44,191 nucleotides of DNA from Bacteroidetes bacterium UBA2234 (GTDB lineage Bacteria > Bacteroidota > Bacteroidia > NS11-12g > UBA955). Positions within the stretch are counted from its first letter, which is position 1; each line of letters begins with the position of its first letter. A program made the position numbers and the translations under genes. Positions 1-44,191 of the stretch are shown piece after piece. Below the pieces are notes generated by a model. That model saw only the letters and a program-made list of their open reading frames with translations, made no database searches and was not told where the DNA came from. The stretch spans positions 1-44,191 of the forward strand of contig DDYM01000022.1 in NCBI GenBank assembly GCA_002347985.1, written 5' to 3'.

Positions 1-2650
1 TCTTCAATACAACTGTGATGGTGCTGTCTTCCAAAGTTGCATCGCTGGTTTGGAATTGAACCTCTAAATTGGTTGAACCGGAAGGTGCTGTAAAGGTGGC
101 GCCGGAGATTGCTTTGCCGGCCTTGGTGAATGCTTGAACAGAGGCAAACCAGTTGTTTGGCAATGATGTGCCATAAGTACTGTTGCTGTATTTACGTGGT
201 GCAACAACATCGTATATTACGGGGACATTCAATACTGTTACGTCAAACGGACGACTCTTTTGGTAGAGGGCATTGTTTGGTGTAGTTGTCTTTGCAGAGA
301 ATGCATAGAATCCTCCACCTGGTGCTGGTTTTACTGTTGTTTTGAAAGTAAACGTGTCGTTTGCTGGATTGTCGTCTGATATATCTAAGAACACTTTTAC
401 AACAGAATTTCCCGCAACATCCAATTTGATTGGGGTTTTGAAACGGTATGTAAAGGTGTCGTTGGGCAACAATTTAGAAGTAACGAGTTCACGTGTTACT
501 TTTCCATCGATGCTGAATGCGACGAAATAATTGTAGATGGTGTCAGCGAAAGTATTTCTAATGCTAATTCTCGCAGTAGTGCTGAATCCTGCACAAACTG
601 AGCTAGGAATTTGGGTGCGCGATTGAAACGCAGTGATGTCCATATAGTTTTCTAAGGCACCGCGGTCGCTTCGATTCGAATTTCTTGATTTTCTCTGATT
701 GTCCAAGTTATAAGTTGTAACTGTGGGTTTATTGTTTTGCGTCTCAAAGGAATTTGAACGCATATCCAATGATGCAAAATTTACCCATTGAGGATTTGTG
801 TAGTTGTCTTGAGCACCTACAAGAACATCGCCTTTCCAACCACCATAGTTGCTGTAATTTGTGGTGCCCGTTCTCCACACCTGGGTTCCAGATCCGGTCA
901 TCAAAAATGAGTTGTAATTTATTTCCCTCACGTTGGCGGCAGAATTCGATAGTAGATAAGCAGGGTATATGTAATAATTCGCATCGGCGTCTAAAATATT
1001 TCCAACAAAACTCAGACGAGAATTGGTTTCTTGGAATAAATAGCCGTAACAAAAATGGTATATGTAACTTGATGGTCTTGTGTGGATTGTGTTTTGTCTG
1101 ATATCACAAGTAAATCCGCTACTGAACCCATAGCTATAGAAATTGTAGTTCGCGGTATAGCCATAATTCTTAGCAATTAAGTTACTGTTTACCCATAGGT
1201 TGTCGCCATAGTAGAATAAGAATCCATAGAAGAATCCCACTGTAGCACCACCTCTGTTGTTGGTGATTGAGTTTCGCAACACGCGAAGGCTTCCGCAGTA
1301 GTAAAGATATGCTGTATAAATGCTTCCCGCACAAACGTTACTATCCAATCGGTTGTCTTCGAATCGGTTTAAGGTTCTTACAGAGTTATAGTTGAAGAAG
1401 TTGTAAAACATATAAGTGGTTCCACCAGTTCCGATGCTTGAAAATGAGTTGTTGGTAACTCTGTTTCCTGCGATGTCGTTGTCATAGCTGTAGTAAAACC
1501 AATGCAAATAGTTCGTGGTATTGATATAACTTTCGTTTTTATCAACCACGTTGTTGATGAAGTTTGTGCAATAAGAGTAGTACAAATAGGAGTGGAAGAA
1601 CTGACTGTAAGCGTCAATCAATCGAGTGGTATTGCCATCAAAAACTACTGGTAGGCTAGATGTTCCATACAAATACCAGCCAAAAAAGGTGTAGTACGTG
1701 TTGATGTAGTTTGTGGTTGAACTCGCCAAAGCTCCCGCATAGGGCATATCGTGAAAATTGTTTCCACGATAGGTAGTTGAACGGTTTGTTCCATAAGTGT
1801 AATAGGTAAAAACTCCGTAAACGGTTGTGTTAATTGGGCTACTGCTACTTGCTGCTAAACGACTGATATCGTTACTGATAAATTGTTCTCCGTTTGTGTA
1901 ACGGTTGAAAATGGCATAGAAGAAGAAGTTGCGAATGGTGTTTTGTTGAAACGTGTTGTTGTTCGCAGTTGAAGTGTAAGCCGAAGTACTCTGTTGATCG
2001 ATGATTCCGAATGTTGGACCAGGGCTTGCTGCATTTGTAGTTCTAAACAAACAACCTCTTACGGTGTTGAATGAGCCGTTCTGACTTGTGCTCGTTGTAG
2101 TAAGACTGGTTTGCGATGATGCAAATGCAATGTAGGCGCCACCCGCAGTTGAACCGGTGGTTTGTGCTGTAAATTCAATGGTTAGGCCGGATAGTGTGTT
2201 GTTGTCGGCTGAGTTGGTCAGGCGAATTCCCGTTTGCAACGTTCCAGTACCCGTCTTTTGGATGGTTAAATCGCGAAGGGTAAGGAAGTCGGTTCCATTC
2301 AAGGTGATGGCTTCGTAAAGACTTGAGCTTGAAAGGACTTTTGCGTTACCATTGATATTAATGGTGTTCGTGGAAGAAACCCCGCTAATTGCATTAAACA
2401 CGATTTCTGAAGTAGCCGTCTCATTGGTCATTACGGTTACGTTGACAGCGCCAGATACGCCTGATGAGTTTAATGCGCTAGCCAAGGCTGCCCAAGAAGT
2501 GTAATTCGTGGCGGAGGCAGCTGCGCCAGAATTGATTGTGTAGTTTCCGCTTAGCTGAGCCGATGCTTTTGAGCCAAGCAGGAAAAGTACACCAGTGAGG
2601 AACCCTTTTACAAGAAAAGAGATTGAGAGTTTTGTGTAGTGTTTTTCCAT
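1..2650 (-). CDS. Large secreted parallel beta-helix surface protein (C-terminal part outside window)
   Basis: The frame is open without a stop from an ATG at 2650 to the left edge, giving about 883 residues. It starts with a Lys-containing signal peptide ending in ...SKASAQ. A typical Bacteroidota surface-protein opening follows (GNYTINSGA..., TSWAALASAL). Several hundred residues rich in Asn, Tyr, Phe, Ser and Thr come next, with recurring N-x-[IV]/F turns (such as TNNSFSS, GNNFHD), the pattern of right-handed parallel beta-helix repeats. Towards the window edge it changes to an Ig-like CARDB-type stretch (around ARISIRNTFADTIYNYFVAF). Such proteins normally end in a type IX secretion sorting domain; that end is not visible, but porT at 9969 shows the system is present. 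Function (adhesin or polysaccharide-acting) is unknown. Reading frame is certain; family assignment is by composition and pattern. Confidence 0.85.
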   Translation of the reverse strand, partial: MEKHYTKLSISFLVKGFLTGVLFLLGSKASAQLSGNYTINSGAAASATNYTSWAALASALNSSGVSGAVNVTVMTNETATSEIVFNAISGVSSTNTININGNAKVLSSSSLYEAITLNGTDFLTLRDLTIQKTGTGTLQTGIRLTNSADNNTLSGLTIEFTAQTTGSTAGGAYIAFASSQTSLTTTSTSQNGSFNTVRGCLFRTTNAASPGPTFGIIDQQSTSAYTSTANNNTFQQNTIRNFFFYAIFNRYTNGEQFISNDISRLAASSSSPINTTVYGVFTYYTYGTNRSTTYRGNNFHDMPYAGALASSTTNYINTYYTFFGWYLYGTSSLPVVFDGNTTRLIDAYSQFFHSYLYYSYCTNFINNVVDKNESYINTTNYLHWFYYSYDNDIAGNRVTNNSFSSIGTGGTTYMFYNFFNYNSVRTLNRFEDNRLDSNVCAGSIYTAYLYYCGSLRVLRNSITNNRGGATVGFFYGFLFYYGDNLWVNSNLIAKNYGYTANYNFYSYGFSSGFTCDIRQNTIHTRPSSYIYHFCYGYLFQETNSRLSFVGNILDADANYYIYPAYLLSNSAANVREINYNSFLMTGSGTQVWRTGTTNYSNYGGWKGDVLVGAQDNYTNPQWVNFASLDMRSNSFETQNNKPTVTTYNLDNQRKSRNSNRSDRGALENYMDITAFQSRTQIPSSVCAGFSTTARISIRNTFADTIYNYFVAFSIDGKVTRELVTSKLLPNDTFTYRFKTPIKLDVAGNSVVKVFLDISDDNPANDTFTFKTTVKPAPGGGFYAFSAKTTTPNNALYQKSRPFDVTVLNVPVIYDVVAPRKYSNSTYGTSLPNNWFASVQAFTKAGKAISGATFTAPSGSTNLEVQFQTSDATLEDSTITVVLK

Positions 2651-2839
2651 ATTGTGTTTGATTAAGTTGTTTTCAATCGAATGATTTTTTCAACCATTGG
2701 ATTCAAATCTATATGTCTGAACAATGTCAGAAACTAACTATGGAAGGGAACCATCGCATAATGGATATTCCCCATAAGCCTATGGTGATTGTCCATATTT
2801 ATTGGGAAAGTGTGATTTTGTAGTTAGTCGCGGCGGGGC

Positions 2840-2882
2840 AAAAAGAGAGGGGCCTCGTCGCAGACGAGGCCCCTCTCTTTTT
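2840..2882 (-). terminator. Perfect 20-bp hairpin terminator with GCA triloop
   Basis: Two 20-base arms (2840-2859 and 2863-2882) are perfect reverse complements around a GCA loop. The stem base is A5/T5, so either strand would end in a U-run. It lies 37 bases past the stop of the thioredoxin-like gene (minus strand) and separates that gene from the beta-helix gene further along the same strand. Confidence 0.9.
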
Positions 2883-2918
2883 GTAAAATCCGGTTCAACT
2901 CGAACCGAAATCAAAAGT

Positions 2919-3422
2919 CTATTTAGAAAGCTCAGCCAATTTGGCTTCTACTTCTTCTTCCGCACCCGGGGTGTATCCTTGGTGCGTGAAAACCAACTTT
3001 CCATTTTTGTCGTAAATGAAGGTCATCGGTGGGTTGTTCACGTTCATCGCACGAGCCAAATCCATGTTCTCGTCCAAAATGATCTGATATTGCCAGTTCT
3101 CTGCCAAAACTTTTGGCTTCACTTTGCGACTGTTTCTGGCATCGTCTATGCTCACCGCAACCAATTTTACGTTGTATTTTGATTGCCAATCGGCATAATG
3201 CTCGTCGATGGCTTGCAATTCTTTGATACAAGGGCCACACCATGTAGCCCAGAACGATACGATGGTAATCTTTCCTTTTTCTACAGTTGAATTAAAGTTG
3301 ATGGGTGCACCATCGATATTTTTTACATTCACTGATGGTGCTTCTTGATTGGCCTCTTGGGCGAAAATGCTGGGCGCGATGGCCATGGCAGCAATTAAAA
3401 ATGCGGTAATGTGTTTTTTCAT
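2919..3422 (-). CDS. TlpA/ResA-like periplasmic thioredoxin
   Basis: This is a periplasmic thiol-disulfide oxidoreductase of the TlpA-like (AhpC/TSA-Redoxin) family. Starting at the ATG at 3422 gives 167 residues with a signal peptide (MKKHITAFLIAAMAIAP...FAQ). The redox motif W-C-G-P-C is at residues 61-65, and the cis-Pro loop is seen in NNPPMTFIYD. An upstream in-frame start at 3482 would place 20 residues ahead of the signal peptide and is rejected. The gene is divergent from hisS across about 100 bases that hold a TACTTTTG box five bases from this start (3428-3435) and an 18-base palindrome. Likely roles are cytochrome c maturation or general periplasmic thiol reduction; the partner is not identifiable here. 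Confidence 0.9.
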   Translation of the reverse strand: MKKHITAFLIAAMAIAPSIFAQEANQEAPSVNVKNIDGAPINFNSTVEKGKITIVSFWATWCGPCIKELQAIDEHYADWQSKYNVKLVAVSIDDARNSRKVKPKVLAENWQYQIILDENMDLARAMNVNNPPMTFIYDKNGKLVFTHQGYTPGAEEEVEAKLAELSK

Positions 3423-3461
3423 TTCAACAAAAGTATTCCAAATATGGTGCCAAAGCGAATT

Positions 3462-3479
3462 CGATTTTTGCAAAAATCG
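3462..3479. promoter_or_regulatory. Perfect 18-base palindrome between divergent tlpA-like gene and hisS
   Basis: CGATTTTTGCAAAAATCG equals its own reverse complement. It sits about 40 bases from either start codon in the shared intergenic region. No T-run follows, and it lies upstream of both genes, so a protein-binding site is more likely than a terminator. The binding factor is unknown. Confidence 0.5.
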
Positions 3480-3510
3480 CAACTGATTTACGCCTTTGCT
3501 GGTTGAATGT

Positions 3511-3518
3511 TAACTTCG
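3511..3518 (+). promoter_or_regulatory. Bacteroidota -7-like box directly before hisS
   Basis: TAACTTCG differs by one base from the Bacteroidota -7 consensus TAnnTTTG and ends only four bases before the hisS ATG. A transcript started here would be leaderless or nearly so. No convincing -33 TTG is seen at standard spacing. Confidence 0.4.
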
Positions 3519-3522
3519 CATC

Positions 3523-4905
3523 ATGGAAAAACCCAGTTTGCCGTCAGGAACCAGAGATTTTTCACCCAAAGTGATGTTGCGCAGGAAATACATCACCTCG
3601 GTGATGGAACGCGTATTTTTATCTCATGGGTTTGGGGCATTGGAAACGCCATCGCTAGAAAACTTGCGCACTTTGCAGGGCAAATATGGCAACGAAGGAG
3701 ATCAACTTTTGTTTAAAGTTTTAAACTCGGGCGATTTTTTGTCGAAAGCAGACGCATCGTTGTTGTTGGCCAAAGACAGCAAGGGCATCACTCCGCAGAT
3801 TTCTGATCGTGGTTTGCGCTATGATTTAACCGTTCCTTTGGCTCGCTTTGTAGTGATGAATCGGAACGAAATTGTGTTTCCTTTTAAAAGGTATCAAATG
3901 CAGCCGGTTTGGCGGGCGGACCGACCTCAGAAGGGCAGGTATCGTGAGTTTTGGCAGTGCGATATAGATGTTGTAGGGGCCAATTCGGTGGTGTCCGAAG
4001 CGGAATTGGTGGAGATGTATCAAGAGGTGTTTTCGGCATTGGATTTGGGCGTGAAGATTCGCATCAATCACCGCGGAATTTTGGATGCTTTTCTGGGTGT
4101 TTTGGGTACGGTTGAGAATTGGAATGCGTTTATGGTGATCATTGATAAGGCGGACAAGATTGGGTTTGAAGGTGTTGCAAAAGAGTTGGAGGAAAAGGGG
4201 TTGTCGATGGCTCTGAATGCCTGGAAATGGCTATGGGACAGCAAATCTGTGAGTGGGAATTCGGAGAAAATGTTGTTGGCAGGGGGTGCGGATTTTTTAC
4301 AAGGCGAAGCTTTGGCGAAGGGTTTGAGTGAGTTAGAGATGATTTTTGGATTGTTGGGAGATACGGGGAATGTGGAGTTAGATTATACATTGGCCAGGGG
4401 CTTGAGTTATTACACGGGTGCGGTGTTTGAGGTGGAGGCTACGGACGGACGATTGCCTTCGGATTTCAGGTTGGGTAGCATTGGCGGAGGCGGGAGATAT
4501 GATAATTTGACGGGCGTTTTTGGATTGAAGGATGTTTCGGGTGTTGGGGTGAGTTTTGGATTGGATCGGGTATACGATACGATGGATGCGGCGGGTTTGT
4601 TTGATGCGATGGAGCAGGCGGTGGGTGGGGTTTTGGTTTGTGCGATGGATGCAACGTGTGAGGTGTTTGGGGCCGGAGTGGCCCGCGCGCTTCGCGCGCG
4701 GGGCCTTACCGCGGAACTATATCCAGGCACGCCCAAATTGAAAAAACAGTTGGATTATGCAAACGACAAAAAAATGGGCTTTGCCGTAATCATTGGAAAC
4801 GAAGAGTTACAAGCGAATAAAGTAGCGCTGAAGAATTTGGTATCAGGTGAACAGGTAACCGGTTCGGTAGAGGAGATTGCAAATGTAATTTCAACAACAA
4901 TTTAA
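3523..4905 (+). CDS. hisS: Histidyl-tRNA synthetase
   Basis: This class II aminoacyl-tRNA synthetase charges tRNA-His. The protein has 460 residues, about the family length. Visible signatures are the N-terminal PSGTRDFSP, class II motif 2 (RYREFWQCDIDVVG), the histidine-specific loop RGLSYYTGAVFE, class II motif 3 (GVGVSFGLDRVYD), and a C-terminal anticodon-binding domain (ELYPGTPKLKKQLDYANDK). The ATG at 3523 is fixed by the conserved N-terminus and by the promoter-like box just before it. The stretch from about 4000 to 4740 is strikingly G-rich on the coding strand, and a GC-only hairpin lies at 4680-4705; neither disturbs the frame. hutH follows after 39 bases. Confidence 0.97.
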   Translation: MEKPSLPSGTRDFSPKVMLRRKYITSVMERVFLSHGFGALETPSLENLRTLQGKYGNEGDQLLFKVLNSGDFLSKADASLLLAKDSKGITPQISDRGLRYDLTVPLARFVVMNRNEIVFPFKRYQMQPVWRADRPQKGRYREFWQCDIDVVGANSVVSEAELVEMYQEVFSALDLGVKIRINHRGILDAFLGVLGTVENWNAFMVIIDKADKIGFEGVAKELEEKGLSMALNAWKWLWDSKSVSGNSEKMLLAGGADFLQGEALAKGLSELEMIFGLLGDTGNVELDYTLARGLSYYTGAVFEVEATDGRLPSDFRLGSIGGGGRYDNLTGVFGLKDVSGVGVSFGLDRVYDTMDAAGLFDAMEQAVGGVLVCAMDATCEVFGAGVARALRARGLTAELYPGTPKLKKQLDYANDKKMGFAVIIGNEELQANKVALKNLVSGEQVTGSVEEIANVISTTI

Positions 4906-4944
4906 TATTCAAACAGACTTTTTATTAAACGATTAATATCACAA

Positions 4945-6408
4945 ATGAAATCATTTTATACATTGCAGGAAGCCATTGAGGCATTGCAGCAGCCGGTTGA
5001 GCTATCGGCAGAAGTTCGGGAACGGATGGATCGCAGTGTGGCATTTTTGCAATCCTATTTAGATAAAGCAACTTCCCCCGTTTACGGTGTAAATACAGGT
5101 TTTGGCTCCTTGCAAAATGTTGAAATTTCCAGACAGGATTTGTCGGCCCTGCAAGAAAATTTGCTGATTACCCACGCCGCAGGCGTGGGTAATCCTTTGG
5201 CCTTTCAATTGGTTCGAAACATGCTGTGGCTCAAAATGCTCAACATGAGCAAGGGTTACTCGGCGATTCGACCTGAAATTTTTGAAAAATTGGCGGCCAT
5301 GTATAACCAAGGATGGTTTCCGGTGGTCACAGAACAGGGTTCGCTCGGCGCCTCTGGCGACCTCGCGCCCCTTTCTCAAATGGTGCTTCCACTCATCGGG
5401 AAAGGATATTTGAGACACCCCCAGCATGGTGAAATTTCAGGTGCGCAATGGTTGGCCCAAAACAATTGGAAGCCCTTGCAACTTGGACCCAAGGAGGCGT
5501 TGGGATTGATCAATGGAACCCAATTTATGTTGGCTCATGCTGTAGAAGCGTATCGCAGAATTCGGCAGATTTTCAAACAATTGCCAAAGGTGAGCGCCCT
5601 CAGCGTGGATGCTTTTGATTGTCGGATGGATCCCTTTCAATCGCCCATACATCGTGTAAGACCTCATGCTGGACAGATTTCGGCTGCCGCTGAAATTCGC
5701 GCCATTTTGGAAAATTCGCCCATCGCAAAACAACCCAAAAAACAGGTGCAAGACCCTTATAGTTTCCGCTGCATTCCTCAGGTTCATGGCGCCTCTTACG
5801 ATGCCTTAGATCACTGCTTGGATGTGTGGGAAACCGAGTTGAATTCGGTGACGGACAATCCCAATGTGTTTGAAGAGGAGAATTGTGTGTTGAGCGGGGG
5901 TAATTTCCACGGTCAGCCCTTGGCTTTGACATTGGATTATGCTGCGATGGCACTGTCTGAATTGGGTAGTATCAGTGAGCGAAGAACGTATTTGTTGGTG
6001 AGTGGACAGCGAGGCTTATCGCCTTATTTGGCCGATGGAGCAGGGTTGGACAGTGGTTATATGATTGCTCAATATAGTGCGGCGGCATTGGCATCGCAGA
6101 ACAAGCAGTTGTGTACACCGGCATCGGTGGATAGCATTATGAGTTCGAACGGTCAGGAAGATCACGTGAGTATGGGGGCCAACGCGGCAACCAAGCTGTT
6201 GCGGGTTATTGAGAACGTTGAGAATATTTTGGCGGTGGAGTGGTTGTGCGGGGTAGCGGCCTTAAAGCAACGCGAAATGCAAACTGCGCCTGAATTACAA
6301 CATGAGGTGGATGCATTTTTGGCTGCCTACGATATCAATCACAAGGTGGTTCCGATGCAGGAGTTGATTGCATCGGCCAAGGGTTGGTTGTTTTCCAAAA
6401 TGGGGTGA
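4945..6408 (+). CDS. hutH: Histidine ammonia-lyase
   Basis: This enzyme deaminates histidine to urocanate, the first step of histidine breakdown. The 487 residues carry the MIO-forming Ala136-Ser137-Gly138 in GSLGASGDLAPLSQM and the family motifs YGVNTGFGSL, NPLAFQLVRNMLW, TDNPNVFEEE and SSNGQEDHVSMGANAA. The lyase length and HAL-type motifs favour HutH over tyrosine or phenylalanine lyases, although the substrate is not proven by sequence. It lies 39 bases downstream of hisS on the same strand. The other hut genes (hutU, hutI, ftcD) are not in this window, so it is an isolated hutH beside hisS. The coding sequence contains a perfect 12-bp hairpin with GCA loop at 5167-5193. Confidence 0.95.
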   Translation: MKSFYTLQEAIEALQQPVELSAEVRERMDRSVAFLQSYLDKATSPVYGVNTGFGSLQNVEISRQDLSALQENLLITHAAGVGNPLAFQLVRNMLWLKMLNMSKGYSAIRPEIFEKLAAMYNQGWFPVVTEQGSLGASGDLAPLSQMVLPLIGKGYLRHPQHGEISGAQWLAQNNWKPLQLGPKEALGLINGTQFMLAHAVEAYRRIRQIFKQLPKVSALSVDAFDCRMDPFQSPIHRVRPHAGQISAAAEIRAILENSPIAKQPKKQVQDPYSFRCIPQVHGASYDALDHCLDVWETELNSVTDNPNVFEEENCVLSGGNFHGQPLALTLDYAAMALSELGSISERRTYLLVSGQRGLSPYLADGAGLDSGYMIAQYSAAALASQNKQLCTPASVDSIMSSNGQEDHVSMGANAATKLLRVIENVENILAVEWLCGVAALKQREMQTAPELQHEVDAFLAAYDINHKVVPMQELIASAKGWLFSKMG

Positions 6409-6466
6409 TATTTGCCGAAACTTGTCGAAAAATGGAGAGACTGAAAATCGACTTTAGAGAATCTCA

Positions 6467-6892
6467 ATGGAAAAATTAATCACATTAGTTTCTTTTTCGC
6501 TGTTTGTTGGAATTCTTTTGTGTCCGATTCTTTTATTGAGAAAAATAAAAACCACAAAAATCAGGTATAAATTTCTTACCTATTTGACAATTGGTTTATT
6601 TCTAAATGCAGTAATTGTATTTGTATTTGCATGGTGGAGTTATACTTCTGACTTAATGCTACTTGAACATTATGGGTATGATATTGACGGAATGAATGAA
6701 ACCGAATTTTATGGAAATGTTATTCCTGAGAATATGGACAAAGTGAAAAGCATCCAAAGAAGTATTATGGGAATAGGTTGGCCTTTGAAGGCGATTTTTG
6801 CATTCGTATTTTGTTCACCTTGGATCATTGTTGTTTATTTTGTTTTTTATCTAACAGATAAAATCAAATTAAACAAACTAAAAAATCAATAA
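6467..6892 (+). CDS. Small hypothetical membrane protein
   Basis: The protein has 141 residues and matches no family I recognise. Three hydrophobic segments are visible: residues about 4-24, 38-58 and 108-130. The extramembrane part between the second and third is acidic (HYGYDIDGMNETEFYGN), and the tail is Lys-rich. The gene is A+T-rich compared with hutH upstream, suggesting a different history. The start is the ATG at 6467, with the signal-anchor-like hydrophobic run directly after it. It may be an accessory gene in a small variable patch that continues to about 7850. Confidence 0.6.
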   Translation: MEKLITLVSFSLFVGILLCPILLLRKIKTTKIRYKFLTYLTIGLFLNAVIVFVFAWWSYTSDLMLLEHYGYDIDGMNETEFYGNVIPENMDKVKSIQRSIMGIGWPLKAIFAFVFCSPWIIVVYFVFYLTDKIKLNKLKNQ

Positions 6893-7074
6893 TAATCATT
6901 CCGTTAGTCTTTCTGGGGTCAATAGATTTTGTGATTCTTATCTCTCACATCATTAATGAAAAGAGACAAATCATAAATCGGGAAAAGGAACATAATGTTA
7001 TTAATGTTGTAAGTGCCCCATTTCCCAATACGAGTCGCGTGCTGTTATTTCGCGAATACAATTTTACGTTTTAA
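6862..7074 (+). pseudogene. Possible remnant of a second small membrane protein gene
   Basis: In a frame shifted from the preceding gene, the sequence stays open and reads like a protein: a hydrophobic run (IIIIPLVFLGSIDFVILI) then a charged stretch (NEKRQIINREKEH). There is no ATG; the first usable start is the GTG at 6931, inside the hydrophobic run. It overlaps the end of the 6467 gene. It could be a decayed gene, a gene with a rare start, or chance in A+T-rich DNA. Confidence 0.2.
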
Positions 7075-7078
7075 ATTT

Positions 7079-7441
7079 ATGCAACCCACAGCCGCACACA
7101 ACGCAAAAATGGCAAAAATGACCGTTGCTACGGTCTATCCGCTTTATTTGGCGAAGTTGGAGCGAAAAGGCAGGACAAAAGCGGAATTGGATCAAGTGAT
7201 TGAATGGCTCACTGGGTTTGGAGTGATAGAAATTGAACGGTTGCTGGCTGAGGGTGTAACCTTCGAATTGTTTTTTCAAAGGGCCAAGCTCAATCCCAAT
7301 GCGCACCTCATTACAGGTTTGATCTGTGGTTACAGAATTGAAGAAATTGAGAATCCGTTGACGCGAAATGTTCGGTACCTGGATAAATTGGTGGATGAAT
7401 TGGCGAAAGGACGGAAGATGGAAAAAGTCCTAAGAAGCTAG
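7079..7441 (+). CDS. DUF2200 family protein
   Basis: From the ATG at 7079 the product has 120 residues. It matches the small cytosolic DUF2200 family by its order of motifs: VYPLYLAKLERKGRTKAELD, VIEWLTG, a Phe-rich centre, NPNAHLITGLICGYRIEEIE and the end RNVRYLDKLVDELAKGRKMEKVL. The family has no established biochemical role that I know of. A GTG upstream at 7013 would add 22 residues that do not look conserved. It seems monocistronic; the next small ORF follows after 11 bases. Confidence 0.85.
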   Translation: MQPTAAHNAKMAKMTVATVYPLYLAKLERKGRTKAELDQVIEWLTGFGVIEIERLLAEGVTFELFFQRAKLNPNAHLITGLICGYRIEEIENPLTRNVRYLDKLVDELAKGRKMEKVLRS

Positions 7442-7452
7442 GATTTCAAGAA

Positions 7453-7686
7453 TTGGCCATAACCGCACAATTCGAAAATGTATACAATGCAATTTCTACG
7501 CTTACGAAAAGAGAAGTTGAAATTATTAATGTTATATCAACTGGAATGTCATCTAAAAAATGTGCGGAGTTATTACATATTAGTATTTTAACTCTTGAAA
7601 CTCACAAGAAAAATGTATTTCGTAAATTTGATATTAAAAGTATATCCGAGTTAATGCGTATCGTAGTGGATTTCAATTTGGTGTAA
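7453..7686 (+). CDS. Stand-alone LuxR-type helix-turn-helix protein (possible fragment)
   Basis: The 77 residues consist almost entirely of a LuxR/GerE DNA-binding domain: LTKREVEIINVISTGMSSKKCAELLHISILTLETHKKNVFRKFDI. The recognition helix region is intact. No receiver or sensor domain precedes it; the same frame is open upstream only to a stop at 7396-7398 and contains no ATG. The only start with sensible length is TTG at 7453. It may be the surviving 3' end of a larger response regulator or a genuine short regulator. The gene lies in a patch with other debris (7744-7806), which favours a remnant. Confidence 0.55.
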   Translation: MAITAQFENVYNAISTLTKREVEIINVISTGMSSKKCAELLHISILTLETHKKNVFRKFDIKSISELMRIVVDFNLV

Positions 7687-7743
7687 TTTCACTTTTTTTC
7701 ACACCGGTTTAGCGTTGCGCTATGTTGTATTGCATCTAATCAA

Positions 7744-7806
7744 TTACTTCGGCAAGGTTCATTTGATGAACTCCTTGTCGATTTGTTGCGTTGTGATTCT
7801 CAAATA
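7744..7806 (-). pseudogene. Internally deleted fragment of engB
   Basis: This stretch matches the 3' end of engB in two blocks. 7744-7770 corresponds to about 8567-8593 (24 of 27 bases), and 7763-7805 corresponds to 8778-8820 (38 of 43 bases). The blocks meet at the shared word TTGATGAA, so about 185 bases of engB are missing, as expected for a deletion between short direct repeats after duplication. It keeps the engB orientation and lies about 0.76 kb from the 3' end of the intact gene. It cannot encode a product. Confidence 0.75.
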
Positions 7807-7854
7807 GCACTTTTAGCAATAAAATGATATTCATCGCGTTATAGTGAAAAGCCT

Positions 7855-8562
7855 ATGAAAAAGATATTTTATTGTTTGATGGTAATCTGCCTCATCGCCC
7901 AGAGCGCAATGGCACAGAATTCACCACAAATCTATGTTACAGGTGTTGGAAAGGTGACTGCATTTCCAAATGCTGCGGAAATTACACTCTCGATGAAATT
8001 TGTAAGGCCCACGCTGAGAGAGGCAATCAACGAAAATCAAAAGACAGCATCGCAGGTATTGGCCATTACCAAACAATATGTGATAGACACCAATGAAATC
8101 AAAGTGAGTCTGATCTCAACCGACAAAGTAATGCGCTGGGATGCCACACTGAAGAAAGAAGTTTTTGTGGGTTTTGAGTCGTCTCAGAAAATCATTTTCA
8201 CCCTGAAAGAACTCGCCGCGATGCAGAATTTCACAGAGGCGGTGCTGAAAACCAAAATTTATGAAATTGAAAAGATTTCCTATTTTCATACGGATGGGGC
8301 AAATTTTGTGAGGCAGGCCCAAGAAATGGCTGTTGCCGATGCCATGGAAACCACCAATCGATTGGCAAAAGCGGCCAATGTAAAATTGGGTAAGGTCTTT
8401 TCCATGGAAACCAATTCGAGTCCAACCGGCGGGAGGGACAATTCAGTAAACTCTTACAATTTTCACACTTATGGCAAAGGCATGGGTGGCGAGGGCGTGA
8501 GTTCGAGCGGACAATTGATTCATTTTACCGCGACGGTGAAGATTTACACTTTAATTGAGTGA
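7855..8562 (+). CDS. SIMPL (DUF541) domain periplasmic protein
   Basis: The protein has 235 residues with a clear signal peptide (MKKIFYCLMVICLIAQSAMAQ). The SIMPL/DUF541 pattern follows: IYVTGVGKVTAFPNAAEITLSM at the N-terminus, a central FESSQKIIFTLKEL strand region, and the C-terminal VRQAQEMAVADAMETTNRLAKAANVKLGKVFSME. Members are exported proteins of poorly defined role (oxidative stress or surface organisation in some bacteria). It converges with engB, with stop codons four bases apart, and no obvious hairpin separates them. Start is the ATG at 7855 because the signal peptide begins there. Confidence 0.88.
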   Translation: MKKIFYCLMVICLIAQSAMAQNSPQIYVTGVGKVTAFPNAAEITLSMKFVRPTLREAINENQKTASQVLAITKQYVIDTNEIKVSLISTDKVMRWDATLKKEVFVGFESSQKIIFTLKELAAMQNFTEAVLKTKIYEIEKISYFHTDGANFVRQAQEMAVADAMETTNRLAKAANVKLGKVFSMETNSSPTGGRDNSVNSYNFHTYGKGMGGEGVSSSGQLIHFTATVKIYTLIE

Positions 8563-8566
8563 GTCG

Positions 8567-9160
8567 CTACTTCGGCAAGGTGCCTTTGATGAATTCCCAG
8601 ATCTCATCGCGACCCACCTTGGTTTCTGAACTGCTGATGAAAAATGGCGGCAATTCGTTCCAGAATTCTAATAATTTGGTATCAATCGCTGCTTTGTTGG
8701 CTTCCAATTCTGCTGGTTTGAGTTTGTCTGCCTTCGTGCCAATTAATGCCATAGGGATTTCGTGCTCTCCGCATTCATTGATGAAGTCCATGTCGATTTG
8801 CTGCGGTTTGATTCTCAAATCGATCAAAACAAACAAGCAAAATAAATTCACCCTTTCGTGCAAATAGTGCTTGATCATTTTGCCAAAAATCTCCCGTTTG
8901 TCTTTGGAGAGTTTTGCATATCCGTAGCCCGGTAAATCCACGAATTGGATTTTTTTATTCAACAAAAACAAATTGATACTTTGGGTTTTGCCCGGCGTGG
9001 AGCTTGTTTTGGCGAGTCCATTCCTCTGCGTTAGCATGTTGATCAAACTACTTTTGCCAACATTACTGCGTCCGATAAAGGCAAATTCGGGCAGTTCGGT
9101 ATGCGGCATGTCCGCATTTTTTTGCCAACTTCCAATGTATTCTGCAGTATTGATGTCCAT
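8567..9160 (-). CDS. engB: Ribosome biogenesis GTPase EngB (YsxC/YihA)
   Basis: This essential-type small GTPase assists large ribosomal subunit assembly. The Walker A motif is GRSNVGKS, switch II is DLPGYGYAKLS (DxxG), and the base-recognition motif is GTKADK. Length from the ATG at 9160 is 197 residues, as expected. The alternative TTG at 9211 adds 17 residues outside the family pattern; the usual beginning (MDINTAEYIG, then LPEFAFIGRSNVGKSSL) supports 9160. It is divergent from menG. A broken partial copy of its 3' end lies at 7744-7806. Confidence 0.96.
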   Translation of the reverse strand: MDINTAEYIGSWQKNADMPHTELPEFAFIGRSNVGKSSLINMLTQRNGLAKTSSTPGKTQSINLFLLNKKIQFVDLPGYGYAKLSKDKREIFGKMIKHYLHERVNLFCLFVLIDLRIKPQQIDMDFINECGEHEIPMALIGTKADKLKPAELEANKAAIDTKLLEFWNELPPFFISSSETKVGRDEIWEFIKGTLPK

Positions 9161-9234
9161 TTGTTGCGATTTTGCTTCGGCAAATATCGGTGTGTTTCGA
9201 GTTGGAATCAACGGTCACTGCCCTTGAAAATGCT

Positions 9235-9242
9235 TATATTTG
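9235..9242 (+). promoter_or_regulatory. TAnnTTTG -7 box upstream of menG
   Basis: TATATTTG fits the Bacteroidota -7 consensus exactly and ends 10 bases before the GTG start at 9253. It supports that start and a very short leader for the menG-porT-tgt group. The -33 element was not identified. Confidence 0.45.
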
Positions 9243-9252
9243 TAACATTATT

Positions 9253-9981
9253 GTGACTAATCAGGTAAAACCCAATCCCAACTCAGATGCTTCGAAGAAG
9301 CAGCAAGTGGAAGAGATGTTCGATAACATTTCACCACGCTATGATTTTTTGAATCATTTTTTATCCTTGGGCGTGGATTATTCCTGGCGTACCAAAGTGA
9401 GAAAGAATGTGGATTCCTTCGGCGCAAAGCACATTTTGGATGTGGCTACGGGTACGGCGGATTTGGCCATAGAGATGACAAAAATCAAAGGTTCTAACAT
9501 CGTTGGTGTAGATATCAGCCAAGGAATGCTCGATTTTGGTCAGATCAAATTAAATCAAAAAAATCTAACATCGCGCATTCGTCTAACCCAGGCTGATTCG
9601 GAGAAATTGCCTTTTCAAGAGGGTGATTTTGATGCAGTGACGGTGAGTTTTGGTGTGAGAAATTTTGAAAACTTGTTGACCGGTTTGGCGGAGATGCACC
9701 GTGTTCTTAAGCCAGGTGGACCTATGGTGGTGTTGGAGTTTAGCAAGCCCACAAATCCGATATTCTCCAGATTGTATTGGTTTTACTTCAAAAATATTTT
9801 GCCCCTGATGGGTAAGCTTCTTTCCCGTAGTACAAATGCATACACCTATCTTCCTCAGAGCGTTGCCGCTTTCCCTGAAGGGGAAGAATTTGTAGAAAAA
9901 GCAAAATCTGTTGGATTTTCTCACGTTACTTATAAGCCCCTTACATTTGGTATCTGTACCATGTATACATGCGTAAAATAA
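9253..9981 (+). CDS. menG: Demethylmenaquinone methyltransferase (MenG/UbiE)
   Basis: This SAM-dependent methyltransferase performs the last step of menaquinone synthesis. From GTG at 9253 it has 242 residues. Visible family marks are VEEMFDNISPRYDFLNHFLSLGVDYSWR, SAM motif I (ILDVATGTADLA), VGVDISQGML, VSFGVRNFEN, and the C-terminal LTFGICTMYTCVK. There is no ATG in a suitable position; GTG follows a TATATTTG box by 10 bases. The ORF can be extended to 9172, but that reaches into engB's start region. porT starts 13 bases before the menG stop, indicating co-translation, a gene order commonly seen in Bacteroidota. Confidence 0.93.
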   Translation: MTNQVKPNPNSDASKKQQVEEMFDNISPRYDFLNHFLSLGVDYSWRTKVRKNVDSFGAKHILDVATGTADLAIEMTKIKGSNIVGVDISQGMLDFGQIKLNQKNLTSRIRLTQADSEKLPFQEGDFDAVTVSFGVRNFENLLTGLAEMHRVLKPGGPMVVLEFSKPTNPIFSRLYWFYFKNILPLMGKLLSRSTNAYTYLPQSVAAFPEGEEFVEKAKSVGFSHVTYKPLTFGICTMYTCVK

Positions 9982-10661
9982 TTGTCCTCATATTGTTGTT
10001 AATTGTGGCGGGAAAGTCGTTCTCCCAGCCCCGCGATTACAATCGGGATTATCGCAAGCATTTCTTTTGGGGTATTGCTTTCGCGGGTACTTATGCCAAA
10101 ATGAAAATGGAGTTGGATCCCGTTTTTTGGCAACGCACCGATTCGATACAAAGTATTCGTCCAGGCGGACAAGCGGGCGGTGGGTTTGGTGGCTCCGTGG
10201 CCTATCGATTGGGAAAATACTGGGAAGTGAAAACCTTAACCATGTTGCAACTGCATCAACGCAATATTCAGTACACTTGGCAGCATACTCCAGGCCCAAA
10301 TTTGAAAATTGAAACGATTTCTTTTGATATCCCTCTCACTGTAAAATACCGGAGCGACATGCCCAATAATACCCGAATGTATGTCTTGGGTGGTGTTCGA
10401 TGGTCCCACGATTTTCAAAGCAACGAAGGGCTAGTGATAGGGGAGTCAAAACCATTGATTGCGATGAAAGCCAACACATATTACTATGAATTTGGGGCAG
10501 GGATGGAGTTTCGTTTGGATTTCGTAGATATGTCGGTGGAATTGAAAATGAGCAATGGCCTCAATAACGCCTTAGTGCGGGTACCCAATAGCTATTATTC
10601 GGGCAGCCTTTCGGCCATTTTCCCCCGTTTGTTTAGCATTTCATTGATGGCTCAAAATTGA
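9969..10661 (+). CDS. porT: PorT-family outer-membrane beta-barrel protein of type IX secretion
   Basis: The protein has 230 residues with a signal peptide (MRKIIVLILLLIVAGKSFSQ) followed by alternating amphipathic beta strands typical of a small barrel (for example YYYEFGAGMEFRLDFVDMSV). The position between menG and tgt is the classic location of the PorT gene in Bacteroidota. PorT is needed for type IX secretion and gliding in species studied. The start overlaps menG by 13 bases, and the stop TGA overlaps the TTG start of tgt. The identification rests on family look plus gene order; any other small barrel of the porin family is the alternative. Confidence 0.8.
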   Translation: MRKIIVLILLLIVAGKSFSQPRDYNRDYRKHFFWGIAFAGTYAKMKMELDPVFWQRTDSIQSIRPGGQAGGGFGGSVAYRLGKYWEVKTLTMLQLHQRNIQYTWQHTPGPNLKIETISFDIPLTVKYRSDMPNNTRMYVLGGVRWSHDFQSNEGLVIGESKPLIAMKANTYYYEFGAGMEFRLDFVDMSVELKMSNGLNNALVRVPNSYYSGSLSAIFPRLFSISLMAQN

Positions 10662-11782
10662 ATTTCGTATTACAACATAAAGATCCCTTCACCAAGGCAA
10701 GAGCTGGTGTGATTGATACTGCGCATGGTCGCATCCAAACACCCATCTTCATGCCGGTGGGTACAGCCGGAACCGTGAAAGGGGTGCATCGCAATTTTCT
10801 GCTCAACAAAAATGATATCAATGCCGATATCATCTTGGGAAATACCTACCATCTATATTTGAGGCCAGGCCTCGATATTTTGCAAAAAGCGGGTGGAATT
10901 CATGGTTTTAGCAATTGGGATCGACCAGTGCTCACCGATAGCGGGGGATACCAAGTGTATTCTCTTTCGGGGACGCGCAAACTGACCGATGAAGGTGTGA
11001 AATTCGCCAGTCATATAGACGGGTCGAAGCATATGTTCAGTCCAGAAAGGGTGATGGATATTCAGCGCATCATTGGGGCGGATATTATCATGGCTTTTGA
11101 CGAGTGTACGCCCTATCCCTGCGAGTATGATTATGCAAAAAAGTCGATGCATATGACCCATCGCTGGTTGGATCGATGCTTTTCAAGGTTTAACGAAACG
11201 GAGCCCATTTACGGTCATGAGCAAGCGTTGATGCCCATCGTTCAAGGGAGCGTTTACGATGATTTGCGCAAACAAAGTGCGGAATATGTGTTAAAGCACG
11301 ATGCCCAAGGCTATGCGATTGGCGGGTTGAGCGTGGGAGAGCCTCATGAAGATATGTATCGCATCACAGAGTTGGTGACCGATATTTTGCCTTACGATAA
11401 ACCTCGCTATTTGATGGGCGTGGGAACACCGGAAAATTTGCTCAATGCAATCGCGTTGGGGGTTGATATGTTTGATTGTGTGATGCCCACCCGAAATGGC
11501 AGAAATGGCAATGTGTTTACCTGCGAAGGCATTGTAAATATCAAAAATAAAAAGTGGGCCGATGACTTTGAACCCTTGGATTCGTTGTTGACACCGGAGT
11601 ACAGTAAAGCCTATGTGCGACATTTGTTTCAAGCCAATGAAATGATGGGGCCGATTATCGCCAGCATTCAGAATCTTCGATTCTATTTGTGGTTGGTTCG
11701 TCAGGCCCGTGAGAGGATCTTACAAGGCGATTTCTATCATTGGAAAGATAGCATCCTAAAAACAGTGTCGAGAAAATTGTAG
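10658..11782 (+). CDS. tgt: Queuine tRNA-ribosyltransferase
   Basis: Tgt exchanges guanine 34 of certain tRNAs for the queuosine precursor preQ1. The protein has 374 residues, normal for the family. Signatures include GRIQTPIFMPVGTAGTVKG, the nucleophile-containing LTDSGGYQVYSL region, GADIIMAFDECTPYP, QGSVYDDLRKQSAEY, YAIGGLSVGEP, YLMGVGTPENLL and DMFDCVMPTRNGRNG. The start is TTG at 10658, overlapping the porT stop in a TTGA junction; the conserved N-terminus (FVLQHKDPFTKARAG) leaves no room for a later start. One expected difference: the zinc-site Cys residues usually near the C-terminus are not obvious (the text reads VRHLFQANEMMGPIIASIQNL), which should be compared with relatives. Confidence 0.95.
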   Translation: MNFVLQHKDPFTKARAGVIDTAHGRIQTPIFMPVGTAGTVKGVHRNFLLNKNDINADIILGNTYHLYLRPGLDILQKAGGIHGFSNWDRPVLTDSGGYQVYSLSGTRKLTDEGVKFASHIDGSKHMFSPERVMDIQRIIGADIIMAFDECTPYPCEYDYAKKSMHMTHRWLDRCFSRFNETEPIYGHEQALMPIVQGSVYDDLRKQSAEYVLKHDAQGYAIGGLSVGEPHEDMYRITELVTDILPYDKPRYLMGVGTPENLLNAIALGVDMFDCVMPTRNGRNGNVFTCEGIVNIKNKKWADDFEPLDSLLTPEYSKAYVRHLFQANEMMGPIIASIQNLRFYLWLVRQARERILQGDFYHWKDSILKTVSRKL

Positions 11783-11806
11783 TAGATTGCATCGCCTCGC
11801 ATCGTT

Positions 11807-12892
11807 ATGAAATTTAAAAAGTTAGACTGGTACATCTCCAAGAAGTTTTTAGAGACCTTCTTTGTAACAGTAATGCTTTTTATCATCATCATTATGGTGT
11901 TTGATGTGGCAGAAAAACTGGATGATTTCATGGAGAAATCGGCGCCAGTAAATGAGATTTTCAGTGTGTATTATCTCAACTTCGTGCCGAGTTTACTCAA
12001 TACATTTTCGCCCATTTTTATTTTTATATCGGTGCTCTATATGACATCGAGGCTGGCTTCCAGAACCGAGATTATTTCGATGCTCGCCGGGGGGATGTCG
12101 TTGCGAAGGATTTTAATGCCCTACATGGCCACTGCTGCTTTGCTCGCTATGGGCAGCTATATGTTGAACGCATGGGTCATTCCAATCACAGATAAAGCTA
12201 GAGTGAGGTTCGAAAATGCTTACATGAGGGATTATTACTCTCAAGCGAAATCTACCATTTTTAGGCAAATCAAGCCAGGTGTGATTTTGTATATGGAGTA
12301 TTTTAACAACAACGACAGTTCAGGGGTGGGTGTGACATTGGAGGAATACAAGGGAAAGGAACTCAAGAGCTCTTTGTTTGGTAGGTTTATTCGATGGTCG
12401 CCAGAGGCCAAGAAATGGCGATTAGAAATGGTTTGGCAAAGGAAGTTCTTGGCAAGTGGAAATCAAGAGATTCATTATCAATCGATGATGGATACGTTGA
12501 TTGCCTTTAATCCGGAAGACTTCTTTTTTAGAATCGAAGATGTACAAAGCCTGAATCAGAATGAATTGCGAAGTATGATTGCCAAAGAAAAAATGCGGGG
12601 CTCTACCAATGTTGAGTTGTTGCAAACGGAGTTGTACAGACGATATGCATCGCCATTTAGTACCTTTATTTTGGTGTTGATTGCCGTAAGTGTGGCCGGG
12701 CGTAAAACGCGGGGCGGATTGGGGTTCTCGCTGGGTGTAGGGATTTTTGTGATTCTGTTTTTCCTGTTCTTCAGCAAGTATTTTGTCTCCTTGGGGAATT
12801 CCGGTGTGGTATGGCCCTGGCTTGCGGTATGGTTGCCGAATGCCTTGTTTGTGCCTGTGGCTTATTTGTTTTATCGATTCGCGCAGCAATAG
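11807..12892 (+). CDS. LptF/LptG family permease
   Basis: This is an inner-membrane subunit of the lipopolysaccharide export ABC transporter. The 361 residues follow the YjgP/YjgQ layout. Three N-terminal membrane helices (about 15-35, 55-80, 98-118) include the family stretch LLNTFSPIFIFISVLYMTSRLASRTEIISMLAGG. A periplasmic beta-jellyroll domain occupies about 130-260. Three C-terminal helices follow (FILVLIAVSVAG..., GLGFSLGVGIFVILFFLFF, VWPWLAVWLPNALFVPVAYL). It lies 24 bases after tgt on the same strand, a common Bacteroidota arrangement. Whether it is the F or the G subunit cannot be decided here. Confidence 0.93.
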   Translation: MKFKKLDWYISKKFLETFFVTVMLFIIIIMVFDVAEKLDDFMEKSAPVNEIFSVYYLNFVPSLLNTFSPIFIFISVLYMTSRLASRTEIISMLAGGMSLRRILMPYMATAALLAMGSYMLNAWVIPITDKARVRFENAYMRDYYSQAKSTIFRQIKPGVILYMEYFNNNDSSGVGVTLEEYKGKELKSSLFGRFIRWSPEAKKWRLEMVWQRKFLASGNQEIHYQSMMDTLIAFNPEDFFFRIEDVQSLNQNELRSMIAKEKMRGSTNVELLQTELYRRYASPFSTFILVLIAVSVAGRKTRGGLGFSLGVGIFVILFFLFFSKYFVSLGNSGVVWPWLAVWLPNALFVPVAYLFYRFAQQ

Positions 12893-12895
12893 GGA

Positions 12896-14065
12896 TTACT
12901 CCACCTGAATCACCAATCCCTTCAAATAATGACCTTCCGGATGGTATAAGTTAACGGGATGGTCTGCTCCTTGTCCCAGTCGATAGAGGATTCTGCAATT
13001 TCGTTTCGCTTCGATGCCTGCGGCGGTCACCGTATTGGCAAAAAGCACATCGTCAACTACCTGAGAACAGCTAAAAGTGAAAAGCAGCCCTCCGGGTTTT
13101 ACTCTATTGATTCCCATGGCATTGAGGCGTTTATATCCCATCACCGCTTTGTGTTTTTTGGATAAACTCTTGGCGAACGCCGGCGGGTCCAAAACTACGA
13201 TGTCGAATTGCTCCGCATCTTCGTTTAGATATTTCATCACGTCAACGGCAATGCCTTCGTGGGATTGACTTTTTTTGAGTTTCATCAAAGCCACATTTTC
13301 ATTGGCTAGATTGATGGCAGTATTGCTGATGTCGGCACTAACGACTTTTGATGCGCCACCGGCAAGGGCAGCCACAGAAAATCCGCCGGTGTAGCAAAAT
13401 GTGTTTAATACGGTTTTGTCTTTTGAAAATTCCCGGAGCAAATCTCTGTTATCGCGTTGATCCAAGAAAAAGCCCGTTTTTTGACCGGTTACCCAGTTGA
13501 CTTTGAACTGCAGTCCGTTTTCTTGTGCGATGGTTTCTGGGGTGTCGCCCAATAAAAATCCATCTTCATCCACGGTGCCATGCATGGCTGCTGCACTTTT
13601 GTTGTAAATGGTTTTCAGTTGCAGACTATCCAACTGCTCTAGCGCTTCGGCAATGTCGTTTAGACTATTATACATCCCCAAACTATGGGCTTGGATTACG
13701 GCGCAATCGTTGTAAATATCGATGATTAGGCCGGGAAGGTTGTCGCCTTCGCCATGCACCAAACGATAGGCGTTGGTTTGGTTTGTGGGTCCAAATCCTA
13801 GGTGCTGTCTGAGGTGAAGGCAGTTTTGTAGTTTGGATTTCCAAAATTCCACATTGGGTTCGATGGCTTCAAAGGCAACCATTCTGATGGCAATGGAACC
13901 GTCGCCCACTTGTCCGGTGCCCAACAGTCTGTCGCGACTATCAAACACTTGTACCCAATCGCCGATATAGGCATCGTCGAGTTCTTGAATGGCACCAGAG
14001 AATACCCAAGGGTGTTTTCTGAGTAGGCTGACTTCTTTTCCGGGTTTTAGAACGGCTTTTTTCAC
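12896..14065 (-). CDS. rlmI: RlmI-like 23S rRNA cytosine methyltransferase
   Basis: This is a PUA-domain SAM methyltransferase of the RlmI/YccW type. It opens with LKPGKEVSLLRKHPWVFSGAI (PUA domain). Next come VHGEGDNLPGLIIDIY, TGFFLDQRDNR, SAM-binding VLNTFCYTGGFSVAALAGGA, the catalytic-loop region VVLDPPAFAK and a C-terminal LLFTFSCSQVV. Starting at GTG 14065 gives 389 residues and places VKKAVLKPGKE at the N-terminus; a TTG at 14077 adds four residues. No ATG is available. It converges with the LptF/G gene (three bases between stops) and diverges from the Nif3-like gene. Confidence 0.9.
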   Translation of the reverse strand: MKKAVLKPGKEVSLLRKHPWVFSGAIQELDDAYIGDWVQVFDSRDRLLGTGQVGDGSIAIRMVAFEAIEPNVEFWKSKLQNCLHLRQHLGFGPTNQTNAYRLVHGEGDNLPGLIIDIYNDCAVIQAHSLGMYNSLNDIAEALEQLDSLQLKTIYNKSAAAMHGTVDEDGFLLGDTPETIAQENGLQFKVNWVTGQKTGFFLDQRDNRDLLREFSKDKTVLNTFCYTGGFSVAALAGGASKVVSADISNTAINLANENVALMKLKKSQSHEGIAVDVMKYLNEDAEQFDIVVLDPPAFAKSLSKKHKAVMGYKRLNAMGINRVKPGGLLFTFSCSQVVDDVLFANTVTAAGIEAKRNCRILYRLGQGADHPVNLYHPEGHYLKGLVIQVE

Positions 14066-14106
14066 GGGGTGGTGCAAAGTTGGTGGAATTCTATGAAATT
14101 TGAATC

Positions 14107-14949
14107 ATGATGTTGCGAATACATGAAATAGTTTCTGCGTTTGAGGAGATTGCGCCAGCGAGTTTGCAGGAGTCGTACGACAATTCGGGATTGATTGTGG
14201 GGGATATGGGGGCTGAAGTGAGCAAGGCGCTGTTGTGTTTGGATAGCACGGAGGCGGTGGTTGACGAGGCGATTGCGAAGGGGTGTGATTTGATAATAGC
14301 GCATCACCCGATTGTTTTTGGCGGGTTGAAGCGGTTTACGGGCGGCGATTATGTGCAGAGGGCGGTGATGAAGGCGATACGAAACAACATTGCGATTTAT
14401 GCCTGTCATACCAATTTGGACAATGTTTTGCGCGGCGGTGTGAACGAGCGCATTGCTCAGCAGTTGGGTTTCGATGTGTTGCGCGTTTTAAGGCCTGCTG
14501 TGGCGAGTTTTGATTCCTTGAACGGGATTGGTGGCGCTGGAGGGTTGGAGGTCATTAAAACGGCTGGTGCGGGTGTTTTGTGCGAATTGCAAAAGCCCAT
14601 GAATGTTTTGGATTTTTTGCAACATGTGAAAGACAGGATGGGTGCGGGCGTGGTGAAATATACGAAGTGCGATGTGGGCACGGTGAGTAGGGTGGCCATT
14701 TGTGGCGGTGCGGGCAGTTTTTTGATCGGTGATGCTTTGCGGGCTGGGGCGGATGCTTTTGTCACTTCGGATGTGAAATATCACGAGTTTTTTGATGCGG
14801 AAGGGAAGTTGCTGCTATGCGATATTGGTCATTTCGAAAGCGAGAAATATACAATTGATTTGTTTTCTAACATTTTGTCAGCGAAATTCCCTAAATTTGC
14901 AACCATTTTTGCAGAAACTATCACCAACCCTATTGATTATTTAACATAA
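14107..14949 (+). CDS. Nif3-like dinuclear metal-centre protein
   Basis: The 280 residues belong to the NIF3/DUF34 family, a toroidal hexamer with a two-metal site. Metal-ligand motifs are visible as IIAHHPIVFGGLKR (His-His), CHTNLDN (His and Asp) and the C-terminal DIGHFESEK (His and Glu). Many Bacteroidota members have an inserted PII/CutA-like domain and about 365 residues; this one has only a short spacer between halves, closer to the compact form. The cellular role is unsettled (metal trafficking or GTP cyclohydrolase-like claims exist). The next gene follows two bases after the stop, and the two are regularly paired in Bacteroidota. The start may also be the second of two adjacent ATGs. 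Confidence 0.9.
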   Translation: MMLRIHEIVSAFEEIAPASLQESYDNSGLIVGDMGAEVSKALLCLDSTEAVVDEAIAKGCDLIIAHHPIVFGGLKRFTGGDYVQRAVMKAIRNNIAIYACHTNLDNVLRGGVNERIAQQLGFDVLRVLRPAVASFDSLNGIGGAGGLEVIKTAGAGVLCELQKPMNVLDFLQHVKDRMGAGVVKYTKCDVGTVSRVAICGGAGSFLIGDALRAGADAFVTSDVKYHEFFDAEGKLLLCDIGHFESEKYTIDLFSNILSAKFPKFATIFAETITNPIDYLT

Positions 14950-14951
14950 AC

Positions 14952-15746
14952 ATGGACGTAACCATCGACAAAAAACTTAAAGATCTGTGGAAATTGCAGC
15001 AGATTGATTCAAGGCTTGACAACCTTCGTGCGGTATTGGGCGAATTGCCAATGGAAGTAGCTGATTTGGAGGATGATATCGCCGGTTTACAAACCCGTGT
15101 ATCTCATATTTCTACTGAAATTGCTGAATTAAATCAGGAGATTAGCAACAAGAGAAACGCGATTAAGGATTTCGAGCGTTTGATTGAAAAGTACGACGAT
15201 CAATTGAATAACATCAAGAACAGCCGTGAGTACGATGCGATCAACAAGGAAAAGGAAATTGCTGGATTGGAGATCATGTCGGCTGAAAAGCGCATGCGCG
15301 AATACGGCAAGCAGATTGAATTGAAGGAAGAGACTTTGGCGAATACGCAGAATGCATTGGATTCTCGCAACAAGGATTTGGAATTCAAGAAGGCTGAATT
15401 GACAGAAATCGAGAAGGAAAATGCGGAGGAGATTGAGAAGATTATGTTGGAGCGCAATACAGCGGAGGGCAAGATTGATACTCGTTTGCACCGTGCGTAC
15501 CACCGTATCCGTGGCAATGTTCGCAACGGGATTGCGGTTGCTTCTATCATGCGTGGTTCTTGTGGAGGTTGCTTCAGTAAGATTCCACCACAGCGTCATA
15601 GCGATATCCGCGCTCACTATCGTATTATCGATTGTGAAAGTTGCGGTCGTATCTTGGTTGACCAGGCCATTACTGGTATTGCAGCGGTAGACGAGGAGAA
15701 GGTTGAGAAGACCACCCGTCGTAAGATGCGATTGACTACAAAATAA
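14952..15746 (+). CDS. C4-type zinc-ribbon coiled-coil protein (CT398-like)
   Basis: The protein has 264 residues. Residues about 10-175 form a long heptad-rich coiled coil (LEDDIAGLQTRVSHISTEIAEL and onwards). A C-terminal zinc ribbon uses the pairs C-G-G-C (in SCGGCFSKIPP) and C-E-S-C (DCESCGRIL). This architecture is that of the chlamydial CT398 family, a presumed scaffold or nucleic-acid-associated protein; no enzyme function is indicated. It is co-transcribed with the Nif3-like gene (two-base gap) and followed by a strong terminator at 15764-15792. Confidence 0.88.
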   Translation: MDVTIDKKLKDLWKLQQIDSRLDNLRAVLGELPMEVADLEDDIAGLQTRVSHISTEIAELNQEISNKRNAIKDFERLIEKYDDQLNNIKNSREYDAINKEKEIAGLEIMSAEKRMREYGKQIELKEETLANTQNALDSRNKDLEFKKAELTEIEKENAEEIEKIMLERNTAEGKIDTRLHRAYHRIRGNVRNGIAVASIMRGSCGGCFSKIPPQRHSDIRAHYRIIDCESCGRILVDQAITGIAAVDEEKVEKTTRRKMRLTTK

Positions 15747-15763
15747 ATTATTGCAAGGATAGT

Positions 15764-15792
15764 AAAAAAGGCGCCCGCAGGGCGCCTTTTTT
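15764..15792 (+). terminator. Perfect 13-bp hairpin terminator with GCA triloop
   Basis: Arms 15764-15776 and 15780-15792 pair fully around GCA, with A6 and T6 at the base. It lies 18 bases past the zinc-ribbon gene and would work in both directions. Confidence 0.92.
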
Positions 15793-15810
15793 GTTTAGTA
15801 GGTTTGTAGG

Positions 15811-15924
15811 TTATTTGTTGTTTTGCGTGGTAGCTAAACCGAGTGAATTTACACCCGTTACGGCCGCAAATCCGAGTTGACTGAAAATCTCAAATGAAAT
15901 CCCCAACCCAATGAAAATGTTATT
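15811..15924 (-). pseudogene. Possible C-terminal remnant of a deleted gene
   Basis: A 37-codon open stretch reads like protein (FIGLGISFEIFSQLGFAAVTGVN...NNK, then TAA) but has no start codon and begins just past a stop overlapping the end of the lipoprotein gene. It may be the last part of a lost membrane or barrel protein gene, or chance. It is the only content I see between the terminator at 15792 and the lipoprotein gene. Confidence 0.15.
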
Positions 15925-16567
15925 TCATCAATACCACCTTTAAGTCGGGCATGATCTGCATGATGTTCTCCGGTGGAACATTTGTAATGTCGATAAAGTA
16001 TATTGTTTTTCCTTCATCCAACGATTGTCCTCCCATCCATTTAATGTCTTCTAATACCTTACCCGACTCCCTTCTGAACATCTTTACGGGCATTAGGCAG
16101 TACCAACCTTGTAAATAACCTTGGTCGTCTAAACTCGCTTTGGTTCGTTGAATGGGTCCTGAGAGGATTTTGAAATACTGCGTGGCATTTTTGTCTTGAA
16201 AAATCGTTTGCAATTTTGATCGATACGCAGCAGGGCCTCCTGCCATTTTTTCAATCGCGGGTAAGCAGAATTTTGCGTACCCATTGACGTCTTTCCGAAG
16301 ATATGCGGCGCCCAATTCATTGGCAGCTTTTTGAAAAGCGACGGTTAATTTGAGGCTGTCTTTTGCCAAAGGGTCTGAAATCTTAGATGTGTCTTCCAGA
16401 TTCGGCGGTGCAATCCCTACGGGTGTTTCACTGCCAGGTGCTGCGTTTGCATAAGGGTCCTTGGTGGCTTGTGTTGTATCTGTGGTGCTGTCTTTCGATT
16501 CTTGACCACAACTGAATAATCCGATGCTAATCAAAGCGCAGGTTACAAGTTGAAAGGGTGTTTTCAT
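15920..16567 (-). CDS. Hypothetical lipoprotein
   Basis: From the ATG at 16567 the product has 215 residues with a lipoprotein signal ending at Cys20 (SIGLFSC). A Thr/Asp-rich linker (about 21-60) follows, then a compact domain in which AANELGAAYLRKDVNGYAKFCLPAIEKMAGG resembles the first helices of an NTF2/SnoaL-like fold. The end is beta-rich (KTIYFIDITNVPPENIMQIMPDL). No family can be named with confidence. The ORF extends to 16690, but that part runs through the terminator hairpin at 16667-16698 and is not used. It is downstream of dnaK on the same strand but separated from it by that hairpin. Confidence 0.75.
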   Translation of the reverse strand: MKTPFQLVTCALISIGLFSCGQESKDSTTDTTQATKDPYANAAPGSETPVGIAPPNLEDTSKISDPLAKDSLKLTVAFQKAANELGAAYLRKDVNGYAKFCLPAIEKMAGGPAAYRSKLQTIFQDKNATQYFKILSGPIQRTKASLDDQGYLQGWYCLMPVKMFRRESGKVLEDIKWMGGQSLDEGKTIYFIDITNVPPENIMQIMPDLKVVLMK

Positions 16568-16666
16568 GGCAATGGATATGATACGGGGATTGTTGATGCG
16601 CAATTGATTGTTGCTTTGCATGAGGGAGGGTGGATGTTTTGGTTGGATGTTGAATTTCAAAAATAA

Positions 16667-16698
16667 CACAAAGGGTGCCCAGTTGGGCACCCTTTGTG
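16667..16698 (-). terminator. Perfect 14-bp hairpin terminator after dnaK
   Basis: Arms 16667-16680 and 16685-16698 pair without mismatch around a four-base loop. On the minus strand it is followed by a T-rich tract (TTATTTTTG), so it terminates dnaK, whose stop lies 53 bases upstream. Confidence 0.85.
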
Positions 16699-16751
16699 AA
16701 CTAAACTAACTATGAACAATAATTCTTGAGGATGAAATTCATCCCTAAGAA

Positions 16752-18665
16752 TTATTTTACTTCTTCGAAATCTACGTCCTGCACTTGATCTCCTGCAGCG
16801 CCAGATCCTGCACCGTTTCCTGCACCTGCACCTGGATCACCCCCTTCAGGATTTCCGCCAGTAGCGTTATACATGTCTTGGCTTGCAGCCTGCCATGCAG
16901 CATTCAAAGCGGCACTTGCAGTTTCCATCGCAGCGAAATCTTTTTCAGCAATCGCTTTCTTCAATTCACCCAAAGCAGATTCAATGGTTGATTTCTTTTC
17001 CGCTGGAATCTTATCGCCGTACTCTGTAATCTGCTTCTCGGTGCTGAATACCAGCGCATCTGCAGCGTTTACTTTGTCCGCTTCCTCTTTGCGTTTTGCA
17101 TCAGATTCGGCATTCATTTCGGCGTCTTTTTTCATCTTTTCGATGTCTTCTTTGCTCAATCCGCTAGAAGCTTCGATACGAATCTTTTGTTCTTTTCCAG
17201 TTGCTTTGTCTTTTGCATGAACACTCAAGATACCGTTGGCATCGATATCGAAGGTTACCTCGATTTGTGGAACGCCTCTTGGTGCGGGTGGTATGCTATC
17301 CAAAATGAATCGACCAATGGTTTTGTTGTCGTTTGCCATCGGACGCTCTCCTTGCAAGATATGAATCTCAACCGAAGGCTGATTGTCCATTGCAGTAGAG
17401 AAAGTTTCTGTCTTTTTGGTAGGGATGGTGGTGTTAGATTCAATCATGCGTGTCATTACGCCACCCATGGTTTCGATACCCATGCTCAATGGAGTAACAT
17501 CCAACAATACCACATCTTTTACTTCACCTGTCAAAACGCCCCCTTGAACTGCAGCACCTACAGCAACCGCTTCGTCTGGGTTTACCCCTTTACTTGGCGC
17601 TTTGCCAAAGAAATCTTCAACCAATTTTTGAATGGCAGGGATACGTGTTGATCCGCCCACCAAAATCACTTCGTCGATGTCGCTAGGATTCATGTTTGCA
17701 TCTTTCAACGCTTGCTTACATGGCTCCAATGTGCGCTGAATCAATGATGCGGCCAATTGCTCGAATTTGCTACGACTCATTTTCATCACCAAGTGTTTTG
17801 GAACACCGTCAACTGCTGTAATGTAAGGTAAGTTGATGTCGGTTTCGGTGCTTGCAGACAACTCGATTTTGGTTTTCTCAGCAGCCTCTTTCAAGCGCTG
17901 TAAAGCCATTGGGTCTTTACGCAAGTCGATATTTTCTTGGTTCTTGAACTCATCAGCCAAGTAGTCGATAATCACTTGGTCAAAATCATCACCACCCAAG
18001 TGGGTGTCGCCATTGGTGCTTTTTACTTCAAAGATTCCATCGCCCAATTCGAGGACAGAAACGTCGAAAGTTCCACCACCCAAATCATAAACGGCAATCT
18101 TGATATCGCGATCCAATTTGTCCAATCCGTAAGCCAGAGCGGCAGCGGTAGGCTCGTTGATGATACGTTCAACTACCAAACCAGCGATTTCTCCCGCTTC
18201 TTTGGTGGCCTGACGTTGTGCATCGTTAAAGTATGCGGGTACGGTAATTACGGCGCGGGTTACTTCCTGACCCAAATAATCTTCGGCGGTTTTCTTCATT
18301 TTCTGAAGTACCATGGCGCTGATTTCTTGGGGAGTGTAGTTGCGATCGCCAATTTTCACTCGTGGAGTGTCGTTGTCGCCCTTCACCACTTCATAGGGTA
18401 CACGTCCAATCTCAGCCGACATGTTTGAGAATTTCTCACCCATGAATCTTTTGATGGATTGAACGGTGTGTTGTGGGTTTGTGATGGCCTGACGTTTGGC
18501 TGAGTCTCCAACCTTGCGTTCGCCATTGCCATTGTCCATAAATGCTACAATGGAAGGAGTAGTTCTGCGTCCTTCGCTGTTTGCAATTACAACGGGTTCG
18601 TTGCCTTCCAATACAGATACACAGCTGTTTGTAGTTCCTAAATCAATTCCAATTATTTTGCTCAT
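16752..18665 (-). CDS. dnaK: Hsp70 chaperone DnaK
   Basis: This is the ATP-dependent protein-folding chaperone. The 637 residues start with [18 protein letters not shown] and contain the Hsp70 signatures [17 protein letters not shown] and [22 protein letters not shown], the interdomain linker [10 protein letters not shown], the substrate domain, and a Gly-rich tail ending QDVDFEEVK, close to the bacterial consensus (EEVK rather than EEVKD). No dnaJ or grpE lies next to it. An inverted repeat at 18739-18755 upstream is a candidate heat-shock control site. Confidence 0.98.
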
Positions 18666-18738
18666 TGTCTTGGTTTCCTTTGCCCTTTGTTAGCAATCTG
18701 TATACCAAGGGGGAAACAAAGGTTTCATTCTGTCGTTC

Positions 18739-18755
18739 TGTCATAAATCGTGACA
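18739..18755 (-). promoter_or_regulatory. TGTCA-N7-TGACA inverted repeat upstream of dnaK
   Basis: Two perfect 5-base arms are separated by seven bases, about 75-90 bases upstream of the dnaK ATG. A further TCTGTC word adjoins it (18730-18735). The symmetry fits a dimeric regulator or a stress sigma-factor site; the factor is unknown. Confidence 0.4.
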
Positions 18756-18820
18756 AAATGTATTTATTTTAGCAAAGTCGATTTCAATTTCTGCCGTTTT
18801 TACCCATGTTTACCCAAGAA

Positions 18821-19003
18821 TTAGGAATGAGTCAATTGATCAATTGAGGGGTTTGCTAATTTTCTTTTGTGTAGGATCATTTTATATAACGCGAAAGCCG
18901 CGATTAAAATCGTCCATCCTGGGATGGGGAACAAAATTGTAAGTAGCCATTTTTCTCTTTTGGTTAATGTGGAGTTTGGAATGAGGTTGTTGACATTTAA
19001 CAT
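18821..19003 (-). CDS. Putative small single-span membrane protein
   Basis: This 60-residue ORF has one hydrophobic segment (WLLTILFPIPGWTILIAAFALY, residues about 19-40) flanked by basic residues (TKREK before, HKRK after). No homologue is recognised. It occupies the 0.5-kb space between dnaK and the phosphoesterase cluster, where I see no other gene. Its A+T-rich codons and plausible topology make it possibly real, but short length leaves this open. Confidence 0.35.
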   Translation of the reverse strand: MLNVNNLIPNSTLTKREKWLLTILFPIPGWTILIAAFALYKMILHKRKLANPSIDQLTHS

Positions 19004-19168
19004 GAGAAAGAAATTTGATTTTCATTACAAAAGTTCAGTTTTCTTATAATCAAGCAATATGTGTGTTGTGAAGAATTGTTTATTTTTTGAAATGGTTATT
19101 GTTCGCATTTAACATTTGATTGATGTTTATTCAATACTAAAAACACAAGAAATGAGATTCTTTGGAGT

Positions 19169-21931
19169 ATGTATATTCCGATAAATAAGATTTTCAATTT
19201 CGCTTGTTTGATAATGCTTGTTACGGGTACTTCGGCACAAGTAGAATATGAAGTTCCAGGCAAGTTGGATTACTGTAAGATCAATGAAAATGGGATTTCC
19301 GTTTTACCCAGCGGAAGATTTGTTTCGCCAGTGGGCGAGAAAATTAGAGTGTATAGAGCACCTTATGGTTTGGCGGTAAGCAATAACGGCAAGTTTGCAG
19401 TGGTGTTGCATAGTGGAGCCGTTACGTTGGTTGAAATGTCGGGGGCGTCTACCCAAGTAAATCGTTTTCCAGAATTTGACGGTAAAGGAGTTGATATCAT
19501 TAAAGGGGCATCGTTTGTGGGGGCGAGTTTTTCAGACAATAATCGCGTGGTTTATTTGAGCGGGGGCGACAAAGGGAAAATTTGGATGTTCGATGTGATT
19601 TTAAAAAAGGTGATTGACAGTGTAGATGTGAATCAGTTTCATCCGGAGGCTCCCAAAGAGGCTTTTGTGACGGATATTTTGGTAGACGATATAAACGATG
19701 ACTTATGGGTTTTGGATCGCGCATGGTTTCAGTTGTATCGCATCGGATTAAAGGACAAAAAGTTAAAGGCGATGATTCCCACGGGTAGAATTCCATTTGG
19801 ACTAGCCCTTTCGACTAAGAATCATAAATTGTTGGTTGCCAACGTGGGAATGTATGCTTACCCAGTTGTTCCTGGGGTTAATGAAGTTACTAAGGATTCC
19901 TTTTTGTTGCATTTTCCTGCCTATGGCGCACATACAAAAGAGTCCAATGAAGGGGTTGTAAGAGAGGGTCGATTTATTCCAGGTTTGGGCGATCCCAATG
20001 CGGATGAGTCGATGTCGGTTTGGATTGTCAATACCGAAACAAATACAGTTACGAACAAAATCAAAACCGGCGCTGCGATTGGTGAGTTTATCGAAGATTT
20101 AGAAGTAGTGGGTGGTTCACATCCTAATAGTATCGTTTGTGACGATCGATATGCTTATGTTTCTCAGACAGGGAGCGACGATATTGCTGTGATTGATTTG
20201 AAAAAATCGCGACTCCTAAAATCTTGGCCCATACGCACATCCTCTATTTTGGATAATACCAAAGGTTACATGCCTTATGGGTTGGATATTGACCGCAAAA
20301 ATGGCCGGCTCTATGTTGCCCTTCTGGGTTACAATGCAGTGGCTGCCTTGGATTTGAAGTCGGGGAAAAATTTGGGGATGATTCCGGCGGGTTGGGGTGC
20401 AACGCGAGTGAAATGTAATCCATTAACGCAAGAATTGCTTATCACTTCCGCCAGAGGATATGGTGCAGGTCCCAATGGAGGTGTAGGTTTTAAAGCACCA
20501 CCACAAGGCACATATATTGGTGATATTCAATTGGGGTTGTTACAAAGGGTGGCTATTCCAACGCTCGATGATTTGGCTGTTGGACGCAAATCTACTTTGG
20601 ATTACACCATGAAAACTTTGGTGCGAGATCATGCAATTTCTGCCATTTTTGGACCCAATTCGCCCATCCAACACATCGTTTACATCACAAAAGAAAATCG
20701 TACTTACGACGAAGTTTTTGGTCAGCTCGCCGGCGGTTTGGGCGATTCCAGTTTGAGTCGTTTTGGTGTGAATTGCGAATATACGTTGGAAGGTCAGTTG
20801 AAGATGATTCACAACGATCAGCAGTGGAAGTACAATACGGATTCCCTTCAAAAAGACAGCATTAGACAATTGATGAAAGGGCTGAAGGTGACGCCAAATC
20901 ATCAAAAGATTGCCAAGCAATTTTCGTATTCTGATAATTTTTATTGCGATAGTGATGCATCGATTCACGGACACCATTGGATGTTGGGAACCATGCCCAA
21001 TGAATATGTAGAAACCAATGCGGCCAATGCGGGTGATTTTATGACATTGTCTAAATCGCCTGGACGCAGAATGCCGAGGACCACGGGCGCGATGGACCCT
21101 GAGGATTACAACCAAGTGGGAGGATTTTGGGAAGCCGTCAAACGATCAAAAAAGAGCATTTATAATTTTGGTGAGGCCAATGAATATTCTGGTGTTCGCG
21201 AAGAGTGGTTCGACACATTGAACGGAACGGGGATGTCGGTTGTATTTCCAATGCCAGCAGCCATTTACAACGAAACTTCAAGGAATTACGCGGGGTATAA
21301 TACCAGTATTCCTGATCAATTTAGAGTAGAACAATTTGAAACTGAATTTACAGATAAATGGTTAAAAGGCTGTGATACAATGCCCAATGTCATCACAATA
21401 CAATTGCCAAACGATCATACGAGTCAGCCAAGGCCCAAAGATGGGTATCCCTATGTTCACAGTTATGTGGCCGACAATGATTTGGGTTTGGGTAGAATGT
21501 TGCATTTTTTATCGCATACGCCTTATTGGAAGAATATGTTGGTGATAGTTACCGAGGACGATCCTCAGGGTGGAGTAGATCACATCGATGCGCATCGCAG
21601 TATTTTGATGATGGCAGGTCCCTATGTGAAAAAGGGTTATGTATCGCACACCCATGCCAACTTTGGTTCAATCATTCGTACGATGTATGTCCTGTTGGGG
21701 ATTCCGCCAGTGAATCATTTTGATGCTACAGGAACATTGTTGGCAGATTGGTTTACAACGACTCCCGATTTCACTCCTTATGAATTAATAAAATCTGATC
21801 TCCGGGTATTCAATCCTGACGATGCAATGCAGAAATATAACAGAACGGTTCCGTGGCGTGAAGTGAAAATGTCGTCTCCGCTGGATGAAGAATCAGATCA
21901 AAAAAAGCAATTTTATGAAAATCACAAGTAA
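19169..21931 (+). CDS. Exported beta-propeller / PF04185-type phosphoesterase 1
   Basis: The 920-residue protein has an N-terminal signal sequence (...FACLIMLVTGTSAQ). A YncE/YVTN-like beta-propeller covers about 40-440, with strands such as SHPNSIVCDDRYAYVSQTGSDDIAVID in repeated form. A C-terminal alkaline-phosphatase-fold domain of the phosphoesterase family (acid phosphatase/phospholipase C) follows. Metal-site motifs are KENRTYDEVFG (508-518) and EDDPQGGVDHIDAHR (796-810), with NDHTSQPRP and VADNDLG between them. The fold hydrolyses phosphate, or potentially phosphonate, esters. The start at 19169 gives the signal peptide; a 10-codon ORF from 19152 overlaps it out of frame. It is the first gene of the putative phosphonate locus and overlaps its paralogue by 17 bases. 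Confidence 0.85.
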   Translation: MYIPINKIFNFACLIMLVTGTSAQVEYEVPGKLDYCKINENGISVLPSGRFVSPVGEKIRVYRAPYGLAVSNNGKFAVVLHSGAVTLVEMSGASTQVNRFPEFDGKGVDIIKGASFVGASFSDNNRVVYLSGGDKGKIWMFDVILKKVIDSVDVNQFHPEAPKEAFVTDILVDDINDDLWVLDRAWFQLYRIGLKDKKLKAMIPTGRIPFGLALSTKNHKLLVANVGMYAYPVVPGVNEVTKDSFLLHFPAYGAHTKESNEGVVREGRFIPGLGDPNADESMSVWIVNTETNTVTNKIKTGAAIGEFIEDLEVVGGSHPNSIVCDDRYAYVSQTGSDDIAVIDLKKSRLLKSWPIRTSSILDNTKGYMPYGLDIDRKNGRLYVALLGYNAVAALDLKSGKNLGMIPAGWGATRVKCNPLTQELLITSARGYGAGPNGGVGFKAPPQGTYIGDIQLGLLQRVAIPTLDDLAVGRKSTLDYTMKTLVRDHAISAIFGPNSPIQHIVYITKENRTYDEVFGQLAGGLGDSSLSRFGVNCEYTLEGQLKMIHNDQQWKYNTDSLQKDSIRQLMKGLKVTPNHQKIAKQFSYSDNFYCDSDASIHGHHWMLGTMPNEYVETNAANAGDFMTLSKSPGRRMPRTTGAMDPEDYNQVGGFWEAVKRSKKSIYNFGEANEYSGVREEWFDTLNGTGMSVVFPMPAAIYNETSRNYAGYNTSIPDQFRVEQFETEFTDKWLKGCDTMPNVITIQLPNDHTSQPRPKDGYPYVHSYVADNDLGLGRMLHFLSHTPYWKNMLVIVTEDDPQGGVDHIDAHRSILMMAGPYVKKGYVSHTHANFGSIIRTMYVLLGIPPVNHFDATGTLLADWFTTTPDFTPYELIKSDLRVFNPDDAMQKYNRTVPWREVKMSSPLDEESDQKKQFYENHK

Positions 21932-24338
21932 GAGAATCATTGTATCAACTGTATTTCTATGGGTAACGCTTTCGGCGTTTTCCCAGACAGCGGAATTAAC
22001 CAATGGTTGGAAGTTGAGCCCCTTGGGTCGTAGGATAACGTTGGGGGACCTCCCTATGCACATGGTAATTGATCCATCAGGGAAATTCGCTGTGGTATCG
22101 AATGCGGGTCAGAGCGACCAATCGTTGATGGTGATTGATTTGGCTTCTGAAAAAGTAGTAGACAGTATGCCGGTGAAGATGACATTTTATGGAATGGCCT
22201 TTAACAGATCGGGTACAGAGTTGTACTCATCCGGTGGAAACATGAATTATGTGGGTCATTATGGTTTTAATGAGGGCAAACTAAAATGGATTGATAGCAT
22301 CGGAATAAAAGAGGCTTGGCCAGAGAAAGTATCCCCTACAGGAATGGTGATGGGAGCTGAAAATAAATCCTTGTTTTTTGCAACCAAGGAAGATTCAAAT
22401 TTGTATCAAGTCAATATTGTGAATGGAGCAGTCATGGGTAAGTGGCATCTCCCGTCGGAGGGATATTGTGTGGTAAAAGATAATTTGGGTAGAATATTTG
22501 TCAGTCATTGGGGCGATGAATCAGTGGGTGTTTTCGATACCAAGACATTGAAATGGATTAAGAAAATTCGGGTGGGAGACAATCCGAATGAGATGATTTT
22601 GGATAAAAAACAAAAGCGGTTGTTTGTGGCTTGTGCGGACGATAATACAGTTCATATCGTAAATACCGAGACTTTGGTAGTGGAAGAAGTGTTGAGTGTG
22701 GGTATTTATGAAGCCAAACTTACTGGTAGCGGAACAAATTCATTGGCATTGATGAAAGGGGATAAACTGTTATTGATTGCAAATGCCGACAATAATGCGC
22801 TTGCCGTTTTTGATGTCTCAAAGCGTTTGGAAAGCAAAGGGTTGGGTTTTATACCAACGGGTTGGTATCCTACTCAAGTAAGGGTTGCATTGGGTAAAGT
22901 TTGGGTTTGCAATGGGAAAGGTTTCGCGACTATGCCAAATCCAAAAGGTCCAAATCCAATTGAAAAGAAGACGCAGACGGAGTATCAAAAGGGACAAAAG
23001 GGAAAAGATAAGGTCCAATATATTGGCGGGTTGTTTCGGGGCGGAATGTCGGTTTTTTCGATTTCAGAAATAACAGATGCAAAGAAATTGACTTCACATA
23101 CGCATCAGGTATATTTTAATTCGCCTTACCGGTCAGATGCTGAAAATAGAACTGGCATTCCCGCAAACCATCCCATTCCGAGTAAATTGGGTGATACATC
23201 TCCTATCAAACATGTATTTTATATCATCAAAGAAAATCGTACGTATGATCAAGTATTGGCGGATATGGAAGGTGGCGATGGTGATACAAGTCTTTTGTTA
23301 TTTGGTGCTAACATTACGCCAAATCAGCATAAAATCTGTAAAGAATTTGTTTTACTCGACCATTTTTATGTGGAAGCGGAAGTGAGTGCAGATGGGCACA
23401 ATTGGAGTACCGCTGCTTATGCGAATGACTATAATGAAAAAACATGGCCTACAAGTTATGGTGGTAGGGGTGGAGACTATGTTTATGAAGGGCAATTCTC
23501 GGTTGCACATCCTCAAAAAGGATTTATTTGGGATCATGCATCTCGTGCCGGTATTAGTTATCGAACATACGGTGAATTCGCAGACAATTACAAAGCCAAT
23601 ATCAAATCTTTGCAAGGACATTTTTGTCGTTCCTATACTTCTTGGGACGAGAATGTTCGCGATACCACAAGATTTGGTCAGTGGAAACACGATTTCGATT
23701 CTTTGTTAAATATCGGTCAGGTGCCAAGGTTAAATACATTGCGGTTTATCAACGACCATACCGAGGGGGTTCGCAGGAATCGTCCAACGCCATTTGCTCA
23801 TGTTGCAGACAATGATTTGGCCGTTGGTATGTTTGTCGACTATTTGTCGAAATCTAAAATTTGGGGCAGTAGCGTTGTCTTTATTCTGGAAGATGATGCC
23901 CAAAATGGACCGGATCATATAGACGCACATCGCTCAACAGCTTATGTTGCTGGTGGAATGGTGAAAAGTGGATTTGTAGATCATACACACTATTCAACGA
24001 GTTCAATGTTACGGACTATGGAACTGATTCTGGGAATGTCGCCCATGAGTCAGTATGATGCTTCTGCTGAACCAATGTGGAGATGTTTCCAAGATTCTGC
24101 GGTGCATCCTACATTTGATGCACTTCCAGCATTGGTGGATTTGTCGGAAAAGAATGTAAGCGACAATCGTAAGTCAACTTCGTATTTAATGGATCAAAGT
24201 GAGGGGTTGGATTTGAGCAGAGAGGACAGAGCCAATGAGCAATTGATGAATGAAATGCTTTGGAAGTATGTAAAAGGGGAGTCGTCAATTTTACCGGCCC
24301 CACGTAGGTTGGCATTCTTGAAGCATACTGACAAGTGA
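21915..24338 (+). CDS. Exported beta-propeller / PF04185-type phosphoesterase 2
   Basis: This 807-residue paralogue of the preceding protein has the same architecture: signal peptide (MKITSKRIIVSTVFLWVTLSAFSQ), propeller to about 390, then the phosphoesterase domain with IKENRTYDQVL (K439-E440-N441-R442) and EDDAQNGPDHIDAHR (659-673). It lacks a segment of about 40 residues that copy 1 carries after the first metal motif, so the pocket entrance may differ. The ATG at 21915, inside the end of gene 1, is chosen because the signal peptide begins there; an earlier in-frame start at 21885 adds ten polar residues. The overlap implies translational coupling. A TonB-dependent receptor follows after 12 bases. 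Confidence 0.85.
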   Translation: MKITSKRIIVSTVFLWVTLSAFSQTAELTNGWKLSPLGRRITLGDLPMHMVIDPSGKFAVVSNAGQSDQSLMVIDLASEKVVDSMPVKMTFYGMAFNRSGTELYSSGGNMNYVGHYGFNEGKLKWIDSIGIKEAWPEKVSPTGMVMGAENKSLFFATKEDSNLYQVNIVNGAVMGKWHLPSEGYCVVKDNLGRIFVSHWGDESVGVFDTKTLKWIKKIRVGDNPNEMILDKKQKRLFVACADDNTVHIVNTETLVVEEVLSVGIYEAKLTGSGTNSLALMKGDKLLLIANADNNALAVFDVSKRLESKGLGFIPTGWYPTQVRVALGKVWVCNGKGFATMPNPKGPNPIEKKTQTEYQKGQKGKDKVQYIGGLFRGGMSVFSISEITDAKKLTSHTHQVYFNSPYRSDAENRTGIPANHPIPSKLGDTSPIKHVFYIIKENRTYDQVLADMEGGDGDTSLLLFGANITPNQHKICKEFVLLDHFYVEAEVSADGHNWSTAAYANDYNEKTWPTSYGGRGGDYVYEGQFSVAHPQKGFIWDHASRAGISYRTYGEFADNYKANIKSLQGHFCRSYTSWDENVRDTTRFGQWKHDFDSLLNIGQVPRLNTLRFINDHTEGVRRNRPTPFAHVADNDLAVGMFVDYLSKSKIWGSSVVFILEDDAQNGPDHIDAHRSTAYVAGGMVKSGFVDHTHYSTSSMLRTMELILGMSPMSQYDASAEPMWRCFQDSAVHPTFDALPALVDLSEKNVSDNRKSTSYLMDQSEGLDLSREDRANEQLMNEMLWKYVKGESSILPAPRRLAFLKHTDK

Positions 24339-24350
24339 AAATGTAATTGT

Positions 24351-26306
24351 ATGTCAATTAGAATTCTTGTTTTTATCCTCATTGTAATTTCACCCGCTTG
24401 CAATTTATTGGGCAAGCAATTGGATTCATCCATCACGGATACTCTCCGAATGAATCCTATTCAAGTTGTACAATCCAATCACGCTGCCATTTTGGGATTA
24501 AGAAGTAGAGAGTTGTCTCCAATACCTTCGGCCCAATTGGGTGTTCAAGTTGCGGATCAGTTGGGTGATATTCCTGGAGTTTCTGTTTCGAGTATGGGGC
24601 CTGGAATGACAAGGCCTGTACTTCGTGGGTACTCTGGGTCGAGGGTGGCAGTTTTAGTAGATGGTTTGCGAATGGACAACCAACAATGGCAGGATGAGCA
24701 TGGACTTACAATTGGCCCATTTTCAAATGATAAATTGAGTGTTTATTTAGGGCCATTGGCAATTTTAGCAGGTGGAGATGCCATGGGAGGGCTTGTTCAA
24801 ATAGAAACTGTGATGCCTCAAAAATTGGGTATACAGCAACAAAGTTATCTGCGATGTTTTTCCAATAATTTGGGTGTTCAGGCAGGTTACGAAAGGGAGA
24901 TTGTAAAATCGAATAGAAGCAATTGGTTTGGTATTGTCCTCAATCAGTTTGGAGATTATCACGATGCGAATGGTACCGACGTGTTAAATACGAGAAACGA
25001 TGGTTTTCAGGTAAAGTGGGGTTGTTTTCGAACGAATAATAAGTCGCAAAAATGGATCAATTATCGCTCTTCCTTCACTAGGACAGGTATTTCGCGGGCC
25101 CTGGATTCTTTAGAAAAGTTGGAACTATTAAATGGTGAACCGAGAGATTTTGAGGCGCCGCATCACGCCGTACTTATGCACGCCCTTTCTATCAAGTCTC
25201 GAACCGCGTGTTCCAAGGGTTATTATGAGTTGCAATATGGAATTCAATCAAATACGAGATTAGAGGTTGAAGAGGGCGAAGTTGATGGGTTGGCGATGCA
25301 ATTAAGCACTGCTCAGCAAAGATTTTTCCGATTCATGGAGCTGGGTTCAAAATGGAGATTTTCTATTGTTGAATTGATGTCGTTGCAAAACAATAATAAC
25401 ATGGGTCAGATTCTCGTGATACCTAATTATTTGAGTTTGGATGGCGGACTGCATGGTGTTTTGCAACGAAGTTTTGGTAACATGGAAGGATCGTTCAATT
25501 TGGGTGGCATTACAAAGACGTATCAAACAAAAAATCAGGATATTTCAGGAAGTATCAGACCGATTTGGGGCCTGTCAACATTGTTTCATCACAACAAATT
25601 CAATTCAACAAGATTTGCAATATCCAAGGGCTCTCGAAATCCCAATTTTCATGAATTGTTTGCCAATGGGATGAGTGAAGATGCATTTCGTTTTGATCAT
25701 GGGAATAGTGGTTTGAAACCGGAAAACATAGTAAATTTTGAGATGGGTAATGAATGGAATTTTAAGCGTGTGGAGGGGTATTTGAATTTGTTTTATTCAA
25801 AATGTAGTGGTTATATCGCTTTGTTGCCAACAGGACAATTTCAATTTGGTGCGCCTGAATTCCGTTATGTTGCGCATGATGCAATTTCCAAGGGGATGGA
25901 AGGGTCTATTAATTTCTATAATGAATCTCGGTCTATTCAGATTCAGTTCAATGCATCTTACGTTTCGATTGTGTCCAATGGAACAAACCTTGCTTTCGTT
26001 CCTCCCATGAAACTTGGGAACAAAATAAGAATTCAAATACCAAATCTAAATAGAGGTACACAGATTTATATTTTTGGAGGAACTACCTATTCGAGAGTTT
26101 TGTTTCCAGATGAATACAGTCGCAAAAATGATAGTTATATGTTGGCAGCGGTTGGTATTAATTGTGAATTTCGAAAATGCATATTGCAATTGAATTCTAC
26201 CAATGTCTTGAACCGGTATTACATAGACCCAATGAGCTTATTAAAATTGGTTCCTTATGCAGCGCCTGGACGGTCAATAAATGCATCGGTTAAGTGTGTG
26301 TTTTAA
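24351..26306 (+). CDS. TonB-dependent outer-membrane receptor
   Basis: The 651 residues include a signal sequence, a short periplasmic lead, a plug domain (VADQLGDIPGVSVSS, RPVLRGYSGSRVAVLVDGLRMDN, LSVYLGPLAILAGGDAMGG) and a 22-strand-type barrel ending in the outer-membrane consensus Phe (NASVKCVF). There is no carboxypeptidase-like N-terminal extension, so it belongs to the smaller siderophore/vitamin/metal-type class, not to SusC. It sits 12 bases behind the phosphoesterases, so it probably imports a ligand linked to them; the ligand cannot be deduced. Metal import for the metallophosphoesterases or the iron oxygenase is one option. Confidence 0.88.
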   Translation: MSIRILVFILIVISPACNLLGKQLDSSITDTLRMNPIQVVQSNHAAILGLRSRELSPIPSAQLGVQVADQLGDIPGVSVSSMGPGMTRPVLRGYSGSRVAVLVDGLRMDNQQWQDEHGLTIGPFSNDKLSVYLGPLAILAGGDAMGGLVQIETVMPQKLGIQQQSYLRCFSNNLGVQAGYEREIVKSNRSNWFGIVLNQFGDYHDANGTDVLNTRNDGFQVKWGCFRTNNKSQKWINYRSSFTRTGISRALDSLEKLELLNGEPRDFEAPHHAVLMHALSIKSRTACSKGYYELQYGIQSNTRLEVEEGEVDGLAMQLSTAQQRFFRFMELGSKWRFSIVELMSLQNNNNMGQILVIPNYLSLDGGLHGVLQRSFGNMEGSFNLGGITKTYQTKNQDISGSIRPIWGLSTLFHHNKFNSTRFAISKGSRNPNFHELFANGMSEDAFRFDHGNSGLKPENIVNFEMGNEWNFKRVEGYLNLFYSKCSGYIALLPTGQFQFGAPEFRYVAHDAISKGMEGSINFYNESRSIQIQFNASYVSIVSNGTNLAFVPPMKLGNKIRIQIPNLNRGTQIYIFGGTTYSRVLFPDEYSRKNDSYMLAAVGINCEFRKCILQLNSTNVLNRYYIDPMSLLKLVPYAAPGRSINASVKCVF

Positions 26307-26471
26307 AAATGTTGAAACGGTGTTTCCAAAATATTTCCATAAAATAACTTGTGCATTAGCCGTAATATTCCACTATCAATTTGATAATTTCAGTTATTTT
26401 TTGATAACAAATTGAAGATTTTAAGTTGAATTTGGAGGGTGTTTTTTGTTGCGAAAAATCGACAAAAGACA

Positions 26472-29400
26472 ATGAAAAAAAGATTAATTCAATTTGTGAA
26501 GTTAGGAAGTGCAACGGCGGTGATGTCTGCCATGCTATTCCCGATTTCTGTGTTGGCTCAAACAGAGTCAGACACCGCTCGAGTAGAAGAAGTGGTTGTA
26601 ACCGCTTTGGGTATTAAAAAGGAAAAGAAAAAGTTGGGTTACGCCGTGCAAGAAATTCAAGGTGCCGACTTGATTAAAGCCCGCGAACCAAACGTTGTAA
26701 ACAGTATGGTAGGCCGTGTAGCCGGTCTTACAATTGGTCAAAGTGCTGAATTGTTAGGAACTCCAGCGATTGTATTGCGAGGCAGTGACATTAAGCGCGG
26801 ACAAAGTGTATTATTCGTTGTTGATGGTATTCCAATTAACTCTGATGCTTACAATTTGGGTCCAGACGATATTGAAAAAGTTACGGTATTGAAAGGTCCA
26901 GCTGCTGCGGCGTTGTATGGATATCGCGGACAGAATGGTGCCATCGTAATTACAACCAAAAAAGGTAGCAAACGTGGAATTCAGGTTGAAGTGAACTCAA
27001 GCAATATGGTTGAAAATGGATTTTTGACCATTCCCAAAGTTCAAGATCAATATGGTCCTGGTGATCACGGTAAATATTCATTTGTTGACGGTAAAGGTGC
27101 TGGTCTGAATGATGGTGATTATGACATATGGGGTCCAAAATTTGAAGGTCAGATGATTCAACAATACGATGGTTTGAAGCCTTGGACTGCGCGTGGCGCA
27201 AACAACTTAGAGCGCTTTTTGCGCAATGGAGTTGTTAGTAGCAACAACGTAAGTATCGCCAATTCTTCTGAAAAGATGGATGTTCGTTTTTCTTACACAA
27301 ACATGCACCAGCAAGGTATCGTACCAAACACAGAATTGAACAGCAATACATTCAACATCAGCAATACAGTTCGTTTTAATGATAAGTTGCGTTTGGATGC
27401 TAACATTAACTATAACAGACAAGCAACTCCAAACATTAATGATGTGAACTATGGGCCTAACTCATTGATTTACAACATGACAATATGGGGTGGTGCTGAC
27501 TGGGATGTTATGGCTGATGATATTCGTGGAATTTGGCAGCCAGGAAAAGAGGGTGTTCAGAGCGTTTATGCTGAATATCAGCGTTATCATAACCCTTGGT
27601 TTGTGGCAGAGAAATGGTTGCGTGGTCATTACAAGAACGATGTGTATGGTTATGCTTCATTGAACTATCAATTGGCTCCTTCATTGAGTTTGATGGTTCG
27701 TTCATCAATCACTTCTTATGATTTATTGCGCACTGAAAAAATGCCATTTTCTGCTCACCCCTACGGACGTGAAGAAGGTCGCGGTGACTACAGAGAAGAT
27801 AAAAGAGCTATGTATGAGTCGAACAACGAATTCATGTTGAACTTCGATAAAGACGTAAAGAAAACCAATGTGCACGTTTCTGCCGGTGGTAACCGTCGTG
27901 ATTTCCAATACAATAGTTCATTTGTAACTACAGATTATTTAAACGTTCCTGAGGTTTATAATTTCAGTAACTCTGCAAACCCAGTGAAGGCTTACAATTT
28001 TACATCCTCAATGGCGGTTAATTCATTGTATGCATTGGCTGATGTTGGAGGTAAAGGTTACAATGTGAATTTGGGTGCACGTATGGACCAATTGTCAACT
28101 ATGCCTGCTGGTAGCAACAGTTATGTTTATCCTTCAGCAAGTTTGTCTTTTGTTCCAACGGATTTCATGAAGAAAAACAACACTTTGAATTTCTTGAAGA
28201 TTCGTGGTTCTTATGCACAGGTTAAAGGTGGTTTGACAAGTCCAACAATTGGACCTGCTGGATATCCAATTGGATATGGTTCTGCATATACTTCTCCTTA
28301 CGACGGTCCGTCTTACACCAATTCGTCTGTTTACTCTACTCCATTGTTATATAATGGCAAGCCTTCCGCTAACTTCACTAATACAGTGTCAAACAGCAGT
28401 TTGAAGCCATTCCAACGTACAAATTACGAAGCGGGTGTTGAAGCGAGAATGTTTAAAAATCGTTTTGGTATCGAGGGTACTTACTTTATCTATAAAGATG
28501 GTCCTGGAATCTATCAAAGAACTGTTTCTGAAGCTACAGGCTATACGAATCAGTTGGTAAATGGAATCGAAACACAACGTAAGGGTTGGGAGGTGTCTAT
28601 GAATGGTGAAATAATCAAGCCTTCGAAAAAAGGTGGACTTTCATGGAACTCTTCTGCGAACTTCTCTCGTTATCGTGAATTCTTAACCAAAATTTATGGA
28701 GATGTAGATCGTATTTCGTCAGATTACTTTGTTTCTAACAACTCAAGTAACCGATTCTTGAAAGTAGGTGATCGTATCGATGCGTTGTACATGGGCTCAT
28801 TTGCACGTACTTCTGATGGTCAATTGATCAATGATGCGGGTGGACGTCCAATTGTATTGCCAAAAGGTCAACAGCAAGGATATTCATTGCCTGACTTGGT
28901 ATGGGGTTTCTTCAATAAAGTAGGTTACAAAAATGTAAGTATGTCGTTCCAATTTGACGGTCGTGTAGGTGGCCAGATTGTAAACCAAATTCAACGTCAA
29001 ACTTTCCGCGGTGGACGTAACATCGAAACTGTTGAAAATAACATCAAAGATGCCAATGGTTTGGGAATGGGCGATGCACGATACAACGACTATCAAGGAA
29101 CTAAATCTTGGGTAGGTGAAGGTGTAGTAATTGCAAGTGGTACACCCAAATACGATCCAACTACAGGTGAAATTACAAATATGAGTGAGTTGACTTTCGC
29201 AAAGAATACAACTGCAACTTATTTACAGGATTACATTAGCCGTTACTATGGTCAATATGAAGCAAACTTGATGAGCAAGTCTTACATGAAGTTGCGTGAA
29301 GTGAATGTCACTTACCAGATGCCATCTAAATGGATGGGTAAAACTTTCAAATCTGCTACTGTTTCCTTGGTTGCGCGTAACGTATTGTATTTTGCAAAAG

Positions 29401-29507
29401 GTCACCACGATATCGATTTGGATCAATTCCCTGGTATGACTGGCTATTCTGCATTGCAAACACCTACTCTACGTAGATACGGAATCAACATCAACTTGGT
29501 ATTCTAA
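26472..29507 (+). CDS. SusC/RagA-like TonB-linked outer-membrane transporter
   Basis: From the ATG at 26472 it has 1011 residues: signal peptide (ending AMLFPISVLAQ), then almost directly the SusC plug signature VVVTALGIKKEKKKLGYAVQEI and VLKGPAAAALYGYRGQNGAIVITTKKG, a large barrel, and a terminal Phe (GININLVF). The carboxypeptidase-regulatory-like domain that usually precedes the plug is missing; only about nine residues separate the signal peptide from the plug. It pairs with SusD (29-base gap). The 165 bases in front, after the TonB receptor, are A+T-rich and likely hold a promoter. The substrate is inferred, from its neighbours, to be a phosphorus-containing organic molecule. Confidence 0.95.
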   Translation: MKKRLIQFVKLGSATAVMSAMLFPISVLAQTESDTARVEEVVVTALGIKKEKKKLGYAVQEIQGADLIKAREPNVVNSMVGRVAGLTIGQSAELLGTPAIVLRGSDIKRGQSVLFVVDGIPINSDAYNLGPDDIEKVTVLKGPAAAALYGYRGQNGAIVITTKKGSKRGIQVEVNSSNMVENGFLTIPKVQDQYGPGDHGKYSFVDGKGAGLNDGDYDIWGPKFEGQMIQQYDGLKPWTARGANNLERFLRNGVVSSNNVSIANSSEKMDVRFSYTNMHQQGIVPNTELNSNTFNISNTVRFNDKLRLDANINYNRQATPNINDVNYGPNSLIYNMTIWGGADWDVMADDIRGIWQPGKEGVQSVYAEYQRYHNPWFVAEKWLRGHYKNDVYGYASLNYQLAPSLSLMVRSSITSYDLLRTEKMPFSAHPYGREEGRGDYREDKRAMYESNNEFMLNFDKDVKKTNVHVSAGGNRRDFQYNSSFVTTDYLNVPEVYNFSNSANPVKAYNFTSSMAVNSLYALADVGGKGYNVNLGARMDQLSTMPAGSNSYVYPSASLSFVPTDFMKKNNTLNFLKIRGSYAQVKGGLTSPTIGPAGYPIGYGSAYTSPYDGPSYTNSSVYSTPLLYNGKPSANFTNTVSNSSLKPFQRTNYEAGVEARMFKNRFGIEGTYFIYKDGPGIYQRTVSEATGYTNQLVNGIETQRKGWEVSMNGEIIKPSKKGGLSWNSSANFSRYREFLTKIYGDVDRISSDYFVSNNSSNRFLKVGDRIDALYMGSFARTSDGQLINDAGGRPIVLPKGQQQGYSLPDLVWGFFNKVGYKNVSMSFQFDGRVGGQIVNQIQRQTFRGGRNIETVENNIKDANGLGMGDARYNDYQGTKSWVGEGVVIASGTPKYDPTTGEITNMSELTFAKNTTATYLQDYISRYYGQYEANLMSKSYMKLREVNVTYQMPSKWMGKTFKSATVSLVARNVLYFAKGHHDIDLDQFPGMTGYSALQTPTLRRYGININLVF

Positions 29508-29536
29508 TTAAACGCAAACGATTTAATACAATAAAA

Positions 29537-31126
29537 ATGAAAAAGAAGATATTTTTAGCAATAACTGCCTTGACGATATTTATGTTTCAGGCATGTAAAA
29601 TGGATGGTTTGGATAAGGATCCTAACCGCGCCACAGTTGTAACTCCAGATTTAGTTTTAAATGGAATTTGCAATTCGATTTTTATCGCTCCTTGGGATGA
29701 TGAAGCTAGATTCTGTCAATACAACTGTTGTAATTACAACTACTACGGTAACCAAGAGTATAACTGGGGTGGTGCAAGTTTGAAATATACTCAATTGAAG
29801 AATGTGTTGAAAATGGAAGAAGAAGCTAAGCGTGTGGGATACAAATCCGTGAATCCATATTCTGCAATGGCTAAGTATTTGAAAGCGTCCATGTACTATG
29901 AGATGACCATGCAAGTGGGTGATTTGCCATTGACTGAAGCTTTGTCTCCAGATGTTACGTATACACCAAAATACAACACTCAGAAAGAGGTGTTTATTCA
30001 GGTGTTGAAATGGTTAGACGAAGCAAATACCGATATGGCATCGTTGATCGCAGCGGGAGAATCTACTGTTTCTGGCGACATTTATTTTGGTGGTGATTTG
30101 TTGGCTTGGCAGAAAATTAACAATGCTTTCACTTTGAGAGTATTGGTGGCTTTAAGCGCGAAAGAATCAGATGCTGATTTGAATGTGAAAGCCAAATTCG
30201 CTAACATCATTTCTAACCCTACCAAATACCCATTGCCTGCTTCAAACGCCGATGGTTTGCAATATGTGTACAACAATACATTTAACAAGTATCCTACAAA
30301 CCCAGATAATTTTGGATTTGATGCTACTCGTTATAATATGTCTGCCACCACTTTGAATACGCTTGCTTCTTTGAAAGATCCAAGGGCGATGTTGTTTGGT
30401 GAACCAGCGGGGAACAAAATGAAAGCAGGGCTTCAACCTACAGATTTCGCTGCGTTTGTTGGTGCTGAGTCAAGTATGGATTTGGCCGATATGAGCACTA
30501 AAGCAGGTATCGACAACGGTGCTGCCTATTTGCCTGGAGAGTTTAGTTTTTATAACAGAAAGCGTTATTACAGCACGTACACTGCTGAGAATACAATCAT
30601 CGTGGGATACTCTGAAATGTGTTTCAACATTGCAGAAGCAGCGAACCGTGGTTGGATTTCTCAAAATGCTAAAGATTGGTATGAAAAAGGAATCAAAGCA
30701 AGTCATGAGTTTTATGGCATTGGGAATGGTCCTTTGGATGTTTACTTCTTTAAAGCAGGTGGCAAAGTGACTGACGGTGCGTCTTACAATAAGTACACGG
30801 TTAACTTTGATCAGACCGCGTATTTGGCGCAACCTTTGGTTAGCTATGCCGGTAACAACGCTCAAGGATTACAACAAATTGTAGTTCAGAAGTATTTGGC
30901 ATTCTTCCAAAATAGTGGTTGGGAAGGTTATTATAACTATCGTAGAACTGGATACCCAAGCTTTTCTAAGGGTGGTCCAGGAACTGCCAACAGCGGTTTG
31001 ATTCCTAAGCGATTCCAATACCCTTCTTCTGAAGCTACCAACAACAAAGACAATTGGCAAGCTGCTTTGAATAATCAATTTGGTGGCAAAGATGATATCA
31101 ATGCCGACATGTGGATTTTAAAATAA
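29537..31126 (+). CDS. SusD/RagB-like substrate-binding lipoprotein
   Basis: The 529-residue surface lipoprotein has its lipobox at FQAC (Cys20). The body matches the SusD-like group 2 (PF12771-like): DKDPNRATVVTPDLVLNGI, an early TPR-rich helical region (YLKASMYYEMTMQVGDLPLTEAL), YSEMCFNIAEAANRGW and a C-terminal YNYRRTGYPSFSKGG. SusD caps the SusC barrel and captures ligand. It is directly downstream of SusC. Tyr/Asn/Cys-rich residues 55-80 (ARFCQYNCCNYNYYGNQEY) form an unusual loop near the mature N-terminus. Transcription is likely to stop or be weakened at the hairpin 32 bases after its stop. Confidence 0.93.
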   Translation: MKKKIFLAITALTIFMFQACKMDGLDKDPNRATVVTPDLVLNGICNSIFIAPWDDEARFCQYNCCNYNYYGNQEYNWGGASLKYTQLKNVLKMEEEAKRVGYKSVNPYSAMAKYLKASMYYEMTMQVGDLPLTEALSPDVTYTPKYNTQKEVFIQVLKWLDEANTDMASLIAAGESTVSGDIYFGGDLLAWQKINNAFTLRVLVALSAKESDADLNVKAKFANIISNPTKYPLPASNADGLQYVYNNTFNKYPTNPDNFGFDATRYNMSATTLNTLASLKDPRAMLFGEPAGNKMKAGLQPTDFAAFVGAESSMDLADMSTKAGIDNGAAYLPGEFSFYNRKRYYSTYTAENTIIVGYSEMCFNIAEAANRGWISQNAKDWYEKGIKASHEFYGIGNGPLDVYFFKAGGKVTDGASYNKYTVNFDQTAYLAQPLVSYAGNNAQGLQQIVVQKYLAFFQNSGWEGYYNYRRTGYPSFSKGGPGTANSGLIPKRFQYPSSEATNNKDNWQAALNNQFGGKDDINADMWILK

Positions 31127-31157
31127 ATTTTGGGTAATAATGTTATAGTAGTAATTA

Positions 31158-31184
31158 GGGGCGGGTTTACTCGCCCCTTTTTTT
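31158..31184 (+). terminator. Hairpin terminator between susD and the PhnZ-like gene
   Basis: GGGGCG (31158-31163) pairs with CGCCCC (31172-31177) around an eight-base loop and is followed by seven T. It ends only 12 bases before the next ATG, so readthrough would set the downstream level unless a separate promoter overlaps it. Confidence 0.8.
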
Positions 31185-31196
31185 AATAAACTGATT

Positions 31197-31751
31197 ATGA
31201 ATGAAGTGATAAAAGAAATTCAAGAGTTGTTTCAAACAAAAGGCTTAAATATGTATGGTGAGGACGTTACGCAAATTGAACATGCTGTACAATGTTATAC
31301 GTTGGCTAGAGAAAACAATGCGAGTTTGGAATTGCGTGTTGCAGCGTTATTGCACGACATTGGTCATTTGGTGTATAACCCTGAAGATGGAGAGCATACG
31401 GATATGAAACATGAAGTGTATGGCGCAGATTTGTTGTTGAAATGGGGCTTTGGTGAAAAAGTTTCTCAATTGGTTGCTTCTCATGTTTGGGCCAAAAGAT
31501 ACCTCGTGTCTAATGAGCCATATTACATTAATCGATTGTCAGCGGCGAGTTTAAAGAGTTTTCAAATGCAAGGTGGTTTGATGTCATCAGAAGAAAGTGC
31601 TGAAATACGGGAAATGCCATTTTTTATAGAATGTTTGAATCTCAGAAGATGGGATGATCAAGGAAAACGATTCGATATCGATTCTGAAATTCCTCAAGAA
31701 GCTTGGGAGGATTTAGAATTGTGTTTACATGTTAACCAATCATTTGGCTGA
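31197..31751 (+). CDS. PhnZ-like HD-domain mixed-valent di-iron phosphonate oxygenase
   Basis: The 184 residues align by eye along nearly their whole length with PhnZ, the enzyme that oxidatively cleaves 1-hydroxy-2-aminoethylphosphonate to glycine and phosphate (TIGR03276-type). All six expected iron ligands are present: H29 (VTQIEH), H53-D54 (LLHDIGH), H72 (KHEVYGAD), H96 (ASHVWAKRYL) and D153 (LRRWDDQGK). The substrate-site Lys100 and the SLKSFQMQGG motif are kept. PhnZ Glu27 corresponds to E22, but the PhnZ Tyr24 position holds Met19 (Tyr is at 20), which may change the substrate gate. No PhnY-type hydroxylase is in the window. Its 3' end overlaps that of the FAD gene by 20 bases on the opposite strand. 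Confidence 0.88.
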   Translation: MNEVIKEIQELFQTKGLNMYGEDVTQIEHAVQCYTLARENNASLELRVAALLHDIGHLVYNPEDGEHTDMKHEVYGADLLLKWGFGEKVSQLVASHVWAKRYLVSNEPYYINRLSAASLKSFQMQGGLMSSEESAEIREMPFFIECLNLRRWDDQGKRFDIDSEIPQEAWEDLELCLHVNQSFG

Positions 31752-32868
31752 TAGTGTCTTCGGCCATGCCAAAGCTGAGGGTCATTCCCGCACCTCCAGG
31801 ACCGTTCGCCACCCAAACCCCGTTTTCAATTTCTTGAATCCATTCGCTACTGTTGTTTTTTAATTTAAGATACTGACCTGTCCATCGTTGCGCCATTTTT
31901 AAATCGGGGATGTCGAAGATCTCATTTAGATAATCCAAAATTAATTGGTCCACACTTTCAATCTGGAACGGGTCGTGATGTAGCCCGTAATCATGTGAAT
32001 CGCCTATGGTCAGTTGGTTTTGATAATTTTGACTCACCAGTAAATGAATGCCATGAAAAAAATGTTTAGGATAGTTGTCCTTAACCCAGTGCTCGTAAAT
32101 TGCCAAAGAGGGTAGTTTGTCGTAACTTTTGTAATGAAGAAAGCTCAGGCCGGCGCATAACGCGGGGATGGTAGCTGTGATTCGCTCGCTGCGGAGCATT
32201 TGTAAGTGGCTGATAGTAATCGGGGAAGTCTTAAAAAAAGATGGATATAAGAGATTTAATTCGTACCCATTACAAATTACGACGATTTCGGCTTCGTAGG
32301 TTTTGTTCATCGCCGTTCGGATTTTATTGGGCATTACTTCAACGACTGCAGTACTAAAATGAAATTTAATGGCTTGTGTTTCAGTTAAAAAATCTGGAAT
32401 TACACGAATTGCTTCCCGAGACTCTACGATTATTTCCGTGCCACTGTAAATAGCGCCCATTGTATTTGATTTGTTAACAATGGAAAGCGCCGCGAGCGTT
32501 TCACTTTTGTCTAAAAGCTGTAATCCTTCTCTGTGGTTTGATTCTCGTTCTAAGAATTCCTTGCCAAGTTCGAACTCCAATGGATTTGAAAGTACTTGAA
32601 AGCTGCCGGTTTTTTTATGCCATATTTTTGCCGATTTGCACAGTTCAATCCAAATGGATCTGCTTTTAATTGCGCGATCATACAAGGTGCCAGCGGGTTG
32701 GCCAATTGGCCAAATCATTCCGAAATTTCTTATTGATGATCCAACGGCCTTCTCTGATTTTTCGAACACATCCACATGATAACCCCTTGCGGCTAGTGTT
32801 TTTGCATAGGCAATGCCCAAAATTCCAGCACCTACTACGATTGCTTTAGGTTGTGATGATATTTTCAT
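31732..32868 (-). CDS. TIGR03364-type FAD-dependent oxidoreductase (PbfD/HpnW-like)
   Basis: This 378-residue D-amino-acid-oxidase-fold (DAO) flavoprotein has the FAD-binding G13-A-G15-I-L-G18 and an acidic end of strand 2 (Glu36). The hallmark of this clade, GSSIRNFGMIWPIGQP, is at residues 43-58. The C-terminal FAD loop is WVANGPGGAGMTLSFGMAE. This group is repeatedly found with phosphonatase-like hydrolases and has been assigned to oxidation of 2-aminoethylphosphonate derivatives such as the N-methylated form, giving phosphonoacetaldehyde. It is the last gene of a tight minus-strand operon; its start lies 23 bases inside the MFS gene. The exact aminophosphonate is not determined by sequence. 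Confidence 0.88.
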   Translation of the reverse strand: MKISSQPKAIVVGAGILGIAYAKTLAARGYHVDVFEKSEKAVGSSIRNFGMIWPIGQPAGTLYDRAIKSRSIWIELCKSAKIWHKKTGSFQVLSNPLEFELGKEFLERESNHREGLQLLDKSETLAALSIVNKSNTMGAIYSGTEIIVESREAIRVIPDFLTETQAIKFHFSTAVVEVMPNKIRTAMNKTYEAEIVVICNGYELNLLYPSFFKTSPITISHLQMLRSERITATIPALCAGLSFLHYKSYDKLPSLAIYEHWVKDNYPKHFFHGIHLLVSQNYQNQLTIGDSHDYGLHHDPFQIESVDQLILDYLNEIFDIPDLKMAQRWTGQYLKLKNNSSEWIQEIENGVWVANGPGGAGMTLSFGMAEDTISQMIG

Positions 32869-34123
32869 TTTTTCGGAGTGATTTGTTTAATTGATAAATT
32901 ACGATTTGAGAAAGCAATAAGATTAGAACACTTCCAACGATGATCAATTTGTTGAATATAGATGCCCAATCTACAGTGTCGTTGTTGCCAAGTAACGCTA
33001 TAGAAGTAATTGTTAATGAAAATAAATAACCAATGGAATCGGCAATGTAAATTAGAAAACTGGAATTGCCTGATATTCCACTCAATCCAATAATTCTATC
33101 CATAACGCTTATGTTGATGAGAATATAACCTAAATAGAGCCCTGCGCCAGACATAATCAATAACGCTTGTAAAGACAGGTACTGTAATTGAAATCCAACG
33201 ACAGAAATCAAAGAAATACATCCACCAATTGAAATACAATAGGCCGTAAGTTTAAGAGATTTGATATGTGATTTTATCAGAGAAAACCCTGGAACAATGC
33301 ACAATAAAAGGAGGGTTACTGGTAGTTCGATTTTTACGAAAGCTTGGGAATTGAAGACCAAATACTGATTCAACATGTCTGCACTGAAATTGTCTCTAAA
33401 ATCCCTGAGAATAGTTAATAGGCCGTAAATAATCACAAAGGGTAAAATCAGATATTGAAGTTCCCCAAGTATTTTCTTTTGTGTTTTTGGGTCTAATGCT
33501 TTTCGCTCTATGCGTAATTCAATATCTTCTCGAGAGGGGCCTGGAAATCTCTCTAACAATATAATAAATACAACGGCAGGGAAAAGCGCAAAGGCACCAG
33601 TAATATATGGAACTTCGTTGATCGATAACTGCAAAGAGGCTTGTAACCAAAGCGCTATTGTTTTGACCCAGCCAGAGGAGAATACAAATGTGCACGCCAA
33701 CATCGCACCGATCAATTCAGTATGTTTTCTTCCTTCAACATATGAAAATACCAATCCCCACACCAATCCAAGGGGAAATCCATTCAAAATCATTAAAAAT
33801 GGCCAAAATTCGATAACAGAAAATCTTAGAATAACCAATGGGACTAGAGACGTGGCCATCAAGCATATCAGGAAAATGCCGCGATAGTCCCTGTTTAATC
33901 CTCCCAAAAATCGAATGCCAACAAATTTGCTAAGTGTATAGCCAATGAGCTGACATAAAACCATCCAAATTTTCACATTGAACCCCCATAGTGTTAAGTC
34001 ATTATAGGTTAACCCAGAGAACGGTTTTCGCAATGCATACATGCATGTATATATTGAAAATGTAAGTCCGCCTAGGGCCAATGAACGCAAAATTTGATTC
34101 CTTCCAATTTCTATTTTCATCAC
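32846..34123 (-). CDS. DUF5690-family MFS-like transporter
   Basis: The 425-residue inner-membrane protein has about 12 hydrophobic helices in two halves with a charged central loop (LERFPGPSREDIELRIERKALDPKTQKK, about 190-215). The start LALGGLTFSIYTCMYALRKPFSG is characteristic of the DUF5690 family, an MFS-fold group whose substrate is, to my knowledge, unassigned. Its ATG overlaps the PHP gene's TGA by four bases, and its end overlaps the FAD gene. This makes it the obvious candidate importer for the aminophosphonate used by that enzyme. The sequence is A+T-rich, as are its operon partners. Confidence 0.85.
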   Translation of the reverse strand: MMKIEIGRNQILRSLALGGLTFSIYTCMYALRKPFSGLTYNDLTLWGFNVKIWMVLCQLIGYTLSKFVGIRFLGGLNRDYRGIFLICLMATSLVPLVILRFSVIEFWPFLMILNGFPLGLVWGLVFSYVEGRKHTELIGAMLACTFVFSSGWVKTIALWLQASLQLSINEVPYITGAFALFPAVVFIILLERFPGPSREDIELRIERKALDPKTQKKILGELQYLILPFVIIYGLLTILRDFRDNFSADMLNQYLVFNSQAFVKIELPVTLLLLCIVPGFSLIKSHIKSLKLTAYCISIGGCISLISVVGFQLQYLSLQALLIMSGAGLYLGYILINISVMDRIIGLSGISGNSSFLIYIADSIGYLFSLTITSIALLGNNDTVDWASIFNKLIIVGSVLILLLSQIVIYQLNKSLRKNENIITT

Positions 34124-34944
34124 AGTTTCATTTTTGTTTTTTCAATGTCTTTTAGTCCGCATTGAGTGAGTAGTTGATGTAAATTGCGATATCCACCGTC
34201 AAGTTCAGATGGGTGATGGGCGTCGCTGTTTATGATGAGTGGAATATTGTTTTGATGAAGCTTAGCGATAAACTCTAGTTTAGGATATGGATTGCTAAGG
34301 CCTTTTTTATACATAGCCCTGGTGTTGATTTCAATAAAATCAAATTGTGATGTTGAATTCAGTGCAATCTGAAATAACTCATCATAGAACCAATTTTCAA
34401 GTTCTAGGAATTCACTCGTTTTTGAGGCGTTTAATATGATTTTGTCAATATGACCTATGATTTTTACGCAACCTATTGGTGTGCTGAGCATTTGTTCTGT
34501 TGCACCGAGAAATGATTGCAGAAGTTTCTTGAGGTCGAAATCGTATGATTTAAGTGCCAATAAAAATTGAGAATACGTCCCGTCAATTTCTAAATACTTC
34601 AACTCATCCGCCTTGGGGTTTGGGACAAAATGTATACTAGTAATGAGGTAGGTTGATTTCTTAATCTCTTCAAATTTTAGAGATGGGAAACCCAATCCAT
34701 CAAGGAAGTCAATTTCGAAACTGGAGTGGATTTTGATTTCCGATTTGTGCATTTCTGCCAACTGATGGATTTCCGAGGTATAATTAGGTAGCTCTGATTC
34801 CTTGATTGACCACTCACAGGGAAATGGAAGTGGTGCATGAGCGCTAAATCCTAGAAAATCCCAACTTAATTGTTTTGCTTTGAGTATGAAATCAGATGGA
34901 TGGGCTGTGCCATCGCAATAGGTTGTGTGTGTATGTAAATTCAC
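34120..34944 (-). CDS. PHP-family phosphoesterase (histidinol-phosphatase-like)
   Basis: The 274 residues have the HisJ/HisK-type PHP layout. H4-x-H6 is followed by YCDG, then FSAHAPLPF, a Glu ligand in HSSFEIDFLDG, IGHIDK, and the terminal metal motif INSDAHHPSE. These supply the usual three-metal site for phosphomonoester hydrolysis. By sequence, histidinol-phosphate phosphatase is the nearest guess. By position, between a HAD paralogue and the DUF5690 transporter with a four-base overlap, it could instead act on a phosphorylated intermediate or sugar phosphate tied to phosphonate use. No his biosynthesis gene is nearby. Confidence 0.8.
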   Translation of the reverse strand: MNLHTHTTYCDGTAHPSDFILKAKQLSWDFLGFSAHAPLPFPCEWSIKESELPNYTSEIHQLAEMHKSEIKIHSSFEIDFLDGLGFPSLKFEEIKKSTYLITSIHFVPNPKADELKYLEIDGTYSQFLLALKSYDFDLKKLLQSFLGATEQMLSTPIGCVKIIGHIDKIILNASKTSEFLELENWFYDELFQIALNSTSQFDFIEINTRAMYKKGLSNPYPKLEFIAKLHQNNIPLIINSDAHHPSELDGGYRNLHQLLTQCGLKDIEKTKMKL

Positions 34945-35020
34945 AAAGGTTTTTATTCAAAAAAAATCACGGTAAGTTGGCTACATATTTCTCGATGATT
35001 AAGGGTAGATTAAAATTTCG

Positions 35021-35773
35021 TCATGATGGTTTTCCCTTTTTAAAGAGATATGTTAATTTCGGTTTTGACTTTTTTGGGGTTGATTGAAAAATACTTTTTA
35101 GGTTTGAAGTTTTGTCAATGAAGTGAGTATGCGGATAGGCCGACCAATCGGTCTCTTCATTTGTAGCCAATAAAATATTCCAATTGCATTGTGCATGATA
35201 AGCCGAAAGCAAAGAGATCTTTGAGTTTCCAATATGTGCGATTTGATTTGGGTCGTAGATGTCTTCTTTTTGGGAAATTTTCTGAATAATGTCTGGAAAC
35301 GGATGAAATCGAGGTACCTCATTGTAACTAATCCAACCATGTAAGTAGTGGGTTAATTCACTGCGTTGGAATATTTCATTCGTTACATAGGAAGGAAGCC
35401 ATGAAACACCTAAAATTCTGCAATTTTCATTTCTTGCAGCGATTAAGAATTCTATCAGATCTTTTGAAATTTGTGAATTGCCCTTTTCGGTGAAGCTCAC
35501 TCGGAACTGCTCAATGATTTCAGTAGCGATTTTCTCGATAACTTTTTGTTGAGGTTCTTTTAGCCAACGCTCACAAACGATTTCAGCAATGTTAAAAATG
35601 GGTTTGCCAATGAGTGCTCGAATGACCCATTTTTCAGTAATTATTCCATTTCTCTTGATGGTTTCATTGATAATGTTTGTGATTTTTTCATTATCGCCAA
35701 TCGCAATTCCAATGGTGTCAACTATGATCAATTTGGGCCATTTGTTATTCACATGTAAATTATTGTTTTTCAC
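35021..35773 (-). CDS. Degenerate phosphonatase-like HAD protein, probably catalytically dead
   Basis: The 250 residues follow the fold order of the intact phosphonatase-like protein at 37648, but the active site has eroded. Motif I reads IIVDTIGIAIGD (residues 16-27): the nucleophile D19 is kept while the AGTT of active relatives becomes IGIA. The cap MGxPK lysine region is IGKPIF. The GRPQPD motif is FHPFPD, with no Arg or Lys. The acidic motif IV GDTxxD is GNSKIS. The frame itself is uninterrupted, so selection seems to maintain a protein. It heads the minus-strand operon (76 bases to PHP) and has a Lys-rich C-terminal tail. A regulatory or scaffolding pseudoenzyme is the best guess. Confidence 0.75.
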   Translation of the reverse strand: MKNNNLHVNNKWPKLIIVDTIGIAIGDNEKITNIINETIKRNGIITEKWVIRALIGKPIFNIAEIVCERWLKEPQQKVIEKIATEIIEQFRVSFTEKGNSQISKDLIEFLIAARNENCRILGVSWLPSYVTNEIFQRSELTHYLHGWISYNEVPRFHPFPDIIQKISQKEDIYDPNQIAHIGNSKISLLSAYHAQCNWNILLATNEETDWSAYPHTHFIDKTSNLKSIFQSTPKKSKPKLTYLFKKGKPS

Positions 35774-36116
35774 GTAAATAAGTTGTTTAGTAGATGTTAA
35801 ATAGCAATAAAAACTCGACGTTTAATATGTGAAAAATGCGGTTAAAGAGATTTTCCAATAATGTTTCGATAATCCGTGCGTTATTGTATGTCGCGAACTA
35901 CTATTACTGTGGAGACAAAATCCTTTTTAAGCAGCATTGTTTCAATAATCTCAATTTACATTTTTTAACGATTATTAAAGTGCTTGCACTAGCCAGATGG
36001 ATAAAAGTAAATCGTGGATATATTGTGGGCGAATTTGTCGTTGAGTAATTTCTATTTCATTGAAAATTAACTCTTTGTAAATATTGGTTTTGTAATGTTG
36101 AACGGGAAATAAAATC
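35774..36116. other. A+T-rich divergent intergenic region
   Basis: These 343 bases lie between the start of the minus-strand operon and the start of the unknown plus-strand gene at 36117, so they should hold both promoters. A 70-codon ORF on the plus strand (35836-36048) shows no protein-like features. I see no strong hairpin, repeat or RNA gene here. Confidence 0.5.
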
Positions 36117-36566
36117 ATGAAAACTGGGTATTACGCAAGTCTGTCGAAAGAACTATTTTCAATCGGTCATTTGGGTTTGGAAGTTTTTGAAGTGCTTCCA
36201 ATCAACACGCCAATTAAAATCCATCAAATCATCATTGTGGAGGAAAGCGGTAGAGAGGTGATTTCAGATGGCGAAGAATTGATCCAATCCAAATATGAAT
36301 TATGGCATTGGCTATCGGATCAATCGAATGTGATTTACTTGGAGTTCTCTCATCCAGGTCAATGTACATGGACTTTTCATCAAGGTCAATTGTCCATTTC
36401 TTGCCGCCATCGTCCCACATTAATCTGGTGGACTGCGGAAATCTTAAAGTTTTATCAATTGGGTAATTTTAAGAATTTTCATCGTCTGTCGCAAAGTGAG
36501 GGTCAGAAATGTCTCTTAATGAGCAAAGACATCCATGAGGCTCTCGGAATGGAGTTGGTTGTTTAA
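36117..36566 (+). CDS. Unknown 149-residue soluble protein
   Basis: No family is recognised. The sequence has no signal peptide or membrane span. It begins MKTGYYASLSKELFSIGHLG and has an aromatic- and His-rich middle (YELWHWLSDQSNVIYLEFSHPGQ, then HRPTLIWWTAEILKFY). Alternating hydrophobic residues between 30 and 100 suggest a beta-rich domain. The last 51 bases overlap, on the opposite strand, the end of the ATP-grasp gene. It lies between the operon and the ATP-grasp/HAD pair of the presumed phosphonate locus, so a partner role there is possible but unproven. The ATG at 36117 follows an A+T-rich leader. Confidence 0.6.
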   Translation: MKTGYYASLSKELFSIGHLGLEVFEVLPINTPIKIHQIIIVEESGREVISDGEELIQSKYELWHWLSDQSNVIYLEFSHPGQCTWTFHQGQLSISCRHRPTLIWWTAEILKFYQLGNFKNFHRLSQSEGQKCLLMSKDIHEALGMELVV

Positions 36567-37478
36567 CTTTTGGCCAATCGATTTCTTTTCGTGATGGTTG
36601 ATTAGTCTTTGGATGAAACTCGAAATGCCAATTTTGTGAATTTTTAGCAAAGCGGGGAACATGCTTTGAGTGGGGTGCAGGTTTGGCATCGTATTGACAT
36701 CCAATACGTAAGGTGTTTCATTGATCATCCGGAAGTCTACCCTAGACATATACTCCAGATTTAGCGTTTTATGAGATTTGATTGCTGCAGATTGAATATT
36801 GTATAGTTCTATCTCAGTGAGATTGGGAGAGAAGTCACGTTTTGTTTTACCCATTGAACTTCCGGCAATAAATACTTGTCTCGCGGGCGTGGGAATGATC
36901 TCTAAAGGAGGTAGTGTTGTAAAATTGTTTCCATCTTCTGTGGGTAATATTGCAACACTAAATTCTCTTCCCAATAAGTAAGGTTGAATTAATTTGCCCT
37001 CAATTTTCCATCGCTGCCAGTGTATTGTAACTTCATTTTTTGGAACGATTTCAATGTCGCGATGACAACCGCCAAGTCGGGGTTTGCTGATATAATATTC
37101 ATGCGTTAAATGCAATGGGCTGTCTAAACTTTTGGGGACATCGATGCCGCTTTCTATGAGTCGTTTCTCAACAGTTAATTTGTCTTGCGCTATGTACTGT
37201 GCGATTCCGTTGCTGCTTAAATGTGGGATGTTGTTTTTATCCAGCCACATTGCAATATCTGCTTGGGAATGTCTTCCAAATCCATAGCACATGTTAAATA
37301 CCCAGTGAAATTGTTGTAAAAGATTGGCCAAAGACGAATTTGGCTCTGTCATGTGCACAATTGAAACATTGTAACTGTCTGGAATTGCCTTGTTAATATG
37401 TAATACCGTATTGAGGTTTATATTTTCCTTCCAAGGCGTGAATTGACTTTCTGCGTAAAGTATAGCTACGTTTTTCAT
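36516..37478 (-). CDS. ATP-grasp ligase related to D-Ala-D-Ala ligase
   Basis: Starting at ATG 37478 the product has 320 residues (an upstream GTG at 37496 adds six that do not fit). The order of motifs is that of the Ddl branch of ATP-grasp enzymes: an N-terminal Rossmann-like part, PHLSSNGIAQYIAQDKLTVEKRLIESGIDVP (ATP-domain entry), YISKPRLGGCHRDIEIV (phosphate-loop Lys), LIQPYLLGREFSVAIL, and the Mg ligands DFRMINETPYVLDVNTMPN. The Ddl-typical YDYxxKY loop is altered. A cell-wall Ddl would normally sit among mur genes. Here, inside a phosphonate-type cluster, it may instead join an amino acid to an amino- or carboxyl-bearing metabolite. That is conjecture. Confidence 0.75.
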   Translation of the reverse strand: MKNVAILYAESQFTPWKENINLNTVLHINKAIPDSYNVSIVHMTEPNSSLANLLQQFHWVFNMCYGFGRHSQADIAMWLDKNNIPHLSSNGIAQYIAQDKLTVEKRLIESGIDVPKSLDSPLHLTHEYYISKPRLGGCHRDIEIVPKNEVTIHWQRWKIEGKLIQPYLLGREFSVAILPTEDGNNFTTLPPLEIIPTPARQVFIAGSSMGKTKRDFSPNLTEIELYNIQSAAIKSHKTLNLEYMSRVDFRMINETPYVLDVNTMPNLHPTQSMFPALLKIHKIGISSFIQRLINHHEKKSIGQKLNNQLHSESLMDVFAH

Positions 37479-37647
37479 GGAGGCGCAATTTCTCACCAGA
37501 AATCTTTCAGTTTGTTACGCGAACTTTACCAATGGTTTGTGAATTTAACACTCGAACATTACCTATATGTGTTAGGATTGTGCGTTGGGAGTTGATATTT
37601 CATCTTGACTTAATATTCAAATATTGTGTTGTACTGAATTTTGCATC

Positions 37648-38343
37648 ATGAATCCTAAACTAATTGTATTGGACATGGCGGGCACTACGGTGAATGACTC
37701 TGGATTGGTTCAACAAGCAGCCATCGACAGTATGAAGGCACTCACGGGCGCTGAGATCGACATGAAAGCAGCGAACAGTGTTATGGGAATTCCCAAGAAA
37801 ATTGCGTTTGAGCAGTTATGCTCTTTGAGTCACGTGTCTGTAAATACTGAAATAATTGAAAAATTGGAAGGGTATTTCAATTCTCAACTCATGGATCAAT
37901 ACGCAACAAAGGGATCAATTTCATTGATGCCTTTCGCCGGTGAATTATTTGAGGCTGTTCGAAAAAATGGCGCCAAATTGTATTTAAATACCGGTTTTAA
38001 TAGGTCTGTGGCTACGGTAATCGTTGAAAACTTAGGACTGAATGAAATATTACATGGCTATATCGGCAGTGATGAAGTTGCCATGGGTAGGCCTCAGCCA
38101 GACATGATACGTTTGGCGATGAAAAGAGAGAAAATTGAATACTCTCATTTTGTTATGAAAGTGGGTGATACAATCAGTGATTTGTACGAAGGTTTTTCGG
38201 CGGGATGTGCTTGGAATATTGGTGTTTTAACAGGAGCCAATACCTACGATGAACTTAAGACCGCTCCGTATTCCCAAATTTTAAATGATTTGCAACCACT
38301 GATTGCTTATTTTCCAAGTGGAAGCAAAATGAGACGATCTTAA
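37648..38343 (+). CDS. Phosphonatase-like HAD hydrolase (PhnX/TIGR03351-type)
   Basis: From ATG 37648 the protein has 231 residues; a TTG at 37624 would add eight unlikely residues. Motif I is D9-M-A11-G-T-T in IVLDMAGTTVND, with Ala two residues after the nucleophile as in phosphonatases instead of the Asp of ordinary HAD phosphatases. A cap lysine (K50, in VMGIPKK) lines up by eye with the Schiff-base Lys of PhnX. Motif II is LNTGFNRS, motif III is in GRPQPD, and motif IV is VGDTISD. It would release phosphate from phosphonoacetaldehyde or a close analogue, the product expected of the FAD enzyme. It stands alone, divergent from the ATP-grasp gene. Confidence 0.87.
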   Translation: MNPKLIVLDMAGTTVNDSGLVQQAAIDSMKALTGAEIDMKAANSVMGIPKKIAFEQLCSLSHVSVNTEIIEKLEGYFNSQLMDQYATKGSISLMPFAGELFEAVRKNGAKLYLNTGFNRSVATVIVENLGLNEILHGYIGSDEVAMGRPQPDMIRLAMKREKIEYSHFVMKVGDTISDLYEGFSAGCAWNIGVLTGANTYDELKTAPYSQILNDLQPLIAYFPSGSKMRRS

Positions 38344-38361
38344 AAAATCAGAAAAAGAATC

Positions 38362-39360
38362 TTACCGCACCAAATTCAAGGCTTTGGTAAGTTCGTGCTT
38401 TTGTAAATAAATAACGGAGGCGGGATCCATTGGGATTCCCCAAACCGATTGTTTGCAACGAGAGGCAAATAGGCCATAACCGCCAGTAATATTTGTGTAG
38501 TCGGCCTGCTTTTGTACGATGCCAATACTCGGCTCATTCACTGATATGTAATCGATGAGTGTTTGGTTGGCACCATACATCGTAATTCCAACCCATTTGA
38601 TGCGATGCTTTAGCGTGGGCGATGCGGTAATTGAATTTTGTAAAAACTGAATAAAACTCAGGCGCGGAATTTGGCGGATGGGAGAGGAAACGTTTCCAAC
38701 CAAGAAGTTTGTAATCATCTTCCAAGTTGCCATTTTTTCTACTTTTTTCCCGGTATCTGCACCGCTGAATTCTTCGTAATAAACATGGAATTGAATGTCG
38801 TATGAGAAAGCATTGGCCGCGGCCACATAGGATACGTTGATGTACTCCGGACCCATGCTAAAAATATTTGTTTGGTCTATGAATGGAGCCCGAATTTTTG
38901 CGGGGCCAACCGTTTTCGTCACAGAGACCGCTTTGGTTTTGGTGAGCGGGTTGGTTACTGTAATCTCGTATTCTTCATTCGCATAGATTTTTTCACGCGT
39001 AACCCAAAGAATGTTTTTGTCGTTGGCAAAAATCCCTGAATCTTTTTTGGGTCCTTCTTCGGCGCGACAAAGGATTGTCTGACCGGTACTTAAACGTTTT
39101 AATTCTACCCTTGTGCTGTCTAGATAGAGACTGTCTGATATTTTTGCGGCCTCAAGTGCGCCGATGCCTTCGTTCAAATAGGCTTTGTTAACCTTGATGT
39201 ATTGAATGGTGTCTTCAGGATCCAAAAGGGCGTAAACGACAATTGTTTCTTTGTAGTCTGCGTTGATGTGGACTTCGTTTTCGCATGCACTGAAGAACAT
39301 CGACGAAATGAACATCAAAAAAATCACTATACCCCAAACCCGAATCGAAGAATGTTTCAT
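38362..39360 (-). CDS. DUF4249 family lipoprotein
   Basis: The 332-residue lipoprotein has its lipobox at FFSAC (Cys26). The start of the mature protein (IVVYALLDPEDTIQYIKVNKAYL) is the recognisable beginning of DUF4249 proteins, beta-rich envelope proteins of Bacteroidota, usually coupled to a TonB-dependent receptor. Here no receptor gene adjoins it, which is unusual. The function is unknown. It converges with the HAD gene (18 bases between stops) and diverges from panB across about 110 bases containing a TACTTTTG word (39373-39380, plus strand). Confidence 0.82.
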   Translation of the reverse strand: MKHSSIRVWGIVIFLMFISSMFFSACENEVHINADYKETIVVYALLDPEDTIQYIKVNKAYLNEGIGALEAAKISDSLYLDSTRVELKRLSTGQTILCRAEEGPKKDSGIFANDKNILWVTREKIYANEEYEITVTNPLTKTKAVSVTKTVGPAKIRAPFIDQTNIFSMGPEYINVSYVAAANAFSYDIQFHVYYEEFSGADTGKKVEKMATWKMITNFLVGNVSSPIRQIPRLSFIQFLQNSITASPTLKHRIKWVGITMYGANQTLIDYISVNEPSIGIVQKQADYTNITGGYGLFASRCKQSVWGIPMDPASVIYLQKHELTKALNLVR

Positions 39361-39472
39361 TGAAAATAATCCTACTTTTGCTTAAAATTTACATACAAAG
39401 ATGCTTCATTTGGGTCGAATTTTGTGAACTTAGGCAGAATTTCCATCGAATTGTAGCAATAACTCCAAGGCA

Positions 39473-40291
39473 ATGAGCATACATAAGAAAGAAGAAAAAA
39501 AGGTGACCACCCACGTTTTGCATGAGATGAAAGCGCGCGGAGAAAAGATTTCCATGTTAACCGCTTATGATTTTTCCATGGCACGGGTGGTAGATCAGGC
39601 GGGGATTGATGTGATATTGGTAGGTGACAGTGCTTCCAACGTGATGGCGGGCCATGAAACAACGCTGCCCATTACATTGGATCAGATGATTTATCATGCG
39701 AGTTCAGTGGTTCGGGGGGTGAATCGGGCACTGGTGGTGGTGGATTTGCCTTTTGGTAGTTATCAGGGAAACAGTAAAGAAGCCCTTGCATCTACCATTC
39801 GTATTATGAAAGAGAGTGGTGCTCATGCCATAAAAATGGAAGGCGGAGAAGAGATATTGGAGAGTATCAAACGGATTTTAACAGCGGGTGTTCCTGTGAT
39901 GGGGCATTTGGGTTTGACCCCGCAGAGTATCTACAAATTTGGGACGTATACAGTTCGTGCTACCGAAAATGCGGAAGCAGAAAAGTTGATACGAGATAGT
40001 AAAATGTTGGAAGAAGCGGGTTGCTTTGCAATCGTACTGGAAAAAATACCGGCTCAATTGGCCCAGCGAGTTGCCGAAAATTTAACCATTCCCGTTATTG
40101 GAATTGGGGCAGGTGCTGGCGTAGATGGTCAGGTATTGGTTGTCCATGATTTGCTGGGAATTACCAATGAGTTTTCGCCGCGTTTTTTGAGGCGATACGC
40201 CAATTTGTATGATTTGATGAAAGGGGCGGTGGAACATTATATTTCTGATGTTAAGTCAACTGATTTCCCCAACGAGAAAGAACAATATTGA
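39473..40291 (+). CDS. panB: Ketopantoate hydroxymethyltransferase
   Basis: PanB converts 2-oxoisovalerate and methylene-tetrahydrofolate to ketopantoate, the first committed step of pantothenate synthesis. The 272 residues have standard length and clear signatures: [37 protein letters not shown] (shown here in part; TAYD and VGDS are metal/substrate residues), [17 protein letters not shown] GHLGLTPQS, and [26 protein letters not shown] gene follows six bases after the stop. The ATG at 39473 fits the family N-terminus (...[18 protein letters not shown]). Confidence 0.97.
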
Positions 40292-40297
40292 TTTTCG

Positions 40298-40825
40298 ATG
40301 AGTCAGTTTGATGCAAGTGAGGACTTGAAATTTTCTTTGATGCCAATGCATCAAGCCGATTATCCTTCGGTGGCTAGAATTTTTACCCAAGGGATTCAAA
40401 CAGGCAACGCAACGTACGATACTGTTGCCGCGAGTTGGGCAGATTGGGACGCCAAGCATCTTTTACACTCACGCTGGGTGGTGAAATCTGAAAAAGATGG
40501 TTCTGTCTTGGGTTGGGCTGCTTTGAGTCCTGTAAGTTCCCGCATCGTATTTACCGGCGTAGCCGAATTGAGTATATACGTGGATACCCATTTTTTGGGT
40601 TTGGGTTTGGGTAAAGCGCTTATGAGATCGGTAATCGCATCCTCCGAATCCCATGGGATGTGGATGCTTCAATCCGGGATATTTCCAGAGAATCAATCTA
40701 GCATTGCCCTACACGAAAAGTTCGGTTTCCGACTCGTAGGTAGAAGAGAGCGTATCGGCAAAATGGCCAATGGAGACTGGCGCGATATCGTTTTGATGGA
40801 AAGAAGAAGTTCCGTGGTAGGTTGA
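40298..40825 (+). CDS. GNAT acetyltransferase, phosphinothricin-acetyltransferase-like
   Basis: The 175 residues have the acetyl-CoA fold: FSLMPMHQADYPSVARIFTQGI, WVVKSEKDGSVLGWAALSPV, VAELSIYVDTHFLGLGLGKALM (acetyl-CoA pyrophosphate loop) and a C-terminal NQSSIALHEKFGFRLVGRRE. The GNATYDT and WAALSPVSSR words are those of the phosphinothricin/methionine-sulfoximine acetyltransferase group, which acetylates amino groups of toxic amino-acid analogues. It is likely co-transcribed with panB (six-base gap), though the roles do not obviously connect. It lies about 2 kb from the presumed phosphonate locus, so acetylation of a phosphorus-bearing amine is possible but not supported beyond family. Confidence 0.85.
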   Translation: MSQFDASEDLKFSLMPMHQADYPSVARIFTQGIQTGNATYDTVAASWADWDAKHLLHSRWVVKSEKDGSVLGWAALSPVSSRIVFTGVAELSIYVDTHFLGLGLGKALMRSVIASSESHGMWMLQSGIFPENQSSIALHEKFGFRLVGRRERIGKMANGDWRDIVLMERRSSVVG

Positions 40826-40832
40826 AATCAAC

Positions 40833-41105
40833 TTACAGCGGACGTTTTTTCTTGAACGGAGCGATCATGTCGTCCACCTGAGTAACAATATTCTGACATT
40901 GTTCAACAATTGCTTTTCCGGCAGGGGTAACAGTTACGGGGATGGAGGTACGGTCGAATATTTCTACGTTCATTCGATCCTCGAATGTTTTAATTTGTTG
41001 ACTTACAGTGGATTGGTCGGCTGCGCATTCGTCGGCTGCTTTAGAAAAACTCCCCAATTTCGCTACCGAAATCACATATTGCATTTGTCGAAGTGTTACT
41101 ATCAT
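40833..41105 (-). CDS. LysR-type DNA-binding domain without effector domain
   Basis: From ATG 41105 the protein has only 90 residues. It is an intact LysR winged helix-turn-helix (TLRQMQYVISVAKLGSFSKAADECAADQSTVSQQI, EIFDRTSIPVTVTPAGKAIV) and the start of the linker helix, ending KKKRPL. The sequence resembles the OxyR N-terminus. Only seven bases separate its stop from the converging GNAT gene, so there is no remaining effector-domain sequence; it is not a recent frameshift. Without a ligand domain it could be a constitutive DNA-binding protein or antagonist of a full-length paralogue. An earlier start at 41132 would add nine residues. Confidence 0.8.
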   Translation of the reverse strand: MIVTLRQMQYVISVAKLGSFSKAADECAADQSTVSQQIKTFEDRMNVEIFDRTSIPVTVTPAGKAIVEQCQNIVTQVDDMIAPFKKKRPL

Positions 41106-41179
41106 AAACTTTAAACAAAATAAGTTAAACAAAGTTTTAAATACAAAAGGATTTTAGCGAAGTGATAGCATTTGTGGTT

Positions 41180-41230
41180 TTTCATAAACAAAAAGAGCCC
41201 GGAAATTCCGAGCTCTTTTTGTTTATGAAA
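41180..41230 (-). terminator. Long hairpin terminator after the aldolase gene
   Basis: A 19-bp perfect outer stem (41180-41198 with 41212-41230) continues after one C/A mismatch into four more pairs around a short loop. T-runs lie in both arms, so it can act in both directions. It begins seven bases after the aldolase stop. Confidence 0.85.
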
Positions 41231-41237
41231 TAAAAAT

Positions 41238-41894
41238 TTATTTGCTGCCTTTGGCGTGATCGGCAAGGAATTGAGCCAAGCCGATGTCGGTTAATGGGTG
41301 CTTTAACAAGCCAAGAATCGCGCTAAGCGGACAAGTGACTACATCAGCTCCATTTTGTGCGCATTGAACAATGTGAAGAGAGGTGCGAACGCTAGCAGCC
41401 AAAATTTCTGTGTCGTATCCTTGCACAGCGTAAATTTCAGCAATTTGTTTGATCAAGTCCATGCCTTCCCAGTTTTGATCGTCGATGCGACCAATGAAGG
41501 GGGATAGGTAGGTAGCGCCAGCTTTGGCCGCTAGAATGGCTTGTCCTGCACTGAAAATCAAAGTACAGTTGGTGCGGATTCCACGGTCTGAAAAGTATTT
41601 GATGGCTCTCACACCATCTTTAATCATTGGAACTTTTACAACGATGTTTGGATGCAAAGCGGCCAATTTTTCACCTTCCGCAATCATGCCTTCAAAATCG
41701 GTGCTAATAACTTCTGCGCTTACATCGCCATCAACCATCTCGCAAATGGTTTTGTAGTGATTCAAGACGGCTTCTTCAGTGAAGATTCCTTCTTTTGCCA
41801 TTAAGCTAGGGTTGGTTGTTACTCCGTCTAAAATACCGAGGTCGTTTGCTTCCTTGATTTGGGCCAAATTGGCGGTGTCGATGAAAAATTTCAT
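41238..41894 (-). CDS. Transaldolase / fructose-6-phosphate aldolase-like protein
   Basis: This is a small (218-residue) transaldolase of the TalC/FSA type. Motifs are [36 protein letters not shown] (shown in part in the N-terminus as FIDTAN and GVTTNPS), [12 protein letters not shown] with the Schiff-base Lys, [39 protein letters not shown] and DVVTCP. The true start is ATG 41894; a GTG two codons upstream is not needed. A TAACTTCG box (41900-41907 on this strand) lies five bases upstream. Bacterial members of this length are mostly transaldolases in the pentose-phosphate pathway; FSA activity needs a Tyr/Phe switch that I cannot judge. Confidence 0.92.
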
Positions 41895-41899
41895 GGTCA

Positions 41900-41907
41900 C
41901 GAAGTTA
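41900..41907 (-). promoter_or_regulatory. Bacteroidota -7-like box next to the aldolase start
   Basis: TAACTTCG on the minus strand, identical to the box in front of hisS, stands five bases before the ATG at 41894. It suggests a transcript with almost no leader. Confidence 0.4.
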
Positions 41908-42062
41908 CATCATCTTTCCGAAGCGTTTTTGGGTTTTGATGAACATTTTTTACACGAAAGTTTGAACAAATCAATTCAAAACTGGGATTGATTTTGAATA
42001 ATATTTCATTGTAATTCAAACAATTAACGAATGGTTGCGGTTTGTTGTATGATTAAAACGGA

Positions 42063-43220
42063 TTGAATAAACGGTACGATTATATCATTCAAGGCGCTGG
42101 GGCTTCTGGTCTATGGTTGGCTTATTGGATGATAAAAGAGGGGTTGTTGGAGGAGAAAAGGCTTTTGATTGTAGAGTTCGATCCAAATAAGCACAACGAC
42201 AGAACCTGGTGTTTTTGGGGAGAGGAACCGATTGAGAAAAATTGGGATTTTGTAAATTTCTCATGGAATCAAGTCCAAATATTTGGAGAGTCCCAGTCGA
42301 TCAAGCCCTATACATACCATCATTGTAGAAGTGAGGCATTTTATCAATTTGTAAAAAACGCACTGGAATCGTCTGAGGGCGTTGATTGGTGTTTGGGTAA
42401 GGTCCTTGAGGCAGTTCAGCTTGAAGGTCAATTTTTTGTTCAGGTGAAGATAGAGGGTAATTTGGATGAGGTGTATGATGTTGATGCGGACTGGTTTTTC
42501 GGTAGTGGAACTGCGATTTCGGGGCAGGAGATTACACTTTGGCAGTCTTTTGTGGGCTGGCGGGTGAAGTGCAATCCTGGTGCACATTTGTTTGATTCAA
42601 AGTCGTTTCGTATGATGGATTTTGATATTGAGCAAGCGGGGAAAACCCGTTTTCTGTATATTCTGCCATTTGGCGATGCGGAGGCTTTGATAGAAGTAAC
42701 GCAATTCGATAAGGAGATTTTGGGTTTGGATGAAGGACAGGAATTGTTGAGAGAAATTTGTGAAAAACGCAATTGGGAAGTTCTGAAAATGGAAGTAGAG
42801 TGCAATGCAATTCCCATGAGTTCGCGATTCGATAGTGTACGTCGATTCCACAAGGCAGGAACCAGGATGATTCCCTTGGGTGTGGCGGCTGGGGCGCTCA
42901 AACCAACCACTGGTTATGGTTTTATTCGCATGATGAAACATGGAAAGGCGATTGCATCTGCCCTGAGAAGCAACGATTTGATACCCACCTTGTATCGAAA
43001 AAAGAGATTCCGTTTTTACGATAATTTGCTGTTGCGAATTTTACAAAATCATCCAACACGGGGAAAGCAAATATTTGTTCAATTGTTTCATCACAAAAAA
43101 GCTTCAATGATCTTGCGGTTTTTGAACGAGCAAACAAATTTGTTACAAGAAATTATGATTTTCATGTGGTTGCCGAAGCGACTTTTTATAAGAAATCTCA
43201 TCGCAAAATGGAAGGGCTGA
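42063..43220 (+). CDS. crtY: Lycopene beta-cyclase
   Basis: The 385-residue flavoprotein closes the rings of lycopene to make beta-carotene. The N-terminal dinucleotide fold YDYIIQGAGASGLWLAYWM, the family word NDRTWCFWG, QSFVGWRVKCNPG, a central LYILPFGDAEALIEVTQF and the late GVAAGALKPTTGYGFIRMM are all present. The start is TTG at 42063, two codons before the conserved fold; no in-frame ATG or GTG precedes it before a stop. The next gene begins 13 bases before this stop, so carotene formation and cleavage are translationally linked. The rest of the carotenoid pathway is outside the window. Confidence 0.93.
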   Translation: MNKRYDYIIQGAGASGLWLAYWMIKEGLLEEKRLLIVEFDPNKHNDRTWCFWGEEPIEKNWDFVNFSWNQVQIFGESQSIKPYTYHHCRSEAFYQFVKNALESSEGVDWCLGKVLEAVQLEGQFFVQVKIEGNLDEVYDVDADWFFGSGTAISGQEITLWQSFVGWRVKCNPGAHLFDSKSFRMMDFDIEQAGKTRFLYILPFGDAEALIEVTQFDKEILGLDEGQELLREICEKRNWEVLKMEVECNAIPMSSRFDSVRRFHKAGTRMIPLGVAAGALKPTTGYGFIRMMKHGKAIASALRSNDLIPTLYRKKRFRFYDNLLLRILQNHPTRGKQIFVQLFHHKKASMILRFLNEQTNLLQEIMIFMWLPKRLFIRNLIAKWKG

Positions 43221-44104
43221 AATTGAATTACACCCAATCAAAACTGTTTTATTGGCAGCTCGTTTTGCAGTTGTTCTTCATTACTATGGTCCCATTTATG
43301 ATTCAATACCCCTTGTTGCAGGGTATATTTTGTCTGATAGGCTTGGTGTTTTTGGGGATACCCCATGGGGGCAATGATGTGTTTTATCGCAAGGAGAAAA
43401 CCCCAATGGGAACAGTACGATTCCTTTCGATGTATTTGGGTGTGATGTTGTTGTATTTGCTCTTGTGGTATTATTTCCCGGGATTGTCGCTCCTGATATT
43501 CCTGATCATTTCAATTCATCACTTCGGACAATCAAATTTTAATACGCATCGAATTTTGTCGTTCGACTCATTGCTCTGGGGAAGTTGGTTGGTGATTTTT
43601 CCGATTTTACTACATGGCAAAGAGGTGTTTGGGATTTTTTCCAACATGTTGGGGCAGAGATTTGTCGTACTTGATTTTATCGCCCACCTCGGTCAACTGA
43701 ATTTGTTGGTTATCGCGCTCTTTTTTGCTCTCGTATATGGTGCGGTTTTGTACAAACTCCAACGTTCAAGTTTCTTTTCCTATTTGTTACAGTGGGTTTT
43801 GGTTTCTTTATGGTATTGGCTAACTCCACTGCTTTTGGGCTTTGTGGTGGTATTTTGTTTTTGGCATTCGTTGCAATCGATGCAGTATCAGTTAACCTAT
43901 ATCAAGACGAAATACGAACAGGATTGGAAGAAAACGCTATTGGGCTTCGCTCCTTTAGGATTGATAGCTATCCTGGGCATGGGTTTTTTGCTTCGATTTG
44001 ACTTGAAATCGAATTTGAGTTTCGCCTTTGTATTGCTGTCTTTGGTCACATTGCCTCATGTGATTGTGATGGACGGCATTTACAGGGACCGCGACAGCGA
44101 CTAG
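43208..44104 (+). CDS. blh: Brp/Blh beta-carotene 15,15'-dioxygenase
   Basis: This integral membrane enzyme cuts beta-carotene into two retinals. From ATG 43208 it has 298 residues with about eight hydrophobic helices. Conserved iron-binding histidine motifs are FLGIPHGGNDVFY, ISIHHFGQSNF, FWHSLQSMQYQ and LPHVIVMDGIYRDR near the C-terminus. An upstream GTG at 43166 extends deep into crtY and lacks protein-like character, so the ATG overlapping crtY is preferred. Retinal has one common bacterial use, as rhodopsin chromophore; a rhodopsin gene is not visible here and is predicted elsewhere in the genome. Confidence 0.92.
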   Translation: MEGLKLNYTQSKLFYWQLVLQLFFITMVPFMIQYPLLQGIFCLIGLVFLGIPHGGNDVFYRKEKTPMGTVRFLSMYLGVMLLYLLLWYYFPGLSLLIFLIISIHHFGQSNFNTHRILSFDSLLWGSWLVIFPILLHGKEVFGIFSNMLGQRFVVLDFIAHLGQLNLLVIALFFALVYGAVLYKLQRSSFFSYLLQWVLVSLWYWLTPLLLGFVVVFCFWHSLQSMQYQLTYIKTKYEQDWKKTLLGFAPLGLIAILGMGFLLRFDLKSNLSFAFVLLSLVTLPHVIVMDGIYRDRDSD

Positions 44105-44191
44105 TTTGATGCGCGGAGGTGTTTTTTGTACAGTGGTTTGCGCATCCAAAACATCAGAATGAAGGGCAAACACAGAACCGCGGTGAAAAAG
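44101..44191 (-). CDS. C-terminal end of a membrane protein (partial)
   Basis: On the minus strand the frame ending in TAG at 44101-44103 reads FFTAVLCLPFILMFWMRKPL then YKKHLRASN. This is one membrane helix followed by a basic tail, as expected for the last helix of an inner-membrane protein. The start is beyond the window. The stop overlaps the blh stop from the opposite strand. Identity cannot be told from 29 residues. Confidence 0.45.
   Translation of the reverse strand, partial: FFTAVLCLPFILMFWMRKPLYKKHLRASN

Follow-up and report, generated by a model that had tools for sequence, protein, structure and literature searches.

Gene content of the cluster

The gene cluster occupies positions 19169 to 38343 of a 44,191-nucleotide stretch of DNA (the window) from a small uncultured Bacteroidota bacterium, and it has counterparts in many relatives. 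The genome itself is a fragmented draft of 74 contigs that is 95% complete. An original prediction had placed a PhnZ-like HD oxygenase, a TIGR03364 oxidase and a PhnX-like HAD hydrolase within 7 kb, contiguous with two PF04185 phosphoesterases, a TonB receptor and a SusC/SusD pair. Profile scores locate all of these families where they were claimed to be, and the three phosphonate genes span 7.1 kb (31197 to 38343). Not on that list were a HisJ-type PHP protein, a Ddl-like ATP-grasp protein, an open reading frame of 149 amino acids and a degenerate second HAD protein. Between positions 19169 and 38343 there is no Rfam match at the gathering threshold and no tRNA was found.

The cluster opens on the plus strand with two exported proteins that each join a beta-propeller to a PF04185 phosphoesterase domain: PE1 (19169 to 21931; 28.8 bits against a cut-off of 23) and PE2 (21885 to 24338; 37.1 bits against 23), whose propeller is YncE-like. 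Profile matches of PE1 comprise propellers and a short stretch of the acid phosphatase 2d1g, and those of PE2 comprise YncE (3vgz) and, again, a short stretch of 2d1g. The structure model of PE1 is weak (pLDDT 63.6) and its best 50 fold matches are, by title, propeller proteins or complexes containing such proteins, with no phosphatase among them, so that the case for its catalytic domain rests on PF04185 and the partial 2d1g match. Inspected by eye, the signal peptides of both proteins are plain and lack a lipobox, which makes a periplasmic location, and hence action after uptake, the more probable arrangement. The order originally proposed, with ester hydrolysis before SusCD uptake, is accordingly not supported, and SusCD uptake may come first.

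Downstream on the same strand lie a TonB-dependent receptor with plug and barrel (24351 to 26306; PF07715, PF00593), a SusC-like TonB-dependent porin (26439 to 29507; PF07715) and a SusD-like surface lipoprotein (29537 to 31126; PF12771, 219 bits; FQAC lipobox by eye). As in polysaccharide utilization loci (PULs) and phosphate utilization (Pus) systems, SusC adjoins SusD, in the window and in relatives, and the cluster includes hydrolases, here two of the PF04185 family (export and location judged by eye).

The HD protein (31197 to 31751, plus strand) is predicted to be a PhnZ-like mixed-valent di-iron oxygenase, a type of enzyme whose substrate is a hydroxylated aminophosphonate. It scores 176.8 bits against TIGR03276, below the cut-off of 214.6, and its relative in locus L051 reaches 214.7 bits. 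The best PDB match is PhnZ (4mlm, E 2e-47). Residues H29, H53, D54, H72, H96, D153, Y20 and E22 are invariant in 10/10 aligned rows and, from the roles of their PhnZ counterparts, we take them to be the six metal-site residues plus the tyrosine and glutamate of the substrate site. The adjacent FAD-dependent aminophosphonate oxidase of the PbfD family (31732 to 32868, minus strand) exceeds the curated TIGR03364 cut-off (358.1 versus 285.1 bits).

Within about 5 kb of the oxidase lies the PhnX-like HAD gene (37624 to 38343, plus strand), which scores below the cut-offs of both TIGR03351 (150.8 versus 218.9 bits) and TIGR01422 (83.5 versus 220 bits). Its best PDB match is the B. cereus phosphonatase 1rql (E 7e-26). 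DxAGT and K50, the nucleophile motif and the Schiff-base lysine of MGxxK, are invariant in 8/8 rows and align to 1rql. With scores nearer TIGR03351 than TIGR01422, the protein is a putative functional counterpart of PhnX and is not classed as PhnX proper. Since the best match of the HAD protein is a phosphonatase and that of the HD protein is PhnZ, cytosolic C-P bond cleavage is still the best end point for the cluster, as first suggested. The own genome has no PhyH-family hydroxylase match (PF05721; genome 95% complete) and no PhnW over the cut-off, which fits a route that begins with PbfD. A second HAD gene (HAD2, 35021 to 35773, minus strand) was considered as another phosphonatase and rejected, because the MGxPK lysine is absent and the acidic GDxxSD motif is lost; this degenerate paralogue is a probable pseudoenzyme.

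The DUF5690 gene (32846 to 34123, minus strand; PF18943, 327 bits) encodes a predicted major-facilitator (MFS) transporter. Its only PDB sequence match at E values up to 1 is a weak one to SLC37A4 (E 0.018). The structure model has a pLDDT of 89, and SLC37A4 and SLC37A2 are the top folds in both rankings, with other MFS carriers close behind; MFS folds are common. R32 is invariant in 32/32 rows and aligns with the Arg-Lys of SLC37A4, a position that we compare with the phosphate-binding arginine of helix 1 in organophosphate:Pi antiporters. Judged by modeled fold and alignment, DUF5690 may resemble these antiporters, the family of the known AEP permease AepP, and the predicted fold favors the inner-membrane uptake role originally assigned to it. 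In the class sample (n=396), 41/42 genomes with the FAD oxidase also hold DUF5690. A phosphonate-only family is ruled out, in that 15 of 20 further DUF5690 places have no HD, FAD or PhnX-like gene nearby, and no phosphonate family was matched among the neighbors scanned at six of these places (L202, L205, L209, L213, L214 and L219). No paper naming DUF5690 was found in the open-access library searched.

Three more genes appear accessory or unassigned. A PHP/HisJ-type phosphatase (34120 to 34944, minus strand; TIGR01856, 98.6 versus 90.2 bits) has counterparts near DUF5690 in 9 of the 20 further places. The conserved 149-amino-acid frame (36117 to 36566, plus strand) has no Pfam match and is 87% identical in the relative G007, and the D-Ala-D-Ala ligase-type ATP-grasp ligase (36516 to 37496, minus strand; PF07478, PF02655) recurs in 2 of 80 wider loci.

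A terminator-like hairpin with a T run (31157 to 31178, plus strand; 9 pairs, 7 of them GC) separates SusD from HD. Such a hairpin, its T run assessed by eye, is present in 9/9 gaps folded, all from the window's own family and counting that of the window itself, and this recurrence is the sole ground on which it is singled out. The general scan gave no excess over chance for promoter-like sites (71 versus 60.8 expected) or terminator-like sites (11 versus 16.5). Alignments of upstream regions revealed no shared regulatory motif, the one near-identical stretch being that between G000 and G007. Beside the locus in other lineages lies an XRE-cupin regulator, which is not of the Pho type.

Linkage of transport and catabolic genes

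SusD and the FAD oxidase occupy an identical set of 13 among 58 related genomes, and in 12/12 relatives holding the oxidase (own genome excluded) SusD and HD share a cluster with it. The SusCD/phosphoesterase and phosphonate blocks are thus neighbors in relatives, the point on which the original prediction had staked itself. SusC adjoins SusD in 10 of the 12 relatives' loci, which are those that reach SusC; the G005 and G006 contigs break off within SusD. In G045 all nine core genes share a strand, and no gap between them exceeds 72 bp (longest-frame starts). Such a compact array would speak for co-regulation, and the terminator-like hairpin after SusD in the window's family against it. The TonB receptor slot is conserved as well, and the receptor shared by the window and G007 (59% identical) is unlike those of other relatives, which show 23-33% identity over partial stretches where seen; the receptors of G001, G004 and G030 are nearer to that of G045 (34-36%). 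Compared with G007, dN/dS is 0.02-0.06 where computable; synonymous sites are saturated for most genes, and in the genes without a computable ratio non-synonymous differences are well below synonymous ones. The PE1 row for L037, a mismatch to PE2, was disregarded.

Among 80 wider loci, which include 6 repeats of relatives already counted, DUF5690 is present in 75, the PhnX-like gene in 66, HD in 62, SusD in 59 and SusC in 58. The PF04185 enzymes belong to a minority, with PE1-like proteins in 13/80 of these loci and 7/40 loci of the class-wide sample, and PE2-like proteins in 17/80 and 3/40. Other lineages carry PF01663-type phosphodiesterases in their place; both families are broad and not phosphonate-specific.

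Of 40 FAD oxidase loci fetched in the class-wide sample, 20 have both SusC and SusD no more than about 10 kb away. The other 20 lack the pair at that distance, some through contig ends; the catabolic core is thus also found in the absence of SusCD. In a comparison within 20 of these genomes, SusC and SusD were near the FAD oxidase in 15/20 and near panB in 0/20 (Fisher p 7.7e-7, for related genomes that are not independent), and a phosphoesterase of any of four query types was near the oxidase in 17/20 and near panB in 0/20. Together with the synteny in relatives, this control establishes that SusCD and the oxidase are co-located beyond chance. In the SusD tree, FAD-linked SusDs fall into two separate lineages, from which it seems that a similar core became attached to SusCD on two or more occasions. 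L027 is labeled unlinked in this tree even though the next stretch (L028) carries its FAD gene, and the tree's figure for changes is therefore one row off. Members of the same SusCD clade also occur elsewhere without phosphonate genes.

Relation to known systems

Most of what is known about SusCD complexes concerns sugars. Like PULs and the sialic acid system NanOU, whose substrate is a small molecule, the present locus combines a SusCD-like importer with dedicated enzymes; it differs from them in having phosphoesterases and C-P enzymes, and no carbohydrate-active family was matched among the cluster genes scanned. PhnY-PhnZ and TmpA-TmpB are oxidative pathways in which a hydroxylase is paired with an HD oxygenase. 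The locus shares with them a PhnZ-type HD protein with metal-site residues, and differs in that no PhyH-family hydroxylase was found in the own genome.

The closest precedent on the transport side is Flavobacterium PusCD phosphate utilization, in which a SusCD-like pair likewise accompanies phosphoesterases (PMC8115612). That work mentioned in 2020 PusCD clusters with "phosphonate-degrading enzymes"; its main text holds no word beginning with 'phn' or 'FAD'. The original assertion that SusCD tied to aminophosphonate breakdown is undescribed therefore stands in large part, with this mention as the exception. Unlike what the PusCD text describes, the present cluster has an aminophosphonate core and DUF5690, and it occurs, by record titles, in other Bacteroidota families. 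On the catabolic side, PbfD (TIGR03364) is proven to oxidize N-methyl-AEP and AEP and supplies phosphonoacetaldehyde to PhnX (PMC10590968). The same juxtaposition of a TIGR03364 oxidase and a PhnX-type hydrolase, with no PhnW, is seen here; the passages on that pathway mention neither a SusCD importer of the outer membrane nor exported phosphoesterases, and the present HAD scores nearer TIGR03351 than TIGR01422. AepP, an AEP permease 27.75% identical to GlpT (PMC8316502), parallels DUF5690 as an inner-membrane carrier of the organophosphate:Pi antiporter type near AEP genes, whereas DUF5690 is only distantly related to SLC37A4. Among the matches listed in searches of an open-access journal library, no paper describes this locus. 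Each part taken singly belongs to a known kind, and the cluster is a real, widespread and largely undescribed assembly of them.

Proposed function and alternatives

The cluster appears, from its gene families, to import phosphonates through an outer-membrane transporter and to release phosphorus inside the cell. We consider it probable that the locus is a phosphonate utilization locus of the PUL/Pus type, on the basis of gene families, key residues, linkage and co-occurrence, from which substrates, step order, transport direction and regulation are inferred. SusCD and the second TonB receptor would import a phosphonate ester, phosphonate-bearing headgroup or oligomer, from which the PF04185 enzymes in the periplasm, or in other lineages phosphodiesterases of the PF01663 type, would release a small aminophosphonate. 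DUF5690, as an MFS carrier of the organophosphate:Pi-antiporter type, would move this product to the cytosol, where PbfD could convert AEP or N-methyl-AEP to phosphonoacetaldehyde and the PhnX-like HAD could split the latter into acetaldehyde and phosphate. Of the original line, in which FAD oxidation leads to cleavage by HAD or HD, the HAD half is consistent with the published PbfD-PhnX pathway; HD would instead form a parallel branch and cleave an aminophosphonate that already carries a hydroxyl group, for example (R)-1-hydroxy-2-aminoethylphosphonate. Counted against this model are the TIGR03276 and TIGR03351 scores below cut-off, the SusCD-free cores, the minority status of PF04185 enzymes, the hairpin after SusD, the same-clade SusCDs without phosphonate genes, the wider distribution of DUF5690 and its weak SLC37A4 match.

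Several of these observations would also suit general organic-phosphorus scavenging of the Pus type, in which SusCD and the phosphoesterases handle ordinary phosphodiesters (lipid headgroups, nucleic acids), free AEP enters via other porins, and nothing connects the phosphonate genes with them beyond the neighborhood and perhaps a low-phosphate signal. PF04185 and PF01663 are broad families, the hairpin parts SusD from HD, and core and SusCD each occur without the other; PusCD with phosphodiesterases has moreover been described (PMC8115612). However, two SusD lineages linked to a similar C-P core, the identical presence pattern and the nine-gene array exceed what a shared low-phosphate response would produce, and we judge this explanation unlikely, if the most serious of the alternatives. 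More doubtful still is a locus that, instead of supplying phosphorus from outside, provides nitrogen or carbon or turns over phosphonolipids of the cell itself. Oxidative deamination does yield ammonia or methylamine (PMC10590968), Pseudomonas can use AEP as a nitrogen source (PMC8316502) and the XRE-cupin regulator is not Pho-type, but an outer-membrane SusCD importer points to a substrate from outside. The fragmentation of the draft into 74 contigs could raise suspicion of a chance neighborhood or assembly artefact; the same arrangement in other assemblies refutes it, as does the panB control (0/20), leaving it a negligible probability.

Phosphonate utilization thus being our preferred reading, a stronger form of it can be framed, to which, taken jointly, we give somewhat less than an even chance. 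In that form, the cluster would be a widespread, phosphonate-dedicated outer-membrane system of Bacteroidota, with two SusCD lineages joined to a similar core: SusCD would import pieces of phosphonolipid or phosphonoglycan, periplasmic propeller phosphoesterases would strip esters, DUF5690 would supply the aminophosphonate:Pi antiporter that has so far been missing, and oxygenases of the PhnZ type would use naturally hydroxylated headgroups without a hydroxylase.

Bacteroidota apparently do without ABC transporters for small molecules (PMC8812569), and a SusCD-C-P system, if true, would explain how they reach phosphonates, give DUF5690 a testable function and reveal a route to phosphorus that may be overlooked when genes are annotated one at a time. 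A survey of six Pedobacter genomes reported phosphonoacetate hydrolase in one species and no other known organophosphonate pathways (PMC4642753). Pedobacter genomes that may or may not be among those six carry the locus (for example at L054, L061 and L088).

Organization of the cluster

The cluster (19169-38343) resides in a 2.19 Mb draft genome of 74 contigs (completeness 95.4%), where it is bounded by dnaK (16752-18665) and panB (39473-40291). On the plus strand, two PF04185 phosphoesterases with beta-propellers (PE1 and PE2) are followed by genes for a TonB receptor, SusC, SusD and the PhnZ-like HD oxygenase. The minus strand encodes the TIGR03364 (PbfD) FAD oxidase, DUF5690, a HisJ-type PHP protein and a HAD protein (HAD2, 35021-35773), beyond which lie a family-less ORF (plus), an ATP-grasp protein (minus) and a PhnX-like HAD (plus, 37624-38343). 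The HD and FAD genes are convergent, and their ends overlap. Every family that the original prediction named is confirmed in the window. Of the three phosphonate models, TIGR03364 scores well over its curated cut-off, whereas TIGR03276 and TIGR03351 fall under theirs. Elsewhere in the window (42063-44104), a lycopene cyclase gene adjoins a beta-carotene 15,15'-dioxygenase gene, a pair that suggests retinal synthesis.

Predicted chemistry

The PhnX-like profile, compared with solved structures, gives phosphonoacetaldehyde hydrolase (1rql, E 7e-26) as its top match, and the catalytic DxAGT motif and MGxxK lysine are invariant in 8/8 aligned rows. HAD2 lacks the MGxxK lysine and the acidic motif, and its aspartate nucleophile, present in the window's genome and in the related genome G007, is lost in G009 and G002. 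It is also less conserved (60% identity between G007 and the window, versus 83% for the PhnX-like protein) and is seen in four of 12 relatives and one of the best 80 loci from a wider scan. HAD2 is a degenerate phosphonatase-like paralogue that has lost catalytic residues.

PbfD enzymes convert N-methyl-AEP and AEP (2-aminoethylphosphonate) to phosphonoacetaldehyde, and the commonest partner of pbfD outside the pbfD1 group is phnX alone, according to PMC10590968. No PhnW scores over the cut-off in the window's 95.4%-complete genome, which fits the latter pattern.

For the HD profile, PhnZ and TmpB are the sole matches at E <= 0.001. Residues H29, H53, D54, H72, H96, D153, Y20 and E22 are invariant in 10/10 rows and align with the metal and substrate residues of PhnZ. 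PhnZ-type enzymes require a 1-hydroxylated aminophosphonate. Because no PhyH-family hydroxylase was found in the same 95.4%-complete genome, the HD enzyme probably acts on headgroups that are hydroxylated in nature; one of this type is known from a bacterial sphingophosphonolipid, judging from a title cited in PMC4642753.

Linkage of SusCD to phosphonate genes

The FAD gene is present in 13 of 58 relatives (own genome counted), as is SusD in the same 13, and in all 12 besides the window's genome SusD and HD lie in the cluster that holds the FAD gene. At least one phosphoesterase is seen in 8/12, and the PhnX-like gene likewise in 8/12; in the others the contig ends before reaching them, which for the phosphoesterases occurs inside the TonB receptor gene (G001, G030) or inside SusD (G005, G006). 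In G045, from another family of the order, SusC-SusD-PE1-TonB-HD-PhnX-like-DUF5690-FAD-PE2 lie on one strand, with intergenic distances ranging from overlap to 72 bp (longest-frame starts). The window's TonB receptor (24351-26306) is 59% identical in G007 and unlike that of G001, G004 and G030, which is closer to the G045 receptor (34-36%). These identities point to receptor swapping within an otherwise stable cluster.

Among 396 genomes sampled across the class, FAD relatives (E <= 1e-30) occur in 42, DUF5690 in 61 and HD in 40; of the 42 FAD genomes, 41 have DUF5690 and 29 have HD. Fisher values for this sample serve only as a guide because related genomes are not independent. With G000 (the window's genome) and G045 set aside, SusC and SusD together (each at least 150 bits) lie near FAD in 20/40 loci (15/26 in the best FAD matches), and a phosphoesterase of any of four query types in 26/40 (PE1-like in 7/40, PE2-like in 3/40). 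In the 20 genomes with a panB control, SusC plus SusD are found near FAD in 15 versus none near panB, and a phosphoesterase in 17 versus none.

A SusD search of 29 genomes (30 chosen), with positions compared by coordinate arithmetic, places the best match in or just beside a phosphonate cluster in 19 and elsewhere in 10. In Pseudarcicella, one of the 29, the best SusD belongs to a second cluster (locus L119, Pseudarcicella hirudinis), in which SusCD, HD, DUF5690 and PhnX-like genes accompany a more distant FAD oxidase (27%). In a quick, midpoint-rooted SusD tree (89 rows), FAD-linked SusDs split into two separate lineages, one holding eight such rows and the other being the main clade, where they mix with unlinked SusDs. 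Linkage of SusCD to phosphonate genes is therefore frequent and repeated, but not universal.

The FAD alignment was also run against GTDB species genomes, and the best 80 loci were kept (flanks up to 10 kb; six duplicate relatives already counted and seven reappear in the class sample). Judged by record titles, they come from Mucilaginibacter, Pedobacter, Chitinophagaceae, Saprospiraceae, Cyclobacteriaceae and others. Among these 80 are DUF5690 (75), PhnX-like (66), HD (62), SusD (59), SusC (58), PE2 (17), TonB receptor (14), PE1 (13) and PHP (7). A 3.3-kb contig recorded as part of a Comamonas MAG (L112) with a DUF5690-FAD-HD-PhnX-like core is perhaps misbinned Bacteroidota DNA.

Flavobacterium PusCD systems are induced by phosphate depletion and are said to co-localise with phosphonate-degrading enzymes, as stated in PMC8115612. 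Thus, the idea of a SusCD-phosphonate link is not wholly new. In the open-access literature searched, we found no description of a core comprising SusCD, a PF04185/PF01663 phosphoesterase, HD, PhnX-like, DUF5690 and PbfD, nor of its spread or of the DUF5690 prediction.

Possible regulatory features

The gap between SusD and HD contains a GC-rich, terminator-like hairpin with a T run (31157-31178). The same kind of element, with stem sequences that differ, recurs in 9/9 such gaps inspected within the family to which the window belongs (window included). Terminator-like sites in the region show no excess over chance (11 observed, 16.5 expected). The hairpin is evidence against tight coupling of the SusCD and phosphonate blocks, and may attenuate rather than stop transcription.

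In Mucilaginibacter and others, an XRE-cupin regulator lies near the phosphonate core, at L051 (7338-7922) and in 15/40 class-sample loci; none is seen among the window's cluster genes. A PHP/HisJ-type gene is near DUF5690 in nine of 20 further DUF5690 places (L203-L208, L210, L212, L216), and this proximity is also found without other phosphonate genes.
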